Source: Paucibacter sp. DJ2R-2 (lineage in GTDB: Bacteria > Pseudomonadota > Gammaproteobacteria > Burkholderiales > Burkholderiaceae_C). Taken from it: a stretch of 64,000 nt of DNA. The position numbers and the translations under genes are program-made. A model generated the notes under the pieces. That model did no database searches. It had not been told where the DNA came from and saw only the letters and a list, made by a program, of their open reading frames with translations. Positions 1 through 64,000 of the stretch are shown one piece after another. The stretch is from positions 1,488,001-1,552,000 of the forward strand of contig NZ_JAJIRT010000001.1 in NCBI RefSeq assembly GCF_025717675.1, written 5' to 3'. Each line of letters begins with the position of its first letter. Position 1 is the first letter of the stretch.

Positions 1-460
1 GCTCATGGGCTTCTTCCATCACATCTTCCAGCAGCGTGCCCCACCATTCCTGCTCCAGCACCACGCCGCTGAAAGCACTCAGCAGCACGGTGGCCAGCAT
101 GGCGACGATCAGCAAGGCATTGAGGGCCTGGAAGCTGGCCTGCACCTGGCCCTTGCCCTCCAGCCAGGCGCGGGCCTGCTGGGGCAGGGCGCGCAGCTTG
201 CCCGTCCAGACCGAGGCGCGCACGCGCCGCGGGCCGACGAGGGCCCAGAGCAAGCGGGCCAGCACCACGCCCAGGGCGGTATAGCCGAGGGTGATGTGAA
301 CCAGATGCCAGCGCTCGCTCTCGGCCGTCAGGTAGGCGCCGCTGAAGCTCAGGGCCAGCAACCAGTGCAGCACGCGGGTCGGCGCGTCGATGACACGGCG
401 CTGCGGAGCCGGCGTGCCAGCCGGTGTGCTCTCACTTGGGAATGCGGATGCGGTGTTCAT
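1..460 (-). CDS. Cytochrome b561-family membrane protein (N-terminal part, cut by window edge)
   Basis: The frame opens at an ATG at 460 and reads without a stop to base 1, so the C-terminus lies outside the window. The translation begins MNTASAFPSESTP and continues through RVIDAPTRVLHWLLALSFSG, the usual first helix of bacterial cytochrome b561 with a haem-ligand-type His (VLHWLLA). A further hydrophobic helix follows (LNALLIVAMLATVLLSAFSG). Members of this family sit in the inner membrane and pass electrons between quinol and periplasmic c-type cytochromes. The start overlaps the end of the upstream diheme cytochrome gene by 29 bases, so the two are probably co-translated. The partner cytochromes just upstream support an electron-transfer role. 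The substrate is unknown. Confidence 0.85.
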   Translation of the reverse strand, partial: MNTASAFPSESTPAGTPAPQRRVIDAPTRVLHWLLALSFSGAYLTAESERWHLVHITLGYTALGVVLARLLWALVGPRRVRASVWTGKLRALPQQARAWLEGKGQVQASFQALNALLIVAMLATVLLSAFSGVVLEQEWWGTLLEDVMEEAHE

Positions 461-893
461 TGAAGTCTCCTTGCTCGGCGCCGCCATGGCAGGCGGCACA
501 GTTGGCGGCGCTCTTGATGGAGGCGCGCTTCCAGGTGGCGGCGGGCACCTCGTCGTGTTCGCGGATGAACCAGGCGCTGCGGGTGATGCGGTCTTCCGGC
601 GGTGCTTCGCGGGCGCGCTTTCCGCCGCTGCCGGCATGGGCCGTCAGCCACTGGCTCAGCTGGGCCACCGTGGCCGGGTCCAGCGAGGCGTCGCTGCCGT
701 AGTGTTTGGCCAAGTTCTGACTGATGCGCTGCCAGGACGCCGCCGGCAACAGGCCCGGCGGGTAGGCAATGTGGCAGGCCGCGCATTCCTGCTGGTAGGC
801 CGGCAGCAGCGGCACGCTCAGGCGCCGGCCTTCGTCGGCCGGGCTCAGCACTGGCGCCAGGGCCAGGCAAAGAAAAAGAAAGCGGGTCTTCAT
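432..893 (-). CDS. Diheme c-type cytochrome (DHC-like)
   Basis: This is a 153-residue exported protein with an N-terminal hydrophobic leader (FLFLCLALAPVLSPA). It has two CxxCH haem-attachment motifs, CAACH at about residues 37-41 and 132-136. Size and motif spacing match the diheme cytochrome c (DHC) family that accompanies SHP-type cytochromes and a membrane cytochrome b. The gene lies 16 bases after the SHP-like gene and overlaps the cytochrome b561 start, giving the order shp-dhc-cytb on the minus strand. The likely role is electron relay in the periplasm between the membrane cytochrome and the SHP-like protein. The ligand chemistry cannot be read from the sequence. Confidence 0.88.
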   Translation of the reverse strand: MKTRFLFLCLALAPVLSPADEGRRLSVPLLPAYQQECAACHIAYPPGLLPAASWQRISQNLAKHYGSDASLDPATVAQLSQWLTAHAGSGGKRAREAPPEDRITRSAWFIREHDEVPAATWKRASIKSAANCAACHGGAEQGDFNEHRIRIPK

Positions 894-909
894 GGGTGGG
901 CCTCCGGGC

Positions 910-1344
910 TCAGGGCTTCAGCGTCATCAGCCAGGCCAGCACATCGGCCTTCTCGCCGGCGCTGCACTCGCGTTCCAACACGTCTTTGCAATTGCGGCGG
1001 AACCACTTCTCCACCTTGGCCGGCTCGCTGAAGCGGCGTGGGTTGAAGGCCGGGGCCAGGGCGCCGATCTCCTTGCCGGTGCCGGCATGCTTGCCCGCCT
1101 GGGTGGGCAGAGCCTGGTGGCAGGAAGCGCAGCTCCACTCGCCGCCATGGCGCTGGGTGAAAAAGGCCTGGCCGCGGCGGGCATCGGCCGGCGCGCGGGC
1201 GGCGGCCACATAGCCGTCCAGCAATTCGGCCGGTGTGGCGGCCCGGGTGGGCACAGGCAGGCTCAGCGCCAAGGCCAGTGCCGGCAGGCTGAAAAATGCG
1301 GCGGGCCAGAGGCGGCTTGCTTGGGGATTCGGAGCGTGGGACAT
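910..1344 (-). CDS. SHP-like monoheme cytochrome c (DUF1924 family)
   Basis: The protein is 144 residues, with a signal peptide (about residues 11-35) and one CASCH haem site at about 72-76. A Cys pair follows in RRNCKDVLERECSAGEK. The pattern is that of DUF1924 / Sphaeroides haem protein, a family known to bind small ligands such as oxygen or nitric oxide at an unusually ligated haem. I chose the start at 1344 because AGGA lies about 8 bases upstream. An in-frame ATG at 1371 would add nine residues without a ribosome site. It heads the cytochrome operon and is divergent from the P-type ATPase gene, with about 130 bases between starts for both promoters. Confidence 0.85.
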   Translation of the reverse strand: MSHAPNPQASRLWPAAFFSLPALALALSLPVPTRAATPAELLDGYVAAARAPADARRGQAFFTQRHGGEWSCASCHQALPTQAGKHAGTGKEIGALAPAFNPRRFSEPAKVEKWFRRNCKDVLERECSAGEKADVLAWLMTLKP

Positions 1345-1472
1345 GGTGCATTCCTCGTTCAATGCATCCATGCTGCTCGCCCAGGCTTAGCGCTTTCTTA
1401 AGCGGCGCGGTAAAGCCGAGCGCGGCGCTCTCCTACATGCCTGTGTCACGGCTCTGGCCATACTCTGTAACC

Positions 1473-4025
1473 ATGAATGCACCCCAAGCAGCCGCAACGG
1501 ACGACCTGGAAAAAACCGACAGCCAGGACGCCGGTCTGAGCCCGGCCGAGGCTGCCCGCCTGCTGGCGCAAGATGGGCCCAATGAGCTGAGCCCGCCCAA
1601 GCACCGCACGGTCTGGCACATCCTGGCCGAGCTGATCCGCGAGCCCATGCTGCAGCTCTTGCTGGCGGCCGGCGCCATCTACCTGCTGCTGGGCAACCGC
1701 GGCGAGGCGCTGATGCTGCTGGCTTTTGTGTTGCTGACGGTGATCATCAGCGTCAGCCAGGAGCAACGCACGGCCAAGGTGCTGGAAGCCCTGCGCGACC
1801 TGACCAGCCCGCGCGCCCTGGTGCGGCGAGGCGGGCAGACCCTGCGCATCGCCGGCCGCGAGGTGGTCTGCGGTGACCTGCTGCTGCTGGAAGAAGGCGA
1901 TCGGGTGGCGGCCGATGGGCAGCTGTTGAGCAGCCATGACCTGCAGACCGACGAGTCCCTGCTCAGCGGCGAATCGGCGGCGGTGGAGAAGCGGCTGGGC
2001 GGCACGGCCGAGCAGGCACGTGTGGTCGGCGGCTCCCTGGTCGTCAGCGGCCAGGGCTGGGCACGCGTGACGGCCACCGGCCCGCGCAGCGAGATCGGCC
2101 GCATCGGCAGCTCGCTGGCGGAGATCGAGATCCCGCCCACGCCGCTGAACCAGCAGACGCGCCGCCTGGTGCGCCTGTTCTCCATCCTGGGCCTCAGTTT
2201 GAGCGTGCTGGTGCTCTTGCTCTTCGGCCTCTTGCGCGGCGACTGGCTGGGCGGTGTGCTGGCCGGCATCACCCTGGCCATGTCCATGCTGCCGCAGGAG
2301 TTCCTGCTGATCCTGACCGTCTTCATGGCTATGGGCGCCTGGCGCTTGTCCAAGCAGCGCGTGCTGGCGCGGCGCGCCGCCACCATCGAGACCCTGGGCG
2401 CGGCCACCGTGCTGTGCAGCGACAAGACCGGCACCCTGACCGTCAACGAGATGGCCGTGGCCGAGCTGGCCCACCTGGGCGAGAGCCCGGCCCGCTGGGT
2501 CAGCGCGGAGGGCCAGCCGGTGCCCGAGGCCTTGCTGGACCTGCTCGAAGTAGCCCTGCTGGCCAGCGAAATCGCGCCCGTCGATGCCATGGAACGCGCC
2601 CTGCATGGCCTGGCCGAAGTACAGCTGCCCGCCGGGCGCCACCATGCCGGCTGGAACCTGGTGCACGAGTACGGGCTCAGCCCCGAGCTGCCGGCCATGA
2701 GCCATGTCTGGCAGGGCGAAGGCATGGCCGGTTCGCGTGTGGCCGTGAAGGGCGCTGCCGAGGCAGTGGCGGCGCTGTGCGGCCTCAGCGAGGCGCAGCG
2801 CGCACAGGTGGCGGCCGAGACGCAGGCCATGGCCGAGCGCGGTCTGCGTGTGCTGGGCGTGGCGCGGGCCGACACCCCGCTGCGCGCCGCCCCTTGGCCG
2901 GCCGGGCCGCAGGACTTCGAGCTGCAGTTCCTGGGCCTGCTGGCTTTTGCCGACCCGCTGCGCCCCGAGGTGCCCGAGGCGATTGCCCAGTGCCGCGCCG
3001 CCGGCCTGCGCGTCATCATGATCACCGGTGACCACCCGGCCACGGCGCGCGCCATCGCCGCCCAGGCCGGCCTGAACACCGAGCAGGCGCCCATCACCGG
3101 CACCGAGCTGGCGCAGATGTCCGACGCCGAGCTGAGCCAGCGCCTGGCCCAAGCCAGCGTGTTCGCCCGCATCAAGCCGGAGCAGAAGCTGCGCATCGTC
3201 GAGGCCTTGAAGGCCCAGGGCGAGGTGGTGGCCATGACGGGCGACGGCGTCAATGACGCGCCGTCCCTGAAGGCCGCCCATATCGGCATCGCCATGGGCG
3301 GGCGTGGCACCGATGTGGCCCGCGAAGCGTCCAGCCTGGTGCTGTTGGACGACCAGTTCTCGGCCATCGTCGGCGCGGTGCGCCTGGGCCGGCGCATCTA
3401 CGACAACCTGCACAAGGCCATGGCCTTCGTGCTGGCCGTTCATGTGCCGATTGCCGGCCTGTCCCTGCTGCCCCTGTTGTTCGGCTGGCCGCTGCTGCTG
3501 TCGCCGGTGCACATCGCTTTTCTGGAGCTGCTGATCGACCCGGTCTGCTCCATCGTCTTCGAGGCCGAGGAAGAAGAGGCCGATGTCATGACGCGGCCGC
3601 CGCGCGACCCGGCCGCGCCGCTGTTCTCGGGCCGGCTGATCGCCTGGAGCGTGGCGCAAGGCTTGCTGATCCTGGCGGTGGTGGGCGGCTTGTACGCATT
3701 TCTCTTGCAGCGCGGCCTGGACGAGGCGGCCTTGCGCGCCACCGCTTTCGTCGCCCTGGTCAGCTGCAATATCGCCCTGATCCTGGCCAGCCGCAGCCTG
3801 GGCGGGCGCTGGCGCGAGGCCCTGCTGCGCCCCAACCGCGTGCTCTGGCAGGTGCTGGCCGCCACCGCCGCGCTGCTGGCCGCCGTGTTCTGGCTGGCGC
3901 CGCTGCGCGAGGTCTTCCGCTTCGGGGCGCTGAGCCCGCAGTTGCTGGGCTTGGGCCTGGGCTCCGGCCTGGTGATGTTGCTCCTGCTGCTGAGCTTGCG
4001 GCGCTGGAGTGCGGTGCACCCCTAG
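1473..4025 (+). CDS. P-type cation-transporting ATPase (P2-like)
   Basis: This 850-residue inner-membrane pump couples ATP hydrolysis to cation transport. Visible in order are the cation ATPase N domain (about 18-75), the actuator loop with SGES (165-168), the phosphorylation site DKTGT (317-321), an N-domain KGA motif (about 426), TGDHPAT (about 518) and GDGVND (590-595). C-terminal membrane helices include LELLIDPVCSIVFEAE. The M4 ion-site motif reads MLPQEFLLIL (about 272-281). Relatives with this C-terminus usually carry PEEFP, and Ca2+ pumps PEGLP, so an ion-site Glu and the second Pro are replaced. The ion is unknown. I chose the ATG at 1473; the open frame extends 59 codons upstream, but those would overlap the divergent gene. 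Confidence 0.9.
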   Translation: MNAPQAAATDDLEKTDSQDAGLSPAEAARLLAQDGPNELSPPKHRTVWHILAELIREPMLQLLLAAGAIYLLLGNRGEALMLLAFVLLTVIISVSQEQRTAKVLEALRDLTSPRALVRRGGQTLRIAGREVVCGDLLLLEEGDRVAADGQLLSSHDLQTDESLLSGESAAVEKRLGGTAEQARVVGGSLVVSGQGWARVTATGPRSEIGRIGSSLAEIEIPPTPLNQQTRRLVRLFSILGLSLSVLVLLLFGLLRGDWLGGVLAGITLAMSMLPQEFLLILTVFMAMGAWRLSKQRVLARRAATIETLGAATVLCSDKTGTLTVNEMAVAELAHLGESPARWVSAEGQPVPEALLDLLEVALLASEIAPVDAMERALHGLAEVQLPAGRHHAGWNLVHEYGLSPELPAMSHVWQGEGMAGSRVAVKGAAEAVAALCGLSEAQRAQVAAETQAMAERGLRVLGVARADTPLRAAPWPAGPQDFELQFLGLLAFADPLRPEVPEAIAQCRAAGLRVIMITGDHPATARAIAAQAGLNTEQAPITGTELAQMSDAELSQRLAQASVFARIKPEQKLRIVEALKAQGEVVAMTGDGVNDAPSLKAAHIGIAMGGRGTDVAREASSLVLLDDQFSAIVGAVRLGRRIYDNLHKAMAFVLAVHVPIAGLSLLPLLFGWPLLLSPVHIAFLELLIDPVCSIVFEAEEEEADVMTRPPRDPAAPLFSGRLIAWSVAQGLLILAVVGGLYAFLLQRGLDEAALRATAFVALVSCNIALILASRSLGGRWREALLRPNRVLWQVLAATAALLAAVFWLAPLREVFRFGALSPQLLGLGLGSGLVMLLLLLSLRRWSAVHP

Positions 4026-4128
4026 TTTGTCGGGCCTGCCATGGCCGGTGTGGGCGAAGGAATGCGTAAGGACTGGGTGAGGGCGGGCAGGGCCTGCGGG
4101 CTGTATGCCGGCCTTCGTTTTTCTCAAG

Positions 4129-4152
4129 CAAATCCCCTTACAAATCCCCTTA
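4129..4152 (+). repeat. Tandem 12-bp repeat upstream of the PEP-CTERM gene
   Basis: Two perfect copies of CAAATCCCCTTA lie back to back, 14 bases before the start codon of the PEP-CTERM gene and just upstream of its AGGAG ribosome site. They may be a regulator site or a simple slippage product; nothing else supports a function. Confidence 0.6.
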
Positions 4153-4166
4153 CCCAGGAGTTCGCC

Positions 4167-4874
4167 ATGAACCGTCTTGCCTACTTTTTCTCTCGCTCCT
4201 TGCTCAGCGGGGCTGCCGCCGCCGCCTTGACCTTGCCGGGGGCCGCCGCCATTGCCGCCCCGGTCTCACCCACCTCCTACGACATGCCCAATGGCTACGG
4301 CATCGCCAGCGGTGGCAGCTACAACTACTGGGACCGCAGCTACACGGGCAGCGGCGATACCGAGCTCGACTTCGCGCCCCTGAGCGGCGGCCTGGGCGAC
4401 TTGACCGACGGCGTCTTCGCCACCGAGCGCTGGGACCAGGTCGAGAACCTCGCCGGCACCGGCCCCTATGTCGGCTGGGCCTTGATGGACCCGGTCATCA
4501 CCTTCCACTTTGGCGAAACCCTGGTCTTCAGCCAGCTGACCATCTGGCATGACGATGCCAATGGCTATGGCAATGTGGCCACGCCTCAGGGCTTCATCGT
4601 CACGGTGGGTGGCCTGTCGCAGACCTTTGCCGTCATCGACCCGCCGGGCGACGCACCGTTCGCCTCGGTGCTGAACCTGGGCCCCGGCTTTGTGGGTGAC
4701 AGCCTGCAGCTGCAAGTGCTGCGCTATGACTCCGCCACCATGCTCAGCGAGGTGGCCTTCGAGGCCCAGCCGGTGCCTGAGCCGGCCAGCGCTGCCCTGC
4801 TGGGCCTGGGTTTGGCGGCCGTGCTGGGCTGGTCGCGCTCGCGTCGTCGTTCAGAGGACGCATTGACGGGCTGA
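4167..4874 (+). CDS. PEP-CTERM sorting-signal protein
   Basis: The protein is 235 residues. It has a signal peptide (about 1-30, ending AAAIAAPVS), a Gly/Asp/Tyr-rich beta-type extracellular region, and a C-terminal tripartite sorting signal: VPEP, a hydrophobic helix (ASAALLGLGLAAVLGW) and an Arg cluster (SRSRRRS). PEP-CTERM proteins are processed by exosortase and usually end up in extracellular matrix or on the surface. No exosortase gene is in this window, so it must be elsewhere. The start at 4167 follows CAGGAGTTCGCC, a good ribosome site; the open frame upstream (from 4041) is not supported. Only one Cys-free domain is seen and I recognise no enzymatic motif. Confidence 0.88.
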   Translation: MNRLAYFFSRSLLSGAAAAALTLPGAAAIAAPVSPTSYDMPNGYGIASGGSYNYWDRSYTGSGDTELDFAPLSGGLGDLTDGVFATERWDQVENLAGTGPYVGWALMDPVITFHFGETLVFSQLTIWHDDANGYGNVATPQGFIVTVGGLSQTFAVIDPPGDAPFASVLNLGPGFVGDSLQLQVLRYDSATMLSEVAFEAQPVPEPASAALLGLGLAAVLGWSRSRRRSEDALTG

Positions 4875-4939
4875 AGCTGAGCGGCCGTGATAGCCTTCCA
4901 CCGTGGTGTCAAGTCAAACCATAGTGGAAGGCAAGCTCC

Positions 4940-5728
4940 ATGAGGATGCTGAAACGCTCGGGCGAGGGTGGCTGCAGCAGCTGGGCTCGATGGGGCCTTT
5001 GCGCGGTGTTCATGCCATTGACGATGGTCACGGGCTCCGCCCAGGCCGCCGACGTGCGCATGGCCTTTGGCGAGAAGATCCCGCCCTTTTGCTTCCCCAA
5101 GACCGACAGCGGCATCGAGCTGGAGGTCATCCGCGGTGCTCTGGCCTACAAAGGGCACCAGCTCAAGCCGCAGTACTTTCCCTTCGCCCGCATCCCGGTG
5201 TCCTTCCGCGACGGCACGGTCGATGCGGTCATGACCGACCTCGGCCAGGACCTGAGCCCCGCCGGCGGCCACTACGCCGACCCAGCCGTGCTCTACGACA
5301 ACGTCTTCATCACCCTGAGCCGGCGCCAGCTCAAGATCAGCACGCCTTCGGATCTGAAGGGGCTGAGCGTGGTGTCCTTTGCCGGTGCGATCAAGCGTTA
5401 TCCCGAGTGGCTGGAGCCGGTGCGCCGCGCCGGGCTCTACACCGAGATCAACGACCAATCGGTGCAGGTCAAGACCTTGATGCTGGGCCGTTACGACGTG
5501 GTGCTCAGCGACCGCAACATCTTCAAGTACTTTGCCCTGCAGCTCAAAAGCGAAGGCTTCACCGAGCTGCAGCCCGCGGACGAAACCGCCTTCGTCAAGC
5601 TCAACCCGCAGGACTACCGCCCCGTCTTCCGCGACCCGCGCATCCGCGATGACTTCAACCAGGGCCTCAAGCAGCTGAAGGAATCGGGGCGCTTTCAGGC
5701 GATTTACGACAAGTACCTGAAGGACTGA
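4940..5728 (+). CDS. Periplasmic solute-binding protein (SBP_bac_3-like)
   Basis: This 262-residue protein has a signal peptide ending near GSAQAADV (about residues 20-37) and then a family-3 type substrate-binding fold. Recognisable stretches are PPFCFPKTDSGIELEVIRGA, YFPFARIPVSFRDGTVDAVM and KYLKD at the C-terminus. Such proteins bind amino acids or similar small polar solutes in the periplasm. No ABC permease or ATPase is adjacent, so it is an orphan that may serve a distant transporter or a sensor. The start at 4940 follows GGAAGGCAAG. Its 3' end overlaps the convergent MBL gene by 62 bases. Confidence 0.82.
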   Translation: MRMLKRSGEGGCSSWARWGLCAVFMPLTMVTGSAQAADVRMAFGEKIPPFCFPKTDSGIELEVIRGALAYKGHQLKPQYFPFARIPVSFRDGTVDAVMTDLGQDLSPAGGHYADPAVLYDNVFITLSRRQLKISTPSDLKGLSVVSFAGAIKRYPEWLEPVRRAGLYTEINDQSVQVKTLMLGRYDVVLSDRNIFKYFALQLKSEGFTELQPADETAFVKLNPQDYRPVFRDPRIRDDFNQGLKQLKESGRFQAIYDKYLKD

Positions 5729-6557
5729 GTCGCTCGTCGTTTGCGCTTGCGCCGGCTGGGAAGCTCAGCGTGTCGCCATCCTCGGGCACCCAGACCCGAG
5801 CCTGCAGCCCGCGCGCCAGCGCTAATTCGCGCACCCGTGCTCGCGTGCCCGGGCAATGGTCCAGCGCCTCCAGATGGTTGGCCACGATCTGCGTCTGTGG
5901 GCACAGAGCGGCGGCCTCGATCAGCTCTTCGGGCGTCAGCAGGATCTCGGCGCCCAGGTCGAAGCGGGCGCCGCCGGCCGGCAGCACGGCCACATCGGGG
6001 CGCAGGGTGCTCAGGCAATCGCGCAGCGGCTCGCACATCACCGTGTCGCCGGCCAGGTAAACGCTGGGTTCGCCGGCCACCTCGATCAGATAGCCGTGGC
6101 CATGCTCCATCAGCAGGCCGGCGATGCCGCGGCCATGCACGCAGGGAATCGGCGTGATGAAGGCGCCGCTGAGTTGGGCGGGCAGCAGAGGCTGGCGGCC
6201 CGGGCCTTGCAGGGCCTGCACCTGCAGGCCGCGCTGGCGCAGGTAGTCGGCATCGCGCGGCATGGCCAGCACGGGCACGGCAGCTTCGCGCAGCCAGCGC
6301 TTGCCGGCGCGGTCCAAATGGTCGAAGTGGCCACGCTGGCAATGCGTGATCAGGCCGTGGCTGACGCGGCCTAGCAGGGCCTCGCTGCCGGGCGGCAGTG
6401 GCACCAGCGGATTGCGGCGGCGCTGGCCGCCGAAGTAGCGCAGGGCGGGCAGGGCGCCGGCCTCGGCCAGCATGGGGTCGACCAGGAGCACGATGTCCTG
6501 ACCCTGGATGTGGAACTCGAGCACGACCGTGGCATTGCGGAGCTGGGTGATCTTCAT
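5667..6557 (-). CDS. MBL-fold metallohydrolase
   Basis: This 296-residue protein is of the UlaG-like / beta-lactamase-superfamily type and is probably cytoplasmic, as there is no signal peptide. The metal motif reads THCQRGHFDHLD (His72, His77, Asp79, His80), so the usual HxHxDH is expanded by three residues before the second His. Later ligands appear as LAGDT and NHLEALDH. The substrate is unknown. It is divergent from an AraC-type regulator with only 88 bases between starts, an arrangement that usually means the regulator controls this gene. The 3' end overlaps the convergent solute-binding gene. Confidence 0.82.
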   Translation of the reverse strand: MKITQLRNATVVLEFHIQGQDIVLLVDPMLAEAGALPALRYFGGQRRRNPLVPLPPGSEALLGRVSHGLITHCQRGHFDHLDRAGKRWLREAAVPVLAMPRDADYLRQRGLQVQALQGPGRQPLLPAQLSGAFITPIPCVHGRGIAGLLMEHGHGYLIEVAGEPSVYLAGDTVMCEPLRDCLSTLRPDVAVLPAGGARFDLGAEILLTPEELIEAAALCPQTQIVANHLEALDHCPGTRARVRELALARGLQARVWVPEDGDTLSFPAGASANDERLSPSGTCRKSPESAPIPSAA

Positions 6558-6645
6558 GGTGGACCGGTGTGAGAGGGGATGGCGCCATTGTTGAAATTTC
6601 AGGCTTCTCGCAAAATGGCTGAATCGGAAATTAAATTATCCATTC
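6558..6645. promoter_or_regulatory. Divergent promoter region between MBL gene and AraC regulator
   Basis: This 88-base gap is markedly AT-rich compared with its surroundings. It contains a short palindrome GAAATTTC and a related GGAAATTAAATT tract. Both genes must be transcribed from here, so regulator binding sites are expected, but I cannot assign -10/-35 boxes with confidence. Confidence 0.4.
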
Positions 6646-7653
6646 ATGCCATCTTCAATTCGCCGCACGGCCGCGGGCCCGCCCTTCACCCTGGGCCTGC
6701 TGCTGTTCGAGGGATGCATGCCGGCCGGGCTGTTCGCCGTGGCCGATCTGCTGCGCGCGGCCAATCTGCGCGCCGGCCGCGAGTTGATGCGCTGGCGCTG
6801 GCTGACGGTGGATGGCCGGCCGGTGAACGGAAGCCAGGGCGGGCCGACGCTGACGCCCGAGGGCGCCTTGGTCGACAGCGCGGATGAACTCGATGCCCTG
6901 CTGCTGCCGGGGCTGTGGGTCAGCTCGCTGGAGGGCCTGCAGCAGACCTTACAGGCGCGCCGGCCCGAGATCGCCGCCCTGCGCGCCTTGCCCACCCGTT
7001 GCGCGCTCTGGAGCTACTGCGCTGGTGTGCCCTTGCTGGCCGCCAGCGGCCGGCTGAACGGCCGGGCGGCCACGGCCACCTGGTGGCTGGCGCCGCAGCT
7101 TCAGGCCTTGTTCCCTCAGGTGGCCTGGCAGTTCGACGAGGCCTTGGTGGACAGCGACAGCACGGTCACTGCGGCCGGGGCCAACGGCTACCTTGCCCTG
7201 ATGCTGGACCAGTTGGCGCGCCGCATGGAGAGTGAGAGCCTGCGCGAGGTGCAAGAGGTCTTGATGCTGCCTCAGCCGCGCCAGCGCCACTCGGCCTTTG
7301 CCGCGGTCAGCCTGATGGCCCTGCGCGAGCCTTGGCTGCGCGAGCTCTTGCTCTGGGCCCAGCGCACCCCGGCCATGGCGCTGACCGTGCCGGCCGCCGC
7401 CGCAGCCTTGAGCCTCTCACCGCGCACCCTGAGCCGCCATGTGCAGGCCGCCACCGGCCTGCCCGCCGCCAGCTGGCTGCGTCGCGTCAAGCTGCGCCAG
7501 GTGGCCGAGCGCCTCTCGCGCGGCCCCGAGCCGCTGAAGCGCCTGGCCGAAGACCTGGGTTTCAGCACCGAGGCGGCTCTTCACCGCATGTTCAAGCAGA
7601 CCACGGGGCTCACGCCGCAGGGCTATCGGGGGCAGTATCGGCAGGGTGCCTAG
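6646..7653 (+). CDS. AraC-family regulator with DJ-1/PfpI (GATase1-like) domain
   Basis: The protein is 335 residues. Residues about 12-190 form a DJ-1/PfpI-like domain (FTLGLLLFEGCMPAGLFAVA, then ALWSYCAGVPLLAASGRL with the nucleophile-elbow Cys). Residues about 235-330 form an AraC DNA-binding domain with two helix-turn-helices (LTVPAAAAALSLSPRTLSRH and LAEDLGFSTEAALHRMFKQT). This FtrA/GlxA-like layout is usual for regulators of amine or amino-acid catabolism; the effector is unknown. It is divergent from the MBL gene. Its TAG stop lies in the left terminal repeat of the 170-bp element that follows. A degenerate copy of its last codons is found at 8888-8941. Confidence 0.88.
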   Translation: MPSSIRRTAAGPPFTLGLLLFEGCMPAGLFAVADLLRAANLRAGRELMRWRWLTVDGRPVNGSQGGPTLTPEGALVDSADELDALLLPGLWVSSLEGLQQTLQARRPEIAALRALPTRCALWSYCAGVPLLAASGRLNGRAATATWWLAPQLQALFPQVAWQFDEALVDSDSTVTAAGANGYLALMLDQLARRMESESLREVQEVLMLPQPRQRHSAFAAVSLMALREPWLRELLLWAQRTPAMALTVPAAAAALSLSPRTLSRHVQAATGLPAASWLRRVKLRQVAERLSRGPEPLKRLAEDLGFSTEAALHRMFKQTTGLTPQGYRGQYRQGA

Positions 7654-7819
7654 GGAAGCTCTGCATAAATCAGCCCGGCCCCTGCTAGCGCGGCCTCGGG
7701 CGGTCTGCGGCCTTGCACTTCTCGCCAATAGCTACGGCTATTGGCTTCAAACTGTGCCTTGCAGCCCATCCCGATCCGCACTACATGGTCTCGCCCCGAT
7801 TTACGCAGAGCTTCCCTAG
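7650..7819. mobile_element. 170-bp MITE-like element, IS5-type ends
   Basis: The element has 22-base terminal inverted repeats with one mismatch (left CTAGGGAAGCTCTGCATAAA.., right its complement with CGTAAA). It is bounded on both sides by CTAG, which fits the YTAR target duplication of the IS5 subgroup. An internal perfect 8-bp-arm hairpin, CCAATAGC-TACG-GCTATTGG, lies at 7725-7744. There is no coding capacity for a transposase, so it would depend on a transposase elsewhere. It inserted exactly at the stop codon of the AraC gene. Confidence 0.75.
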
Positions 7820-7895
7820 AGCTTCTGCGCCAATCGGCTGTCAGCCGACCCCGACCATTCGCGGGCGGGCGGGGCCTCAGTTTCTGCCGGCGAGA

Positions 7896-8774
7896 TCAAG
7901 GACCTACAGACGCCTTCGCCTTGGCGGCGTCTGCAATCTTCTGCGCCGCGGCCTGGGCGGCGGCGGCCTGCGCGCTGTTGGGTGCGGGCATCTTGATCTG
8001 GCCGCTCTTGCCGAGGGCTTGCAGGTGCTGCGGCCCGCCCGCGGAGAGCAGTCCGAAGGCGAGCAGATAGCTGAGCCGCTCCTCGTAGCTGAGGCCCCAG
8101 GCGGCGTCCGAGAGCCCCGCATTGATCAGGGTCATGTGATCGCCTGAATTGGCGTCGCGCCGGATCGCGTTGCGCAGCTCCGCTTGCAGGGCCTCGTCGG
8201 CCTGCTCGAAGCGCCGTTCGCCGGCATAGGCTACGCCCGCGCCAGCGATGCCGCCGCGCATGGCCTGCAAGGCCAGTTCTGGCAGCAGGGCCTGGTGTGG
8301 CGCCGTGACGGTCTGGCAGCGGCGCGCTTCGGTCTGTGCTTCAACGATCAGCCGCGTCATGACCTCAGGCACGGCGCCGTTGTCTCGCGCTTGCTGGTAG
8401 GCCAGCATGTTCGAGGCGTTCTGGCGGCAAGCCTGCAGCCAGGCCACAGCTTGCCATGCGGCCTTGGGGCTTGCGCCGTCACGGGCGCGATCGATGTGCG
8501 GGCCGTAGCCCTCCGAGCCAATCGGTGAAGCCTCAGGCCGGCGTGCCTGCTCCCCGGGGGCTGAGGCCGCCAAGGCAGCGTTGCCAACAGGCAAGGCCGC
8601 AGGCGCTGCGAGCACGGCTTCTGCTGCCTTGGGCGCTGTCGCCATGGCTTGTTCTTCTTTGGGCATCGGCACGGTGTCGTTGCTGGCGGGCCACCAGAAC
8701 CACGCGCACACGGCCAGAGCGCCGATGAGCACGAGGGACGTGGCGGCGCGGGTCGGAAAGGGAATCGAAGACAT
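7896..8774 (-). CDS. Hypothetical membrane-anchored periplasmic protein
   Basis: The protein is 292 residues. There is one N-terminal membrane segment (about 12-28, SLVLIGALAVCAWFWW) followed by an Ala/Pro-rich linker (about 30-90). The predicted periplasmic domain is helical with three Cys (for example LQACRQNASNML and ARRCQTV). The C-terminus is Ala/Lys-rich. I do not recognise the family and see no catalytic motif. It is transcribed opposite to its neighbours and lies between the AraC gene and a degenerate copy of that gene's 3' end, so it is probably accessory DNA. GC is lower than in the flanking core genes. Confidence 0.7.
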   Translation of the reverse strand: MSSIPFPTRAATSLVLIGALAVCAWFWWPASNDTVPMPKEEQAMATAPKAAEAVLAAPAALPVGNAALAASAPGEQARRPEASPIGSEGYGPHIDRARDGASPKAAWQAVAWLQACRQNASNMLAYQQARDNGAVPEVMTRLIVEAQTEARRCQTVTAPHQALLPELALQAMRGGIAGAGVAYAGERRFEQADEALQAELRNAIRRDANSGDHMTLINAGLSDAAWGLSYEERLSYLLAFGLLSAGGPQHLQALGKSGQIKMPAPNSAQAAAAQAAAQKIADAAKAKASVGP

Positions 8775-8887
8775 GTCCGTCCAAACGGGCTTTGTATAAG
8801 GCGCTGAGGTGCGAAGCGTAAAGGGGGAAGCTCAGGTCGGAAATTCTCACACTGGCTGGCCCGCCGTCTGTGGGCTCCGTCGCATCA

Positions 8888-8941
8888 TTCAAGCAGACCA
8901 CGTGGATGGCGCCGCAGGGGTGCCGGGGGCGGTATCAGTAG
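8888..8941 (+). pseudogene. Degenerate 3'-end copy of the AraC regulator gene
   Basis: Seventeen codons and a TAG stop read FKQTTWMAPQGCRGRYQ. They align with the last codons of the intact regulator at 6646-7653 (FKQTTGLTPQGYRGQYRQGA). Orientation is the same and nothing upstream of Phe is convincingly related, so this is an isolated tail fragment. The rest of the 8775-9122 gap holds no other recognisable feature. Confidence 0.72.
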
Positions 8942-9122
8942 GGGGTTCAGTCGATGCTTGCCCGATAAGGGTCTTGGGCCTAGGGATGAGGCGGAAGAAG
9001 ACGGCCATTGACCTGAAGCTGTCAGAGATTGAGCGGCGCAATGTTCAACTGGCGAGCGACATGCGAATATCAAGCCGCGATTCATTGCTCATCTGATGGA
9101 CCCTAGTGATCGGAGAACGCCA

Positions 9123-11663
9123 ATGCACGATCCACAGGAATTTTTTGTCACGACTGCGGCGCTGGCGCGCCTGGAAACTCGCGTGCTTGTGTCCAGTGGC
9201 GCAAGTCGCCTGCCAAGCCTGATGGATCTCGCCTGGCAGCTGCGTCAGCGAGACACGCATCGGGCCTTGGCGCTGGCTGAAGAAGCGGAGTCCGCACTGG
9301 CTGAAGCGGCCTTGACAGGCGCTGCCTTGGCGCGTGTTTTGGGCCGCCTGCTCTTGCTTCGGGCCGAAGCGAAATGGTTGTTCAACGACCTCGACGGGAG
9401 TCGAGCGCTGGTCGCGCTTGCATTGCAGGAGTTTTCCGGTCAGAGCGAGGGCTGTGTCGATTCGATCGGCTTTGCTGACGCCAAGTGGCTGCAGGCATGC
9501 TTGGCGTATGACTGCGGTCAGAGCGCGGCGGCGCGAGAAGCGCTGGAGGCCATGGCCGGCGCGGCCCGGGAGCTTGATTCCGTGCGCTTCGTCGTGGCGC
9601 AGGCCACCTTGGCACGAGACGCTGCGTTCAAGGATGTCGCAACTGCGCAGCAGATCTGGGAGGCAGAGCTGGCGCGCTTCGCGGAGATACCGCAGCCGGC
9701 AGCCGTTTTGGCCATCGAGGACTTCAAAGGCCTGGTCGCATCCTTGCGCAGTGACCATGTGGAGTCGATCCGTCACAAGTCGCTCGCCTATTCACTCGCC
9801 TTGGATACGGGGCAGCTCAGGCGCGCCATCATCACCGCCACCAATATTGGCGGCAGCTTTGGGAATCTGAACGACCATCATGCTGCGCTTGAATGGATGC
9901 AGCGTGGACTTGAATTGGCCCGAGCCTGTGGCTGGCCCGCACGGGTCGGCGGCGCGCTCATGCAGACCGCTGAAACCCAACGTTGCCTGCACCGATATGA
10001 CGCCGCCGCAGCCATGCTGCAAGAAGCGCTCAGCCTCCTGGGCCCCCTGCATGCATCGCGCAACTACGCCATCGCCTTGCACTATTTGGCGGACGTCGAG
10101 CTGGACCGCAAGCGCTACCGAAGCGCTCTGGAGAAGTTTCGGCTGCTTGAGCAACGTGCGGCTGCGCTGGACGCGAACGATCTTCTGGGCGTGGCCAAGC
10201 GGGGGCAGGCCAAAGCCTTGCTGGAACTGGGCGAGCCCGAAGCTGCCCTACAGGCGGCCGTGGAGGCCGTGGCCGGAGCCACAGCCGATCCGATCCGCAA
10301 GATCGCGGCCTTGAGGGTTCTGGCTGAGATCTACGCGCGCCATCCAGTGGCGCCGCTGGCAGGCATGACGGCGGAGAACGCCTCGCTTCATTGCTTGCAG
10401 CAGGCCTTCGAGCAAGCCGCAGCCATCGAGAACTACACCCCGCCCGGGGACCTTTTTGAAGCGATGGCCCGCGAGTACGCCAAAGTCGGCGACACGGGGC
10501 GTGCCTACCAGCTCGCCTTGCAGTCGATTGAGGTGAGAGAGAAGACCCACACCGAGGAGGCCAGCAGCCGTGCCAACGCCATGCACATCAGTCACGAAAC
10601 CGAGAAGGCGCGAGCCGAGAGCGAGCACCAGCGGCAGTTGGGTGCCGCCCATGCGGAACGTGCGGAAGCACTTGAGCGACATAACGCAACTCTAGAGCGG
10701 CTGAGCGCAGCTGGGCGACTCATCACGGGCCATCTGATCGCCGAAGGTATCTACGCGGCCTTGGATTCCCATGTCCAAGCCTTGCTGGGTGGAGAACGCC
10801 TCGAGATCTATATGCTCCTTGCGGACGGCTCCACCCTGCGGAGCGTGTACGGCGATGACTGCGGAACGGTCGTGGCGCCGCATGAGTTCGATCGGGGCGA
10901 TGCTTCAGCATTGGTGGCGCGCTGTGCCCAGGAACGCAGTGCGGTCACTCAGTCAGGCACATCAAAGGCAGGCGAGTTGTTCGGTGAACGACTGGCGGCG
11001 CCGCTGCTGGTGGGCGAACGGCTTCTCGGTGTCATGTGCATCCAATCCCAGCGCAGGTCTGCTTTCGCCGAGCACGACAAGTCCATCTTCAAGACCCTGT
11101 GTGCCTACGGGGCCGTCGCGCTGGCCAACGCGGAAACACAGGCACTGCTGATCGAGCAAAACCGGTTGCTTGAAAAGATCTCAACCTCAGACCGACTGAC
11201 CGGGCTTTCAAACCGCTTGCATCTGGATCGGGTGTTGCAGGAGGAAGGGCTGCGGAATGAGCGCTATGGCTCCGAGCTGTCCATCATCTTGCTGGATGTG
11301 GACCACTTCAAGTCGGTCAACGACACCCATGGTCATCAGGTGGGCGACTCGGTGCTTGTGGCCATGGCGGAAGTGCTGACCAAGGGATCCCGCACGGTGG
11401 ATGTCGTCGGGCGCTGGGGTGGCGAGGAGTTCTTGATCATTTGTCGCGAGACGAATTCGCACGGCGCCATGGTCCTTGCGGAACACCTGCGCACCCTGAT
11501 TGCCGCGCACGACTTTCCGGTGGTGGGCGCAAAGACAGGCAGCTTTGGGGTTGCGAGCTTGGACGAGCAAGGCGGCATCGAGGCATTGATCGCGCGAGCC
11601 GACGCTGCCTTGTACAAAGCAAAGCAATTGGGAAGAAACCAGGTGCAGTTGGGTGCCGTGTGA
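9123..11663 (+). CDS. Diguanylate cyclase with TPR-like, GAF and GGDEF domains
   Basis: The protein is about 846 residues with no signal peptide or membrane helices. The N-terminal 470 residues are helical TPR-like repeats (for example AAAMLQEALSLLG, ALHYLADVELDRKRYRSALE). A short coiled-coil (HETEKARAESEHQRQ) precedes a GAF-like domain (about 530-670) and a C-terminal GGDEF domain. The active site is GGEEF (766-770), with RTVD placed as an inhibitory I-site five residues before it. It should make cyclic-di-GMP. The start at 9123 has GGAG eight bases upstream; an in-frame ATG at 9096 lacks one. The input signal is unknown, and the TPR part suggests a protein partner. GC content is lower than in core genes nearby. 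Confidence 0.9.
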   Translation: MHDPQEFFVTTAALARLETRVLVSSGASRLPSLMDLAWQLRQRDTHRALALAEEAESALAEAALTGAALARVLGRLLLLRAEAKWLFNDLDGSRALVALALQEFSGQSEGCVDSIGFADAKWLQACLAYDCGQSAAAREALEAMAGAARELDSVRFVVAQATLARDAAFKDVATAQQIWEAELARFAEIPQPAAVLAIEDFKGLVASLRSDHVESIRHKSLAYSLALDTGQLRRAIITATNIGGSFGNLNDHHAALEWMQRGLELARACGWPARVGGALMQTAETQRCLHRYDAAAAMLQEALSLLGPLHASRNYAIALHYLADVELDRKRYRSALEKFRLLEQRAAALDANDLLGVAKRGQAKALLELGEPEAALQAAVEAVAGATADPIRKIAALRVLAEIYARHPVAPLAGMTAENASLHCLQQAFEQAAAIENYTPPGDLFEAMAREYAKVGDTGRAYQLALQSIEVREKTHTEEASSRANAMHISHETEKARAESEHQRQLGAAHAERAEALERHNATLERLSAAGRLITGHLIAEGIYAALDSHVQALLGGERLEIYMLLADGSTLRSVYGDDCGTVVAPHEFDRGDASALVARCAQERSAVTQSGTSKAGELFGERLAAPLLVGERLLGVMCIQSQRRSAFAEHDKSIFKTLCAYGAVALANAETQALLIEQNRLLEKISTSDRLTGLSNRLHLDRVLQEEGLRNERYGSELSIILLDVDHFKSVNDTHGHQVGDSVLVAMAEVLTKGSRTVDVVGRWGGEEFLIICRETNSHGAMVLAEHLRTLIAAHDFPVVGAKTGSFGVASLDEQGGIEALIARADAALYKAKQLGRNQVQLGAV

Positions 11664-11874
11664 AACCCGCTTCAGGCGGCGCGAACGGAGGTTTGGATGC
11701 CTGAATTGGCCGGCGGGCTTGCGCAAGCTTGGCGCCGGTCGACCGCGCAAGAGTGGCCAGGGGCTCGGCTCAGCGCATGGATTCGACGGCGTGAAGACCA
11801 GAAATCTGAGGCATGCCTCCGGCTCCTGCTCCGGCCTTCGGTTTCGGTGTGCCCGAGAACCATGGCTGCTGCGA

Positions 11875-11920
11875 TCAGTCCTTGTTCTTCGCCAGGCGCG
11901 CCACGATCTTTATGAGCGTG
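11875..11920 (-). pseudogene. Degenerate 3'-end copy of the endonuclease V gene
   Basis: About 46 bases encode LIKIVARLAKNKD plus a TGA stop on the minus strand. They match the last residues of the intact gene at 16987-17499 (LMKLVARLAKNKD) at roughly 90% nucleotide identity. The fragment lies 20 bases beyond the stop of the PAS-GGDEF-EAL gene. Farther upstream on its own strand the match ends abruptly. The remaining bases between 11664 and 11940 hold nothing I can support. Confidence 0.75.
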
Positions 11921-11940
11921 GCGCAGCGATTCTTTGTTCT

Positions 11941-14900
11941 TCAGGTGACTGCTTGTGCCCTGGCTTCGAGCAAGCCGCTGATGGGCTCGGGTTGGTGCAG
12001 AAGATAGCCCTGCGCATAGTTCACCCCGATGGCCTGCAGGCGATCCAACACGTCCGCCTTGTCCACGAACTCGGCCACGGTCTTCAAGCCCATCAGCCGC
12101 GCGACATCGATGAAGCAGCGAACTGCAGCGTCGTTCAGCGGGTCACTGACCAGGGTGCGGATGTACTGTCCGTCGATCTTGAGGTAGTCCACCGGCAAGG
12201 CCTTCAAATAGCCGAACGAAGAGGCGCCCGCACCAAAGTCGTCCAGCGAAACCTTCACCCCTGCTGCTCTGACCTGCTCGATGAAGACCGCCGCGTCGGC
12301 GAGGTTGGTCACTGCAACGGTCTCGGTGATTTCAAGGCACAGTTTGGAACAGACCGCGGGCCCCAGCTGGGCGAGCAGTTCGCAGGCCCAGGCATGGAAG
12401 GCCCGGTCCCCGACCGACTGGCCTGAAAGGTTGACGCTCAGGCTCTCGATGCGCTCGGGTGAAGCCAGGTTTCGCAGCCAATGGGCCGATCGGCTCAGCA
12501 CCCAACGATCCACCCGCGAGACCAAATGAAAACGTTCGGCCGCAGGCAGGAAGGAGCCAGGCTGAACCAGGGTTCCATCTGCGTTGCGCATGCGCAGCAG
12601 GACCTCGGCGTGAATGCCCTGCGCTTGCCCCTTCAGGCATTCGATGCGTTGCGCGAACAGCTCGAAGCCATCGCCATCCAGCGCGCTCTCGATTCTGGAC
12701 GTCCATTGGATTTCGTGGCTCCTGGCGCGCATGGCGGCGTCGCTGTCGAACCAGGCGTGGACTCGATTGCGACCCGCTTCTTTGGCGGCGTAGCAGGAGG
12801 TGTCCGCGGCCTGCTGGATGGCCGAGGTGCTGGACCAGCGCTTGTCCACGGGCACGAGGCCGATGCTGGTGCCAATGCGGAAGCGCCGGTCCTCGTGGAC
12901 GAAGCGGAAATCATCCATGCGGTCGCAGATCTTTTGAGCGACGCGATTCGCCTGCTCCATCGTGCAGTGTTCCAGGATGATCGCGAATTCATCACCGCCG
13001 AGGCGCGCCAGGGTGTCGCGAGTGCGCACGGCATCGGCCAGCAGCTTGCTGACCTGTTGCAGCAGCTGATCGCCGATCGCATGGCCACAGGCATCGTTGA
13101 CCAGTTTGAACTGATCCAGATCGATGTACATCAGCGCGTGATGGCTGTCGTTCTCCTGCGCTTGGCGCAGCGTGCGCAGCATGCGAGTCTCAAACTCGGC
13201 CCGATTGACCAAGCCGGTCAGCGCGTCGTGGGTGGCGCGATAGGTCATCTCGCCGCTCAAGCGCCGCTGCTCGCTGACGTCATGGAACACCAGAACGACG
13301 CCCAGCATCTCTCCCTGCGCGTTCAGGATGGGGGCGGCAGAGTCCTGGATGCCGTACTCGGTGTTGTCCCGCGAGATCAGGATCGTCTGGTGAGCCAAGC
13401 CGACGATGCGGCCTTCGGCCATGCACGCTGCCACCGGATCAGGTGCGGGTTCGCGGGTCTCTTCATTGAGGATCTGAAAGACCTGCAGCAGCGGCCGGCC
13501 CAGCGCCTCCGAGGACAGCCAGCCCGTCATCCGCTCGGCCACGGGATTGAGCCAGTTGATCAAGCCGGCGGCGTCGGTCGTGATGACCGCGTCACCAATG
13601 GACTCCAAGGTGACCCGCATCAACTCGTGCTGTTCCGCCAACTCTGCGCTGAGGCGCAGCACGACCTCGTCGCGGCGTTTGCGCTCCGTGATGTCGATCT
13701 GGATGCCGAACACCCATTCCGGGCGTCCGTTTGCCGTGCGCGTGATCAGCCGCCCGCGGTCCTCGACCCAGATCCAATGACCGTCGCGGTGGCGAAGGCG
13801 CACCTCAGCCACGTAGGCGTCACTGTGCCCCTTGAAGTGCTCGCGCAAGAGCTTTCGCGTCAGAGGCAGTTCGTCGGGGTGTGCAATCTCGGCGCGGAAC
13901 TGATTCGTCACAGCGCCGATCTCTTCGACGGACCAGCCCAGGATGGCGGCCCAGCGCGAGTTGACGATCACCTCTCCGGTCTGAACGTTCCACTCCCAGG
14001 TGCCGGCGTTCGTGCCTTCGATCAGATTGCGCAGGCGCTCGTGTTCCTTGGCGAGTTCTCGCTCGGCACGCCGACGCAGCGTCACGTTCTGCACCACGGT
14101 CAGACTGCGAACCGGTTGGCCGTCCGCGTCGCGCTCGAGGATGGCCGACATCAGCACATCCACAAGCTCGCCCGTCCGCGTCACCATCTGATACGCCACG
14201 TCGTCGCAGCGGCCGGTCGCAAAGAAACGAGGAAGCACCTCTTGCCCCGAGTGAATGCGGGACTCTTCAGTCAAAAAGTCTGCGGACGGCCGCCCGATCA
14301 CCTCGTCGCGGCGGTAGCCCAGGCAAGCCAGCCAGGCATCACTGACGTGCAGCAGGCGGCCTTGGGCATCGATCGAATGCAGCATGGCCGGCGTGGTTTC
14401 GTACATCGCCTGCAAGCGGTCTTGCGCCAGTTCCAGCGCCAGTTGCTGTTCGCGGCGCTGCGTGATTACCTGGACGGTCCCGCGCAGGCCGGTGATCTGA
14501 CCCGACATGCCGCGAACGGTTTCGCCGCGGGCCTCCAGCCAGCCGCCCTGGCCGCTGGGCTGACGGTAGCGAAGCTCCAAGGTGTAAGGCTCGCCGGTCT
14601 GCAGCGTGCGCCCCACCTGTTCGCCGAGCCTGGCGTAGTCCTGCGCTTCGTAGAGGCTGGCCTGCTCTGCGAAGCTTGGGGCGGGCGCCTTCGGGTCGCA
14701 GCCCAAGATGGCATACATCTGCGGCGACCAGACGACCCGGTCACCGTCCACACGCCAGCTCCAACTGCCGGTCTGCCCCAGTCTCTGCGCCTCTTCGAGT
14801 GCGAGCTGCGTCGACTTGAGGGCGGTGACATCACTGACCGTCGCGAAGAAGCCTCGAACCTCCCCGTTGACGAGGTCCGGTATGTAGTGAGCCCAGGTGT

Positions 14901-15564
14901 GGCCGATGCTGCCGTCGGCTTTGGTCAGTTGGCGCTCAAACTGTTGTTCCTGGCCCGCCAGCGCGCCTTCGATGTAGACCGCATTCAAGCCGAACACATG
15001 CTCGCCCAGCAGGTCTCTCAGCGACACACCCAGCAACTCATCGGGGCGCCGCCCAAACCAGTCCTCATACGCTTTGTTGGCGAAGCGGCAGCGCAGATCC
15101 TTGTCCCAGTAAGCGACCAGCCCTGGAATGGCGTCCGTGATGGCCTTGATGAAGCGCTGGCTCTCGACGAGTGCCCGATTCGTCGCTTCCGCCAGATTGC
15201 GCTGCTCGACCAGTTCGGCCTCGAAGCGGTGGCGATCTCGCGCGGCAAACAGGGTCCAGTAGTACGCCGGTTGGCCCAGATGCGCACCCAGCCTGCAATT
15301 CAACAGCACGGGCACGCGCGTCCGGTCGGCGCAGCTCAGCTGAAGGTGAATCTCCTGAATGCGCCCATCGCGCAGCAGGGTCGGCCACACATGGGTTTGC
15401 AAGAAGATGCGGCCGGCGGGCGGCAGCAGGTCTTCGATCGACGCACCGATGCGGCTCTCGCGCGAGCCGCCCGCCAGGATCAGAAGCTCAGAGTTGACGT
15501 CCAGTACGCGGCCCGTTGCAGCCGTGATCACCACGGCGCACGGCAGCTCGTCCCACGGCGTCAT
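11941..15564 (-). CDS. Multi-PAS GGDEF-EAL cyclic-di-GMP signalling protein
   Basis: This 1207-residue soluble protein contains about six PAS/PAC units across residues 1-775 (for example VVLRLSAELAEQHELMRVTL leading into VITTDAAGLINWLNPVAERM). A GGDEF domain follows with an intact GGDEF site (856-860) preceded by an RTRD I-site, then an EAL domain. The EAL signature reads EVL (987-989), while DDFGAG and KIDGQYI further on are intact, so phosphodiesterase activity remains plausible. It probably integrates several ligand or redox inputs. Its start lies 15 bases after the RsbQ-like hydrolase stop, so the two form an operon. B. subtilis RsbQ likewise partners a PAS protein (RsbP), which suggests the hydrolase supplies a ligand here. 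Confidence 0.92.
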   Translation of the reverse strand: MTPWDELPCAVVITAATGRVLDVNSELLILAGGSRESRIGASIEDLLPPAGRIFLQTHVWPTLLRDGRIQEIHLQLSCADRTRVPVLLNCRLGAHLGQPAYYWTLFAARDRHRFEAELVEQRNLAEATNRALVESQRFIKAITDAIPGLVAYWDKDLRCRFANKAYEDWFGRRPDELLGVSLRDLLGEHVFGLNAVYIEGALAGQEQQFERQLTKADGSIGHTWAHYIPDLVNGEVRGFFATVSDVTALKSTQLALEEAQRLGQTGSWSWRVDGDRVVWSPQMYAILGCDPKAPAPSFAEQASLYEAQDYARLGEQVGRTLQTGEPYTLELRYRQPSGQGGWLEARGETVRGMSGQITGLRGTVQVITQRREQQLALELAQDRLQAMYETTPAMLHSIDAQGRLLHVSDAWLACLGYRRDEVIGRPSADFLTEESRIHSGQEVLPRFFATGRCDDVAYQMVTRTGELVDVLMSAILERDADGQPVRSLTVVQNVTLRRRAERELAKEHERLRNLIEGTNAGTWEWNVQTGEVIVNSRWAAILGWSVEEIGAVTNQFRAEIAHPDELPLTRKLLREHFKGHSDAYVAEVRLRHRDGHWIWVEDRGRLITRTANGRPEWVFGIQIDITERKRRDEVVLRLSAELAEQHELMRVTLESIGDAVITTDAAGLINWLNPVAERMTGWLSSEALGRPLLQVFQILNEETREPAPDPVAACMAEGRIVGLAHQTILISRDNTEYGIQDSAAPILNAQGEMLGVVLVFHDVSEQRRLSGEMTYRATHDALTGLVNRAEFETRMLRTLRQAQENDSHHALMYIDLDQFKLVNDACGHAIGDQLLQQVSKLLADAVRTRDTLARLGGDEFAIILEHCTMEQANRVAQKICDRMDDFRFVHEDRRFRIGTSIGLVPVDKRWSSTSAIQQAADTSCYAAKEAGRNRVHAWFDSDAAMRARSHEIQWTSRIESALDGDGFELFAQRIECLKGQAQGIHAEVLLRMRNADGTLVQPGSFLPAAERFHLVSRVDRWVLSRSAHWLRNLASPERIESLSVNLSGQSVGDRAFHAWACELLAQLGPAVCSKLCLEITETVAVTNLADAAVFIEQVRAAGVKVSLDDFGAGASSFGYLKALPVDYLKIDGQYIRTLVSDPLNDAAVRCFIDVARLMGLKTVAEFVDKADVLDRLQAIGVNYAQGYLLHQPEPISGLLEARAQAVT

Positions 15565-15579
15565 GGCGAAGGCTTCATA

Positions 15580-16401
15580 TCAGGCGGCTGAGGCGGCGGT
15601 GGACGAAGCCAGGTATTCCTGCATCGCCTCGATCACCAGTGCGGGGTTGCTCATGTGTGCGCAATGACCCTCCACCTCAAGGATGCGCAAGGTGCTTGCC
15701 GGCATGTGGGCGTGCAGATACTCACCGACGCTCACGGGGGCCAGGTTGTCGCGGTGGTGCTGCAAGAGCAGCGAGGGCCGTGGCACCTTGGGCAGGTCCG
15801 CGCGGTTGTCCGCAAAGAAGGTGGCGCGCGCGAACACACGGGCCACCGCAGGGTCTGTGGAGCAAAAGCTGTCGTTCAGGGTGCTCGCCACTTCGCCTGC
15901 TCCGGAGGCGCCGGCGACGACAGGCGCCAGGTACTGGGCCCAGCCCATGTAGTTCTGGTCCATCAGGGCCAGCAAGCCCTCCAGATCTTCGCGTTCGAAG
16001 CCACCGAAATAGCCGGGCGGATCGTTCAGGAAGCAAGGCGATGGGCCCAGCAGGATGAGTTGGCTGAACAGCTCAGGCCGCGCGATCGATGCCAGCATGC
16101 CAATGCTGCAACTGACGGAATGGCCAACGAAGGTCACTCCTTCGTGCAGCCCCAGCGCGTCGCAAACCTCGACGACGTCTCGGGCGTAGCCACTCAGGTC
16201 GGTGTATCGCTGGGTGTCAAAGGCGGCACGATCCGAGTGGCCGCTGCCGACGTAATCGAACAGTACTTGACGGTGCGTGCCGGCAAAGGCGGGCGTGACG
16301 CGGCTCCACATGTCCTGGTTGCAGCCGAAGCCATGGGCATAGAGCAGCACGGGCCCGGTCTCACCGATGACCCTGACATTGTTTCGCTTCAAGATGTTCA
16401 T
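15580..16401 (-). CDS. RsbQ-like alpha/beta hydrolase
   Basis: The protein is 273 residues and starts MNILKRNNVRVIG. The catalytic Ser is in GHSVS (Ser95), Asp at HHRDN (Asp218) and His at EGHCAHM (His246), the same spacing as RsbQ / KAI2-type hydrolases. YFGGFEREDLEGLLALMDQN and LGPSPCFLNDPPGY are family-typical lid and strand segments. RsbQ-type enzymes are thought to make or modify a small hydrophobic ligand for a partner PAS domain. The neighbouring downstream gene in the operon encodes a multi-PAS GGDEF-EAL protein, matching that idea. I took the start at 16401, because the 90 extra codons of open frame upstream are not conserved-looking. Confidence 0.88.
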   Translation of the reverse strand: MNILKRNNVRVIGETGPVLLYAHGFGCNQDMWSRVTPAFAGTHRQVLFDYVGSGHSDRAAFDTQRYTDLSGYARDVVEVCDALGLHEGVTFVGHSVSCSIGMLASIARPELFSQLILLGPSPCFLNDPPGYFGGFEREDLEGLLALMDQNYMGWAQYLAPVVAGASGAGEVASTLNDSFCSTDPAVARVFARATFFADNRADLPKVPRPSLLLQHHRDNLAPVSVGEYLHAHMPASTLRILEVEGHCAHMSNPALVIEAMQEYLASSTAASAA

Positions 16402-16621
16402 GGAACGCTTCCTGGTCAAACGGGCCGGCCAAGGGCACGACCAGCAGTTGCTCGTTCTGCTCTGCAGTTCAAGGGCAGGCTGCGCGCAGTTTGAGCAAGA
16501 TTCTGCACTGGGCGGCTCGCCGGTATCAGTGAAAGAGCTCTCCTTTCCCATGCAATCAATATGAGTCGGCACGGGAGAGAGGCGCTGGCCCCGCGCCAGG
16601 GCGGCCCGGTTTTCGCCGTGC

Positions 16622-16966
16622 TCAGGCAGATCGCTCAGCGGCCCGCGGCAGAAAGCTGTCGACTTTTGCATGGAGCAGCTTGACCAGGGCCGGGTCCATG
16701 AACTTGTAGTTGTCGGGGATGTTCAGGCAGATCACACGCTTGCCGAGCAGATGGGGCTTGAAGTCACGGGCCAGTTTGTCTTTGTGGCTGCGTTCCATCA
16801 CAAAAATCAGGTCTGCCCACGCCAGCAACTCAGCTGTCAGCGGATTTTCAGCGCCATGGTTCAGGCCGGCTGAGCTGCACTCGATGCCAGGATGCTCGGA
16901 AAAGATCTGCTCGGCCGTGGGGCTGCGCCAGCGGTTCATGCTGCAGATGAAGAGAACGTGTTGCAT
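16622..16966 (-). CDS. Low-molecular-weight protein tyrosine phosphatase family protein
   Basis: This small cytoplasmic protein of 114 residues has the P-loop signature CSMNRWRS near the N-terminus (Cys8, Arg14), the CX5R(S) form of LMW phosphatases. A downstream segment IPDNYKFMDPALVKLL supplies the acidic residues seen in the short members of the family, which are about 110 residues compared with about 150 for classical LMW-PTPs. The substrate is unknown. It sits 20 bases downstream of the endonuclease V gene on the same strand and upstream of the RsbQ-like operon. It belongs to the stretch that lies between the intact and degenerate endonuclease V 3' ends. Confidence 0.85.
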   Translation of the reverse strand: MQHVLFICSMNRWRSPTAEQIFSEHPGIECSSAGLNHGAENPLTAELLAWADLIFVMERSHKDKLARDFKPHLLGKRVICLNIPDNYKFMDPALVKLLHAKVDSFLPRAAERSA

Positions 16967-16986
16967 GTTCTTGACGCCGGCCGCAG

Positions 16987-17499
16987 TCAGTCCTTGTTCT
17001 TCGCCAGGCGCGCCACGAGCTTCATCAGCGTGGGCACGCGCTTCCTGCCATGCATCGTGCGCAGGCGAGCCTTGGCCGCGCCGATGTCGATGCCCGCACA
17101 GGTGACCAGCAGCGGCTGCGTCTCCTCATCTTCCCGCATCACCTCGAACTGCGCCGTCAGGCCCGGAAGGCGTTTTTTCGAAACGCCGACGATGGGCACG
17201 CTGCCGCCCAGGGCGTGAAAGATGTGCTGGCCCAGGCCCGGCGTTTCGTCGGCATCTAGATGGACAAAGCCGTCGATCAAGATGAGCTCGGGCTCCAGCT
17301 TGTGCTCGCGCAGCAGTTGCATCACGCAGGGCAGTTCTCTCAGGTCCAGCGTTCCTCGGACCGCTGGCTCGACATGGGCGATGCGCGAGAGGTAAGTTCG
17401 GGTCGCTTCCGCCGCATCCCAGGCCTCGAAAGCCACCGCAGCAGCAGTGGCACGGGTCGCCTGCGCGTCTTCGAAATGAACAGCCACGATGAGTTTCAT
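16987..17499 (-). CDS. Endonuclease V family protein
   Basis: The protein is 170 residues, shorter than E. coli Nfi. Conserved blocks are LDLRELPCVMQLL (Glu), LILIDGFVHLD (Asp), PGLGQHIFHAL and VPIVGVSKKRLPG, as in endonuclease V enzymes that cleave DNA near deoxyinosine. The first beta strand reads MKLIVAVHFEDA. In relatives I expect an Asp in this strand (AVDVxY-like), and here it appears to be Ala6, so a metal-binding residue may be missing. The gene may therefore be inactive or use a nearby acid. A degenerate copy of its 3' end is at 11875-11920. Confidence 0.78.
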   Translation of the reverse strand: MKLIVAVHFEDAQATRATAAAVAFEAWDAAEATRTYLSRIAHVEPAVRGTLDLRELPCVMQLLREHKLEPELILIDGFVHLDADETPGLGQHIFHALGGSVPIVGVSKKRLPGLTAQFEVMREDEETQPLLVTCAGIDIGAAKARLRTMHGRKRVPTLMKLVARLAKNKD

Positions 17500-17845
17500 G
17501 CGGGATTATGAGCCGCAACGATTCATACGCTGGACGATCGGTGCTTGGCGTTACTTCCAGGTTCTACGGGCAGGTCGAGGCTTTGTGGATGGCGCACACG
17601 AAACCCGGTCGAAATGGGACTGCGCGTGCAGCAGACCCGGGTCTGCACTTGGCAAGGGCCATCTCACCGACTTAAACGTCGGTTGACTTGAAACTGCAGG
17701 CCTGACTTTTGCCCTCTGCGATGAACCCCCGCATTTGCCCACATTCTGCTGTTACGGCGCAGTCCGAACTATCGCTGTCCCATTCTGCAAACGGGGACCC
17801 CGTGACTCTATTCTTGACCGGCACGATTGATAGCCAACTGGCGAC
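17500..17845. other. Intergenic stretch with no recognised feature
   Basis: This 346-base gap separates the endonuclease V gene from the end of the three-gene defence candidate. It is near the left boundary of the lower-GC defence block. I see no gene, clear terminator or repeat in it. Confidence 0.5.
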
Positions 17846-19480
17846 TTACGGCCGCCTACGAGTAAGTGGGCGTGGCTGCAATTCCTTGGCCGTTGAAGGG
17901 AGGGCATCTGCACCCGTGATGAACTCTTTTGGGTGTAACCCAGAAAACCATCTCCCCTCGAAGGCATTCATTGCTTTCTCTCGGCGAGCGATGAAGGCTG
18001 GCATGTCCGATTTTCGCCAAGCACTAAGACAGTCGTCCTCAATGAAGTGTCCATGCAAAGCTTCACGATTCTCTGTATTCAGGGCTTCAAAGAGACCTTC
18101 GATATCTTCTCCAGGCCAGATGAAGCGATTCCCTGGCCGCGTTCCTTCGCCAGGGATCAACGAAACAATTGCTCGGGGGCCACGCGAGTGGAGCAATTCG
18201 ACTTTGTTACATCCAAAGGCGTAACCGTCCGCAAAGTACCGCGCTCGCGCATTGCGTAGATCGAGGCTGGGAAGCGCGCTTGGCGCGGCTGTAGCGTAGA
18301 GCAACTTTGGCCACGCATTTGGCTTGCCTGACAGTCCGGCTCTTAGGTGTCGCAGTGCTGCCTGCACGCGATGCGTAGCAGCACTAGCGAAACTACCCCA
18401 GACGGTGGTAAGCCCCCACCATCTACGCAGCCACTCCGGATCTGGCTGTCGCTTGCCACTCAGGTCATCCAGTGCAATTGCCGTGAGAGTAAGCTGCATT
18501 TGATATGGCACTGCAACCGGCGAATGCACAAAATTCTCGGCCGCTAACGTCATTGCGCGAGCGAGCAGTTCAACCGGCCTGATTGCTAGTTCAGGCTTCT
18601 CTTTGATTCTTCGGACTAATAGATCTCCAGGCGAACGAACCACATCCATGCCGAGAAGACCCTTTAGAACGTTTAAGGTTTGTTGTTCGCTTGCAGGCTC
18701 CCAGCCATCGGGAAGGCTCTGCTTACTCCATTCCCGCTCGAATATTTCTCGCAGGTCAAACTCGTCACCCCAAGTAAGAGCCGCAACCATATGGAACTCG
18801 GTCATGGCAACGCCTTGACTATTCACTCGATGGAACGTTCTTGTAGCCAGCTCGACGTCATCGGTACTCAGGGGGATCACTGGTATGCGACACCACTGCA
18901 TCGCATACAAAACGCCTTCCGCAATCTCCTGCAGGCGATCCACTTCGTTGGCATCAAGGCCACCTTCTCGCTCCTTGTTCCTGAAGTGTTGTCTGATTCC
19001 TACCGCGTCGAGGAATAGATGCAATGGAAGGCAAGACCAAGCGTCGGTCGGATTGCCCACGACGAAGTCATCCTGCTCCAGGTCGAAGAAGATAGGCGTA
19101 GGCACATCGTCGTACCCTGACGATCCGGCCTTACCCCTCTTATGTGGCGCTGGCATGAGGAATGCGGCAAAGAGCGTTGTAAGTCGTTGGTGCCCATCAA
19201 GCAGATAGCTGATCGTCTGGCCTTTGATCGGCCGCGGAATCTTTACACCTGCGATGGCATCAAAGCTTGGTAGCCGGTTTTGAGAAGTCCGCCATACCAA
19301 TAGACTTCCAATCGGAATTCCGGCTCGCAGTGAGCGGAGGAGTTCCACCCTGCGTTCATCTTCCCAGACGAAAGGCCGCTGGAAGCGGGGAACCTGGATA
19401 TGTCCAGCTCGCACATCAGCGAGTAGCTTTGGCAAGTCGATAACTTGCGGTTGAGAAACGTAGCTAGGTGTCTCGTTCAT
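17846..19480 (-). CDS. DUF262 (ParB/Srx-fold) protein of candidate defence operon
   Basis: The protein is 544 residues. The N-terminal DUF262 core is clear: VPRFQRPFVWEDERR (about 30-44), IPIGSLLVW (55-63) and DGHQRLTTLFAAF (95-107). Further conserved positions are ATRTFHRVNSQGVAMTEFHM (about 210-235). The family is found in GmrSD-type and other nuclease or NTPase defence proteins. I do not see the HHIFPK-type His-Me motif of DUF1524 at the C-terminus, so a fused nuclease is not evident. The gene starts eight bases after the TOPRIM-like gene and is the last gene of a three-gene minus-strand operon. GC is well below that of the core genes, consistent with transfer. Confidence 0.85.
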   Translation of the reverse strand: MNETPSYVSQPQVIDLPKLLADVRAGHIQVPRFQRPFVWEDERRVELLRSLRAGIPIGSLLVWRTSQNRLPSFDAIAGVKIPRPIKGQTISYLLDGHQRLTTLFAAFLMPAPHKRGKAGSSGYDDVPTPIFFDLEQDDFVVGNPTDAWSCLPLHLFLDAVGIRQHFRNKEREGGLDANEVDRLQEIAEGVLYAMQWCRIPVIPLSTDDVELATRTFHRVNSQGVAMTEFHMVAALTWGDEFDLREIFEREWSKQSLPDGWEPASEQQTLNVLKGLLGMDVVRSPGDLLVRRIKEKPELAIRPVELLARAMTLAAENFVHSPVAVPYQMQLTLTAIALDDLSGKRQPDPEWLRRWWGLTTVWGSFASAATHRVQAALRHLRAGLSGKPNAWPKLLYATAAPSALPSLDLRNARARYFADGYAFGCNKVELLHSRGPRAIVSLIPGEGTRPGNRFIWPGEDIEGLFEALNTENREALHGHFIEDDCLSAWRKSDMPAFIARREKAMNAFEGRWFSGLHPKEFITGADALPSTAKELQPRPLTRRRP

Positions 19481-19488
19481 ACGTAGTC

Positions 19489-20466
19489 CTATATCGCGTC
19501 CTGTAAGGCACCCATCAAGGCGTCCATCTCCAATAGGACGTCATTTGGCCAAGGATGATTCACGGGCACGTTGTTAAACTTCTCCGAGATTTTTTCCCCA
19601 AAACCTTGGGAAAGGGCAGCGACAGCCGGTGGGGAAAGTTGAGACCAAAAGCCCTGACTTCGCCCTGCGCGCACCACTTTCTTCGGATCAGAAGGCATCA
19701 CGCCGTCACCTGCAAGGCCTCTCTTGAAGTTGTAGAAGTGGGCCATTTGCCCAACTTCCGAGCTGAAAAGCACAGTGGCCGTTGTGACGTTCACAGAGCT
19801 AAGGACAGACGGAGGCAAGTAATTCTCGATTGAGCGCCGCCTTAGCATGTGCCATCGACTCCGCGGCAGAGCCTCGCAGGAGCGCTCGAACTTGTACCCC
19901 TGGCATCCATCGCCGTTGGGGGGCGTCCAGCCCGATGCAAGTTCCGAATGATGGAGGCGATCACTATCGAATAGATAGAACGTTCGCCACTGCGCTGCAA
20001 CGTTCATAGCGGTTTCAGAAATGTCTTTCTGCATCTCAGAGCCGCCACCATGATCGGGATCAATCCATTCACGATCGCACCATTGAGTGAACGACGGAAT
20101 GGTGGACTCAACAAACGCCCTGTCCGAGTTGCCGTTCTCTAAAACGAGGCGGAGTGGACGTTTAACCAAGGCACCTGCAGCAGTAGCAGTGAGCGCCCAC
20201 GGCGGAGGAGCAGTAGCTCCACTATCACCGGAAGGCAAGACACGTAGAACAATAGCGTTAGCACGCGCCTGTGATGAAGCGAGTCGTATCTTGAAGTACT
20301 CAACGTGCATTCTTAAATGCACGCTACACCAAGCGATCATCGAATCTGGCTCGGCTCGCACAGCATGCTGTTCATGCATGACCAGCAGCACCAGAAATTC
20401 CAGCAAGCTTCTGTTCCATGACTCATCCTGTTGCGACCAACATGTGTCATCGAAATCGACAATCAT
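19489..20466 (-). CDS. TOPRIM-like (DUF4435-type) protein of candidate defence operon
   Basis: The protein is 325 residues. A TOPRIM-type pattern can be read: a Glu in LRLVLENGNSD (Glu110), a DxD in FYLFDSDR (Asp167, Asp169), and RRRSIENYLPPSV (about 209-221). The last is the RxIENYL motif of OLD-like / DUF4435 TOPRIM nucleases. The first 100 residues are unassigned. The ATG at 20466 overlaps the TGA of the ATPase gene (ATGA), so translation is coupled and the longer open frame is not used. By analogy with OLD and Gabija proteins, where ATPase and TOPRIM are fused, this looks like a split ATPase/TOPRIM pair. The family call is from motifs only. Confidence 0.68.
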   Translation of the reverse strand: MIVDFDDTCWSQQDESWNRSLLEFLVLLVMHEQHAVRAEPDSMIAWCSVHLRMHVEYFKIRLASSQARANAIVLRVLPSGDSGATAPPPWALTATAAGALVKRPLRLVLENGNSDRAFVESTIPSFTQWCDREWIDPDHGGGSEMQKDISETAMNVAAQWRTFYLFDSDRLHHSELASGWTPPNGDGCQGYKFERSCEALPRSRWHMLRRRSIENYLPPSVLSSVNVTTATVLFSSEVGQMAHFYNFKRGLAGDGVMPSDPKKVVRAGRSQGFWSQLSPPAVAALSQGFGEKISEKFNNVPVNHPWPNDVLLEMDALMGALQDAI

Positions 20467-21662
20467 GAGGCGCTCCGCTGAGCCTTCAACAGTTCGCCCT
20501 TGAGCTGAAGCAAGTCGCCGAATGCGTCGAGAGGCCAACTCCCGCCTAATTGCCCCCTATCGTCAAACGGTACGCGCCGAGCAATGGACACCGGATCTCC
20601 TCGACGCTCCACCCAGTAAAGAGCAACGTCCTTTCCTTTGATCTGTTGATGTTGACCCGCTACAGCCAACTGCACTGCCGCCAACAGCACCTCAGAGTGA
20701 GTCTCAATAAGTACTTGTGCCCCAGCGGCAACGGCGCTCGAAATCGACTCAGCAAGTGCGCGTTGCGCGTCCGTATGGAGGTGAAGTTCAGGCTGCTCAA
20801 GGCACACAAGCCTGGGGCCTAGCCCATACGCGGCGCGCGCTAGTGCAACCAAAGGTGCCAGTACTTGCGTCAAGCCCTCGCCTGTATCAACGAGGTTGAT
20901 CGAAGCCGAAGGGTTTGCTATCGGCGCAACGTCAAGTCGAAAGAAGCTGGGGGCTACGTCTGTTACGCCCAACTCAAACCCGAGGTTTGAGAAGAAGTTT
21001 CGAATGAAGTCAATTGCCTTTCGTTCATTGTCTGAGCGTGCTTGCCGCGCCCAGTGATATAGGAACCGAGCCACTCCCTCCCCAGTAGAAGGCAAGGTTC
21101 CAGGAGCAGATGCATGTCCTTTCTCAACACGGGGCACTGCAACACGAATGCCCTGCAACCACTGAACGTCAAGTTGGAACTCACTCCGTTGGCAACCTGC
21201 GTTACTGATCCATTTGCCCATGTCCGGCTCTGGCAGGAGTCCACTGACAACTTTGCCTCGCCCCTGCCACTCACCGTCGCCATCATCTTCCAGGTGCCAG
21301 ACCTGACCGCGTGCCCCGTTCAGCAGGATGCTCTTCAGTTCGCAGCTACCGGGCAGTTCTCCGCCCCGAAACGCCCAACTGGCTTTCTGCGTAGAAACCC
21401 AACTCACTGTCACTTCAAGGGGGTGCCGAGATCGGGTGATATGGGCCAAATCGTTCCACAGTGCATCGCGGCCAACGGAACCATCCAGTATTGGGCCGGG
21501 CCGCTCATCCTTCATCGATTCAGCTATCCAAGGAAGAAGGCGGAGAAGCGCACTCTTCCCAGAACTGTTCTCTCCATAGAAGAGCGTGAGCGGCGCAAGC
21601 TCTACAAGCTGAAGATCCCTAAACCCTTTGTAGTTTTGTACTTCAAATGCCCGAATATGCAT
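20463..21662 (-). CDS. AAA (ABC/OLD-type) ATPase of candidate defence operon
   Basis: The protein is 399 residues. Walker A is GENSSGKSA (30-38). The signature-like segment is VDTGEGLTQVLAPLVALA (258-275), Walker B is LVCLEQPELHLH (285-296), and the H-loop is IETHSE (319-324). The inserted middle region (about 60-250) is the part that varies between OLD, RecF and DUF3696-type ATPases. A ribosome site GGGGAG precedes the ATG. It is the first gene of the operon and probably forms a complex with the TOPRIM-like protein encoded next. The three-gene set ATPase-TOPRIM-DUF262 lies in a low-GC block and most likely serves in phage or plasmid defence. Confidence 0.87.
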   Translation of the reverse strand: MHIRAFEVQNYKGFRDLQLVELAPLTLFYGENSSGKSALLRLLPWIAESMKDERPGPILDGSVGRDALWNDLAHITRSRHPLEVTVSWVSTQKASWAFRGGELPGSCELKSILLNGARGQVWHLEDDGDGEWQGRGKVVSGLLPEPDMGKWISNAGCQRSEFQLDVQWLQGIRVAVPRVEKGHASAPGTLPSTGEGVARFLYHWARQARSDNERKAIDFIRNFFSNLGFELGVTDVAPSFFRLDVAPIANPSASINLVDTGEGLTQVLAPLVALARAAYGLGPRLVCLEQPELHLHTDAQRALAESISSAVAAGAQVLIETHSEVLLAAVQLAVAGQHQQIKGKDVALYWVERRGDPVSIARRVPFDDRGQLGGSWPLDAFGDLLQLKGELLKAQRSAS

Positions 21663-22061
21663 CGCAACTCCCCATGGATTTCTTGTATTGAATAGTGAAA
21701 GTTAGCTGCCCGGCGGTGAGCGCTACCTCTTTTCAGACTATATGTCGTCCCAAAATACGACTGGCCTGATTTAATGGATCAGTCCCTTGCCCATGCTTGG
21801 TAACCACGGTTTGCTTATCAAGAAACGGGTTTCATATGGCTGTGCTTAAAGAAGAACTGGTAGCCGCCCAACAGTGCAAGTAATCCCGATCCAAAGACTT
21901 GCAAGATTGGCGATGCGTCCATGAAACCTAATTCTCTGTCTGTTGAACAGTCGCGAATTCTTCCCAGCATATGAGCATATGAGTTTCGCGTTAGCCGGGC
22001 AAAGCAAGGCTCGGAGACAGTTCCTTCCCGAACGACCACACTTTCCTAGCTAGCGTGCCGC
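21663..22061. other. Intergenic stretch upstream of defence operon, possible tiny membrane ORF
   Basis: This gap of about 400 bases is AT-richer than its surroundings and must carry the promoter of the minus-strand defence operon. On the minus strand 21922-21818 could encode a 34-residue peptide (MDASPILQVFGSGLLALLGG.., one membrane segment, then KHSH), but no ribosome site or relative supports it. No terminator or repeat was seen. Confidence 0.35.
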
Positions 22062-22427
22062 TCAATCATCCAGGAACTTCCACGTCTCCGCCCCGTCGAA
22101 CCTGCGAATTCGCACGGACGCGATCAAGGCTGGGTCGAAGTTGCCCAGGTGAACACCGTGCTTGCCACCCGGCTCTGCGGAAACGGGCTCCCAGTGCGTC
22201 ACGCAGCCACAGTGCCGGCAGCGCATGGTTCGCAGCGTCTTGTCACCCTGCACATAAGCATGCATGGCATCAGGCGCCGCATCAATCGTCACCGTGCCCC
22301 ACTCGAAATACACCCAGGGGCCGCCGACGCGTCGGCACAGCGAGCAGTTGCAAGACGTCGCGGTCTCGGGCGTGGCTGGCAAGGTGAGGCGGACGGCGCC
22401 GCAGTGACAGGAGCCGGTGTGCTGCAT
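22062..22427 (-). CDS. GFA-family zinc-binding protein
   Basis: The protein is 121 residues. It has the Cys pairs of the glutathione-dependent formaldehyde-activating (GFA / CENP-V) family: GSCHCGAVR (about 5-13), CNCSLC (about 31-36) and CRHCGC (about 74-79). Two zinc ions are normally bound. The physiological substrate of most bacterial members is unknown. The start at 22427 (MQHTGSCHCG) is where family homology begins; the open frame upstream is antisense-like and rejected. It follows the Xre gene on the same strand with about 70 bases between. Confidence 0.88.
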   Translation of the reverse strand: MQHTGSCHCGAVRLTLPATPETATSCNCSLCRRVGGPWVYFEWGTVTIDAAPDAMHAYVQGDKTLRTMRCRHCGCVTHWEPVSAEPGGKHGVHLGNFDPALIASVRIRRFDGAETWKFLDD

Positions 22428-22495
22428 GCGGGCGAGTCCTCGGGTGAAGTGCGGGAGTTCAGCGGGCAGGCACTGTGCGGCGCTTGGCTTGCGGC

Positions 22496-22753
22496 TCAGG
22501 GCTCGCTCGGTGGCTGAAGCGTCACCGCCAAGCCATACAACGCCAACAAGCCCAGCATATGCCCCACCGACACCCCGGGCTCGCCGGACTCGATCCGGGC
22601 GATGGTCTGCACATGCACGCCGAGGCGGGTGGCCGCGGTGGCCTGGCCTTCGCCGGCGGCGAGCCGGGCCTGCTTGGCGGCCGCGCCGAGGGCGCGGATG
22701 GAGGACAGCGCCTGTTCGTCGATGTCCACGGAGATGCGTTTGCCTTGTGCCAT
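22496..22753 (-). CDS. Xre/HipB-like helix-turn-helix regulator
   Basis: The protein is 85 residues and starts MAQGKRISVDIDEQ. The HTH is at about 28-80 (RLAAGEGQATAATRLGVHVQTIARIESGEPGVSVGHMLGLLALYGLAV), with the TxxxIARIExG pattern of the Xre family. There is no HipA-like or other toxin gene next to it. A second copy of its first 26 codons is found at 26153-26229, differing by one base. Upstream on the minus strand lies a helicase remnant, mirroring the order helicase-xre that the intact helicase at 26241 must once have had. Confidence 0.8.
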   Translation of the reverse strand: MAQGKRISVDIDEQALSSIRALGAAAKQARLAAGEGQATAATRLGVHVQTIARIESGEPGVSVGHMLGLLALYGLAVTLQPPSEP

Positions 22754-22766
22754 GGCGGGCATTGTC

Positions 22767-22912
22767 ACCCGGTTGAGGCCTGAGCTTTGCTACGCCAGAA
22801 GGCCACATCAATGGGCACGGCCGTGCCGCTGCGTTCGTTGACCCGCAGCGGTTTGTGAGCGCCTTCGCTGGGAGCAAGAAAGACGATCAGCTTTGCCCGC
22901 GCTCGGTTCCAG
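22767..22912 (-). pseudogene. Degenerate 3'-end copy of the UPF1-like helicase gene
   Basis: The frame reads NRARAKLIVFLAPSEGAHKP, then jumps to VNERSGTAVPIDVAFWRSKA and ends QASTG-stop. It matches the intact helicase (SRAQAKLIVFLAPGDSAHNP and INERSGAAVPIDVAFWRSKA) with an internal deletion of about 60 residues. The upstream edge, at about 22912, lies inside the final codons of the glycosyltransferase fusion gene, whose last eight or so residues are therefore read from helicase-derived DNA. Confidence 0.85.
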
Positions 22913-25355
22913 TGCTGTTGCTGCCTGGCTTGAATGCAACCGCCCAAAGCGCAAATCCATGTGAGCGCACAACCACGCGTTCGAAGCCGACTCGCGTCAA
23001 CACCTGCTCTAACGATCGGCAGGTGAAGCCAGTTTTGTGGATCATGAAGGCGTTGCCGCCTTCGACGAAGGGAGCGTAGCCGTAAACCATATCTAGCGCA
23101 TTGATCGGCCCAGCGGGTGATTGATACATGGGCAGCTCCTGCTCGTCGCGCAGAATGCGCTCTGCGGCCGCACGCAGGTCAGGGACCGTGATCAGTGCGA
23201 AGCCCCCTGGCTCTAGAACACGCAGGAATTCACTCAAAGCCTTCGGCACTTCGCTGACATAAAGGTGTTCCACGTTGTGCGAGGAGTACAGCGCCTGCAT
23301 GCTGTCACTGGGCACCACTTTCATGTCGGTGGTCGAGGCGACGAAGTCTGGCTCAACCTGCTTGTCGATATCCAAGCGCACCTCGCGCCAGATCGAGGGA
23401 TCGAAGTAGACCGGCAGCTTGCCTGCTTCTGGGCTGCCACAGCCTACGTGCAGTACTTTGAGCGGCTGTGCAGGTAGCGGCCTCGCCGTCTTGGCCCAGG
23501 CAGCAAACAGGCGCTGACAATGGGCTTCGATCTCGCGCGCTAAGCTGGCGCCGTCTAGCAAGGCAGAGGCCTGCAGCGCATGGCGCTGGGAGGTTCGCAG
23601 GGATGCCAGGCCGTCTGGGTTGGAAATGAGCTCGCATGCAATACGCACAAAATGCGAGGCATCTTCTGCGATCCATTCTGGCCGCCCAGCCGCCACCAGC
23701 AAAGAAGCCCCCATACGCGTGGCGGGTCGTTCGCCGCGCAGGCTCACGACAGGCACGCCCATCCACAAGGCCTCGCAGGTGTTGCCCGCTAAGTTGAAGG
23801 GAATGGTGTCCAGCATGACATCGATGCGGGAAAAGTCAGCCAGGTGTTCGGCGTAGTCTGTCCAGCGCAGCAGGGTGACTCGCTCAGAGGCTACGCCCAG
23901 CGCGCTCAGCCGGTCCAGCAGACCTGCTGCGGAGTCGGCGTCGGCCAGTGCGGCCGCCTTAATCAGCAGCCGCGAGTCCGGTACAGCCTTGAGCACCTGA
24001 GCCCATAGTGTCAATGTGCTTGGCGTGACTTTGGATAAATTGCAGTAGCAGCCGAAACTGGCATGGCCCAAGGTCAACATCGGCGGTTCACGTACCTCGG
24101 GAGCATCGGGCGGAGGCGCGTAACGGAACATGCCACACGCAAGATGCAGCGGCTGCTCGACGCCGGCGTCTCCCCCTGGTGGATCGATCCACGTATCGGT
24201 AAAACGATGCCCGATCGCGTCCAGCCCGGTCGTGGTCGGATAGCCCAAATAGGTGATCTGAACAGGGGCCGCACCGCGTGCCAGAGCGGCAAGGCGGTTG
24301 CCGGCTGTATGGCCTGCCAAGTCGATCAGCACGTCGATTCTGTCGCGCCGCAGGATGCCAATCAATTCGGCGTCGCTCGCGGCGTGACATTCGCGCCAGA
24401 CCGCGCCGGTGGCGCGCAGTCGCCGGCTTAGCGCATCGTCCCGCTGGCGTGTAGCAAAAAGCACTGGCTCAAAGCGATCCTGGTCTAAGCTACTCAGAAG
24501 GGGTTCGAACAAATAGCCGACCGTGTGTTCGCCAAAGTCGGGCGAAAGGAAGCCCACCCGCAGGCGCCGCCCTAAATTGCGCTCGTTGGCAAAGAGAGGC
24601 GGCAGCTGGTTCCAGACGCCTCCATGCTGCGCGCCGTAGGCGCGATGCTGCTGCAGCAACTCAGCAGCATCCAGATGCTCGCTGTAGTTGAGCATTAAAA
24701 GCATATTGCTGTGTGTCGCGCTGTCGTCGGCGCGTAGGCGCAGGGCCTCGCGATAGGCCAGTTCAGCAGCTCCGAACTCGCCGCAATCAGTGAGCAAATT
24801 GCCGAGTTGCCCATGGGCGCGCGCATCAGCAGGCGCTTGCTGGATTCGTCGCCGACAAACAGTGAGGGCTTCGCGGGTGCGGCCGAGTCTACCCAATGCG
24901 ACCGAATAGTTATGGATCGCGTCGCCATCGAGTGCCGTGCCTAGCCGCGCGTAGTCAGTCACGGCCGCCAAGTGCTGGCCGCGTGACACCAGCATCGCGG
25001 CACGACTGGCAATGAATTCGGGGCGCGCAGGAGCAGCTTCTATGGCCTGTTGGATCAGTCTCAAAGCTGCCTCAGATTCCCCCTGCTGGAACAAAACAAG
25101 GCTGAGGTTGTGCAGCACGTCAGCGTGGCCCGGATGAGCGGCCAGTAGTTCCCGATAGAGGCCGGCCGCAGCATCGAGTTCTCCGCCGATGTGATGGTCG
25201 AGTGCCTGAGCAAAAACACGCTCTGGCGCCAGCACGGCGGTGCTGATCGTCGCCCGCGTGATAGGTGCCGGTGCTGGCGTAAGTGGATTGCCGTGGCACT
25301 TCTTGTATTTCAGGCCGCTGCCACAGGGACAAGGCGCGTTTCTATCCGTCTTCAA
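22887..25355 (-). CDS. SEC-C / TPR / OGT-type glycosyltransferase / methyltransferase fusion
   Basis: The protein is about 822 residues. In order it has an N-terminal SEC-C zinc motif (TDRNAPCPCGSGLKYKKCHG, about 3-22), TPR repeats (about 50-230), a SPINDLY/O-GlcNAc-transferase-like domain (about 250-620; RVGFLSPDFGEHTVGYLFEP, LGYPTTTGLDAIGHRFTD, DTIPFNLAGNTCEALWMGVP), and a C-terminal class I SAM methyltransferase (about 640-790; LKVLHVGCGSP, VEHLYVSEVPKALSEFLRVL). It may glycosylate a protein or surface glycan and methylate the product. I chose the TTG at 25355, which has GAGGGTG just upstream and opens directly on the SEC-C motif. The alternative start at 25430 is also TTG. GC is lower than in core genes. 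Confidence 0.85.
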   Translation of the reverse strand: MKTDRNAPCPCGSGLKYKKCHGNPLTPAPAPITRATISTAVLAPERVFAQALDHHIGGELDAAAGLYRELLAAHPGHADVLHNLSLVLFQQGESEAALRLIQQAIEAAPARPEFIASRAAMLVSRGQHLAAVTDYARLGTALDGDAIHNYSVALGRLGRTREALTVCRRRIQQAPADARAHGQLGNLLTDCGEFGAAELAYREALRLRADDSATHSNMLLMLNYSEHLDAAELLQQHRAYGAQHGGVWNQLPPLFANERNLGRRLRVGFLSPDFGEHTVGYLFEPLLSSLDQDRFEPVLFATRQRDDALSRRLRATGAVWRECHAASDAELIGILRRDRIDVLIDLAGHTAGNRLAALARGAAPVQITYLGYPTTTGLDAIGHRFTDTWIDPPGGDAGVEQPLHLACGMFRYAPPPDAPEVREPPMLTLGHASFGCYCNLSKVTPSTLTLWAQVLKAVPDSRLLIKAAALADADSAAGLLDRLSALGVASERVTLLRWTDYAEHLADFSRIDVMLDTIPFNLAGNTCEALWMGVPVVSLRGERPATRMGASLLVAAGRPEWIAEDASHFVRIACELISNPDGLASLRTSQRHALQASALLDGASLAREIEAHCQRLFAAWAKTARPLPAQPLKVLHVGCGSPEAGKLPVYFDPSIWREVRLDIDKQVEPDFVASTTDMKVVPSDSMQALYSSHNVEHLYVSEVPKALSEFLRVLEPGGFALITVPDLRAAAERILRDEQELPMYQSPAGPINALDMVYGYAPFVEGGNAFMIHKTGFTCRSLEQVLTRVGFERVVVRSHGFALWAVAFKPGSNSTGTERGQS

Positions 25356-26136
25356 ATCACCCTCTTGTTCAAGTGGTCCTGAATCGCCGCGCAGTGTAGC
25401 AAGCCCCCCCAGGCCCACAGCACAGGGCAAAGAGCTCGATCCATGAAACCGAACGCGACTTTTTCCATTTCAACCGCCGGTACGAGTAAGCCTGGCATCG
25501 TTGCGACCAAGTCGACTCGATGGAGAACTCTGCTCGGCGTGCGATAACACTGACTTCAGTGGGTACAGGCTTCCTGAAGGACTTCTGTGCGCGGCGAGCT
25601 TGCCTATGCGGTTGCATGAGTCAATGCCACTAGGCCTCTGGCGTAGCAGCTGTGTTCACCAAGACCGTCATAGCCGAAGGTATGAGCGAGCTCACAACCA
25701 AGGACCGATTTGCCAGCATCGTCCAATAGCGCCGGAAGACTCAAATGCCACATTGCGATGTGGGTGTCTATGGAACGATGAGCATATCTGGGCCACCTGC
25801 TCGGTCAGTCTGGCTTTTCCAGGCTAAAGCACTTGCCGAGCAGCCTGCAGCAGTTGTTGGAGAACCTTGATGTTGATCCGGCCGAGAGTGGATATCGCTC
25901 GGTGACTGAATCCTCAGTCGAGATCAATGCGGACTCTTTGGCCGGCCGGCCAATGGGATCGACCGATCGCTCCTGAGATCGCCAATCGAACTGTATAGCA
26001 GGGGGCGCAGCACGAAATCTCAGTCGGGCATTTGTCTGTCAGTTGCTCCCTATTGCGGCGCTGCCAGTTCTCCCAGAGTGGCAGGCCCCCTAAAGATCTC
26101 GCCCTGCTGCGGAGCATCTTGATGGGGCTGGCCGGC
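25356..26136. other. Long intergenic stretch without a supported gene
   Basis: About 780 bases of mixed GC lie upstream of the glycosyltransferase fusion. Short open frames occur (for example 25501-25827 plus), but none has a ribosome site or a recognisable motif. A peptide-like run VFTKTVIAEGMSELTTKDRF on the plus strand near 25650-25725 could be a gene fragment. The promoter of the fusion gene should be within the first 200 bases. Confidence 0.45.
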
Positions 26137-26229
26137 CTAGCCTAGGCTCATTGCGGCCGCGCCGAGGGCGCGGATGGAGGACAGCGCTTGTTCGTCGATG
26201 TCCACGGAGATGCGTTTGCCTTGTGCCAT
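26137..26229 (-). pseudogene. Truncated copy of the Xre regulator gene
   Basis: The first 26 codons (MAQGKRISVDIDEQALSSIR through LGAAA) equal those of the intact gene at 22496-22753 with one silent base change. Homology ends at 26152 and four foreign codons precede a stop. Downstream of the intact helicase, this marks the second copy of a direct repeat that flanks the glycosyltransferase fusion. Confidence 0.85.
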
Positions 26230-26240
26230 GGCGGGCATTG

Positions 26241-28310
26241 TCACCCGGTTGAGGCCTGCGCCTGAGCAAGCGCTTTGCTGCGCCAGAAGGCTACATCGAT
26301 GGGCACGGCCGCGCCGCTGCGTTCGTTGATCAAGACGAGCTGGCGGCCGTCGGGGCTGAGCTGGCTGATTTCGCCGCTGAGGCGGCCGGCGCTGACGCGC
26401 AAACCGAGCGCATTGGCCGGAAAGCCGGGCTGGGCGGCCAGCTCCAGCAGGGCGTGCACGGGCCGGGTGTCGCCGGCCAGGCGCAGGCGCTGGACGATGG
26501 GGGCCAGAAAGGGGTTGTGGGCGCTGTCGCCGGGGGCCAGAAAGACGATCAACTTCGCCTGTGCGCGGCTCCAGGCCACATTGAACAGGCGCTGGGCTTC
26601 CTCGGTTTGCAAAAAGGGCTGGCTGCCGTCCACCGGGTCGAAGAGCAGCACCGGCGCCTCGCTGCCCTGGGCGCGGTGCACGGTGCTGACCTTGATCAGC
26701 GCTTCGGGCAGGCCGCGGGCGCGCAGGCGCTGGCGGATCAGGGCGCGCTGGGCACGGAAGGGCGTCAGCACCACCAGCTCATGCGGCTGCCAGCCGCCGC
26801 CGGGGCCGTCCCCGAGGGCGGTTTCGATCATGTCGGCAATCGCCTCGGCCGACTCGCGCCGCAGCGGCCCGCGGTCGGCGGCCGACCAGGCGCCCGAGGC
26901 GCGCATGGTCTGCACATGGATGTGGGTCTCGGCCGGCACCTTGGCGAAGCGGCGCTGGCGCGCCTGCAGCCAAGCGGGCGAGGCGCTGGCGTCGTCGGCC
27001 ACGCGCAAAGCGCCTTCGTAGAACAACTGGCTGACCAGATCGCTGATGGGCGCGGCCATGCGCGATTGCTCGTCCAGCAGGGCCAGGGCCGGGCCCTGGC
27101 GCGGCATCTCGGCGAATGCGGAGCGGCCCAGCCAGCGGCGCGCCTCGCGCTCGCGGCTGCGCAGCACGGGCGAGAGCTGCTGCGGGTCGCCCGCGAACAG
27201 CCATTGCCGGCCCAGCGGCATCAGCACCAGGGCATGGGCCAGGCTGACCTGGCTGGCTTCGTCGAAGACCAACAAATCGAAGGGCGGGGTCGTGTCCTCC
27301 TGGCCTTCGGGCGCCAGGGCGCGCAGGGTCTTGAGCGTGAAGGCGGCGCGGGTGGTGGTCATGGCCGCCAGGCGGCAGCGTTGCAGCACTTGCAGCGAGG
27401 AGGCGCGCAGCTGTTCGCGCAGGTCTTGCACGCGGTCGTGCCAGGCTTTCAGCGCGCTGGCCTCGCCGGCGCTGGCGCGGCCGCTGGGCCGGGCGGCCTC
27501 GGCGCGCGCCAGGCGCTGGATCAGCTCGCGGTCCTGGGCGGGGATCAGGTGCTCGCGGCCCTCAAACGCCGCCGCGTCGAAGCGGGTACCCAGGCGCTGC
27601 ACGCTGGCGCGCAGGGGCTCGCGCCGGCCTTTCTCCAGCGCCTTGTCCACCGCCAGCGTGGCCAGGTCCACGGCCTGGTTGGTGCTGGAGAGCAGCAGCA
27701 CGCGGGCCTGCGGCCGCAGCTCCAGGTATTCGGCCAGCATCACGCCCAAGGTGGTGGTCTTGCCGGTGCCGGGCGGGCCCCAGAGGAAGGCGGCCTGCTG
27801 CTGCAGCAAGCCCAGGGCCTGGCGCTGACCCGGGCGCAGCCAGCGAAACGGTGCGCCCGTCAGCAGCGGGCCCTCGGGCCAGGCGGGCGGCGCGCCGAGG
27901 GCGGGCAGGGTGGCCAGGGCGCGCTCGGCCCAGGGCGTGTCCCACCAGGCATCGCTGACGGCCTTGAGGAAGCGGCTGGGGTAGAGGCGGATCAGGGCTT
28001 CTGGTCCGGGCGGCGGGCTGCTGGCGTTTTGCAGCAGCAGCTGGTCGTCCTCGGGCAGCACGGCCAGCACGCTGGCGCCGCCTTTGACCGGCGCGCCCCA
28101 CCAGGCGGCGGCGCCGTCGAGGCTGTCGTCCAGCAGGCTTTGGGCCGAGGCGGTGCCGGGGCGCTGGCCCTCGGCGAACACGTAGCCCGGCTCCAGGCTG
28201 ACGCGCCAGAGCGAGCCCTCGCGCTCGCTGCGCAGGACCTTGAAGTCGTAGTACTCGGGCGTGGCCGCGAGTTCGGCATGCAGCGCCGCGCGGAGGTCGG
28301 CCAGGCTCAT
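26241..28310 (-). CDS. UPF1-like superfamily 1B helicase/ATPase
   Basis: The protein is 689 residues. Motif I is GPPGTGKTT (178-186), motif Ia STNQAVDLA and motif II DLLVFDEASQ. Motif III reads WLFAGDPQQLSPV, motif IV ELVVLTPFRAQ, motif V VSTVHRAQGSEAPVLLFD and motif VI LFNVAWSRAQAKLIVFL. These place it in the UPF1/SMUBP-2-like group of 5'-3' DNA/RNA helicases, often called AAA domain-containing proteins. Residues 1-150 are a unique N-terminal domain. The C-terminal tail (about 630-689) ends INERSGAAVPIDVAFWRSKA plus eight residues and is duplicated at 22767-22912. The cellular role is unknown. Confidence 0.87.
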   Translation of the reverse strand: MSLADLRAALHAELAATPEYYDFKVLRSEREGSLWRVSLEPGYVFAEGQRPGTASAQSLLDDSLDGAAAWWGAPVKGGASVLAVLPEDDQLLLQNASSPPPGPEALIRLYPSRFLKAVSDAWWDTPWAERALATLPALGAPPAWPEGPLLTGAPFRWLRPGQRQALGLLQQQAAFLWGPPGTGKTTTLGVMLAEYLELRPQARVLLLSSTNQAVDLATLAVDKALEKGRREPLRASVQRLGTRFDAAAFEGREHLIPAQDRELIQRLARAEAARPSGRASAGEASALKAWHDRVQDLREQLRASSLQVLQRCRLAAMTTTRAAFTLKTLRALAPEGQEDTTPPFDLLVFDEASQVSLAHALVLMPLGRQWLFAGDPQQLSPVLRSREREARRWLGRSAFAEMPRQGPALALLDEQSRMAAPISDLVSQLFYEGALRVADDASASPAWLQARQRRFAKVPAETHIHVQTMRASGAWSAADRGPLRRESAEAIADMIETALGDGPGGGWQPHELVVLTPFRAQRALIRQRLRARGLPEALIKVSTVHRAQGSEAPVLLFDPVDGSQPFLQTEEAQRLFNVAWSRAQAKLIVFLAPGDSAHNPFLAPIVQRLRLAGDTRPVHALLELAAQPGFPANALGLRVSAGRLSGEISQLSPDGRQLVLINERSGAAVPIDVAFWRSKALAQAQASTG

Positions 28311-28400
28311 GAAGTGGGGCTTGTTGAGAACGCAGGGGCAGCGAGGGAGGGCGGCACTATAGCGGCGCCGGTGGCCGCCAGCCGCCCCCGCGTTCTCCGC

Positions 28401-29855
28401 TCAGGCTTCGGCTTCCGGGCTTGGCTCGGCCGGTGCCGCGGCCTGACGCGTAAACCGCACGGACACCGCCAGGCCCCGGCCGCCCAAGCCGACGCCCAGC
28501 TGCACGCGCGCGCCATGCTGGGCGGCCGCTCGCTCGACGATGGCCAGGCCCAGGCCGCTGCCATGTTCTTCCTGGCCGGGGATGCGGTAGAAGCGCTCGA
28601 AGACCTTGGCCTGCAGCTCGGCCGGAATGCCCGGCCCCTGGTCCAGCACTTCCAGCACCACGGCCTCGGGCGTGTCGCTGATGCGCACCAGCACCTGGCC
28701 ACTGGCGGGCGAGTACTTGATGGCGTTGCTCACCAGGTTGTCGATCAGGGCGCCGACCGACTCGCGGTTGATGCGCAGCCAGCATTCCTCGGGCGCCTGC
28801 AGCTCCAGCTCGATGTCGCGGCTCAGCGCCATCGGCGTGGCCAGCACCACGCGGTCGCTGACCAGGGCCACCAGTTCATGCTCGCGCTGCGCCATGTCCT
28901 GCGCGTCGGCGCCCGAGCGGGCCAGGGCCAACAGCTGGTGCACGGTGTGGGTGGCGCGGTCCACGCCCTGGTGCAGACGCTGGGCCGAGGCAGCGCGCCG
29001 CTCCGGGTCGCTGCCTTGGTCCAGGGCCTCGGCGCTGAGCTTGACGACGGCCAGCGGCGTCTTCAGCTCATGCGCCGCGTCGAGCAGGAATTCGCGTTCG
29101 CGGTCCAGGCGCAGCTGCAGGCGCGCCATTAGCGAGTTGACGGCGTTGACCACCGGCGCCAGCTCCACATAGGGCGAGTCGGGCAGGGGCGACAAGTCCT
29201 TGGCCGAGCGCTGCGAGATCTGCTGGCCGATGCGCTGCAGCGGCGCGAAGCCGAGCCGGAACAGCAGCCAGACCGGCAGGATCAGCAGGGGCAGGCCGTA
29301 AAGCAGGGGGCGGGCGTAGTAGCTGAAGCCGGCCAGGGAGAAATGCCAGTCGCCCGGGCGCTCCTGCCAGCGCCGCACGATCAGGCCTTGCTCGGGCTCG
29401 CTGGCCTCCGCATAGAGCCAGCGCGAGTCGCTGGCGTAGAGCGTCTCTTGTGGCTGGCCGCGGGCGCGGCCGCTGAGGTCGGGGTCGACGCGCAGCAGCA
29501 GCTGGCCCTCATGCCAGACCTGCAGCAGGTAGAAGGGTGAGCGGTGGCCTTTGTGGCGCCATTCGTCGCGCAGCAGCCCGTCCAGCCCGTTCATGCGCTC
29601 GGCCAGGGCGGCCGGCTGCTGCAGATGGGGCAGGGCTTGCAGCTTGGCCAGCTCGGCCCAGAGCTGGTTCTCGGCTTGGCCGTTGCGGCTTTGCAGCAGG
29701 CCGATGTCGATCAGCTCGCGCGCGATCAGAGCCGCCCAGGTCAGGAAAATCACCGCGAACACCGCGCCCAGGCTGCGCTTGAACAGCGAGCGGTGGGCCG
29801 GCGGCCGCGGGGCGTCGGCGTGGTGGGCAGCTTGGGGGGCAGGGCCGGCTTTCAT
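28401..29855 (-). CDS. Sensor histidine kinase (QseC/PmrB-like)
   Basis: The protein is 484 residues. The first membrane helix is at about 29-46, followed by a periplasmic sensor region (about 47-180) and a second helix (about 182-200). The HAMP-like linker leads into the phospho-acceptor His262 in AHELKTPL. The ATPase domain has LIDNLVSNAIKYSP (N box), DQGPGIP (G1), FYRIPG and GSGLGLAIV (G2). The ATG at 29855 overlaps the response regulator's TGA (ATGA), so the two are translationally coupled. The signal is unknown. The long upstream extension of the open frame lies inside the response regulator gene and is not used. Confidence 0.93.
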   Translation of the reverse strand: MKAGPAPQAAHHADAPRPPAHRSLFKRSLGAVFAVIFLTWAALIARELIDIGLLQSRNGQAENQLWAELAKLQALPHLQQPAALAERMNGLDGLLRDEWRHKGHRSPFYLLQVWHEGQLLLRVDPDLSGRARGQPQETLYASDSRWLYAEASEPEQGLIVRRWQERPGDWHFSLAGFSYYARPLLYGLPLLILPVWLLFRLGFAPLQRIGQQISQRSAKDLSPLPDSPYVELAPVVNAVNSLMARLQLRLDREREFLLDAAHELKTPLAVVKLSAEALDQGSDPERRAASAQRLHQGVDRATHTVHQLLALARSGADAQDMAQREHELVALVSDRVVLATPMALSRDIELELQAPEECWLRINRESVGALIDNLVSNAIKYSPASGQVLVRISDTPEAVVLEVLDQGPGIPAELQAKVFERFYRIPGQEEHGSGLGLAIVERAAAQHGARVQLGVGLGGRGLAVSVRFTRQAAAPAEPSPEAEA

Positions 29856-30517
29856 GGGCCGGTCTCGATCAGGTAGCCGATGCCGCGCACGGTGCGGATA
29901 TAGCCCTCGCCGATCTTGCGGCGCAGATTGGACATGTGCACATCGAGGCTGCGGCTGTCGGTCTGGTTCAGGGCCTTGCTTTCCAGCTGGCGGCGCGTGA
30001 CCACGCGGTCGGGCAGCTTGAGCAGGGTCAGCAGCAGGGCGAACTCGCTGCGCGAGAGGTTGATGCGCTCGCCGCCCCGGCTCAACACCATGCGGTGTTC
30101 GTCCAGCAGCAGGTCCTTGAATTGCCATTGGTGGGGCGAGTCATCGCCTTCTTCGACGCCGGCGCGGCGCGCCACTGCCCTCAGCCGGGCCAGCAGCTCG
30201 GGGCCGGCGAAGGGCTTGACGAGGTAGTCGTCGGCGCCGCTGTCCAGGCCGCTGAGCCGGTCTTCGATGCTGTCGCGCGCGGTGATGACGATCAAAGGCA
30301 GCTTGCGGTCCGCCTGGCGCAGGCTGCGCAGCAGGTCCATGCCGTTGCCGTCGGGCAGGCCCAGGTCCAGCACCACGGCGTCGAAGTCCTGCTCGGCCGT
30401 CCAGAAGCGTGCATCGGCGACCCGGCGCAGCCAGATCACCTCGTGCTGGGCGTCCTGCAGCAGGGCCTGCACGGCCCGGCCCAACTCCAGATCGTCTTCC
30501 ACCAAACAGATTTTCAT
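29852..30517 (-). CDS. OmpR-family response regulator (QseB/PmrA-like)
   Basis: The protein is 221 residues. The receiver domain has the acidic pocket EDD (7-9), phospho-acceptor Asp51 (VVLDLGLP), a switch Thr in VITARDS and Lys in YLVKPF. The C-terminal winged helix is at about 125-220 (LSRSEFALLLTLL, SRSLDVHMSNLRRKIG, IRTVRGIGYLIE). It forms an operon with the coupled sensor kinase. Target genes are not shown by the sequence. The divergent GH19-like gene starts about 180 bases away, so it could be one of them, which is an inference from position only. Confidence 0.94.
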   Translation of the reverse strand: MKICLVEDDLELGRAVQALLQDAQHEVIWLRRVADARFWTAEQDFDAVVLDLGLPDGNGMDLLRSLRQADRKLPLIVITARDSIEDRLSGLDSGADDYLVKPFAGPELLARLRAVARRAGVEEGDDSPHQWQFKDLLLDEHRMVLSRGGERINLSRSEFALLLTLLKLPDRVVTRRQLESKALNQTDSRSLDVHMSNLRRKIGEGYIRTVRGIGYLIETGP

Positions 30518-30695
30518 GGCGGCGACTCTAGCAATGCCGGGGGCCGGCCGACAGGGCCGGGCCTTAAGGTGACCTTAATGATGTCTTATCGATCCGTGTA
30601 GGCAAGGCGATGGATAGTCGCTTCCGCAGCCTCATCAGGTTCCGTTCTGAGCCCGCCGAGAGCTGCCAGCACCTTCACTCCTTTCGCCTCCCCGA

Positions 30696-31487
30696 ATGCA
30701 TATGAAGCCCGGCATGACAGCGACGCAGCAAGCGCGGCTCCTCACCCGAGGTGCCCGACTTGCCCGAATGGCAGCAGCCGAAGGCGCAGCAGCCCGCGCC
30801 CTGTTGCTGGCGGCCCTGGCCCTGGCGGCGCCCTGGGCGGCCGCGCAGGCCCAAGGGCAGTTCCTGCTCAGCCAGGCCCAGTTCGAGCAGCTGTTTCCTG
30901 AGCGCATTGCCTTCTACACCTATGAGGGTTTTGCCCAGGCCGTGCGCCAAACGCCGGCCTTTGCCGCGCGCGGCAGCGAGCAGCAGAAGCGCCAGGAGAT
31001 GGCGGCCTTTCTGGGCCAGATCGCCCACGAATCTGATCAGCTGAAAGCCCAGCGCGAATACCGGCGCGCCAACTGGGACAAATACTGCCGTGAGCAGTTG
31101 CCCGGCGAGCGCTGCGCCCCGGGCCAACAGTACTACGGCCGCGGCCCCATCCAGCTGAGCTGGAACTACCAGTACAAGGCGGCCGGCGAGGCTCTGGGCC
31201 TGGACCTTTGGGCCGACCCCGACCGCGTGGCGCGTGACTCCACCGTGGCCTGGCAGACGGCGCTCTGGTACTGGACCACCCAGCCTGGCGTGGCACCGCA
31301 GTCGTCCCACGAGGCGATGCTGGCCGGCAAGGGCTTCGGCGCCACCACCCGCGCCATCAACGGCGTGATCGAGTGTGACCAGGGTGCCGACCCCGACACC
31401 CTGCGCAAGCTGAACCGCCGCATTGATTTCTACCGCCGCGCAAGCAGCCTGTTGGAGGTGCCGTTGAGCGAGCCGCTGGGCTGCTGA
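30696..31487 (+). CDS. GH19-like chitinase/lysozyme family enzyme
   Basis: The protein is 263 residues with a hydrophobic export segment at about 34-52 (RALLLAALALAAPWAAAQAQ). The catalytic region holds AAFLGQIAHESDQL with a candidate acid Glu, and the family hallmark QYYGRGPIQLSWNYQY. It also has a TTRAINGVIEC segment near the end. GH19 enzymes cut chitin or peptidoglycan glycan chains. The leader is unusually long and Arg-rich, so the true start may be the ATG at 30714. A TonB receptor gene follows 208 bases later, and an ABC/GH20 sugar locus lies further on, which favours chitin as substrate over cell-wall lysis. Confidence 0.85.
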   Translation: MHMKPGMTATQQARLLTRGARLARMAAAEGAAARALLLAALALAAPWAAAQAQGQFLLSQAQFEQLFPERIAFYTYEGFAQAVRQTPAFAARGSEQQKRQEMAAFLGQIAHESDQLKAQREYRRANWDKYCREQLPGERCAPGQQYYGRGPIQLSWNYQYKAAGEALGLDLWADPDRVARDSTVAWQTALWYWTTQPGVAPQSSHEAMLAGKGFGATTRAINGVIECDQGADPDTLRKLNRRIDFYRRASSLLEVPLSEPLGC

Positions 31488-31695
31488 GCGGCTCGGCTGC
31501 GCTGGCCGCCGAAGCCGGGCAGGGCCTGCCGAGTGAGAAAAATAGGCGTGTACGAAATCGTGCACCCAGGAGCGAAGAGTAGGAAGTGCAAGAAGTGCAA
31601 GAAGAGCATGGGTGTTGGAGCAGTTGGCCGCCCCCTGACGTGATGGAACCAAGACCGACGAGTTTTCGTTAGCAAAAACGCATGGAGACAAAAAC

Positions 31696-34380
31696 ATGAG
31701 CCCTGTTGAACCCCGCGCCCGACGCCTGATGACCCCAACCGCCCTGGCGGCTGCCGCCCTGGTGAGCCTGCTGAGCCTGCCCGCCCTGGCGCAGACCGCA
31801 GGCGACGCCGGCAAGGACGAGAAGAAAGACGCCAAGAAGCTCGAGAAGACCGAGCTGCCCCAGGTCACCGTGACCGCCACCCGCGTGGCCACCGACGCCC
31901 TCAAGACCCCCGTCTCGGTGACGGCCTTGCAAGGCGACGACCTGGTGCGCCAGAACGTCAAGGAGCTGCTCAATCTGAGCGGCGCCGTGCCCAATCTGCA
32001 GCTGGGCCTGTCCAACGGTGACTCGGGCGTGTTGGCTTCCATCCGCGGCGTCACTTCGACCAACTTCACCGAGATCGGTGACCCTGCCGTGGGCATCCAC
32101 ATCGACGGCATCTACTCGCCGCGCCCTCAGGGTTCGCTGGCGCTGATGTTCGACCTGGACCAGGTTGAGGTGCTGCGCGGTGCCCAGGGCACGCTGTTCG
32201 GCCGCAACTCCACGGCCGGTGTCATCAACGTCATCCCGGCCAAGCCCGACTTCAAGAGCAACTATGGCTGGGCCTCGGCCCAGCTCGGCAACTACAACGC
32301 CAAGCAGCTGCGCGTGGTTCACAACCAGAGCTTCGGCGACAACTTCGCCCTGCGCGCCGCCTTCATGGTGGACAAGCGCGACAGCTATATCGACCAGGAG
32401 CAAGACCTGCGCGACCGCGGCGTCAAGCTGCCCACGGCCGATGGCAAGGGCAAGTTCACGCCCGATGGCAAGCCCGATACCGACCAGCGCCTGAACCGCA
32501 AGGTCAGTGCCGCCGACGCCTACGGCAACTCCGACCAATGGGCCGCCCGCCTGACCGCGCGCTGGGCCATCAGCAAGGAACTGGAATGGACCGGCGGCTT
32601 CGAGCATTTCCAGAACAGCGGCGCCGGCGACATCGGCCTCAAGGACTGCGCGATGGCCGAGGGCACCAAATGGGCCTGCGGCCCCAAGGGCCACTGGAGC
32701 ACCATCATCAATGTGCCCGGCAAGATCGACATGACGATCGACACCGTGCGCAGCAACCTGGTCTGGAAACTCGATGCCCAGACGGAACTGGGCTACAAGG
32801 TGGCCTACGCGGTGCAGAAGCGCGCCCAGAACCACGACGACGACGGCGGCCAGACCTGGCTGGACAGCGAGGTCGACATCATGCAGCCCTGGGGCAACTG
32901 GGGCCGCCAGCACGCCATCGACCAGGCCAGCTACACCCTGGACTCGAACTACAAGTCCTGGGTCCATGAGTTCCAGCTCAAGCAGCAGACCAAGGACTGG
33001 CGTTATGTCGCCGGGGCCTTCTTCCTGAATGAGAAGAACGCCATCAACTTTGCCCAGGACAATCTGGTCGCCGCGCCTTACTCCATGCCGCAGGGGCAGT
33101 TCTACGCCCAGCCGGACCGCCGCATCGAATCGCAAGGCCTGTTCGCCCAAGGCGACCTGGCCCTGTCAGAGCGCCTGACGGCCACACTCGGCGTGCGCAG
33201 CAGCCGCGACAAGCGCAGCGACAACGGCGGCATCTCGGCCGGCCTCTGGGACGCCAGCACGCCCTGGTACTACAACGGCAAGTTCAAGCCGCCTTGCGAG
33301 CCCGGCCTGTGCACGCCGCACAATGGTTCAGACCTGACGATGGGCATGGGCCCGTTTGCCGGCCTGGGCGTCTACCCCGAGCCGGTCGTCAACAGCTACA
33401 GCAAGAGCTGGAAGAAGAGCACCTACCGTCTGGGTCTGCAATACGACCTGAACAAGACCGACATGGTGTTCGCCTCGCTGGCCACCGGCTACCGGCCGGG
33501 CGGCTTCGGCGACAAGTTCGACACCTGCGGCGGTGGCGAATGCGTGGACGGCGGCAGCAAGAAGTACAGCTTCCTGGACTACGGCCCTGAGACCACCAAG
33601 AACTTCGAGCTGGGCTACAAGGGCCGCCACTTGAACAACAAGCTGGAGCTGAGCGCCACCTACTTCAATACCCTGTACAAGGGCATGCACGTGACCGGCA
33701 TGACCGCCGTCGGCCAGAAGAAGCTGACTCGCACCTGCGCCGACTGGGAGCCGGCCTGCGATGTGGTGAACGCATGGAAGACCGAGAACATTGGCGACGC
33801 CAAGATCCAGGGCCTGGAGCTGGAGTTCAAGCTGCTGCCCTGGGCCGGTGGCAGCTTCTCGGGCTACTTCGCCTGGCTGGACGCCAAGGTCAAGTCCTAC
33901 CCGACCTATGACGACAGCTGGATGTGCGGCTACCGCAAGGATTTCGGCGCCCCCGAATGTGCGCCGGTCTACCTGGGCAGCGACCCCAGCAAGCGCGGCC
34001 GCCGCATCCTGGACGTGACCGGCAACCAGCTGCCTTACGCGCCCAAGACCTCGTTCGCGCTGAACTACTCGCATTACGTCCAGCTGGGCGACTTCAGCCT
34101 CTCGCCGACGGTCGGCATGCGCCACCAGAGCCGCATGTACTTCAGCGTGCGCAACCTCGACAACGACAAGATCGGCGACTTCCAGAAGGCCTACACCGAC
34201 TGGAATGCCTCGATCCGCCTGTCGCCAGCCAGCGACAAGTGGAATGTCGAGATCTGGGGCACCAACCTGAGCAACAACATCATCAAGAACTGGATGGGCC
34301 AGGGCATGGCTGGCGGCTACACCTTCAACAGCTACAACCCGCCGCGCATGTTCGGCGTGCGCGCCACGGTCAATTACTGA
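31696..34380 (+). CDS. TonB-dependent outer-membrane receptor
   Basis: The protein is 894 residues with a signal peptide ending SLPALAQTA (about 1-37). A Lys-rich linker leads to the TonB-box-like stretch LPQVTVTATR. The plug domain is at about 55-165 (TPVSVTALQGDDLVRQNVKE, VLRGAQGTLFGRNSTAGVIN), then a 22-strand barrel ending FGVRATVNY with the C-terminal aromatic. GGAGACAAAAAC precedes the ATG. Such receptors import siderophores, vitamins or oligosaccharides. The adjacent GH19-like enzyme and the GH20/ABC locus in the window suggest chito-oligosaccharides, which is an inference. Extracellular loops carry several Cys pairs (for example CPGxC-like GLCTP, CGGGEC). A strong terminator follows. 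Confidence 0.92.
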   Translation: MSPVEPRARRLMTPTALAAAALVSLLSLPALAQTAGDAGKDEKKDAKKLEKTELPQVTVTATRVATDALKTPVSVTALQGDDLVRQNVKELLNLSGAVPNLQLGLSNGDSGVLASIRGVTSTNFTEIGDPAVGIHIDGIYSPRPQGSLALMFDLDQVEVLRGAQGTLFGRNSTAGVINVIPAKPDFKSNYGWASAQLGNYNAKQLRVVHNQSFGDNFALRAAFMVDKRDSYIDQEQDLRDRGVKLPTADGKGKFTPDGKPDTDQRLNRKVSAADAYGNSDQWAARLTARWAISKELEWTGGFEHFQNSGAGDIGLKDCAMAEGTKWACGPKGHWSTIINVPGKIDMTIDTVRSNLVWKLDAQTELGYKVAYAVQKRAQNHDDDGGQTWLDSEVDIMQPWGNWGRQHAIDQASYTLDSNYKSWVHEFQLKQQTKDWRYVAGAFFLNEKNAINFAQDNLVAAPYSMPQGQFYAQPDRRIESQGLFAQGDLALSERLTATLGVRSSRDKRSDNGGISAGLWDASTPWYYNGKFKPPCEPGLCTPHNGSDLTMGMGPFAGLGVYPEPVVNSYSKSWKKSTYRLGLQYDLNKTDMVFASLATGYRPGGFGDKFDTCGGGECVDGGSKKYSFLDYGPETTKNFELGYKGRHLNNKLELSATYFNTLYKGMHVTGMTAVGQKKLTRTCADWEPACDVVNAWKTENIGDAKIQGLELEFKLLPWAGGSFSGYFAWLDAKVKSYPTYDDSWMCGYRKDFGAPECAPVYLGSDPSKRGRRILDVTGNQLPYAPKTSFALNYSHYVQLGDFSLSPTVGMRHQSRMYFSVRNLDNDKIGDFQKAYTDWNASIRLSPASDKWNVEIWGTNLSNNIIKNWMGQGMAGGYTFNSYNPPRMFGVRATVNY

Positions 34381-34484
34381 GGCTGCTGAAACAGGCGTTC
34401 GGGCAGGCGCCAGCCGGTGCCCGCCCGAGCGTGCTAGAGACCCATGTCTCCTCTCCGCCGCACGCTTGCAAGCGGCGGATTTGG

Positions 34485-34530
34485 GCGGGCTTTGCCCGGG
34501 CATCCGGCCCGGCAAGGCCCGCGTTTTTTT
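34485..34530 (+). terminator. Rho-independent terminator after the TonB receptor gene
   Basis: A GC-rich hairpin, with arms GCGGGCTTTGCCCGGG and CCCGGCAAGGCCCGC around a short loop, is followed by a run of seven T. It lies about 105 bases after the receptor stop codon and is the clearest intrinsic terminator I found in the window. Confidence 0.85.
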
Positions 34531-34609
34531 GTGGCCGCCAGCGGCCGGGCCGGCCGGGTGATACTGCGCCCCGTCCCCTTCGCTTCAGCGGTTTTGTGAT
34601 CGCCTGCTT

Positions 34610-35818
34610 GTGCCCCATGAACTCCATGCTCCCCACGCCCGCCAACGCCGGGCCCTGCTGCTGATGGCGGCGCTGACGCCCATGGTGTCGCTGGCCGGCG
34701 CTTCGCGGGCACCCTTCAGCGTCCATGTCGGTGGCTACGCCCCGAACTGCGAAGGCATTTACCGCTTCGCCGCCGACCCCGCCACCGGCCATCTGCGCCC
34801 GGCCGGCCTCACGCCCAACCCGCACAGCCCCAGCTGGCTGCAGGCCGACCCGGCCCGGCCCGGCCTGCTGTATGCGGCCAATGAAGGCGGCGGCAGCGTC
34901 CATGTTTACCGCCAGCAGGCCGATGGCGCGCTGCAGCTGCTGCAAGCCCTGCCCAGCGGCGGCCATGGCCCCGTGCACCTGAGCCTGCACCCCAGCGCAC
35001 CGTTTGCCTTTGTGCCCCATTACGGCAGCGCCGAGCTGGCCGTGTTGCGCCGCGCCGCTGATGGCCAGCTCAGCCCCGTGGGCCTGCACCCCAGCTGCGA
35101 TCGCAGCCAGCCCGAGGACTGCCGGCTCGGCCCGGCCCGCGCGCTCACAGGGCCGCCGGGCAGCTTTGCCCTCAGCGGCCATGAGGCGCCGCATATGCAC
35201 ATGGTCTTGAGTACGCCCGATGGCCGCTTCGTGCTGGCCAGCGACCTGGGCCGCGACCGTCTGGCCGTCTGGCCCTTCGACCCGGAAAGCGGTGCTCTGG
35301 GCCGCAGGCAAGACCTGGCCCTCAGCCCTGGCGCCGGCCCGCGCCATTTCGTGTTCCACCCCAAGGACGCGACCCAGCTCTACCTGCTCAACGAACAGGC
35401 CTCCACTTTGGCCTGGCTGCAGATGGAGCCGCAGAGCGGCCGCCTGAGCCAGCGCGCCGAGATCAGCAGCCTGCCCCAGGGCTTTGCCGGTACGAACTTC
35501 GCCGCCGACTTGATCGCCTCGGCCGACGGCCGCTTTCTCTACGCTCTGAACCGCCTGCATGACAGCATCGCGGTCTTCGCTCTGGGCGCGGACGGCGCCC
35601 CGCGCCTGATCGCGCATGAATGGACGCGCGGCTCCTACCCGCGCAGCGCCCGCTTCTCGCCCTGCGGCCGCTGGTTTTATGTCTGCAACCAGCGCAGCGA
35701 CCATGTCGCGGTGTTTGCCGTCGATGCTGCCACCGGCCTGCCGCGCTTCGCCGGGCAGTATGTGGCGGTGCCAAGCCCGGCTTGCGCGGAGGTGATGTTG
35801 GCTGGGGCGAGCCGCTGA
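34610..35818 (+). CDS. Lactonase-family beta-propeller protein (6-phosphogluconolactonase-like)
   Basis: The protein is 402 residues. An N-terminal leader (ALLLMAALTPMVSLAGASRA) suggests export. The body consists of propeller blades of the YbhE/Pgl family: FSVHVGGYAPNCEGIYRF, SPSWLQADPARPGLLYAANE, GGHGPVHLSLHPSAPFAFVP, GPRHFVFHPKDATQLYLLNE and SARFSPCGRWFYVCNQRSDH. Cytoplasmic members hydrolyse 6-phosphogluconolactone. An exported one probably acts on another lactone or is only structurally related. The start taken is a GTG at 34610; a shorter start at the ATG in ALLLMAAL cannot be excluded. It is separated from the receptor gene by a terminator, so it has its own promoter. Confidence 0.83.
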   Translation: MPHELHAPHARQRRALLLMAALTPMVSLAGASRAPFSVHVGGYAPNCEGIYRFAADPATGHLRPAGLTPNPHSPSWLQADPARPGLLYAANEGGGSVHVYRQQADGALQLLQALPSGGHGPVHLSLHPSAPFAFVPHYGSAELAVLRRAADGQLSPVGLHPSCDRSQPEDCRLGPARALTGPPGSFALSGHEAPHMHMVLSTPDGRFVLASDLGRDRLAVWPFDPESGALGRRQDLALSPGAGPRHFVFHPKDATQLYLLNEQASTLAWLQMEPQSGRLSQRAEISSLPQGFAGTNFAADLIASADGRFLYALNRLHDSIAVFALGADGAPRLIAHEWTRGSYPRSARFSPCGRWFYVCNQRSDHVAVFAVDAATGLPRFAGQYVAVPSPACAEVMLAGASR

Positions 35819-36006
35819 TCCTGAGCTAAGCCTCGGGCGCTTTCATCACAGCAATCGTGGCCTCGGAAACAGAGGGCCCGTACATGGGATGCGTTTGGCA
35901 ATGGCGTGAATAGACTGCGCAGCGATCGGAACTGATGGCCTGTTTTCAGCCTCGTCCGATCGTTCGCCCAATCGGTCAGCACGGCCCCTCATTGCCCACA
36001 ACGCCC

Positions 36007-36798
36007 ATGAAACACGCTTCTCTTTTTGCCACGGCCTTGCTCGCCTTCTGCGCCACCGCGCAGGCGGCGCCCGTCGTCACCCTGGCCACCGACATCGGAC
36101 ATGGTCGGCACGACCAGACCGTTCTGAGCTTTGACGCTCCGGGCGCTTTGTTCCAGGGTGGCTCTTACGGCCGCGGTGCCGCGCTGGCCATGGCCACCGT
36201 GGACGAGCATGGCAAGTACGACTTGCTCACGGACGTCCAGGTGGAAGGTTATGCGAGAACTTCGTACAACTATTTCAACAGCGTGCCCTTCTCGCGCAGC
36301 AATGCGCCGACGACCTTCACCTTCGACATCGCGCCCATTCAGATCGGTGGCAGTGGCAACACCGATTCGTATGGCTTCTATGGCTATGACATCGTGATCA
36401 ACGGCATCTCGGTGTTCTCCAGTTCCGGCGGCTACAGAAGCCAAGACGGCAGCACCAGCTACGAGCTGAGCCAGGATCGCCTGGGTGGCGCCGGGCATGG
36501 CAGCGCCTACACCACGGCGGCCTTTCACGGCAGCGTGGACATTCCAGGCGACGCCGGTTCGGACACCTACACCTTCGCCGTCCGATCCTGGGTCGAGGTC
36601 TCTCTGAGCCCCTGCAGCAGCGACGAACTGTGTAGCGCTTATGGCCAGTTGTCCGACCCCTTTGCCATCGGCAGGCAGCTCACCGCCGCGTTTGACAACG
36701 CCCCGCACAGCGTCCCTGAACCGAGCAGCCTTGCACTGGTGGGCCTGGCCTTGGTGTGCGGTGCCGGCCTGCGCCGTCGGACGGCGCGTGCAGCCTGA
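36007..36798 (+). CDS. PEP-CTERM sorting-signal protein
   Basis: The protein is 263 residues. It has a signal peptide MKHASLFATALLAFCATAQA and a secreted beta-rich region with many Tyr/Ser/Gly. One Cys pair (SPCSSDELC) is present. The C-terminal sorting signal is VPEPSSLALVGLALVCGAGL followed by RRRTARAA. It is expected to be an exosortase substrate on the surface or in matrix, like the protein at 4167-4874, with which it shares only the sorting signal. I took the ATG at 36007 because the signal peptide begins there; the upstream open frame is not supported. The role is unknown. Confidence 0.87.
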   Translation: MKHASLFATALLAFCATAQAAPVVTLATDIGHGRHDQTVLSFDAPGALFQGGSYGRGAALAMATVDEHGKYDLLTDVQVEGYARTSYNYFNSVPFSRSNAPTTFTFDIAPIQIGGSGNTDSYGFYGYDIVINGISVFSSSGGYRSQDGSTSYELSQDRLGGAGHGSAYTTAAFHGSVDIPGDAGSDTYTFAVRSWVEVSLSPCSSDELCSAYGQLSDPFAIGRQLTAAFDNAPHSVPEPSSLALVGLALVCGAGLRRRTARAA

Positions 36799-36859
36799 AC
36801 TGAGCGGCGGTGAGGGTGCGGGTGGTCAGGTGAGGGGGTGAGTCGCGGGGCTTGAAGGG

Positions 36860-38068
36860 TCAAGCGACGCGGTAGATGGCTGAGAGGCGCGCACCCAGCA
36901 AGGCCAGCAGATGGGCGCCGGCGCAGGCGCTGAGCATCCAGCCCAGATGCAGTTGGCCGGCCAGGCTGCCCGAGAGCACCAGGCTCAGCGGCATGAGCAG
37001 CTTGAAGATGGAGCCGGTCAGGCCCGAGATGCGGCCGATGTAACGGCTGTCTGTGCTTTCCTGGCGGTAGCCCCAGACGCAAACATTGCCGAGCACCTGG
37101 GCCGCGCTGTTGCCGAGCAGGGCCAGGGCCAGCACCGGCAGGCTGTCGCACCAGCCCAGCAGGGCGATGCAGAGCGCTTCCAGCGCCAGGCTCAGGGTCA
37201 GCAAGCGGCCCAGTCCCAGGCGCTGCCTCAGGGCGCTGGTGTACAGCCCGCCGAGGATGCCACCGGCCCCGGCCAGGCCGTAGAGCAGGCCGATCTGGGC
37301 GGGGCCCAGTTGTAGCGATTCGCGCGCCCGGAACAGGAACAGCAGCTCGGCCACGCCGGCGCTGCCATTGATCAGCACCACCAGCCAGCTCAGCTGCCAG
37401 AGCGGCCGGTTGGCGCGCAGCACGCGCCAGCCCTCGAACCACTCGGCCCAGAAGCCCTGGGCCTCGGGCCGGCGCACCGGCAAGACCAGCTCACGCAAGA
37501 GCCAGGCGGCCAGCAGCAGGGCCAGCATGGGCACCCACAAACCCAGAGACAGCTGCCAGGCCAGCAGACCACCGGCCAGGGCCGGGCCCAGCACGGCCGA
37601 GACCTGGCCCAAGACCGTCAGCTGGCTTGTCGCCGGCAGCAGCAGGGCGGTGGGCAGCATCTCTTTGATCATGCCCATGCGGCAGATGCCGTAGAGGTAG
37701 TTCAGCGTCATCAAGACAAAGCCCGTGAGCAGGAACAGGGGCACGGCCTGCGCGCCCTGGCGGTGCAGAAGCAGAAGCTGCAGTCCCATCAGCGCCACCA
37801 TGCCGGCCATGGCCAGGCGGGCCCAGCGGCCCCGGTCGATGCGGTCCACCCAGACACCGATGAACATGGCCAGCAGCAGATTGGGCAACAGCTCCACGGC
37901 CCGCATGCTGCTCATGGCCTGCAGTGAATGCGTCAGCTCGTAGAGCAACAAGGGCATGGCCAGCTGGTAGATCTGCGTGCCCAGCGAAAAGCTGGCGGTG
38001 GAGAGGTAGAGCCGGCGAAAGCCAGCATGGCGCCAGAGCGGCGCGGTGGGGTCAGGGGCTTCGGACAT
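36860..38068 (-). CDS. MFS transporter (SetA-like context)
   Basis: The protein is 402 residues with about 12 membrane helices. The start MSEAPDPTAPLWRHAGFRRL leads into the first helix, and the intracellular loop between helices 2 and 3 has GVWVDRIDRGRWAR, the usual MFS loop with DRxxR. It resembles drug/sugar efflux or macrolide-type exporters. It is divergent from an SgrR-like regulator across a repeat-rich gap; in enterobacteria SgrR neighbours the sugar exporter SetA, so export of sugars or sugar phosphate analogues is possible. The start at 38068 was preferred over an upstream extension to 38179 that has no family homology. Confidence 0.88.
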   Translation of the reverse strand: MSEAPDPTAPLWRHAGFRRLYLSTASFSLGTQIYQLAMPLLLYELTHSLQAMSSMRAVELLPNLLLAMFIGVWVDRIDRGRWARLAMAGMVALMGLQLLLLHRQGAQAVPLFLLTGFVLMTLNYLYGICRMGMIKEMLPTALLLPATSQLTVLGQVSAVLGPALAGGLLAWQLSLGLWVPMLALLLAAWLLRELVLPVRRPEAQGFWAEWFEGWRVLRANRPLWQLSWLVVLINGSAGVAELLFLFRARESLQLGPAQIGLLYGLAGAGGILGGLYTSALRQRLGLGRLLTLSLALEALCIALLGWCDSLPVLALALLGNSAAQVLGNVCVWGYRQESTDSRYIGRISGLTGSIFKLLMPLSLVLSGSLAGQLHLGWMLSACAGAHLLALLGARLSAIYRVA

Positions 38069-38195
38069 GAGGGGATGTGGGCGCTGGATGCCCGGCAGTG
38101 TCCCGCCCAAAGCGGCAAAGAAAAACCCATAATCCCTTCTAGAAATTTCCCCTTTTTCCGGTTCACCCTGTGACTCCACGACTTGGGCAATGGGA

Positions 38196-38243
38196 GTGAA
38201 CCAGTGAACCAGTGAACCAGTGAACAGGTGAACAGGTGAACAA
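38196..38243 (+). repeat. Octanucleotide array GTGAACCA/GTGAACAG, six units
   Basis: Six consecutive 8-base units are present: three GTGAACCA, two GTGAACAG and one GTGAACAA. The last unit supplies the GTG start codon used for the SgrR-like gene. Each unit also offers another GTG in a different frame. The array lies in the divergent promoter gap with the MFS gene. Confidence 0.92.
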
Positions 38244-40044
38244 TACCGCCCCGCAACGCCACCCCCTCACCCCCTCACCCATTCACCCATTCACCCATTC
38301 ACCCTTGCCTCCCGCCACCCCCACTCACGCCCGCCTGTTCGCCCAGTACCAGCGACTCAGTGCCGGCTTGCCCAGCGATGGTTCGGCTCAAACCCTGAGC
38401 CTGGCCGAGATGGCGCAGCGCCTGTGCTGCGGCGAGCGCAATGCCCGGCTGCTGCTGCAGCGCATGCAAGCTTTGGGATGGCTCCGTTGGACCGCGGGCC
38501 GGGGCCGCGGGCGGCTCTCCCGGCTCTGCCTGCTGCGCGCTGCTGAAGGCTTGCAGCTCGAGCGCTTGCAAAGCCTGCTGGCGGCCGGCCAGCTGGAGGC
38601 GGCGTTCGAGGGCCTGCCTGCCCAAGGCCGCGAGCAATTGCGCCAGAGCCTGCCGCATTTCCTCGGCGCCAGCCCGGCGGGCGGTTTGCGCATTCCTTTC
38701 TACCGACCGCTGCACGCACTCGATCCCATCCAGGTGAATCGGCGCACCGAGGTGCACATGCTGCGCCAGATTGGCGCCGGCCTGTGCGAGTTCGAGCGCG
38801 AGCAGGGCCAGATCGTGCCGGCCCTGGCCCACCACTGGAGCGTGGAAGCCGGGGGCTGCCACTGGCAGTTCCACCTCCGCCCGGGCCTGCGCTTTCACGA
38901 CGGGCGCCCGCTGCGCGCCGAGGATGTGGTGCAGACCCTGATCCGGCTGCGCGGCAGCCCGGGCCCCTACCAGGCGCTCTACCAACACTTGCGCGAGATC
39001 GCTGCGCGCGGCCCTTGGTGCGTGCAGATCGCCCTGGCCTGGCCCGATGCCTTGCTGCTGAACCGCCTGGCCCACCACGCGGCCATCATCCTGCCGGCCC
39101 AGGATTGGCAGCGGGCCGATTTCGCGCGCCTGCCCGTGGCCGCGGGGCCGTTTCGCCTGCAGGTGAACAACGACTACCGGGCCCGCTTGCGGGCCTTCGA
39201 GGGCTTCTACCGCGAACGTCCGCTGCTGGACGAGATCGAGCTCTGGGTCGTGCCGCAGGACAGTCCGCTGCCGCGTGTCGATGTGCAGCTGGGGCACGGC
39301 CGGCCCGCTCCGGCGGGCTGGCAACGCCTGAGCCAGCTGGAGCAAGGCTGTGATTTCCTCTTGCTCAACCCAGCCCATGCGGCCTTTGCCAGCGCCGAGG
39401 CCCGGCTGGCGCTGGCCGCCTGGTTGCGCCAGGAGCTGGTGCTGGAGGAGCCCGGGCGTAAGTCTCCGGCGCTGGGCTACCTTCCCGGCTGGCAGCATGT
39501 GCCACCGCGCTCCAGCGCCCCAGTCGCGACGCCACGCCTTCGCGGCCCGCTGCGGCTGATCACCTACCAGCTGCCCAGCCATATTGAGCTGGCCGAGCGC
39601 ATCGCGGCCCTGTGTCGGCGTGCGGGCGCCTCGCCACAGTTGCGCGTGCTGCCTTACCCCGAATTCGCGCGCATGGACTGGGTCGCTGAAACCGATGTGC
39701 TGATCAGCGGCGAAGTGATGGGCGAGGATCTGGATTTCGGCCTCTACAGCGGCCTGGTATCCGATGCCCTGTTCCACATCTGGCTGCAGCCAGCCCTGCG
39801 GGCGGAGCTGCACGCCCTGCTGGAGCGCGCCCGATCCGAACCCGATGCCGAGCAGCGCCATGCCCTGCTGGCCGAGGGCTATGAGCGCGTCTGCGCGGCC
39901 GGCCAGCTCTTGCCGCTGCGGCACAGCCAGCAGGGCCTGGAGCATGACCCGCGGCTGGGCGGCGTGCAATTGGCCGTCTGTGGCTGGATGCCGTTTCGCC
40001 AGCTCTGGCTGCGCGAGGCCGCCGGGGAAGCGCTCAAGGTGTGA
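38236..40044 (+). CDS. SgrR-like transcriptional regulator with solute-binding domain
   Basis: The protein is 602 residues. After a low-complexity leader (about 1-30, encoded by octamer repeats) comes an SgrR-type winged-helix DNA-binding domain (about 32-150; LSLAEMAQRLCCGERNARLL, LRWTAGRGRGRLSRLCLL). A family-5 solute-binding domain (about 155-560) follows (FYRPLHALDPIQVNRRTEVH, ALAHHWSVEAGGCHWQFHLR). SgrR proteins are cytoplasmic sensors that control sugar-phosphate stress genes and sugar exporters. The divergent MFS gene is the likely target. The GTG start lies inside the repeat array, and an in-frame TTG at 38305 is an alternative. An 8-base change in the second array would shift the leader frame. 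Confidence 0.85.
   Translation: MNNTAPQRHPLTPSPIHPFTHSPLPPATPTHARLFAQYQRLSAGLPSDGSAQTLSLAEMAQRLCCGERNARLLLQRMQALGWLRWTAGRGRGRLSRLCLLRAAEGLQLERLQSLLAAGQLEAAFEGLPAQGREQLRQSLPHFLGASPAGGLRIPFYRPLHALDPIQVNRRTEVHMLRQIGAGLCEFEREQGQIVPALAHHWSVEAGGCHWQFHLRPGLRFHDGRPLRAEDVVQTLIRLRGSPGPYQALYQHLREIAARGPWCVQIALAWPDALLLNRLAHHAAIILPAQDWQRADFARLPVAAGPFRLQVNNDYRARLRAFEGFYRERPLLDEIELWVVPQDSPLPRVDVQLGHGRPAPAGWQRLSQLEQGCDFLLLNPAHAAFASAEARLALAAWLRQELVLEEPGRKSPALGYLPGWQHVPPRSSAPVATPRLRGPLRLITYQLPSHIELAERIAALCRRAGASPQLRVLPYPEFARMDWVAETDVLISGEVMGEDLDFGLYSGLVSDALFHIWLQPALRAELHALLERARSEPDAEQRHALLAEGYERVCAAGQLLPLRHSQQGLEHDPRLGGVQLAVCGWMPFRQLWLREAAGEALKV
38260..38303 (+). repeat. Octanucleotide array CACCCCCT/CACCCATT inside the SgrR leader
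   Basis: Two CACCCCCT units and three CACCCATT units follow one another in perfect 8-base register, then a partial unit. On the complementary strand they read as GTGAATGG-type octamers, the same theme as the array at 38196-38243, so the two arrays form an inverted pair 16 bases apart. Confidence 0.92.
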
Positions 40045-40108
40045 ACGTACAGTGAGCTCATTTGCAGTTGCTGCCCCTTGCGACTGCCCTCCTTGATGGC
40101 CTAACTTG

Positions 40109-41215
40109 ATGAACCCCCAGCCTTTCAGCCCACACCGCCGCCATCTGCTGCTCGCCGGCCTGGCCGCGCTGGGCGGCAGCGCATGTGCCAGCCGTGACCT
40201 GCGCAGCTTTCGTGGCCAGGATCTCGCGCAGTTGGCGGCCCAGCAAAGCATCTGCCTGGCCGCTATCGTCACCCTGAAGGGCGGACAGGCGCAGTCGCCG
40301 CGTCTTCTGCGGGGCGGCTGCACCGCGCCTGCGCACGCCACGGATTCGGCCGATGGGCCGCCACCCTTGTTCCAGGCCGCCTCGCTGACCAAGCCCGTGG
40401 TGGCATACCTGGCCCTGCAGTTGGTGCGCGAGGGGCGCCTGGATCTGGATGCTCCGCTCTCGCGCTACCTGCCTCAGGGCTATTCCCGCAAACCGGCTGC
40501 TGCCGGCGCCGAAGCCGAACTCTCGGCCGCCACCTTGGCGCGCATCCCGTTGCGCTGCTTGCTCAACCACAGCAGCGGCCTGCCCAACTGGGGCTCATCC
40601 TGGGGCCCGCTGCGCCAGGACTTCGAGGCCGGTCAGCGCTGGCAGTATTCGGGCGAAGGCTATGTGCTGCTGCAGGCCGTGCTCAGCGCCGTCAGCGGTC
40701 AGGACTTCGAAGCCCTGATGCAGGCGCGCGTGTTCGAGCCGCTCGGCATGCGCGACTCACGCCTGCGCATGAGCCCGGCCGATGGCGAGCTGCGAGCCCG
40801 TCTGGTGCCCGGCCATGCTTGGATGGGCGGCCTGGTCGATCCCATCGAGTTCAAGCGCGCCAACGCCGCTGCGTCCCTGATCACCAGCGCCCCCGATTAC
40901 GCCCGCCTGATGTCGGCCTGGCTGCGCGATCCGGCCCTGCTGGCGCTGCTGCTCGATCGCGCGGTGTCGGTGGCTCCTGATCTCAGCCTGAGCTGGGGCC
41001 AGGGTTGGGGCCTGGAACAGGCCGAGGGCGGCCCCTACCTCTGGCAATGGGGCAACAACCCCGGCTACCGCGCTTTCGCCATGGCCTCTGTTCACAGCGG
41101 CGACGGCTTTGTGCTGCTCAGCAACAACGAACGCGGCTTGGCCCTGGCAGCGGCGCTGGGCAGCGAGCTGCTGCCGAAAGCCCGTGGGGTTTGGGGGTTT
41201 GGCGGGCTGGATTGA
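40109..41215 (+). CDS. Serine hydrolase (class C beta-lactamase-like)
   Basis: The protein is 368 residues with an export signal containing RRHLLLAGLAALGGSACAS (possible Tat type). The active-site SxxK is SLTK (Ser92-Lys95). A Tyr motif YSGEGY stands in for YxN (about 178), and the third motif area is WQWGNNPGYRAF. The family includes penicillin-binding, esterase and D-peptidase enzymes, and the substrate is unknown. The C-terminus ends KARGVWGFGGLD. A degenerate copy of the last 60 codons occurs at 43137-43259. The ATG at 40109 is preferred over the TTG one codon upstream. Confidence 0.87.
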   Translation: MNPQPFSPHRRHLLLAGLAALGGSACASRDLRSFRGQDLAQLAAQQSICLAAIVTLKGGQAQSPRLLRGGCTAPAHATDSADGPPPLFQAASLTKPVVAYLALQLVREGRLDLDAPLSRYLPQGYSRKPAAAGAEAELSAATLARIPLRCLLNHSSGLPNWGSSWGPLRQDFEAGQRWQYSGEGYVLLQAVLSAVSGQDFEALMQARVFEPLGMRDSRLRMSPADGELRARLVPGHAWMGGLVDPIEFKRANAAASLITSAPDYARLMSAWLRDPALLALLLDRAVSVAPDLSLSWGQGWGLEQAEGGPYLWQWGNNPGYRAFAMASVHSGDGFVLLSNNERGLALAAALGSELLPKARGVWGFGGLD

Positions 41216-41461
41216 GGGGCTGTGCTGGTGATCGCCGGCGCGACTTCGGTCTGATCGAAGTGTCAACGGAACTCGGTGAAGTCGATGGCCTGCAGGTCTG
41301 TGTCTACGACGGTGGCTATCCACAGTATTCTGAGATGCTCCCCGAGCATGTAGCTGCCTATGAGAGAGTCTTCAATCGAGGTGCTGAACCTCTTTGTCAA
41401 GGTGACCATTCTGCGGTCAGCTCCTTACCTTCCGCCAAGCCCACCGACCAAGTTTTCACCC
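41216..41461. other. Intergenic stretch with a possible gene fragment
   Basis: The plus frame at about 41259-41395 reads like protein (STELGEVDGLQVCVYDGGYP, then EHVAAYERVFNRGAEPL), but it has no start codon of its own that is in register with a ribosome site, and it runs on without a stop into the next gene in the wrong frame. I consider it a likely remnant of an unknown gene. No repeat or terminator was found. Confidence 0.35.
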
Positions 41462-41989
41462 ATGTTCCGTGCCCTATCGCTGCCACGCCGCGGCACCGCC
41501 CCCTGCCTCTTGCCTGGGTTCCTGCCCGCGCTTCTTCTGGTCTGTCTGTCGTCGATGCCTTTGGATGGATGGGCACAAGCGCAAGAGGCGCAGGCTGCGA
41601 AGGCAAGGCAGCCCGTGGCCGACGCCAATGCAAAGTCCGGCGCAAAGAGAGCGCTCACGCCAAAGCTCAAGGGAATCGGGCTGCCAGCCGCTGTGCTCGG
41701 GCGCCCGTACGCGAGACCGCTCTTTGCCGAGGGCGGCGAGCCGCCGCTTCGTTTCTTGCTCTTGAGCCCGGATCTGGACGGGACCGGCCTGACGCTGAGC
41801 TCCGACGGTCTGATCAGCGGCCTTCCCGTGCAGGCCGGTACCTTCAACTTCCGCGCGGCCGTACTTTCCGAAGCGGAAGGCGGCCGTGCGGCTACGCAGC
41901 ACTACCGCCTGCATATCTTGGCCACCCCGCATGCCCCGGCCCCAGCGAGCGCCGAAGCTCCAGCCCGCGCTTCAGTGGGTGTGAAGTAG
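41462..41989 (+). CDS. Secreted protein with putative Ig-like (He_PIG) domain
   Basis: The protein is 175 residues. It has a hydrophobic export segment at about 15-38 (CLLPGFLPALLLVCLSSMPL) and then an Ala/Lys linker. A single domain (about 75-155) carries the signature LSSDGLISGLPVQAGTFNF, which is typical of putative Ig / cadherin-like repeats. These domains are adhesive or structural. It is an orphan in an accessory patch between the serine hydrolase gene and the degenerate copy of its 3' end. I chose the ATG at 41462 because the export segment follows; the open frame begins earlier at 41360. Confidence 0.65.
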   Translation: MFRALSLPRRGTAPCLLPGFLPALLLVCLSSMPLDGWAQAQEAQAAKARQPVADANAKSGAKRALTPKLKGIGLPAAVLGRPYARPLFAEGGEPPLRFLLLSPDLDGTGLTLSSDGLISGLPVQAGTFNFRAAVLSEAEGGRAATQHYRLHILATPHAPAPASAEAPARASVGVK

Positions 41990-42124
41990 GCGAGCCATCG
42001 AGCCTCTGGGACTCCTCCTTCATGGCCGTGTTTGCCCGTCTGCATAGGGTCGAGCGGCCGTACGAGCAAGGCTTGTCAGGCGTTCATCTCAAGAGCTGAG
42101 CGCATGCGCCTTGCACGCGCGGGA

Positions 42125-42994
42125 TCAGGGCCGGAATTCCGAGCAGGCCGGCGCCCGCCCCAGTTGTTCGGCCTGGCGATGGCACAGCGCGGTCCAGATC
42201 CAGTTCAGGAATACCGGGTGGCGCGATTGAAAATCAAGTGAGGCTGCGACGTAGAACGGTTCGTGCCAGACGGGTGGGTCGAGTCGGTGCAGGCCAAGGT
42301 CAGACACCAGCTTTTGCGCCAGCAGATCAGGCAGCAGTATTGCCGCGGTGCGGCCCTTGCTTTGCTTGCGAATCAGGCTCTCGTTGTTGGGAGCCAGGTC
42401 GACCGGCCACCCTTGGCGCAAGGCGATTTGCTCCATCCCCGTGCCCTTGGAAACGCCCACCGCCTGTCCGGCTGGCAGGCTGAGCTTGCCATCGCGCCAG
42501 AGCACCTTGGAGGGCGGCTTCAGGTAGAGCGAAAAGCTGACCTCTCCGGCCGCCTGTTCCATGGCGGGCGCGCCGGGCCGCAAGGGCGGCAGCGCGAAGT
42601 CAGCGCTGAAAGGGTTGCTGCGCGTGATGCCTCCGAACAGATCGGCCTCGCCGCTTTTCAGGCGCATGGCGGCCCGGATATTGGGCACCCGGCTCAGCGT
42701 CAACTGGGGCGCGCAGCCACTGGTTTTGATGGCATGCCGCAGCGAGTCCACCAGCATGCCGGCGGGCTCGGGCCGTTCACGGATATCGCCCAGCAAATGC
42801 GGCTCGGCCGCCGTGTCGAGAAAGTCGACGCGGAGGCGTTCCGGGCAATCTGCGGCCGCCGGCGCTGCTCTGGCTGCAGGGCCAAGGGCCGCGCTGAAGG
42901 CGAGCAGGAACATCGACCGCCACGGCTTGTGGACCTGAAGGCGAAACCCAGCTGGGTTCCAGCCGCTGCGTTGACGGGCGTCGAAGGTGAACAT
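42125..42994 (-). CDS. Periplasmic solute-binding-like protein
   Basis: The protein is about 289 residues. After an export segment (SMFLLAFSAALGPAARAAP) it has a family-3-like binding fold: ERLRVDFLDTAAEPHL, MLVDSLRHAIKTSGCAPQLT, AAMRLKSGEADLFGGITRSN and VGVSKGTGMEQIALRQG. Cys residues are placed to form two disulphides. There are no transport partners nearby. The start is uncertain: ATGs exist at 43039, 42994 and 42913. I took 42994, since the last lacks a charged n-region and the first overlaps poorly supported sequence. It is transcribed against its neighbours in the same accessory patch as the Ig-like protein. Confidence 0.68.
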   Translation of the reverse strand: MFTFDARQRSGWNPAGFRLQVHKPWRSMFLLAFSAALGPAARAAPAAADCPERLRVDFLDTAAEPHLLGDIRERPEPAGMLVDSLRHAIKTSGCAPQLTLSRVPNIRAAMRLKSGEADLFGGITRSNPFSADFALPPLRPGAPAMEQAAGEVSFSLYLKPPSKVLWRDGKLSLPAGQAVGVSKGTGMEQIALRQGWPVDLAPNNESLIRKQSKGRTAAILLPDLLAQKLVSDLGLHRLDPPVWHEPFYVAASLDFQSRHPVFLNWIWTALCHRQAEQLGRAPACSEFRP

Positions 42995-43136
42995 GGCCGC
43001 TCGATCCTGTGTGGCTGATGTCGGTCGCAGCACGAGCATAGCCGCTCGGCCTGGACTGAGCGAGGTGATGTGCGCGCAAGCGCAAGCTCATGCCTGTTCT
43101 TCCCTCCCCTGGCTGGATTGGCGGTCGGCCCACTTT

Positions 43137-43259
43137 TGGCAATGGAGCCACACTCCGGGCTACCGAGCTTTTGCCATGACGTCTGTTTACAGCGGCGACG
43201 GCTTGGTGCTGCTGCTGCTGCAAGCCCGTGGGGTTTGGGGGTTTTGGGGGCTGGATTGA
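43137..43259 (+). pseudogene. Degenerate 3'-end copy of the serine hydrolase gene
   Basis: The frame reads WQWSHTPGYRAFAMTSVYSG, then DGLVLLLLQARGVWGFWGLD and a TGA stop. It corresponds to the intact gene's WQWGNNPGYRAFAMASVHSG ... KARGVWGFGGLD with about 22 residues deleted in the middle. Orientation is the same. Homology begins abruptly at about 43137. Short echoes of its CCACACTCCGG segment recur at 43429, so the tail region has been duplicated more than once. Confidence 0.88.
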
Positions 43260-43489
43260 TGACAGAACCTGAAGAATGTGCGACATGCACATGTCTTCCA
43301 CGCTGCCAATGGAGCCCAGCGCTAGATTGCCGATGCAGACTCGTGCCACTGCGATGGCTGCGTGGCTGGGGCTCCTGCGATCGGAGACGCCTATGAGCCA
43401 AGCCTTGCTGCTTGGATGGCGTACGAAGCCACACTCCGGCCACGCCGATAGTCCGCGGCATCACTGACAACCCGCGCAGGAACATCCGA

Positions 43490-44232
43490 ATGCAAGTGGA
43501 AAGCCGCATCACCATTTCCGTGCCGCCGGAAAAAGTATTCGAGATCTACGCGGATGTCGGCCGCTGGAAGGTCTGGGATCCGGACACCAAGGAGTCGTCG
43601 ATCGAGGGGCCGTTCCAGACCGGGAGCAAAGGCCGGATCACGCCGCCCAAGGGAATGAGCGTGCCCATGGACTTCATTTCAGTCGTTCCCAACCAGTCCT
43701 TCACGGTTGAATCGAAGATCTCGTTCTTCCGCATGGTGTTTGAGCATGAGCTAGGGCCTGTTCACACTGCGGATACCTGATGCGTTGCCTCACAAAACGC
43801 CGTGAACTAGGCGCAAAACGAAGCCGGGGTCACGCCCCGGCGAGGCTTTGCAACAACGTGCACGGCGTTTTGTGAGGCAACCCTCCGGGAGAGGGTCAGA
43901 AAGGGTCCCATTCGTCGTTGAACTCCTCACCCAGGCGCCAGCCTGGGCTTCGTCGTCCGCCTAGCTTGGGGCCCTTTCTGATCCTCTCGCACAGGCATCC
44001 GCAGTGTGAACAGGCCCTATCGGCCACTGCGGCGGGAACCGAGGTGCTGCACCGGGTCACCTTTTCCGGTGCGCTGTCCTTTCTGCTGGGCCCCATGGTG
44101 GGCAAGCCTCTGCGCACCGGGCTGCCCATCACCTTGGCCTCGCTGAAGCGCTTGGCCGAGGCCGGCGGGCTTCAATCGATCCTCGCCCCACTCTCCGCCT
44201 CAAACACCAGGCAAGCCTCCGCCGGCAGGTAG
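43490..44232 (+). pseudogene. SRPBCC/polyketide-cyclase-like gene interrupted by a MITE
   Basis: The first part (43490-43753) encodes MQVESRITISVPPEKVFEIY and continues to ISFFRMVFEHEL, a SRPBCC-type ligand-binding start. Reading resumes after 44017 with SATAAGTEVLHRVTFSGALS, then FLLGPMVGKPLRTGLPITLA and LKRLAEAGG, the expected C-terminal helix. Removing the 264-bp element and one TA restores a single frame (EHEL-SATAAG). The interrupted frame now ends a few codons into the element. The restored gene would end at 44232 and overlap the convergent ABC ATPase gene by 61 bases. Confidence 0.88.
43754..44017. mobile_element. 264-bp MITE-like element with nested hairpins
   Basis: The element has perfect 21-base terminal inverted repeats (GGGCCTGTTCACACTGCGGAT) and a TA target duplication (43752-43753 and 44018-44019). 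Inside are a 21-base-arm hairpin (43784-43804 with 43861-43881, GTTGCCTCACAAAACGCCGTG) enclosing a smaller GCCGGGG hairpin, and a second imperfect hairpin (AGGGTCAGAAAGGG against CCCTTTCTGATCCT). There is no transposase frame. It splits the SRPBCC gene. Confidence 0.9.
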
Positions 44233-45299
44233 ACGCTGAGGCGTGTGCCCGGCCGTTCGGTTTGCCAGCCGGGGCAGCGCAGGCTGAGGCGCTGCGTGGG
44301 GCCGAGTTCGAGCTGCAGGATGCTGTCGGCGCCCGTGGGTTCGACCAGCAGCAGGGGCGCGGAGAGCAGCAGGCCTTGGCCATCGCTGACCTGGAATTCA
44401 GGCGGCATCAGGCGCAGCTGTTCGGCGCGCCAGCCCAGCGTCAGCTTGCGGCCGGCCAGCGGGCGCAGGCGTGACTCGGGCCAGGCTGGGCCGCTGGGCG
44501 TCCAACTGATGGGCAGAGCAGCGTCGCCGAGATCCAGCTGCAGGCTGCCGTCGTGCATGGCGCGGGCGGGCAGCAAGTTGATGGCCGGGGCGCCCAGAAA
44601 GCCAGCCACGAAGAGATTGGCCGGGCGCTGGTAGACCTCTTGCGGCGTGCCGACTTGCTGCAGCCGGCCGTCTTTCAGCACGGCGATGCGTTGGCCCAGG
44701 GTCATGGCCTCGACCTGGTCGTGCGTGACGTAGACCGCGCTCGTGCCCAGACGTTGGTGCAGCAGCTTGATCTCGCTGCGCATCTCGGCGCGCAGCTGGG
44801 CATCGAGATTGGACAGGGGTTCATCGAAGAGAAAGAGCTGGGGCTGGCGTGCCAGGGCCCGGCCCATGGCCACGCGCTGGCGCTGGCCGCCCGAGAGCTG
44901 GGCCGGGCGGCGCTGCAACAGCGGCTCCAGCTGCAGCAGCTGGGCCACCTCACGCACCCGGGCCTCGCGCCGCTCGCGCGGCCAACCCTGCATCTCCAGC
45001 GGAAAGCCGATGTTCTGCGCCACGCTCATATTCGGGTAGAGCGCGTAGTTCTGGAACACCATGGCGATGTCGCGCGCCTGCGGCGCCAGGGTGTCGATGC
45101 GCCGACCCTTGAGCCGGATCTCGCCGCCGTCGGCCTGCTGCAGGCCGGCAATCAGGCTCAGCAAGGTGGACTTGCCGCAGCCCGAGGGGCCCACCAGGAT
45201 CAGCATCTCGCCCTCATCCAGGTCGAGGCTGATGTCGTGCAGCACCGGCTGCTTGCCGATGTGCTTGTGAATGTGGGAAAGGCTGAGGCCGCCGGTCAT
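44172..45299 (-). CDS. Sugar ABC transporter ATP-binding protein (MalK/UgpC-like)
   Basis: The protein is 375 residues. Walker A is GPSGCGKST (37-45), the Q-loop VFQNYALYP, the signature LSGGQRQRVAMGRALAR (135-151), Walker B LFLFDEP (155-161) and the H-loop VYVTHDQVEAM. A C-terminal MalK-type regulatory (TOBE/OB) domain lies at about 235-370. It powers import by the two permeases encoded upstream. It is the last gene of the GH20-SBP-permease-permease-ATPase set, but is separated from the permease gene by a 275-base repeat-containing gap, so it may have extra regulation. Its 3' end overlaps the broken SRPBCC gene. Confidence 0.93.
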   Translation of the reverse strand: MTGGLSLSHIHKHIGKQPVLHDISLDLDEGEMLILVGPSGCGKSTLLSLIAGLQQADGGEIRLKGRRIDTLAPQARDIAMVFQNYALYPNMSVAQNIGFPLEMQGWPRERREARVREVAQLLQLEPLLQRRPAQLSGGQRQRVAMGRALARQPQLFLFDEPLSNLDAQLRAEMRSEIKLLHQRLGTSAVYVTHDQVEAMTLGQRIAVLKDGRLQQVGTPQEVYQRPANLFVAGFLGAPAINLLPARAMHDGSLQLDLGDAALPISWTPSGPAWPESRLRPLAGRKLTLGWRAEQLRLMPPEFQVSDGQGLLLSAPLLLVEPTGADSILQLELGPTQRLSLRCPGWQTERPGTRLSVYLPAEACLVFEAESGARID

Positions 45300-45574
45300 G
45301 GTGAGTCGCTATGCAATGAATGAGTGAGTGAGTGATTCAGTGACGGGAAACAGGGAATGCAAGCACAGCGCCTCCAAAGCGCTTGCTGGTGCCGTGCGCA
45401 AACGAAAAGGAAAAAAACACTGACGCAGAGCTCGCAAAGAGACGCGGAGCACGCGGAGAGCGTCCATCAAGGCTTTGGCAGAGAGCTCTGCGCGCTCTGC
45501 GTCCCTCGGCTGTTGGCTCTGCGTCCAGGTCTTCGTGCCTCTGTGGCACCGTTCGGTGTTCATGGCTCTGGGGC
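45300..45574. repeat. Intergenic GCAGAG/CTCTGCG repeat region
   Basis: Within this gap the plus strand has purine-rich units (GACGCAGAG, GCAAAGAGACGCGGAG, ACGCGGAGAG at about 45422-45463). These are followed after about 35 bases by their pyrimidine counterparts (CTCTGCGCGCTCTGCGTCC, GCTCTGCGTCC at about 45484-45531). The two halves could fold into a long imperfect hairpin. A short GAGT tandem tract (ATGAATGAGTGAGTGAGTGA) lies near 45320. No gene is present. Confidence 0.6.
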
Positions 45575-46402
45575 CTAACCCTTCACCGCACCGGCCACCA
45601 GGCCGCGGGCGAAGTGGCGCCCGGCGATCAGGTAGACGGCCAGGGTGGGCAGGGCGGCCAGCAGGGCTGCCGCCATCTCCAGGTTGTAGGCGCGCACGCC
45701 GCCTTCGCTGTGGGCGGCCAGCTGGGCCAGGGCGGCGGTGATGGGCCGGGCCTCGTCGGGCCCGAAGACCAGGCCGAACAGGTACTCGTTCCACAGCGTG
45801 GTGAACTGCAGAATGATCACCACCACAAAGATGGGCCGTGAGAGCGGCAGCACCAGGCGCGTGAACAGGGACCAGAAGCCCGCGCCGTCCAGGCGCGCGG
45901 CCTGCAGCAGCTCGTCCGGGAAGCCCAGGAAATGGTTGCGGAAGAACAGGGCCAGGGGCAGGCTGTAGATCACATGGATGGCGATCAAGAGGCCCAGGCT
46001 TTTGCTCAGGCCCAGCTTGGCCATGCTGATGGCCAGGGGCAGCAGATAGACCTTGACCGGCAGGAAAAAGGCCACGATCAGCAGCAGCGACACCCATTGC
46101 TCGCCCCGAAAGCGGTACTTGCACAGCACGAAGCCGTTGAGCGCCGCCAGCAGGCTGGACAGCAGCACGGCCGGCACCGCCAGCATCAGGCTGCTGGCAA
46201 AGCTGCCGCGCAGCAAGGCCCAAGCCTCGCGCCAGGCGCTGCCGCTGAAGGCTTGCGGCCAGGCCAGAAAGCTGCCCTGGCTCAACTCGGCCCCGCTCTT
46301 GAAGCTGTTCATCAGCATCAGCAGCAAGGGCCCGGCCATCAGCAGGGCGGCCGCCAGGGCCAGAGCGTGCAGCAGCGCGCGCAGGGGCCAGGTCTTTTTC
46401 AT
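45575..46402 (-). CDS. Sugar ABC transporter permease (MalG-like)
   Basis: The protein is 275 residues with six predicted membrane helices. The EAA loop that docks to the ATPase reads ELLQAARLDGAGFWSLFTRLVLPLSRP (about 165-190). The first periplasmic part contains NSFKSGAELSQGS, usual for the second (MalG-type) permease of carbohydrate uptake systems. Its start overlaps the end of the upstream permease gene by four bases, so the two are coupled. The substrate is inferred from the neighbouring hexosaminidase to be an N-acetylglucosamine oligosaccharide. Confidence 0.92.
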   Translation of the reverse strand: MKKTWPLRALLHALALAAALLMAGPLLLMLMNSFKSGAELSQGSFLAWPQAFSGSAWREAWALLRGSFASSLMLAVPAVLLSSLLAALNGFVLCKYRFRGEQWVSLLLIVAFFLPVKVYLLPLAISMAKLGLSKSLGLLIAIHVIYSLPLALFFRNHFLGFPDELLQAARLDGAGFWSLFTRLVLPLSRPIFVVVIILQFTTLWNEYLFGLVFGPDEARPITAALAQLAAHSEGGVRAYNLEMAAALLAALPTLAVYLIAGRHFARGLVAGAVKG

Positions 46403-47301
46403 GCGCCGGCCCTCCTGCGGGCATCGCCGCGCGAGCGTGCCAGCGCGTAGGGCAGGGCCACGGCCAGCACCATCATCAGCATCACCATGCTGCTGGCCGC
46501 GCCCAGACCCAGGCGGCTGCGCTCGAAGGCCATCTGGAACATATAGAAGGCCGGCAGCTCGCTGCTCTGGCCCGGCCCGCCCTCGGTCAGCGCCACCACC
46601 AGATCAAAAGTCTTGATGGCCGCCGGCAGCAGGATCAGCAGGGCAGAGAACAGGCTGGGCCCCAGCTGCGGCAGCAGCACGCGGCGGTACAGGGTCCAGC
46701 CCGATGCGCCGTCCAGGCGCGCGGCTTGCACCAGGCTCTCGTCGATGCCGCGCAGGCCGGCCAGGAAGAGCGCCATCACAAAGCCGCTGATCTGCCAGAC
46801 GGCGGCCACCACCAGGGCATACACGGCCATGTTTTCATCGGCCAGCCAGTCCCAACGGAAGCTCGTCCAGCCCAGCGCGCGCAAGCCCTCGGCCAGGCCT
46901 TGGTCTGGGTCCATCAGCCAGCGCCAGGCGCTGCCGGTGACGATCATGGACAAGGCCATGGGGTGCAGATAGATCCAGCGCAGAACCCCCTCGGCGCGCA
47001 GCTTCTGGTCCAGCAGCACGGCCAGGCCCAGGCCGATCAGCAAAGGCAGGGCGACGAAAAGGCTGGCGAAGCGGAGCAGATTCCAGAGCGCGGCCAGCCA
47101 GCGCGGGTCCTCGAACAGGCGCTGGTACTGCAAGAGCCCGACGAACTCATGGCTGGGCAACATGCCCGAGCGCGTCAGCGAGAGCCAGGCCGTCCAGGCC
47201 AGAAAGCCGTAGAAGAACAGCGCGCCCAGCAGCAGCCCCGGCGTGATCAGCCAGAGGGCGCTGCTACGGTCGCTGAATCCGAATCGGGTAAGCAAGTGCA
47301 T
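46399..47301 (-). CDS. Sugar ABC transporter permease (MalF-like)
   Basis: The protein is 300 residues with six predicted membrane helices. The EAA loop is ESLVQAARLDGASGWTLYRRVLLPQLGPS (about 200-230). FLAWTAWLSLTRSGMLPSHE after the first helix matches the first (MalF-type) permease of CUT1 systems. The gene sits between the binding-protein gene (18-base gap) and the MalG-like gene (4-base overlap). Together with the ATPase it forms the import channel for the sugar delivered by the binding protein. Confidence 0.92.
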   Translation of the reverse strand: MHLLTRFGFSDRSSALWLITPGLLLGALFFYGFLAWTAWLSLTRSGMLPSHEFVGLLQYQRLFEDPRWLAALWNLLRFASLFVALPLLIGLGLAVLLDQKLRAEGVLRWIYLHPMALSMIVTGSAWRWLMDPDQGLAEGLRALGWTSFRWDWLADENMAVYALVVAAVWQISGFVMALFLAGLRGIDESLVQAARLDGASGWTLYRRVLLPQLGPSLFSALLILLPAAIKTFDLVVALTEGGPGQSSELPAFYMFQMAFERSRLGLGAASSMVMLMMVLAVALPYALARSRGDARRRAGA

Positions 47302-47319
47302 CTTCCTTGTTTCCGGGGG

Positions 47320-48555
47320 CTAGTCGCGCACCTTGGCCGCCTGCAGCAAGCGCTTCTGCGCCAGCTCGGGCGTCAGCCGCTCGCTCGCCCAGCAGGCGGC
47401 CACCACATCGCGCAGCGCGCCGTAGCCGGCCTCGGGCAGGCGGGCGCCCAGGGCCAGCACCAGTCGGCCGCTGGCCTCGGCCGCGCGGAAATCGGCATGG
47501 CTTTGCCGAGCGCAGGCGTTGAAGCCGGCCAGACTGGCATCGCGCCGCACCGGGATGCCGCCCTTGATCCGCGCGTAGCGCGCCGAATCCTCGGCCTGCA
47601 TCAGAGTCGTGGCCAAGCGCTGTTGCAGCAGCGCTTGCTCGGGGCTCTGGGGTTTGAAGAACAGCAGCCGATCGAACTCAAAGTAATGCAGATCGGCGTG
47701 TCCCGGTGCGGCGTGGCAGTCGTAGTCTTCGCCGGGCTGCCAGCCGGCTTTCTGAAACTCTCCATTGGCCCAGTCGCCGGTGAACTGCAGTGCGGCCCGG
47801 CCCTGCAGCAGCAGGCCGGTGGCGCCGGCCCAGTCGCGGCTGACTTGGGCGGCATCGGTGTAGCGTTTGATGCGCTTGAACTCGCGCAGCATGTCCAGCA
47901 TGGCGGTGCTGCCCAGCAGGCGGGCATCGCCCTGTACCAAGGCCTGCTCGAAGAACGCCGGGCCGCCCCGGCCCAGCACCAGATTGACGAAGACGCTGAG
48001 CTTCTGGCCCACCGAGCTGCCGATCGCCAGGGGGATGACGCCGGCCTGCTGCAAGGCCTCGGCCACGCGGAAGAACTCGTCCCAGCTGCGCGGCGCGGCC
48101 AGGCCCAGGCGCTGCAGCAGGCGGCGGTTGCTCCACATGCTGTTGAGGCGATGCACATTGAGCGGCACGGCCACGGGCCGGCCCTGCCAGCGCAGCTCGC
48201 GGTCGATGGCGGCCGGTAGAAGGCGCGGCCAGTCGGCGCTGACCGGGCTCAGGTCGGCCAGGGGCACGGCCTCGCCCCAGAGCCGCACGGATTTGTCGAT
48301 TTGCGCCAGCGCCGGCGGGTGGCCGGACAGAAAACGGGTCTTGAGCACCGTGTTGGCATGGCCGGCGCCGGCCACCGGCGTGTCCTTCCAGGGCAGGCCG
48401 GCCGCCTGGGCGCTGCGGCGCAGCTCGGCCAGCATGGCGGCCTCGCTGCCCGAGGTCCACCAATGCAGCAGCTCCAGGGGCGGCGCGGCTTCGGCGTGGC
48501 TGCAGGCCGGCAAGGCCAGGGCCGCGGCCAGGCCGAGCAGCTCGCGGCGTTGCAT
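47320..48555 (-). CDS. Extracellular sugar-binding protein of the ABC transporter
   Basis: The protein is 411 residues. The leader MQRRELLGLAAALALPACSH contains a lipobox-like LPAC, so it may be a lipoprotein. The fold is family 1: LELLHWWTSGSEAAMLAELR, PVAVPLNVHRLNSMWSNRRL, SWDEFFRVAEALQQAGVIPL and LLQGRAALQFTGDWANGEFQ. It is expected to deliver an oligosaccharide to the permeases encoded downstream. The start at 48555 lies 17 bases after the GH20 gene stop. The longer open frame upstream overlaps the GH20 gene and is rejected. Confidence 0.92.
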   Translation of the reverse strand: MQRRELLGLAAALALPACSHAEAAPPLELLHWWTSGSEAAMLAELRRSAQAAGLPWKDTPVAGAGHANTVLKTRFLSGHPPALAQIDKSVRLWGEAVPLADLSPVSADWPRLLPAAIDRELRWQGRPVAVPLNVHRLNSMWSNRRLLQRLGLAAPRSWDEFFRVAEALQQAGVIPLAIGSSVGQKLSVFVNLVLGRGGPAFFEQALVQGDARLLGSTAMLDMLREFKRIKRYTDAAQVSRDWAGATGLLLQGRAALQFTGDWANGEFQKAGWQPGEDYDCHAAPGHADLHYFEFDRLLFFKPQSPEQALLQQRLATTLMQAEDSARYARIKGGIPVRRDASLAGFNACARQSHADFRAAEASGRLVLALGARLPEAGYGALRDVVAACWASERLTPELAQKRLLQAAKVRD

Positions 48556-48572
48556 CGATGCTGGGTGGCCGC

Positions 48573-50900
48573 TCACAGCGCGTCCAGCTGTGTTTGCAAG
48601 GCCTGCACCAGGGCGGGCACCAGCTCGTCCACCATCCGGGCCGCCGCGTGGAGCGTGGCCTGGGCCTGCGTCCGCTCGGCCGCCATCAGCGCTCCGGGGG
48701 CCAGGTCTTGCCAGAGCCGCAGGCCCAGGTCGAGCAGGGCCGCCAGCGTCGGTAGCAAGGGCAGCAGCGGGCGCAGCCGGGCATGGCGCTGCAGCAGGCT
48801 CTCCCAGTGGGGCAGGGCGTCTCGGCAGCGCTGCAGTTCCGTGCAGGCCTCGGCGCGGCCGAGTCGGTTCAGGCTGTGGGCCCAGGCGCTCTCGGCCGGC
48901 AGGGCGTCGGCCAGGCGGTCCAGGGGCTCGTCCAGGTGGTAGCGGCCCTCGCGCTTTTTGTGGTGGTGGCGGGCATAGCCGCTGGCGGGTTCCAGCAGGG
49001 CGGCCAGGCCGGCCAGGCTGAGCGTGTCGCTGGCATCGCCCTCGCACAAGGCGGCCCAGGCGAGCTGCAGGCTGGGCCGTGCCTGCACCTTGGCATGGCA
49101 TTCGGCCCAGGCCTGGGCGGCGCTGAGGCGGGTCTGCAATGTGGTCTCAAGCTCTGAGGCCTCGCCCGCCGGGTCGCTCCACAGCCGCTCGGCCACGGCC
49201 AGCAGGCGCGGCCAGAGGCGCAGGTCCAGCTGCTCGGGCGCCACCAGCTCGCTCCAGAGCGCGGCTTCGCCGCCGAGCAAGACGGGGGGCGGGCTGGCGG
49301 GCGCCGGCATCTCATCTGGCGCGGGCGTCAGCGCCTGCAGCGTGCAGGCGTGGCGCAGATTGCCCAGGCGCAAGACGCCCTGTCCCTCGCCTTCTTGGAC
49401 CACGCTGCACCAGAGCTCCAGCTCGCCCAGATCGCAGTCGCCGCGGGCGCGCAGGCGCCAGGGTGCGGCCGCCGTGCCGGCGCCGTCGAAGCTCAGGGTT
49501 TGCAGCGGCACGGGGTTCTCCAGGCTGCCCGCGCCTTGGGCTTGCAGGATCAGGCGCGCCCGGCCCTGGGCGTCGCAGCGCAGCTCAGCGCTCAGCGGGT
49601 GCAGGGTCAGCTGGGCGTGCAGCTGCCAGCGGGCCGCGCCCGCGGCCAGGCTTGGGGCTGATGGGGCGGGCCGGCTCAGCGGCGTGCGCCAGTGGTAGGC
49701 GGCGCTGTGGAACTGGTCCAGGTAGAAGCCGGCCGAGCGCAGCAGGGCCGGGGCCGGGGTCAGGTCTTGCCCAGGAGCGTCGTCGGCCTGCAAGGCCGCC
49801 GCGCCCCGCCAGCATTGCAGCACCGCTCCCTCGGGCAGGCCCGGGCCGCGCAGCTCGTCCCAGCCGACCAGGCGCCTTTCGCGCGCGGCCAACAGCGCGG
49901 CCATGCGCCGCACATAGCCCGCCTGCGTCTCGGCCAGGGGCAGGCCCAGGCGGCGCCAGGGCTCGGGCGCCAGCTCGTCGCCGCCGATGTGCACAAAGGC
50001 GTCCGGGAAGACCTCGGCCCATTCGTCCAGCAGGCTGGCGATGAAGTCGTCGAGCGCCGGCTGGCGCGGGTCCACCGCCGTGCCGAAGATGCCAAAGCCG
50101 CGCTGCGCCTGCTGGGGCACGGGCGGGCACAGCAGATCCGGCCGCGCCAGACCCAGGGCCCAGCAATGGCCGGGCAGGTCCAGCTCGGGCACGACGCGGA
50201 TGCCGCGCTCGGCCGCCTGGGCCACCAGGCTGCGGGCCTGTTCCAGGCTGTAGCTGAAGCCGGCGCTGGCGCGTGCGGCCAGCTCGGGGTGGCGATCCGA
50301 GGCCAGGCGCCAGGCCTGGTCGTCGCAGACATGCCAATGCAGCACATTGAGCCGGGCCGCAGCCATGCCGTCGAGCAAGCGCGTCAGGGTTTCGAAGGGC
50401 AGGGGGCGGCGCGCCACGTCGACCAGCAGGCCACGCCAGGGGTGGCGGGGCGTGTCTTCGATGAGCAGACCGGGCAGGGCGCCCCGATCCGCCAGCAAGG
50501 CCCCGTGCCGCAGCTGGCTCAAGGTGTGCAGGCCGTGGCGCGCGCCCCAGAGGCGCGGTGCGCTCAGCCGGATCTCGCGCTTGGCCGCGTCGATCTCCAG
50601 CCGGTAGGACTCGTCGTCGCCCAGCTGGGGGATCGCCGGGCGCGTGTCACTGACTTCCAAGCGCAGCCGTGGGGCGCCGTCTGCGCTCGGCGCCTTGTGC
50701 AGATCAGGCAGCAGGCGCTGCGCCAGCGCGCGCAAAGTCGGCAGCTCGGCGCCCGGCCAGCACCAGTCGGCCAGCGGCAACTCAGCCGGCCGGCCCTGCA
50801 GCTGTGCGGGCCAGGGCATCAGGCTGTGGCTCCAGCCGGCCCCGGGGTTCAGGGCAAGCTTCGCCTCTGCAACGCCCTCATCCTTGAACGCAATTGACAT
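48573..50900 (-). CDS. Beta-N-acetylhexosaminidase (GH20)
   Basis: The protein is 775 residues and starts MSIAFKDEG; no signal peptide is visible, so it is probably cytoplasmic. A GH20b-type N-domain (about 15-150) leads into the barrel: DTPRHPWRGLLVDVARRPLP, NVLHWHVCDDQAWRL, VVPELDLPGHCWAL, and the catalytic pair in HIGGDEL (Asp308-Glu309). The barrel is interrupted at about 409-541 by an inserted beta-rich segment before GGEAALWSELV, and the C-terminal 200 residues are helical. It would remove terminal GlcNAc or GalNAc from sugars imported by the ABC system encoded downstream. It is the first gene of that operon. Confidence 0.92.
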   Translation of the reverse strand: MSIAFKDEGVAEAKLALNPGAGWSHSLMPWPAQLQGRPAELPLADWCWPGAELPTLRALAQRLLPDLHKAPSADGAPRLRLEVSDTRPAIPQLGDDESYRLEIDAAKREIRLSAPRLWGARHGLHTLSQLRHGALLADRGALPGLLIEDTPRHPWRGLLVDVARRPLPFETLTRLLDGMAAARLNVLHWHVCDDQAWRLASDRHPELAARASAGFSYSLEQARSLVAQAAERGIRVVPELDLPGHCWALGLARPDLLCPPVPQQAQRGFGIFGTAVDPRQPALDDFIASLLDEWAEVFPDAFVHIGGDELAPEPWRRLGLPLAETQAGYVRRMAALLAARERRLVGWDELRGPGLPEGAVLQCWRGAAALQADDAPGQDLTPAPALLRSAGFYLDQFHSAAYHWRTPLSRPAPSAPSLAAGAARWQLHAQLTLHPLSAELRCDAQGRARLILQAQGAGSLENPVPLQTLSFDGAGTAAAPWRLRARGDCDLGELELWCSVVQEGEGQGVLRLGNLRHACTLQALTPAPDEMPAPASPPPVLLGGEAALWSELVAPEQLDLRLWPRLLAVAERLWSDPAGEASELETTLQTRLSAAQAWAECHAKVQARPSLQLAWAALCEGDASDTLSLAGLAALLEPASGYARHHHKKREGRYHLDEPLDRLADALPAESAWAHSLNRLGRAEACTELQRCRDALPHWESLLQRHARLRPLLPLLPTLAALLDLGLRLWQDLAPGALMAAERTQAQATLHAAARMVDELVPALVQALQTQLDAL

Positions 50901-51107
50901 GGCGGCATCATGGCCGCGGCCATGTGCAGCCTGTCTCAAGCTTGTCTTCAGGTTGTCTCAAGACCGGGGCGGCTGGTGGTGCTTGTGCGGCCTGCGTTGA
51001 GCTCCTGTGGCTGCCGGTGCTTGCCTACCTGGGCAGCGTTGAGCGCCTGAGTTAGGCTTCGCGCGACGCGGGGATCTTCATCCATCGACCCAAGGGGAGC
51101 TCGAGCC

Positions 51108-51461
51108 ATGTCCGGAGGTAATTGGAAAGAGATGTTCGAGGCGGCCGAGACCGGCGACTTGGCCTTGGTGGACTACCACGTCCAACGCGGTGTGGACATC
51201 AACTACGCCCACCCGGAGTTTCTGAGCACGCCCCTGGTTGCGGCCATTCTGGCCGGGCAGGAGGCGGTGGCGCTCTATCTCTTGCAGGCCGGCGCCAACC
51301 CCGATCTGCCGTCTGAGTTCGACCATGCCACGCCCCTGCAGGCCGCGCGCAAGGCGGGCTTGGCCGCGGTGGAGCAGGCCTTGTTGGCGCGAGGCGTGCC
51401 GCCGCTGCCGGCGGAGCCAGCGCCGCCACGCTCCTGGCTGGCGAGGATGTTGCGTGCGTGA
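51108..51461 (+). CDS. Ankyrin-repeat protein
   Basis: The protein is 117 residues with no export signal. Three ankyrin-like units are visible: KEMFEAAETGDLALVDYHVQ, STPLVAAILAGQEAVALYLL and ATPLQAARKAGLAAVEQALL. They are followed by a Pro-rich tail ending SWLARMLRA. Ankyrin repeats bind proteins and the partner is unknown. The gene is followed 33 bases later by a histidine-phosphatase-type gene on the same strand, so the two may be co-expressed. Confidence 0.85.
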   Translation: MSGGNWKEMFEAAETGDLALVDYHVQRGVDINYAHPEFLSTPLVAAILAGQEAVALYLLQAGANPDLPSEFDHATPLQAARKAGLAAVEQALLARGVPPLPAEPAPPRSWLARMLRA

Positions 51462-51494
51462 TCGCAGCGGGGACAAGGAAGCGACAGGCGCACC

Positions 51495-52121
51495 ATGAGC
51501 GAGGGCAGGAACAACAGCTACTACTTCATCAGCCACCCCAATGTGCAGATCAGCGCCGAGGTGCCGGTGCCGCAGTGGCCGCTGTCCGAACTGGGCCGGC
51601 GGCGCATGCATGCGGCGCTGAAGCAGCAGGAAGCCTGGCTGGGGCGCATCCGGGCGATTTACGCCAGTGCCGAGCGCAAGGCCCTGGACAGTGCTGAGAT
51701 CCTGGCCGGGCATCTGGGCCTGCCGGTTCAGGTCTTGGAAGCGCTGGGCGAAAACGACCGTTCCGCCACCGGCTTTTTGCCTCCAGCGGAGTTTGAGAAC
51801 GTGGCTGATGAGTTCTTCGCCCGGCCCGAGCAGTCGGTGCGCGGCTGGGAGACTGCGGCGGCGGCCCAGGCCCGCATCGTGGCTGCCGTGCAGCAAGTGG
51901 CCCGCAGCCACGCCAGGCAGGGCTGCGACGTGGATGAAGGGGGCGCGGTCGCCATCCTGTCGCATGGCGCCGTCGGCAGCTTGCTCTACTGCCATCTGGC
52001 CGGCCTGCCCATCTCGCGCCGCTGGGACCAGCCAGCCAATGGTGGCGGCAATTTCTACTGCTTCGAACTGAACCCGCCGCGTGTGCATGGAGCTTGGCAG
52101 CCCATCGATGGAGGGGTTTGA
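51495..52121 (+). CDS. Histidine phosphatase superfamily protein
   Basis: The protein is 208 residues. The fold is that of phosphoglycerate-mutase-like enzymes: WPLSELGRRRMHAAL, IYASAERKALDSAEILAGHL (the Arg and TA helix) and VAILSHGAVGSLLYCHLAGL (the second His). The N-terminal RHG catalytic motif is replaced by SHP (YYFISHPNVQIS), so the phosphate-binding Arg is missing although the His is kept. Activity is therefore uncertain. It starts 33 bases after the ankyrin gene. Confidence 0.78.
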   Translation: MSEGRNNSYYFISHPNVQISAEVPVPQWPLSELGRRRMHAALKQQEAWLGRIRAIYASAERKALDSAEILAGHLGLPVQVLEALGENDRSATGFLPPAEFENVADEFFARPEQSVRGWETAAAAQARIVAAVQQVARSHARQGCDVDEGGAVAILSHGAVGSLLYCHLAGLPISRRWDQPANGGGNFYCFELNPPRVHGAWQPIDGGV

Positions 52122-52122
52122 A

Positions 52123-52299
52123 ATGAGTGCTTTGTCCAACTTCAGGCGAAGCAAGCTGCTGGCCGGCGTGTTTGTAGCGCTGCTTCTAGTGGCCTGCAAC
52201 ATTGAAATGGGAGTGGAAGGACTTGCGAGATGGGCTGAATGGCAAGGCGCGAAGCACAGCGATGCCCTGTGGCATCGCGAGCATTTGCAACGCAGATAG
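52123..52299 (+). CDS. Small predicted lipoprotein
   Basis: The peptide is 58 residues: MSALSNFRRSKLLAGVFVAL, then LLVACNIEMGVEGLARWAEW. A positively charged start, a hydrophobic stretch and the lipobox LVAC indicate a lipoprotein of about 35 mature residues. GGAGGGG lies seven bases upstream of the ATG, overlapping the end of the histidine-phosphatase gene. I know no family. It is supported only by the ribosome site and lipobox. Confidence 0.45.
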   Translation: MSALSNFRRSKLLAGVFVALLLVACNIEMGVEGLARWAEWQGAKHSDALWHREHLQRR

Positions 52300-52592
52300 G
52301 CGGCGCATATCGTGAGCCAGGGCACTTCCGATTTCAGCGTTACAGGTCACTAGCATCTGAAGGCGTCGCTCAGCGGCAAGGGGGCGGAGGGTGTTGAAAA
52401 AGAAACTCAAACTCCCTACGGAGAGGGGCCGCAGGCTCTGGAGTTGGCCAAGGAAGTCATGAACCCATTGCCCAGTTGATCGGAAGCTATGCCAATCCCA
52501 CTCGTAGCTATTGCCCAGGCTCTCGCAAGCGGCGCAACCATCGTGGCGCCTACCAGGGGCAACTATTCAGGGCATGAGCCCAAGGCGTCTCC
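52300..52592. other. Intergenic stretch, nothing recognised
   Basis: This gap of about 290 bases has lower GC than the core and some codon-like tracts, perhaps decayed coding sequence. I see no complete gene, repeat or terminator. Confidence 0.4.
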
Positions 52593-53564
52593 ATGACCCT
52601 GATTCTGTTCCTGTCGCTTCCGGTTCTACTCCCACTGTGCGGCGCTTTCTGGCTTGTTCGAAGAAAGCGCTATACGGGACTGTTGCAGGCCGCCTTGCTA
52701 GGTGGGTCCATGGCCGCGATCGGCCTCTGGTCCGTCTTTCAATCCAGATCCTCAACGGGCGCTCTTGGACTGCTCCCCCTCCCCATCATGGTCACCGCCG
52801 TATCCGTGCTGTGCTGGGCTGCAGCTCAAGGCAGGATGAGCCCCCGGCGGCACATTCGTGTCCTGGGTCACCTTGCACTTTTGGCAGCCCTTGCTATTCC
52901 AGCCATCTATGCAATCGGCGGGCTGAAGACGCGTGCGCGGTACCAAGCATTCGACCAGGAACAAAGGCTCCAAGCGGCAACCATCGATGCGCACCGACTC
53001 AGCATCAAGTCGCAACTCGCGCAAGAACCGGCGCGTCGTAGCGAGATGCTTGACGCTTTAGCCAAAGCAAACGCGTCCGATCGGCTTTATTTGCTCGCAC
53101 TGTTGGACCAGCCCGATGTGCCTGCCCACACCCTGGAATTTCTCGCACAAGCTGCAGAAACCTCGGGGCTCAGTTTGTCGATCCTGCGGCAGAAAAATGC
53201 CTCATCCGAGTTGATTTCGAGCATGTATCACAAGGCGGGTTACAAAGACCATTACTTTGCCGACCTTGCCGCGCACCCCAATACGCCCGTAGAAATCCTG
53301 ACAGAGATCTACAAAGGCCCACGAACGATCCAATATTTGGACCGCAACTTTGCGTCGAATCCTGCGCTGCCACTGGCTCTGAAAATTGACATGCTTTCAC
53401 GCACCACGGACGTGAACGTTGTGCAGGCTGCCCTCGGTGTGCAGCCCTTCGATTGCAAGCTCCTGCCTTTGCTCGGCTCGGCCCTGGCAAGAAGCGATCG
53501 GCCACGCGATGAATTCAGCGTTCGCCGAATTGCCGAACTTCAAGCAGGCGACTGCCGGCCATAG
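52593..53564 (+). CDS. Hypothetical membrane protein with leucine-rich-variant-like repeats
   Basis: The protein is 323 residues. There are about four membrane segments in the first 110 residues (LFLSLPVLLPLCGAFWLV, LLQAALLGGSMAAIGLWS, IMVTAVSVLCWAAA, LGHLALLAALAIPAIYAI). The C-terminal region is soluble and helical with units such as LYLLALLDQPDVPAHTLEFL, LAAHPNTPVEILTEIYKGP and FASNPALPLALKIDMLS. These resemble leucine-rich-variant repeats (xNPxxPxxxLxxL). The function is unknown. It has lower GC than its neighbours and no operon partner. Confidence 0.65.
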   Translation: MTLILFLSLPVLLPLCGAFWLVRRKRYTGLLQAALLGGSMAAIGLWSVFQSRSSTGALGLLPLPIMVTAVSVLCWAAAQGRMSPRRHIRVLGHLALLAALAIPAIYAIGGLKTRARYQAFDQEQRLQAATIDAHRLSIKSQLAQEPARRSEMLDALAKANASDRLYLLALLDQPDVPAHTLEFLAQAAETSGLSLSILRQKNASSELISSMYHKAGYKDHYFADLAAHPNTPVEILTEIYKGPRTIQYLDRNFASNPALPLALKIDMLSRTTDVNVVQAALGVQPFDCKLLPLLGSALARSDRPRDEFSVRRIAELQAGDCRP

Positions 53565-53811
53565 GAAACAAGAGTTGTGCAAGCAAGACTGATCAGTCGC
53601 CTCAGAAGGGGCTGCACCACCCGGCTTCATCAGGGCCGACCTCGACCTGAAGCGATTCACGGAATCCCTTTTACTGAGCGGTGCTCGCTTTTCGTGGTGG
53701 CTGTGTACTTGCCGCTTGCTCTGCAGACCCCTCGCATTGCCGGCTCGCCCATGCTTGCGCCGCACTCATGGCCCTCGGGCTTCCCATAGGCAAAAAAAGG
53801 AGCTTCTCATC

Positions 53812-54483
53812 ATGGGCGCTAGAACTTGGATGCTGGTGTACGTAGAAGGCGGCGACGCCCGCGCCCAGCTGGCGGCGCGGCCGGCCCTGGACCGGGCTCA
53901 GAGTGCCCGCGTGGCCGAACAGCTGTTTGCCGCGGACGAGTTGCAGCCGCTGGCCGATGGCAGCCTGGCTTGGACGGCGCCGCCCGATGACGAGTTGCTG
54001 GTTGGCTGTTTCGGCGGCTTGACCGTGCTGGCTGCCAAGGAGTTCGCACTGGACCGGCCCTCGGGTCTGGATGCCCGTTTTCTGGAGCATGCGCAGGGGC
54101 GCGATGTGATCCTGCATGCCATGCACAGCGCTGCGGATTGGCTGGCCGTCGCGCATTGGCGCGGTGGGCGCCTGCTGCGCGCCCTCAGTGTGGCGCCCGA
54201 CGACGGGGTGATCGAGGATCAGGGTTCAAGGCTGGCCTTCGAAGCGCCATTCTGGGCAGGTGCCCATCCAGCCGATGACCCGGAGGAGCTGGCCGCGGGT
54301 GAAGAGCCCTACCCGCTGCCCTTTCACCCGCTGGAGCTGGGCGAGGCGGCGCTGCGCGAGTTCTTGGGCTACCAGCTGGAAGGCATCGTGGATGCCAGCC
54401 TGCTGGAGCCTGACACGGTGCCCCTCTTGCGCTTCAAGCGCAAACCCCGACGCAAGCCGTCCTGGTTCAGCCGGCTTTGGTGA
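53812..54483 (+). CDS. DUF6928-like protein
   Basis: The protein is 223 residues with no export signal or membrane helix. The start MGARTWMLVYVEGGDARAQL and a final KRKPRRKPSWFSRLW tail match my memory of the DUF6928 family, whose function is unknown. Another conserved-looking stretch is LLVGCFGGLTVLAAKEFALD. The ATG at 53812 has AAAGGAGC upstream; the open frame from 53716 is not needed. Its 3' end overlaps the convergent RidA gene by 17 bases. Confidence 0.7.
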   Translation: MGARTWMLVYVEGGDARAQLAARPALDRAQSARVAEQLFAADELQPLADGSLAWTAPPDDELLVGCFGGLTVLAAKEFALDRPSGLDARFLEHAQGRDVILHAMHSAADWLAVAHWRGGRLLRALSVAPDDGVIEDQGSRLAFEAPFWAGAHPADDPEELAAGEEPYPLPFHPLELGEAALREFLGYQLEGIVDASLLEPDTVPLLRFKRKPRRKPSWFSRLW

Positions 54484-54910
54484 TCGCAGTCAGCGGCCGG
54501 TAGGCCACCGCGTCGATCTCCACTTTGGCGTCGATCATCAGGCGCGCCTCGGTGGTGGAGCGGGCCGGTTTGCCGCGCGGGAAGTAGCTCAGGTAGACGC
54601 GGTTGAAGGCGCCAAAGTCGCGCGCATCCTGCAGCCAGACGGTCGTCTTGCAGACGTCGTCCAGGGTGCAGCCGGCCAGGGCCAGGGCGGCTTGCAGATG
54701 GGCCATGACCTGGCGGGTCTGCGCCTCGACGCCCCCGGCCACCACTTCTCCGTGCACATCGGTGGGCACCTGGCCCGAGACGTAGACGAAATCTCCGGCG
54801 CGCACCGCGGGTGAGAGCGGGCGGGGCTGCTGGTCACTGGCCGTGGGTGGCACACCTAGGTATTCGAGGTGGCTGATCGGCTCTTGCGGGGTGGGTTGCT
54901 TGCGGTCCAT
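54467..54910 (-). CDS. RidA-family (YjgF/UK114) deaminase
   Basis: The protein is 147 residues. Conserved RidA features are AVRAGDFVYVSGQVP, the Arg/Glu-site region TTEARLMIDAKVEIDAVAYR and CTLDDVCKTTVWLQDARDF. RidA enzymes hydrolyse reactive imine/enamine intermediates released by PLP enzymes. The divergent neighbour, about 115 bases away, encodes a PLP-dependent D-amino-acid enzyme that would produce such intermediates, so a shared pathway is likely. The start at 54910 is the first ATG at which family homology starts. Confidence 0.92.
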   Translation of the reverse strand: MDRKQPTPQEPISHLEYLGVPPTASDQQPRPLSPAVRAGDFVYVSGQVPTDVHGEVVAGGVEAQTRQVMAHLQAALALAGCTLDDVCKTTVWLQDARDFGAFNRVYLSYFPRGKPARSTTEARLMIDAKVEIDAVAYRPLTAITKAG

Positions 54911-55026
54911 GGCGGCGCAGTCTAGGCCGCGCACGAGCTCTTGGGCGGCCCTGGCCCGGGCGATGTGGCGCTTCTTAAGCTGGCCTTGAGATGGGCCGGC
55001 TGCGTCGGCAGCGATGATGATGGCGC

Positions 55027-56379
55027 ATGGACACGACGCATTCCCCCGCTACCCCTCCCATCCCTCCGCAGCCCGAGCTGCTGGGCCCCTGGCTCAAGGG
55101 CTTTCCGCCCCTCCAGGCGCCCCTGCCCCTGAGCGCGCTGGCCGCCCAGGGCTGGCGGGCGCTGGGCCCCGAGATGCCCATGCCTCTGGCCTTGCTGCGG
55201 CGCGAGGCCCTGGCGCACAACATCGCCTGGATGCAGCGTTTCGCGGCCCAGCGCGGCCTGAGTCTGGCGCCGCATGGCAAGACCACCATGAGCCCGCAGC
55301 TCTTCCGCCGCCAGCTCGATGCCGGCGCCTGGGGTCTGAGTTTTGCCAATGTGCAGCAGCTGCGTATCGGTGTGCAGGCCGGCGGCGTGCGCCGCGCATT
55401 GATCGCCAACCAACTGCTCGGTGAGGCCGAGCTGGGCCTGCTGGCCGAGCTGTTGCGCCAGACCCCGGGCCTGCGCGTGGCCAGCTTTGTGGATTCGCCC
55501 GCCCAGTGTCAGCTGCTGCAGGCCTGGCAGGCGCGTCAGGGCCCCGGCGCGCCGGCGCTGGAGCTGCTCCTGGAGCTGGGCTCAGAGGGCGGCCGCTGCG
55601 GTGTGCGTGATGCGGAGTCGGCCCTGGCCCTGGCTCGCCAGGTGCGCGCGGCACCGGGCCTGCGCCTGGTCGGCCTGGCCTTTTACGAGGGCCTGGGTGC
55701 ACGCGGCGAGGACGAGGCCGACCGAGCCTGGATGGCAGGATGGACGCAGCGGGCCCATGCCTTGCTGGCCGCTTGCGAGGCCGAGGATTTGTTCGAGCTG
55801 GCCGAGGGCCAGGAACTCTTGATCTCGGCCGGTGGCTCGGCGCTCTTTGATCTGGTCTGCGGCGCGCTGCGCCCGCGAAGCCGCCACCGCTGGCGCGGCC
55901 TGCTGCGCTCGGGCTGCTACATCACCCACGACCATGGTTTGTACAAGCGCCTGGTCGATGTGGCCGCGCCGCGCATCGCGGCCGAGGGTTTGTCGGAAGC
56001 CGGCGAGCCCGGCCTGCAAGGCGCGCTGGAGGTCTGGTGCCAGGTCTTGTCCTGTCCCGAGCCGGGCCTGGCCCTGCTGGGCGCGGGCCGGCGCGATCTT
56101 TCGTACGACCAGGGCATGCCCACGCCCATCGGCTGGGCACCGCTGGGGCAGTTGCAGTTTGGCCCGGCACCGGCCGGCTGGCGCATAGCGGCCATGAACG
56201 ACCAGCACGCTTACCTGCGTTGGGATGCGCAGGATCCGGCCATCGCGGTGCCCGCCGTGGGCGACCGGGTCGGCCTGGGCATTTCCCACCCCTGCACCAC
56301 CTTCGACAAATGGAACTGGCTGCCCATCGTCGAGGGCGAGGACTACCGCATCGTCGATGCGGTGTTGACGCATTTCTGA
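55027..56379 (+). CDS. PLP-dependent D-amino-acid deaminase / D-serine dehydratase-like enzyme
   Basis: The protein is 450 residues, of the alanine-racemase N-terminal (fold III) PLP type. The PLP Lys is in LAPHGKTTMSPQLFRRQLD (Lys about 86). Further blocks are GAWGLSFANVQQL, ELGSEGGRCGV and LLRSGCYITHDHGLYKRL. The metal-site ISHPCTTFDKW near the C-terminus is typical of D-serine dehydratase/D-threonine aldolase-like proteins. It should convert a D-amino acid to a keto acid and ammonia. The next gene, 10 bases on, is a D-aminoacylase that would supply free D-amino acids; RidA is divergent. Confidence 0.9.
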   Translation: MDTTHSPATPPIPPQPELLGPWLKGFPPLQAPLPLSALAAQGWRALGPEMPMPLALLRREALAHNIAWMQRFAAQRGLSLAPHGKTTMSPQLFRRQLDAGAWGLSFANVQQLRIGVQAGGVRRALIANQLLGEAELGLLAELLRQTPGLRVASFVDSPAQCQLLQAWQARQGPGAPALELLLELGSEGGRCGVRDAESALALARQVRAAPGLRLVGLAFYEGLGARGEDEADRAWMAGWTQRAHALLAACEAEDLFELAEGQELLISAGGSALFDLVCGALRPRSRHRWRGLLRSGCYITHDHGLYKRLVDVAAPRIAAEGLSEAGEPGLQGALEVWCQVLSCPEPGLALLGAGRRDLSYDQGMPTPIGWAPLGQLQFGPAPAGWRIAAMNDQHAYLRWDAQDPAIAVPAVGDRVGLGISHPCTTFDKWNWLPIVEGEDYRIVDAVLTHF

Positions 56380-56389
56380 GGCAGGCACC

Positions 56390-57853
56390 ATGCAGCTGCT
56401 GCGCGGCGCGCTGATCGTTGACGGCGTTCTGACCCCGGCCTGGACCGGCGACCTGCTGTTCGACGCCAGCGGTATCCTCGAGATAGGCCCGGATCTTTCC
56501 GGCCGGGTCGGAACGCATGTGCCGCGCCGCGATTGCCAGGGCCTGGCCCTGGCCCCGGGCTTCATCGATGTGCACACCCACGACGATGCCGCCCTCTTGC
56601 TGGACCCGGCCATGAGGCCCAAGCTCAGCCAGGGCGTCACCACTGTGGTGGTGGGCAACTGCGGCATTTCGCTGGTGCCGCTGCGCCTGGCGCCCGATCA
56701 GGCGCTGCCGCCGCCGCTGAACCTGCTGCCCGCTGAGGCCTACCGTTACGCGCGCTTTGCCGACTACCGAGCGGCGCTGGAGGCCGCACAGCCGGCCGTC
56801 AATGTGCTGGCCCTGGTGGGCCACACGGCCTTGCGCGCGGCCTGCATGCCCGAGCTGGACCGCCCGGCCCAGCCCAAGGAGCTGGCCGCCATGTGCGCGC
56901 TGCTGGATCAGGCTCTGGCCGAGGGCGCCGGCGGCCTGTCCTCGGGCACCTTCTACGCTCCAGCCGCCGCCGCGCCGTCCGAGGAGCTGCTGGCCCTGGC
57001 GCGGGTGGCCGCGCGCCACAGCGGCCGCATCTACGCCACCCATCTGCGCGACGAGATGGCCGGCGTGCTGGCTGCCATCAAGGAGGCGGCCGATACCGCC
57101 CACCAGGCCGGCCTGCCGCTGCAGATCTCGCACCACAAATGCGCCGGCCACCGGCAATGGGGCCGCGCCATCGAGACCTTGGCCTTGATCGAACGCTTGG
57201 CGCTGCGCCAGGATCTGGGCCTCGATGTCTACCCCTATCTGGCCGGCTCCACCGTGCTGCGCGAGGATCTGGTGGATGGCCACACGCCAATCCGCCTGAC
57301 CTGGTCGGAGCCGCACCCGGAGCGCAGCGGCCAGTGGCTGGCCGAGGTGGCGTCGGAATGGGGCGTCACGGAAGTGGAAGCCTGCCGTCGCCTGCAGCCG
57401 GGCGGGGCCTGCTATTTCCAGATGTGCGAGGACGATGTCGATCGCATCCTCGCTCACCCGCTGGCCATGATCGGCTCCGACGGCCTGCCGCACGACCGCC
57501 AGCCCCACCCGCGGCTCTGGGGCGCGTTCCCCCGCGTGTTGGCCCATTACAGCCGCGAGCGTGGCCTGCTGAGCCTGGAGCGCGCGGTGCACAAGATGAG
57601 CGGCCAGAGCGCTCAGCGCTTCGGCCTGCTGCACGAGCGCGGCCAGTTGCGGCCGGGCGCGGCGGCCGATCTGCTGCTCTTCGACCCGGCTGCCGTGCAG
57701 GACGTGGCCGACTATGGCGAGCCCTGCCGACCGGCCCGTGGCATCGAAGCCGTCTGGGTCAATGGCCGGCTGGCGCTGGAGGGCGGCGCAGGTTTGGCGC
57801 GCGCCGGGCGGGTGCTCAGTCCCCGTGCGGGCGCAGGCGCAGGCTCATGCTGA
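56390..57853 (+). CDS. N-acyl-D-amino-acid deacylase (amidohydrolase)
   Basis: The protein is 487 residues, cytoplasmic. Amidohydrolase metal motifs are visible: APGFIDVHTHDD (about 60-71), a Cys ligand in VVVGNCGIS (about 90), YATHLRDEM, QISHHKCAGHRQWGR and the Asp in MIGSDGLPHD. This is the D-aminoacylase pattern, which hydrolyses N-acyl-D-amino acids. It forms an operon with the PLP enzyme (10-base gap). Its 3' end overlaps the convergent GNAT gene by 38 bases. The products would feed the PLP enzyme. Confidence 0.93.
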   Translation: MQLLRGALIVDGVLTPAWTGDLLFDASGILEIGPDLSGRVGTHVPRRDCQGLALAPGFIDVHTHDDAALLLDPAMRPKLSQGVTTVVVGNCGISLVPLRLAPDQALPPPLNLLPAEAYRYARFADYRAALEAAQPAVNVLALVGHTALRAACMPELDRPAQPKELAAMCALLDQALAEGAGGLSSGTFYAPAAAAPSEELLALARVAARHSGRIYATHLRDEMAGVLAAIKEAADTAHQAGLPLQISHHKCAGHRQWGRAIETLALIERLALRQDLGLDVYPYLAGSTVLREDLVDGHTPIRLTWSEPHPERSGQWLAEVASEWGVTEVEACRRLQPGGACYFQMCEDDVDRILAHPLAMIGSDGLPHDRQPHPRLWGAFPRVLAHYSRERGLLSLERAVHKMSGQSAQRFGLLHERGQLRPGAAADLLLFDPAAVQDVADYGEPCRPARGIEAVWVNGRLALEGGAGLARAGRVLSPRAGAGAGSC

Positions 57854-58379
57854 GCTCACCGAGGCGCTGGCCATCGATGCGAAACAGATCGGCCCGCTCG
57901 CCGCAGATGACGAAGCCCATGCGCAGGTAGAGGCGCTGGGCGCTGGGATTGCTGCTCAGCACCTGCAGATCGATCCATTCCAGGCCTTCTTGCTGGCGGG
58001 CCCAGTCGTGCGCATGCGCAATCAGGGCCTGGCCCAGGCCCTGGCGGCGCGCGCTGGCATGCACGCCCATGCCCAGCTGGGCGCGGTGCTCGGCATGGGG
58101 CAGGGGGTAAGCACGCAAGTCGACATGGCCGAGGATGGCGCGGTCGGCCGTGCTGCGTGCCAGCCAGGCGCGGCGCCAGCCCGTCTGGCCCAGGGCGATG
58201 CTCAGGCCGCGCTCGAAGGCGGCAGCGCGTTCAGGCGGGAACTCGGCCTGGCCGCGCGGCTGGGGCTGGAAATAGCCAGTCTCGGGCCCGCCGTTTTCGG
58301 CCAGATGCGCGTTCAGGTAGGCCAGAAACTCGGGGAACTGCTCGGCGCTCAGCGCCTCGATCCGGTAGTCGACCTGCAT
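57816..58379 (-). CDS. GNAT-family N-acetyltransferase
   Basis: The protein is 187 residues starting MQVDYRIEALS. The acetyl-CoA site is LGMGVHASARRQGLGQALIA (motif A, with RRQGLG), and the C-terminal strand is LQVLSSNPSAQRLYLRMGFV. The substrate is not predictable. The gene begins four bases after the EamA transporter stop, so it is co-transcribed with it. The open frame upstream of 58379 lies inside that transporter gene and was dropped. The 3' end overlaps the D-aminoacylase gene. Confidence 0.9.
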   Translation of the reverse strand: MQVDYRIEALSAEQFPEFLAYLNAHLAENGGPETGYFQPQPRGQAEFPPERAAAFERGLSIALGQTGWRRAWLARSTADRAILGHVDLRAYPLPHAEHRAQLGMGVHASARRQGLGQALIAHAHDWARQQEGLEWIDLQVLSSNPSAQRLYLRMGFVICGERADLFRIDGQRLGELSMSLRLRPHGD

Positions 58380-58383
58380 GGCT

Positions 58384-59355
58384 TCAGCCTCCCTGGACGG
58401 TGCCGGATTCAATGGGCGCGGCGGGCCGCGCCTGGCCGGCGAACTGGGCCAGGGCCACGCCGCCCAGGGCCAAGGCGGCACCGCCAAGCTTGACGGCACC
58501 AAAGGTTTCGCCGGTGCTCACCCAGGCGGCCAGGCCGGCAATCGGCGGCATCAGGTAGATCAAGGGGGCGGTCCGGGCCACGCCGCGCTGGGCGTTGACC
58601 CAACCCCAGGCCAGCCAGGTCAGGAAACCGATCACGACGATGGCCCAGAGCGCACCCAGCCAGATCCAGGGGCTGAGCGCGGCCCAGTCCACGCGCAAGG
58701 CTGCCGGCGTGGCGTAGGCCAGCACCGGCACGGTGGCGGCCAGCGAGGCATAACACATCACCAGCACGGCACCGTGGCGCTCGATCAGGGGCTTGGCGGC
58801 CACGGTGTAGTAGCTGAACAGGGCGGCGGCCGTCAGCAGCACCAGGTCGCCGCCGCCGGCGCGCCAGTTGGCGGCCAGCAGCTTGTCGGACATGAAAAGC
58901 AGGGCGCCCGCAGCGGCCACGGCCATGCCCAGCAGCTGCGGCCGGCGCAGGCGCTCCAGGCCCCAGGCGCGCAGGATCAGCAGCGTGAACACCGGCCCGC
59001 AGGCCAGCAGCACCGAGCTGGAAAACGGCGTGGAGAAATGGATGCCGTAGCTGGACATGGCCAGGTGCAGGCCCTGGCCCAGAAAGCCCAGGCGCAGCAG
59101 CGCCCAGGCGTCGGCGCGCGAGACCCGCGGCCAGCGCAGGCCATGCTGTTGCAGCAGCAGGCCGGTCACCAACACAGGCATCAGCGCAAAGCGCAGGAAC
59201 AGAAAACCCTCCGGGCCCATGGCCGTGAGCAGGGTCTTCTGCAGCGGGAAGTTCAGGCCCCAGGCCAGGATGACGGCCAGGCCGGCCCAGAGGCTGAGGC
59301 GGTGGGGGGCGGAGGGCGAAGAAGAAGTCTGCGAAGGCGAGGGCATGGCCGGCAT
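58384..59355 (-). CDS. EamA/DMT-family transporter
   Basis: The protein is 323 residues with ten predicted membrane helices in two EamA repeats (LSLWAGLAVILAWGLNFPLQ opens the first; VLAYATPAALRVDW separates helices in the second). The C-terminal repeat ends in KLGGAALALGGVALAQFAG. Such proteins move amino acids, nucleosides or metabolites. It is followed directly by a GNAT gene in the same operon. Starts at 59355 (MPAMPSPSQ) or 59346 are equally possible. Proximity to the D-amino-acid locus hints at amino acid export, but this is weak. Confidence 0.9.
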   Translation of the reverse strand: MPAMPSPSQTSSSPSAPHRLSLWAGLAVILAWGLNFPLQKTLLTAMGPEGFLFLRFALMPVLVTGLLLQQHGLRWPRVSRADAWALLRLGFLGQGLHLAMSSYGIHFSTPFSSSVLLACGPVFTLLILRAWGLERLRRPQLLGMAVAAAGALLFMSDKLLAANWRAGGGDLVLLTAAALFSYYTVAAKPLIERHGAVLVMCYASLAATVPVLAYATPAALRVDWAALSPWIWLGALWAIVVIGFLTWLAWGWVNAQRGVARTAPLIYLMPPIAGLAAWVSTGETFGAVKLGGAALALGGVALAQFAGQARPAAPIESGTVQGG

Positions 59356-59384
59356 CTTGCCAGCCCTGCGCCTCGCTTTGCGTT

Positions 59385-60698
59385 TTAGCGGTCGTCGCGC
59401 ACCAATTGGCCGATCGGCGCCGTCGGGTCGCCCATCATGAACAGGCTGAACACCGCGCTGGTCGGCACGATCAGGCTGGCATTGCTGTAGATGGCGGTGC
59501 TGGAGGCGGGTGAGTTGACGGTCAGCAGGGAGGCGGTGGCGCTGGCGTTGACCACGGCGGCGCTGGAGCTGCTGCCAGGCGTGACGTTGCTGGCGATGCT
59601 GCTGTAGTCCATGGCCATGCCCAGGCCGGTGGCGGCGCCCGAAAGGCCGTTGATCAGGCGGATCTTGGCGGTGCCGCTGGCGGTGGGCAGGCGGTTGTCA
59701 TCGCTGAGCACGCTGAGCTGCGGGCTGGCAGCCGTGCCCCAGACCAACAAGGTGTAGTCGCCACCGGCCTTGAGCGTGGGGTTGCTGGTGTTCAGCGCGA
59801 TGCCGTTGACGCGCAGGTCCAGCACCGGGGCGCCGGCGTCCACCGTGGTGTAAGCGCCGATCTGCGGCGCCAGGGTGGAGGGCAGCACGCTCAGGCCGCC
59901 GATGCTGGCATTGACGGACGCCGCATTGGCCGAGGACAGCGTGGCGGCCACGCGCACCCGGGCTTTGGCGGTGGGCAGATTGCTGACGGTGCTTTGCTGC
60001 TTGAGCACCATGCCGTTGACCAGGCGGCCGCCCGAGGTGGCGGTGGCGATCAGGGTGGCGACGCCAGTGGAGTCGAGCGTGACGCTGGGCAGGTCAAGGC
60101 GGATGTCGCTGGGCTTGCCGGTGCCGGTCAGGGTGATGCGGAAGGTGCCGGCGTTCAGGCTGTTGTAGCCGCTGCCGGTGCCGCCGGCGATGGCGCTGGC
60201 CACGGGGGTGGCGGTCTCCAGGCTGTCGCTGTTGTTGGCGGTGGTGATGTAGACATCGAGCGCGCCGGCGTCGGGCGCCAGGTTCAGCACCAGCAGCTTG
60301 GTCTTGTTGGCGTCAGCAGCGGCCTCAACCTCCTGCAGCAGGCTGTTGCGCACGGCGCCGCCCCAGCCGTAGGCAATGATGGTGTAGTGGCTGTCGGCAG
60401 CGAGCGTGGGCGTGAGGTTGGCCACGGTGGCGCCGACGCCGCTGGTCAAGATCTGGGTGCTGGTGGCGCTGGTGTCGACGCTGGCATAGCTGCCCACGCT
60501 GCCGTAGGCCACGCCGGTGTTGGTGGCGGCGCTGTTGACGCTCAGGTCCAGAGAGCTGTAGCCGACGCTGGCATTGAGCAGACGGACTTGGGTGCTGCTG
60601 CTGCTGCCTCCGCTGCCGCCGCAGGCGCTCAGGAGGGTGGCGGCGCACAGGGCCAGGCAGCTCAGGCTTGCTGAGCCCCAAATTTGCTTGAATCGCAT
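59385..60698 (-). CDS. DUF4397-domain lipoprotein
   Basis: The protein is 437 residues. The leader MRFKQIWGSASLSCLALCAA ends in a lipobox LLSAC, followed by a Gly/Ser linker. Two DUF4397 units follow: VRLLNASVGYSSLDLSVNSA to LLVLNLAPDAGALDVYITT, and VNASIGGLSVLPSTLAPQIG to AKIRLINGLSGAATGLGMAM. The sequence is rich in Ser, Thr and Ala and almost free of Cys, suggesting a surface-exposed beta protein. The start at 60698 has GGAG about ten bases upstream. The function is unknown. Confidence 0.88.
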   Translation of the reverse strand: MRFKQIWGSASLSCLALCAATLLSACGGSGGSSSSTQVRLLNASVGYSSLDLSVNSAATNTGVAYGSVGSYASVDTSATSTQILTSGVGATVANLTPTLAADSHYTIIAYGWGGAVRNSLLQEVEAAADANKTKLLVLNLAPDAGALDVYITTANNSDSLETATPVASAIAGGTGSGYNSLNAGTFRITLTGTGKPSDIRLDLPSVTLDSTGVATLIATATSGGRLVNGMVLKQQSTVSNLPTAKARVRVAATLSSANAASVNASIGGLSVLPSTLAPQIGAYTTVDAGAPVLDLRVNGIALNTSNPTLKAGGDYTLLVWGTAASPQLSVLSDDNRLPTASGTAKIRLINGLSGAATGLGMAMDYSSIASNVTPGSSSSAAVVNASATASLLTVNSPASSTAIYSNASLIVPTSAVFSLFMMGDPTAPIGQLVRDDR

Positions 60699-60806
60699 CG
60701 AGAAAAACTCCGGAAAAAAATGGAACAGGGGTCGGGGCAGGGCGTACCGGCGCGATTGGGCGGGCCGCGTGTTGCTCGGCCGTGTGGCGAGGTGTCGCTG
60801 CGGTGA

Positions 60807-63023
<2,217 letters not shown>

Positions 63024-63195
63024 ACCCTAGCCACCCTCAAGCCCGCCACGGACACTACCGAAACGGCGAGAACGAGGGGTCACCTGTGGTGCGGGGTGGC
63101 GTCGGATCGACAAAACACAACAGGCGAAACGCAGCGCTCGGGCCATGAACCCGGTGGCGCCCAGCGAGTCCTGACCGACGAGACGGGTTTCAGGA

Positions 63196-64000
63196 ATGAG
63201 CGAAATTTTCAATCGCTGGTGGCTTCGGCTGCCGGCTGGGATGTCCCTGCTGCTGGGCTGCGCGCCGGCGGCCTGGGCACAGGCACCCGCGGGCGGCGGC
63301 GATGTGATCGCGCTGGACCTGCGCAGCCCGATGCTCTGGCTCAGCGTCTTCGGCCTGCTCGGCGCCCTCGGCCTGGGCCTGGTTCTGGGCTTGGTGCAGT
63401 ACCAGCGTTTGCGCCTGAGACAACGCCGCGCTGAGCTGCTGCTGGTGCGGCGCGAGCGCACCAAGCTGAGCGCCTTGCTCAATGCCATTCCCGACCCGGT
63501 CTATTTCAAGGACGCCAGTGGCGCCTACGAGGGCTGCAACCCGGCCTTCGAGCAATGCACGGGCTTGCGCGAGGCCGATCTGATCGGCCGCCGCGACGAG
63601 CAGCTGGCCGATCGCCCGGCCTGGAGCCAGGCCCTGGGTCTCGCCGCTGCCGAGCAGCGCGGGCCGCAGCGCACCTTGAGCTGGCTGAGCCAGGCGGACG
63701 GCAGCCGGGCCTGCCTGGACGTGGTGCAGGCGCCGGTGTTCGACGAGGGCTTGTGCCTGGGCCAGGTCGGCGTGGCGCGTGATGTGACGGCGCTGCGTGA
63801 GGCCATGAGCCAGCTGCACCGCGCGGTGACCGTGTTCGAGCATTGCGGCGAAGGCATCATGGTGATGGACGCCGACCTGCGCATCCGCGACGTCAACCCG
63901 GCCCTGTGCGCCATCACCGGCTACAGCTGCGAGGAGCTGGAAGGCAGCATGCCCCACTACCTGCGCTTGAGCGAGCAGGACCCCGATTTCCTCGAGAGCC
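63196..64000 (+). CDS. PAS-domain membrane sensor (N-terminal part, cut by window edge)
   Basis: The frame starts at the ATG at 63196 (GGTTTCAGGA upstream) and runs open to the last base, 268 codons. An export or membrane segment (MSLLLGCAPAAWAQA, about 16-30) and a transmembrane helix (LWLSVFGLLGALGLGLVLGL, about 49-68) are followed by a short coiled-coil. PAS1 (about 87-200; LLNAIPDPVYFKDASGAYEG) and the start of PAS2 (about 205 onward; VFEHCGEGIMVMDADLRIRD) come next. The output domain lies outside the window and could be a GGDEF/EAL or a kinase. Confidence 0.85.
   Translation, partial: MSEIFNRWWLRLPAGMSLLLGCAPAAWAQAPAGGGDVIALDLRSPMLWLSVFGLLGALGLGLVLGLVQYQRLRLRQRRAELLLVRRERTKLSALLNAIPDPVYFKDASGAYEGCNPAFEQCTGLREADLIGRRDEQLADRPAWSQALGLAAAEQRGPQRTLSWLSQADGSRACLDVVQAPVFDEGLCLGQVGVARDVTALREAMSQLHRAVTVFEHCGEGIMVMDADLRIRDVNPALCAITGYSCEELEGSMPHYLRLSEQDPDFLES

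What the first reader, a model, noticed from the sequence alone, without database searches (positions are those of the whole stretch)
6646..43259. Recurrent gene - cargo - degenerate 3'-end architecture at four loci
Four times in about 37 kb a complete gene is followed by unrelated genes and then by a decayed copy of its own 3' end in the same orientation: AraC regulator (tail at 8888-8941), endonuclease V (tail at 11875-11920), helicase (tail at 22767-22912) and serine hydrolase (tail at 43137-43259). Cargo sizes are about 1.2, 5.1, 3.3 and 1.9 kb and mostly lower in GC than the core. Integration that replaces a gene's 3' end and leaves the old end downstream is known for integrase islands, but no integrase is seen here. 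The process may be recombination with incoming DNA or an undescribed mobile unit that targets gene ends.
Basis: partly seen in the sequence, partly recalled or inferred. Interest (0 to 1): 0.72.

Follow-up and report, generated by a model that had tools for sequence, protein, structure and literature searches.

The report
Gene-tail scars beside imported genes
Several genes in this bacterium are followed by extra genes and then by a broken copy of their own end, best read as the scar left when foreign DNA was taken in by recombination at a gene end: a known kind of event, here unusually clustered.

Summary
In detail: four gene-tail direct repeats lie where stated (best block per locus E 2.5e-8 to 9e-65). 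A scan of 924 kb of the same contig found two more loci of this layout. In all six the broken copy lies downstream of a gene's 3' end, in the same orientation; at the helicase the duplicated piece also includes the start of the next gene. No such locus was counted in 1.13 Mb of three relatives or in 0.41 Mb of further stretches.

Relatives show cargo-free alleles at three loci (helicase and the two new ones). At one new locus the scar's last codons and 14-17 bp beyond its stop match two relatives, while the complete gene's end does not. At AraC/endoV the nearest relative is a deletion allele, not a true empty site.

The six inserts share no ends or sequence beyond 20-24 bp. No integrase or transposase was found among proteins scanned, and no attC site in the window. 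Best explanation: foreign DNA entering by homology to a gene end, by single crossover of a recircularised fragment or by one-sided homologous/illegitimate recombination. An undescribed mobile unit is unlikely.

The parts
6646..7653 (+). L1: complete AraC-type regulator gene; duplicated tail 7591-7646
   Evidence: Pfam HTH_18 E 2.7e-19, DJ-1_PfpI just under its cut-off; repeat
7654..8887 (.). L1 insert: MITE-like element at the AraC stop, then one minus-strand gene (7896-8774, 292 aa, no Pfam, PADLOC, PHROGs or NCBIfam match)
   Evidence: relative in G012 at 81% aa
8888..8943 (+). L1 scar: decayed AraC 3' end
   Evidence: 82% to 7591-7646, E 2.5e-8
9096..11663 (+). GAF-GGDEF gene between the AraC scar and the endoV scar
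   Evidence: Pfam
11875..11932 (-). L2 scar: endonuclease V 3' end
   Evidence: 90% to 16987-17044, E 3e-13
11933..16986 (-). L2 insert: PAS-GGDEF-EAL gene (11941-15564), alpha/beta hydrolase (15580-16671), low-molecular-weight phosphatase-like gene (16622-16966)
16987..17499 (-). L2: complete endonuclease V-family gene; duplicated tail 16987-17044
   Evidence: Pfam PF04493; repeat
22677..22912 (-). L3 scar: helicase 3' end with internal deletions, contiguous with the complete small HTH gene (22496-22768)
22913..26152 (-). L3 insert: TPR / glycosyltransferase-41 / methyltransferase-domain gene (ORF 22887-25430, its last bases run into the scar)
26153..26240 (-). L3: truncated 88-bp copy of the start of the HTH gene, directly downstream of the complete helicase
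   Evidence: alignment with the scar side and G011
26241..28310 (-). L3: complete helicase gene; duplicated part reaches 26574
   Evidence: Pfam AAA_11/AAA_12; 97% aa to G011
40106..41215 (+). L4: complete serine hydrolase (Pfam family Beta-lactamase, PF00144); duplicated tail 41026-41215
   Evidence: repeat
41216..43122 (.). L4 insert with one called minus-strand gene (42125-43039, no family found)
43123..43259 (+). L4 scar: serine hydrolase 3' end lacking an internal stretch of about 50 bp
   Evidence: 83% and 92% blocks; alignment

Best explanation
Each locus is a scar of foreign DNA that entered the chromosome through homology to a gene's 3' end. Shown: a direct duplication of the gene end brackets an insert; relatives have the gene without the insert at three loci; at one locus the scar carries the clade's own gene end. 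Inferred: the incoming fragment carried a homologous, usually diverged, copy of the gene end next to unrelated genes. It joined either (a) as a circle, by a single crossover that leaves a partial duplication, or (b) as a linear piece, with homologous recombination at one end and an illegitimate join inside the old gene end at the other. The upstream copy is complete, so the gene still works, and the leftover end decays. Scars are seen at 3' ends because such insertions leave gene and promoter intact, while most others are selected out (inference). No integrase or mobile unit is needed.
For: Repeats are direct and well beyond chance. Two further loci of the same layout lie outside the window: gene 1278107-1279210 with scar 1280399-1280459, and gene 1403966-1404550 with scar 1403023-1403257. 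At 1278107 none of ten relatives' stretches matches the insert; the scar's last codons and 14-17 bp beyond its stop match G011 and G002, the complete gene's end does not, and scar-like states exceed complete-copy-like states 6 to 4. At 1403966 the neighbouring gene lies within 0.9 kb of the gene, without the insert, in G011 and six other relatives, judged from 43-94 bp matches, and the scar shares more states with G011 (7 against 3). At the helicase G011 has helicase and HTH gene adjacent. Copy differences are 21/8/39 by codon position, p = 4e-5 against uniform. The six inserts share only 20-24 bp matches. Precedent, PMC3240628 (abstract and passages): 56 of 60 recombinants gave the duplication product, and 14 sequenced had partial duplications of 109-950 bp, ascribed to single crossover of circular, partly degraded DNA.
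Against: No donor allele (same gene end followed by the same insert without a scar) was found, so the incoming fragment is inferred. At all four window loci the complete copy, not the scar, is closer to G011, which also fits decay of an in-place duplicate or a scar that came with the insert. Third-position enrichment is absent at AraC (4 of 11) and weak at the hydrolase (8 of 18). At 1278107 no relative matches either flank beyond those 14-17 bp apart from one weak hit (68%), because a repeat family starts there. Identity profiles along the complete genes show no clear crossover step, and the order of G011-like sites does not show the switch a single crossover predicts. Microhomology at the joins could not be tested. 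At AraC/endoV G011 is a deletion product.
Confidence: 0.68

Rival explanations
1. In-place duplication and decay: the gene end plus downstream DNA was tandemly duplicated in this lineage, parts were lost and one tail decayed; relatives lost the cargo by recombination between the repeats or never had it.
For: At the four window loci the complete copy is closer to G011 than the scar is. AraC-tail differences are spread evenly over codon positions, 4/3/4.
Against: At 1278107 the scar, not the complete copy, carries the clade's own gene end. Differences at 1403966 are 3/0/9 by codon position, 9 synonymous to 2 non-synonymous codons. No second copy of insert DNA shows in the local self-comparisons.
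Confidence: 0.17
2. Integrase-type islands or satellites without their own integrase: elements carrying a copy of a gene end insert at that end and restore it, leaving the old end downstream.
For: Same overall layout and same polarity at six of six loci.
Against: No integrase or other recombinase among the proteins scanned. Duplicated pieces are 56 to about 420 bp, diverged through most of their length and reaching far into the gene. At the helicase the duplication crosses into the next gene. No shared ends.
Confidence: 0.07
3. An undescribed mobile unit or lineage-specific process that adds DNA at gene 3' ends.
For: 6 loci in 924 kb against 0 in 1.13 Mb of relatives (p = 0.008); four within 37 kb (p = 0.003, or 0.04 if AraC and endoV count as one); six of six at 3' ends (p = 0.03).
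Against: Inserts have nothing in common. Outside the window the excess is not significant (p = 0.19). The helicase duplication also contains a 5' end, so the polarity rests on five loci (two-sided p = 0.06, simple arithmetic). Selection can explain the polarity.
Confidence: 0.06

Closest known systems
Insertion with long target duplication (Nobusato et al. 2000, Helicobacter pylori; seen only as described and cited in passages of PMC1643837 and PMC4978471)
   Same: Two related genomes compared; an insert flanked by a long direct repeat of target DNA in one of them; proposed as a route of gene mobility.
   Different: There often tied to restriction-modification genes; here the inserts are mixed metabolic, signalling and unknown genes, and the repeats are diverged gene ends.
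Single crossover of recircularised, partly degraded DNA (PMC3240628, abstract and passages)
   Same: Leaves a partial direct duplication of the homologous locus (109-950 bp in 14 sequenced clones) around the inserted DNA.
   Different: Laboratory plasmid conjugated into E. coli; here the events are old and the copies diverged.
Homology-facilitated illegitimate recombination (PMC3240628, abstract and passages)
   Same: One homologous and one illegitimate join; about kilobase-sized foreign inserts.
   Different: Usually coupled with a deletion and a 3-10 bp microhomology, neither testable here without donors.
Integrase islands at the 3' ends of genes (recalled, from no call)
   Same: Gene end restored by incoming DNA, old end left downstream.
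   Different: No integrase found, no short identical core, no common ends.

Membership tests
Insertion with long target duplication | Insert flanked by a long direct repeat of target DNA | tested here: met
   Six loci, repeats of 56 to about 420 bp
Insertion with long target duplication | Single-copy target without the insert in a related genome | tested here: met
   Met at the helicase, 1278107 and 1403966; not settled at AraC/endoV (deletion allele) and the hydrolase (other DNA follows the gene in G011 and G002)
Insertion with long target duplication | Association with restriction-modification genes (frequent, not obligatory, in the passages seen) | tested here: not met
   None among the called insert genes by Pfam or, for those scanned, PADLOC; a GmrSD-type gene lies nearby at 17846-19480, outside the inserts
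Homology-facilitated illegitimate recombination | Homologous join on one side, illegitimate on the other | tested here: inconclusive
   Layout fits; no donor found and no crossover step seen
Homology-facilitated illegitimate recombination | 3-10 bp microhomology at the illegitimate join | not testable with these tools
   Needs the donor sequence
Single crossover of circular DNA | Both neighbouring genes stay complete while both ends of the duplicated segment are truncated | tested here: met
   Helicase locus only
Single crossover of circular DNA | Switch from native-like to donor-like sites within the complete copy, the reverse in the scar | tested here: inconclusive
   Order of G011-like sites is mixed at all loci
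Integrase-type island | Integrase or other recombinase in or beside the element | tested here: not met
   None among the proteins scanned, which include the called insert genes; not every ORF was scanned. No tRNA gene in the window
Integrase-type island | Short identical core at both junctions, common ends between elements | tested here: not met
   Copies diverged through most of their length; no shared ends
Integron cassette insertion | attC site at the insert boundary | tested here: not met
   A model built from nine attC-like repeats of G012 finds no match in the window or in the other two inserts at E <= 1 (15 sources, 310,894 bases)
Transposon / insertion sequence | Terminal inverted repeats bounding the insert | tested here: not met
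   No inverted pair at E <= 1e-4 in the 124 kb around the window loci; short terminal repeats below that limit were not excluded; the MITE at the AraC stop bounds only itself

The most novel reading that the evidence does not exclude
This lineage has a process, not seen in the relatives sampled, that repeatedly adds DNA at gene 3' ends by duplicating the end, for example a recombination bias or a trans-acting factor favouring joins in gene ends, with the 37-kb stretch as a hot spot.
Probability: 0.08. Interest if true: 0.65.

Novelty: new member of a known kind. Interest (0 to 1): 0.34.

Why it matters
Gene-tail scars are a readable record of imports that entered by homology at a gene end. Without any integrase or element marker they can show that an insertion happened, which gene end was involved and, where relatives allow, which copy is native. 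A genome-wide count of 3' against 5' scars across many species would measure how often such imports succeed and how selection shapes where they survive.

Tried and rejected
Chance was rejected by E-values and the lack of inverted pairs. Most of the 82 or 85 local pairs in 924 kb have both copies in called genes (gene families, intragenic repeats) and were set aside, as was the permease pair in the window. Rows dropped from the 12 that remained: two direct pairs with both copies essentially non-coding (989931, 1295392) and two inverted pairs (971962, 1377311). Four rows of a simple repeat at 1047819 vanish with low-complexity filtering.

Rows in relatives not counted as tail scars; in G008, one short direct repeat with a copy just upstream of a gene's 5' end (1310791 / 1311086, spacing 227), six inverted rows in two places, near gene 3' ends with the same 2.4-2.5 kb spacing (they look like one repeated element), three rows of repeated gene blocks and one non-coding pair; in G011, one pair in a gene interior (35824), one non-coding pair (208197) and one pair inside a gene at the edge of the fetched stretch (161432 / 162851); in G009, five rows (four listed places and a short-spaced pair), none at a gene tail. 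(18 stretches, 405,401 bases, chosen around relatives of these loci, so not random): one direct pair in G015 (49-148 / 1238-1337, 86%) with both copies non-coding near a contig edge, left unexplained; nine attC-like pairs in G012; one 23-bp inverted pair in G014.

A shared mobile unit was rejected by comparing the six inserts. Integron cassettes were tested and not found at the six inserts; a strict motif scan also found none but recovered only 2 of 9 known sites, so it says little. Plasmid origin: no match for 6646-17500 (megablast) nor for the 292-aa protein (tblastn); other inserts were not tried there. ComEC and DprA are present, as in 10 and 11 of 14 control genomes, so they say little. 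A clean crossover step was sought and not seen. Literature: searches gave the precedents; searches gave nothing used.
Full report
WHAT WAS CHECKED. The window is G000:C1:1488001-1552000 of a 5.8-Mb genome, 66.3% GC. Its nearest relative here, G011, has a contig of the same length and content as one titled MAG Burkholderiales bacterium PBB2; other AraC relatives come from Roseateles, Mitsuaria and Pelomonas records, and two distant ones from unrelated groups. Self-comparison confirms all four gene-tail repeats, each direct, with the second copy downstream of the gene's 3' end.

ANATOMY. L1: AraC gene 6646-7653, insert 7654-8887, scar 8888-8943. L2 (minus strand): endonuclease V 16987-17499, insert 11933-16986, scar 11875-11932. 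L3 (minus): helicase 26241-28310, an 88-bp start of the next gene (26153-26240), insert 22913-26152, scar 22677-22912 running into the complete next gene, a small HTH protein at 22496-22768. L4: serine hydrolase 40106-41215, insert 41216-43122, scar 43123-43259. AraC and endoV are convergent, so L1 and L2 are the two ends of one variable interval: AraC, insert 1, AraC scar, GGDEF gene, endoV scar, insert 2, endoV. Scars L3 and L4 carry internal deletions.

HOW COMMON. In 924 kb of the same contig there are 85 local pairs at 200-10,000 bp spacing and E <= 1e-4 (82 direct, 3 inverted). After setting aside pairs with both copies in called genes, 12 rows remain; 8 are gene-tail scars, at 6 loci. 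The two new loci are a patatin-like gene at 1278107-1279210 with a desaturase gene as insert, and a DUF2939 gene at 1403966-1404550 with about 700 bp of insert without a called gene. In 1.13 Mb of G011, G008 and G009 no such locus was counted, nor in 0.41 Mb of further, non-random stretches. The difference from the 1.13 Mb has p = 0.008 with the window and p = 0.19 without it. Four of six within 37 kb has p = 0.003, or 0.04 if L1 and L2 are one event. Six of six at 3' ends has two-sided p = 0.03; but the helicase duplication also holds a 5' end, and without it five of five has p = 0.06.

RELATIVES. G011 has helicase and HTH gene adjacent, the cargo-free state. At 1278107 none of ten relatives' stretches matches the insert. 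The scar matches G011 and G002 over 93 and 90 bp (85 and 88%), to 17 and 14 bp beyond its stop, and shares their last codons, while the complete gene ends differently. So the scar looks like the native end and the complete gene's end like an import; beyond those 14-17 bp a repeat family begins and only one weak match to a relative was seen. At 1403966 the neighbouring gene lies within 0.9 kb of the gene in G011 and six other relatives (43-94 bp matches), and the scar shares more states with G011 than the complete copy does (7 against 3). At L1-L4 the complete copy is the closer to G011, which fits decay or a diverged incoming tail. G011 at AraC/endoV has only a short gap but keeps a truncated start of the phosphatase gene that follows endoV in the window (75 bp, 85%), so it is a deletion allele. 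At L4, G011 and G002 each have different DNA after the gene. In G012 a relative of the L1 insert gene begins about 30 bp beyond a broken endoV tail, with no complete endoV found in the 20 kb read: another join at an endoV end.

AGE AND SOURCE. Differences between complete tail and scar fall 21/8/39 on codon positions 1/2/3 (68 differences, 6 loci; p = 4e-5 against uniform). Third positions by locus: AraC 4 of 11, endoV 3 of 4, helicase 11 of 17, hydrolase 8 of 18, 1278107 4 of 6, 1403966 9 of 12. The helicase and 1403966 pairs look like genes that diverged while functional; AraC and the hydrolase look decayed.

MECHANISM. PMC3240628 (abstract and passages) describes two routes by which DNA with one homologous stretch enters: homologous recombination at one end with an illegitimate join at the other, usually with a deletion and 3-10 bp microhomology; and single crossover of circularised DNA, which gave partial duplications of 109-950 bp. 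The helicase locus, with both neighbouring genes complete and both ends of the duplicated segment truncated, fits the second best. The others fit either. The order of G011-like sites does not show the switch that a single crossover predicts. That selection makes 3' scars the visible ones is inference.

KNOWN OR NEW. Insertion with long target duplication was described for H. pylori in 2000 (seen as cited in passages of PMC1643837 and PMC4978471). The present loci are new members of that broad kind, without its frequent link to restriction-modification genes. No claim is made that such scars are unreported elsewhere; the searches were in one open-access library.

Noticed in passing
L160 (G012:C3:357001-377000), 1790-7954: Nine direct repeats of about 110 bp with GTT/AAC-type ends and stem-loop folds, spaced by small genes in 53% GC DNA, look like an integron cassette array (attC sites; name recalled); it ends about 1.8 kb before the broken endoV tail.
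   Followed up: partly
G011:C82:18381-19375, 22322-22431 and 111080-111183; G000:C1:1285041-1285149: Single attC-like matches (E 1e-11 to 2e-5); one lies between endoV and the HTH gene in G011, one 4.6 kb from the 1278107 scar. None in the window at E <= 1.
   Followed up: partly
window 7651-7818: A MITE-like element of about 165 bp with inverted ends (GGGAAGCTCTGC...) sits at the AraC stop codon; further copies in the contig at 814831-814998 and 1270929-1271093, in G011 (C13:125600-125764) and in G008.
   Followed up: partly
window 17846-21662: A low-GC (53-55%) block holds a GmrSD-type gene and a pair resembling candidate defence system PDC-M55.
   Followed up: no
L160, 9755-9897: In G012 a broken endonuclease V tail (two frames) lies directly upstream of a relative of the L1 insert gene.
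   Followed up: partly
G000:C1 about 1280473-1280667: A palindromic repeat family starts just after the 1278107 scar, with several further copies in the 924 kb read.
   Followed up: no
window 35819-40105: About 4.3 kb (PEP-CTERM protein, MFS transporter, SgrR-like protein) is present here but about 200 bp in G011, with no clear tail scar.
   Followed up: no
window 38249-38305: 8-bp tandem repeats of TCACCCAT type at the start of the SgrR-like gene; a related CACGATT/CACCCGTT repeat lies at G000:C1:1047819.
   Followed up: no
L040 (G015:C44), 49-148 and 1238-1337: A direct 100-bp repeat (86%) 1.1 kb apart, both copies non-coding by the gene calls, at a contig edge near the helicase relative.
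   Followed up: no
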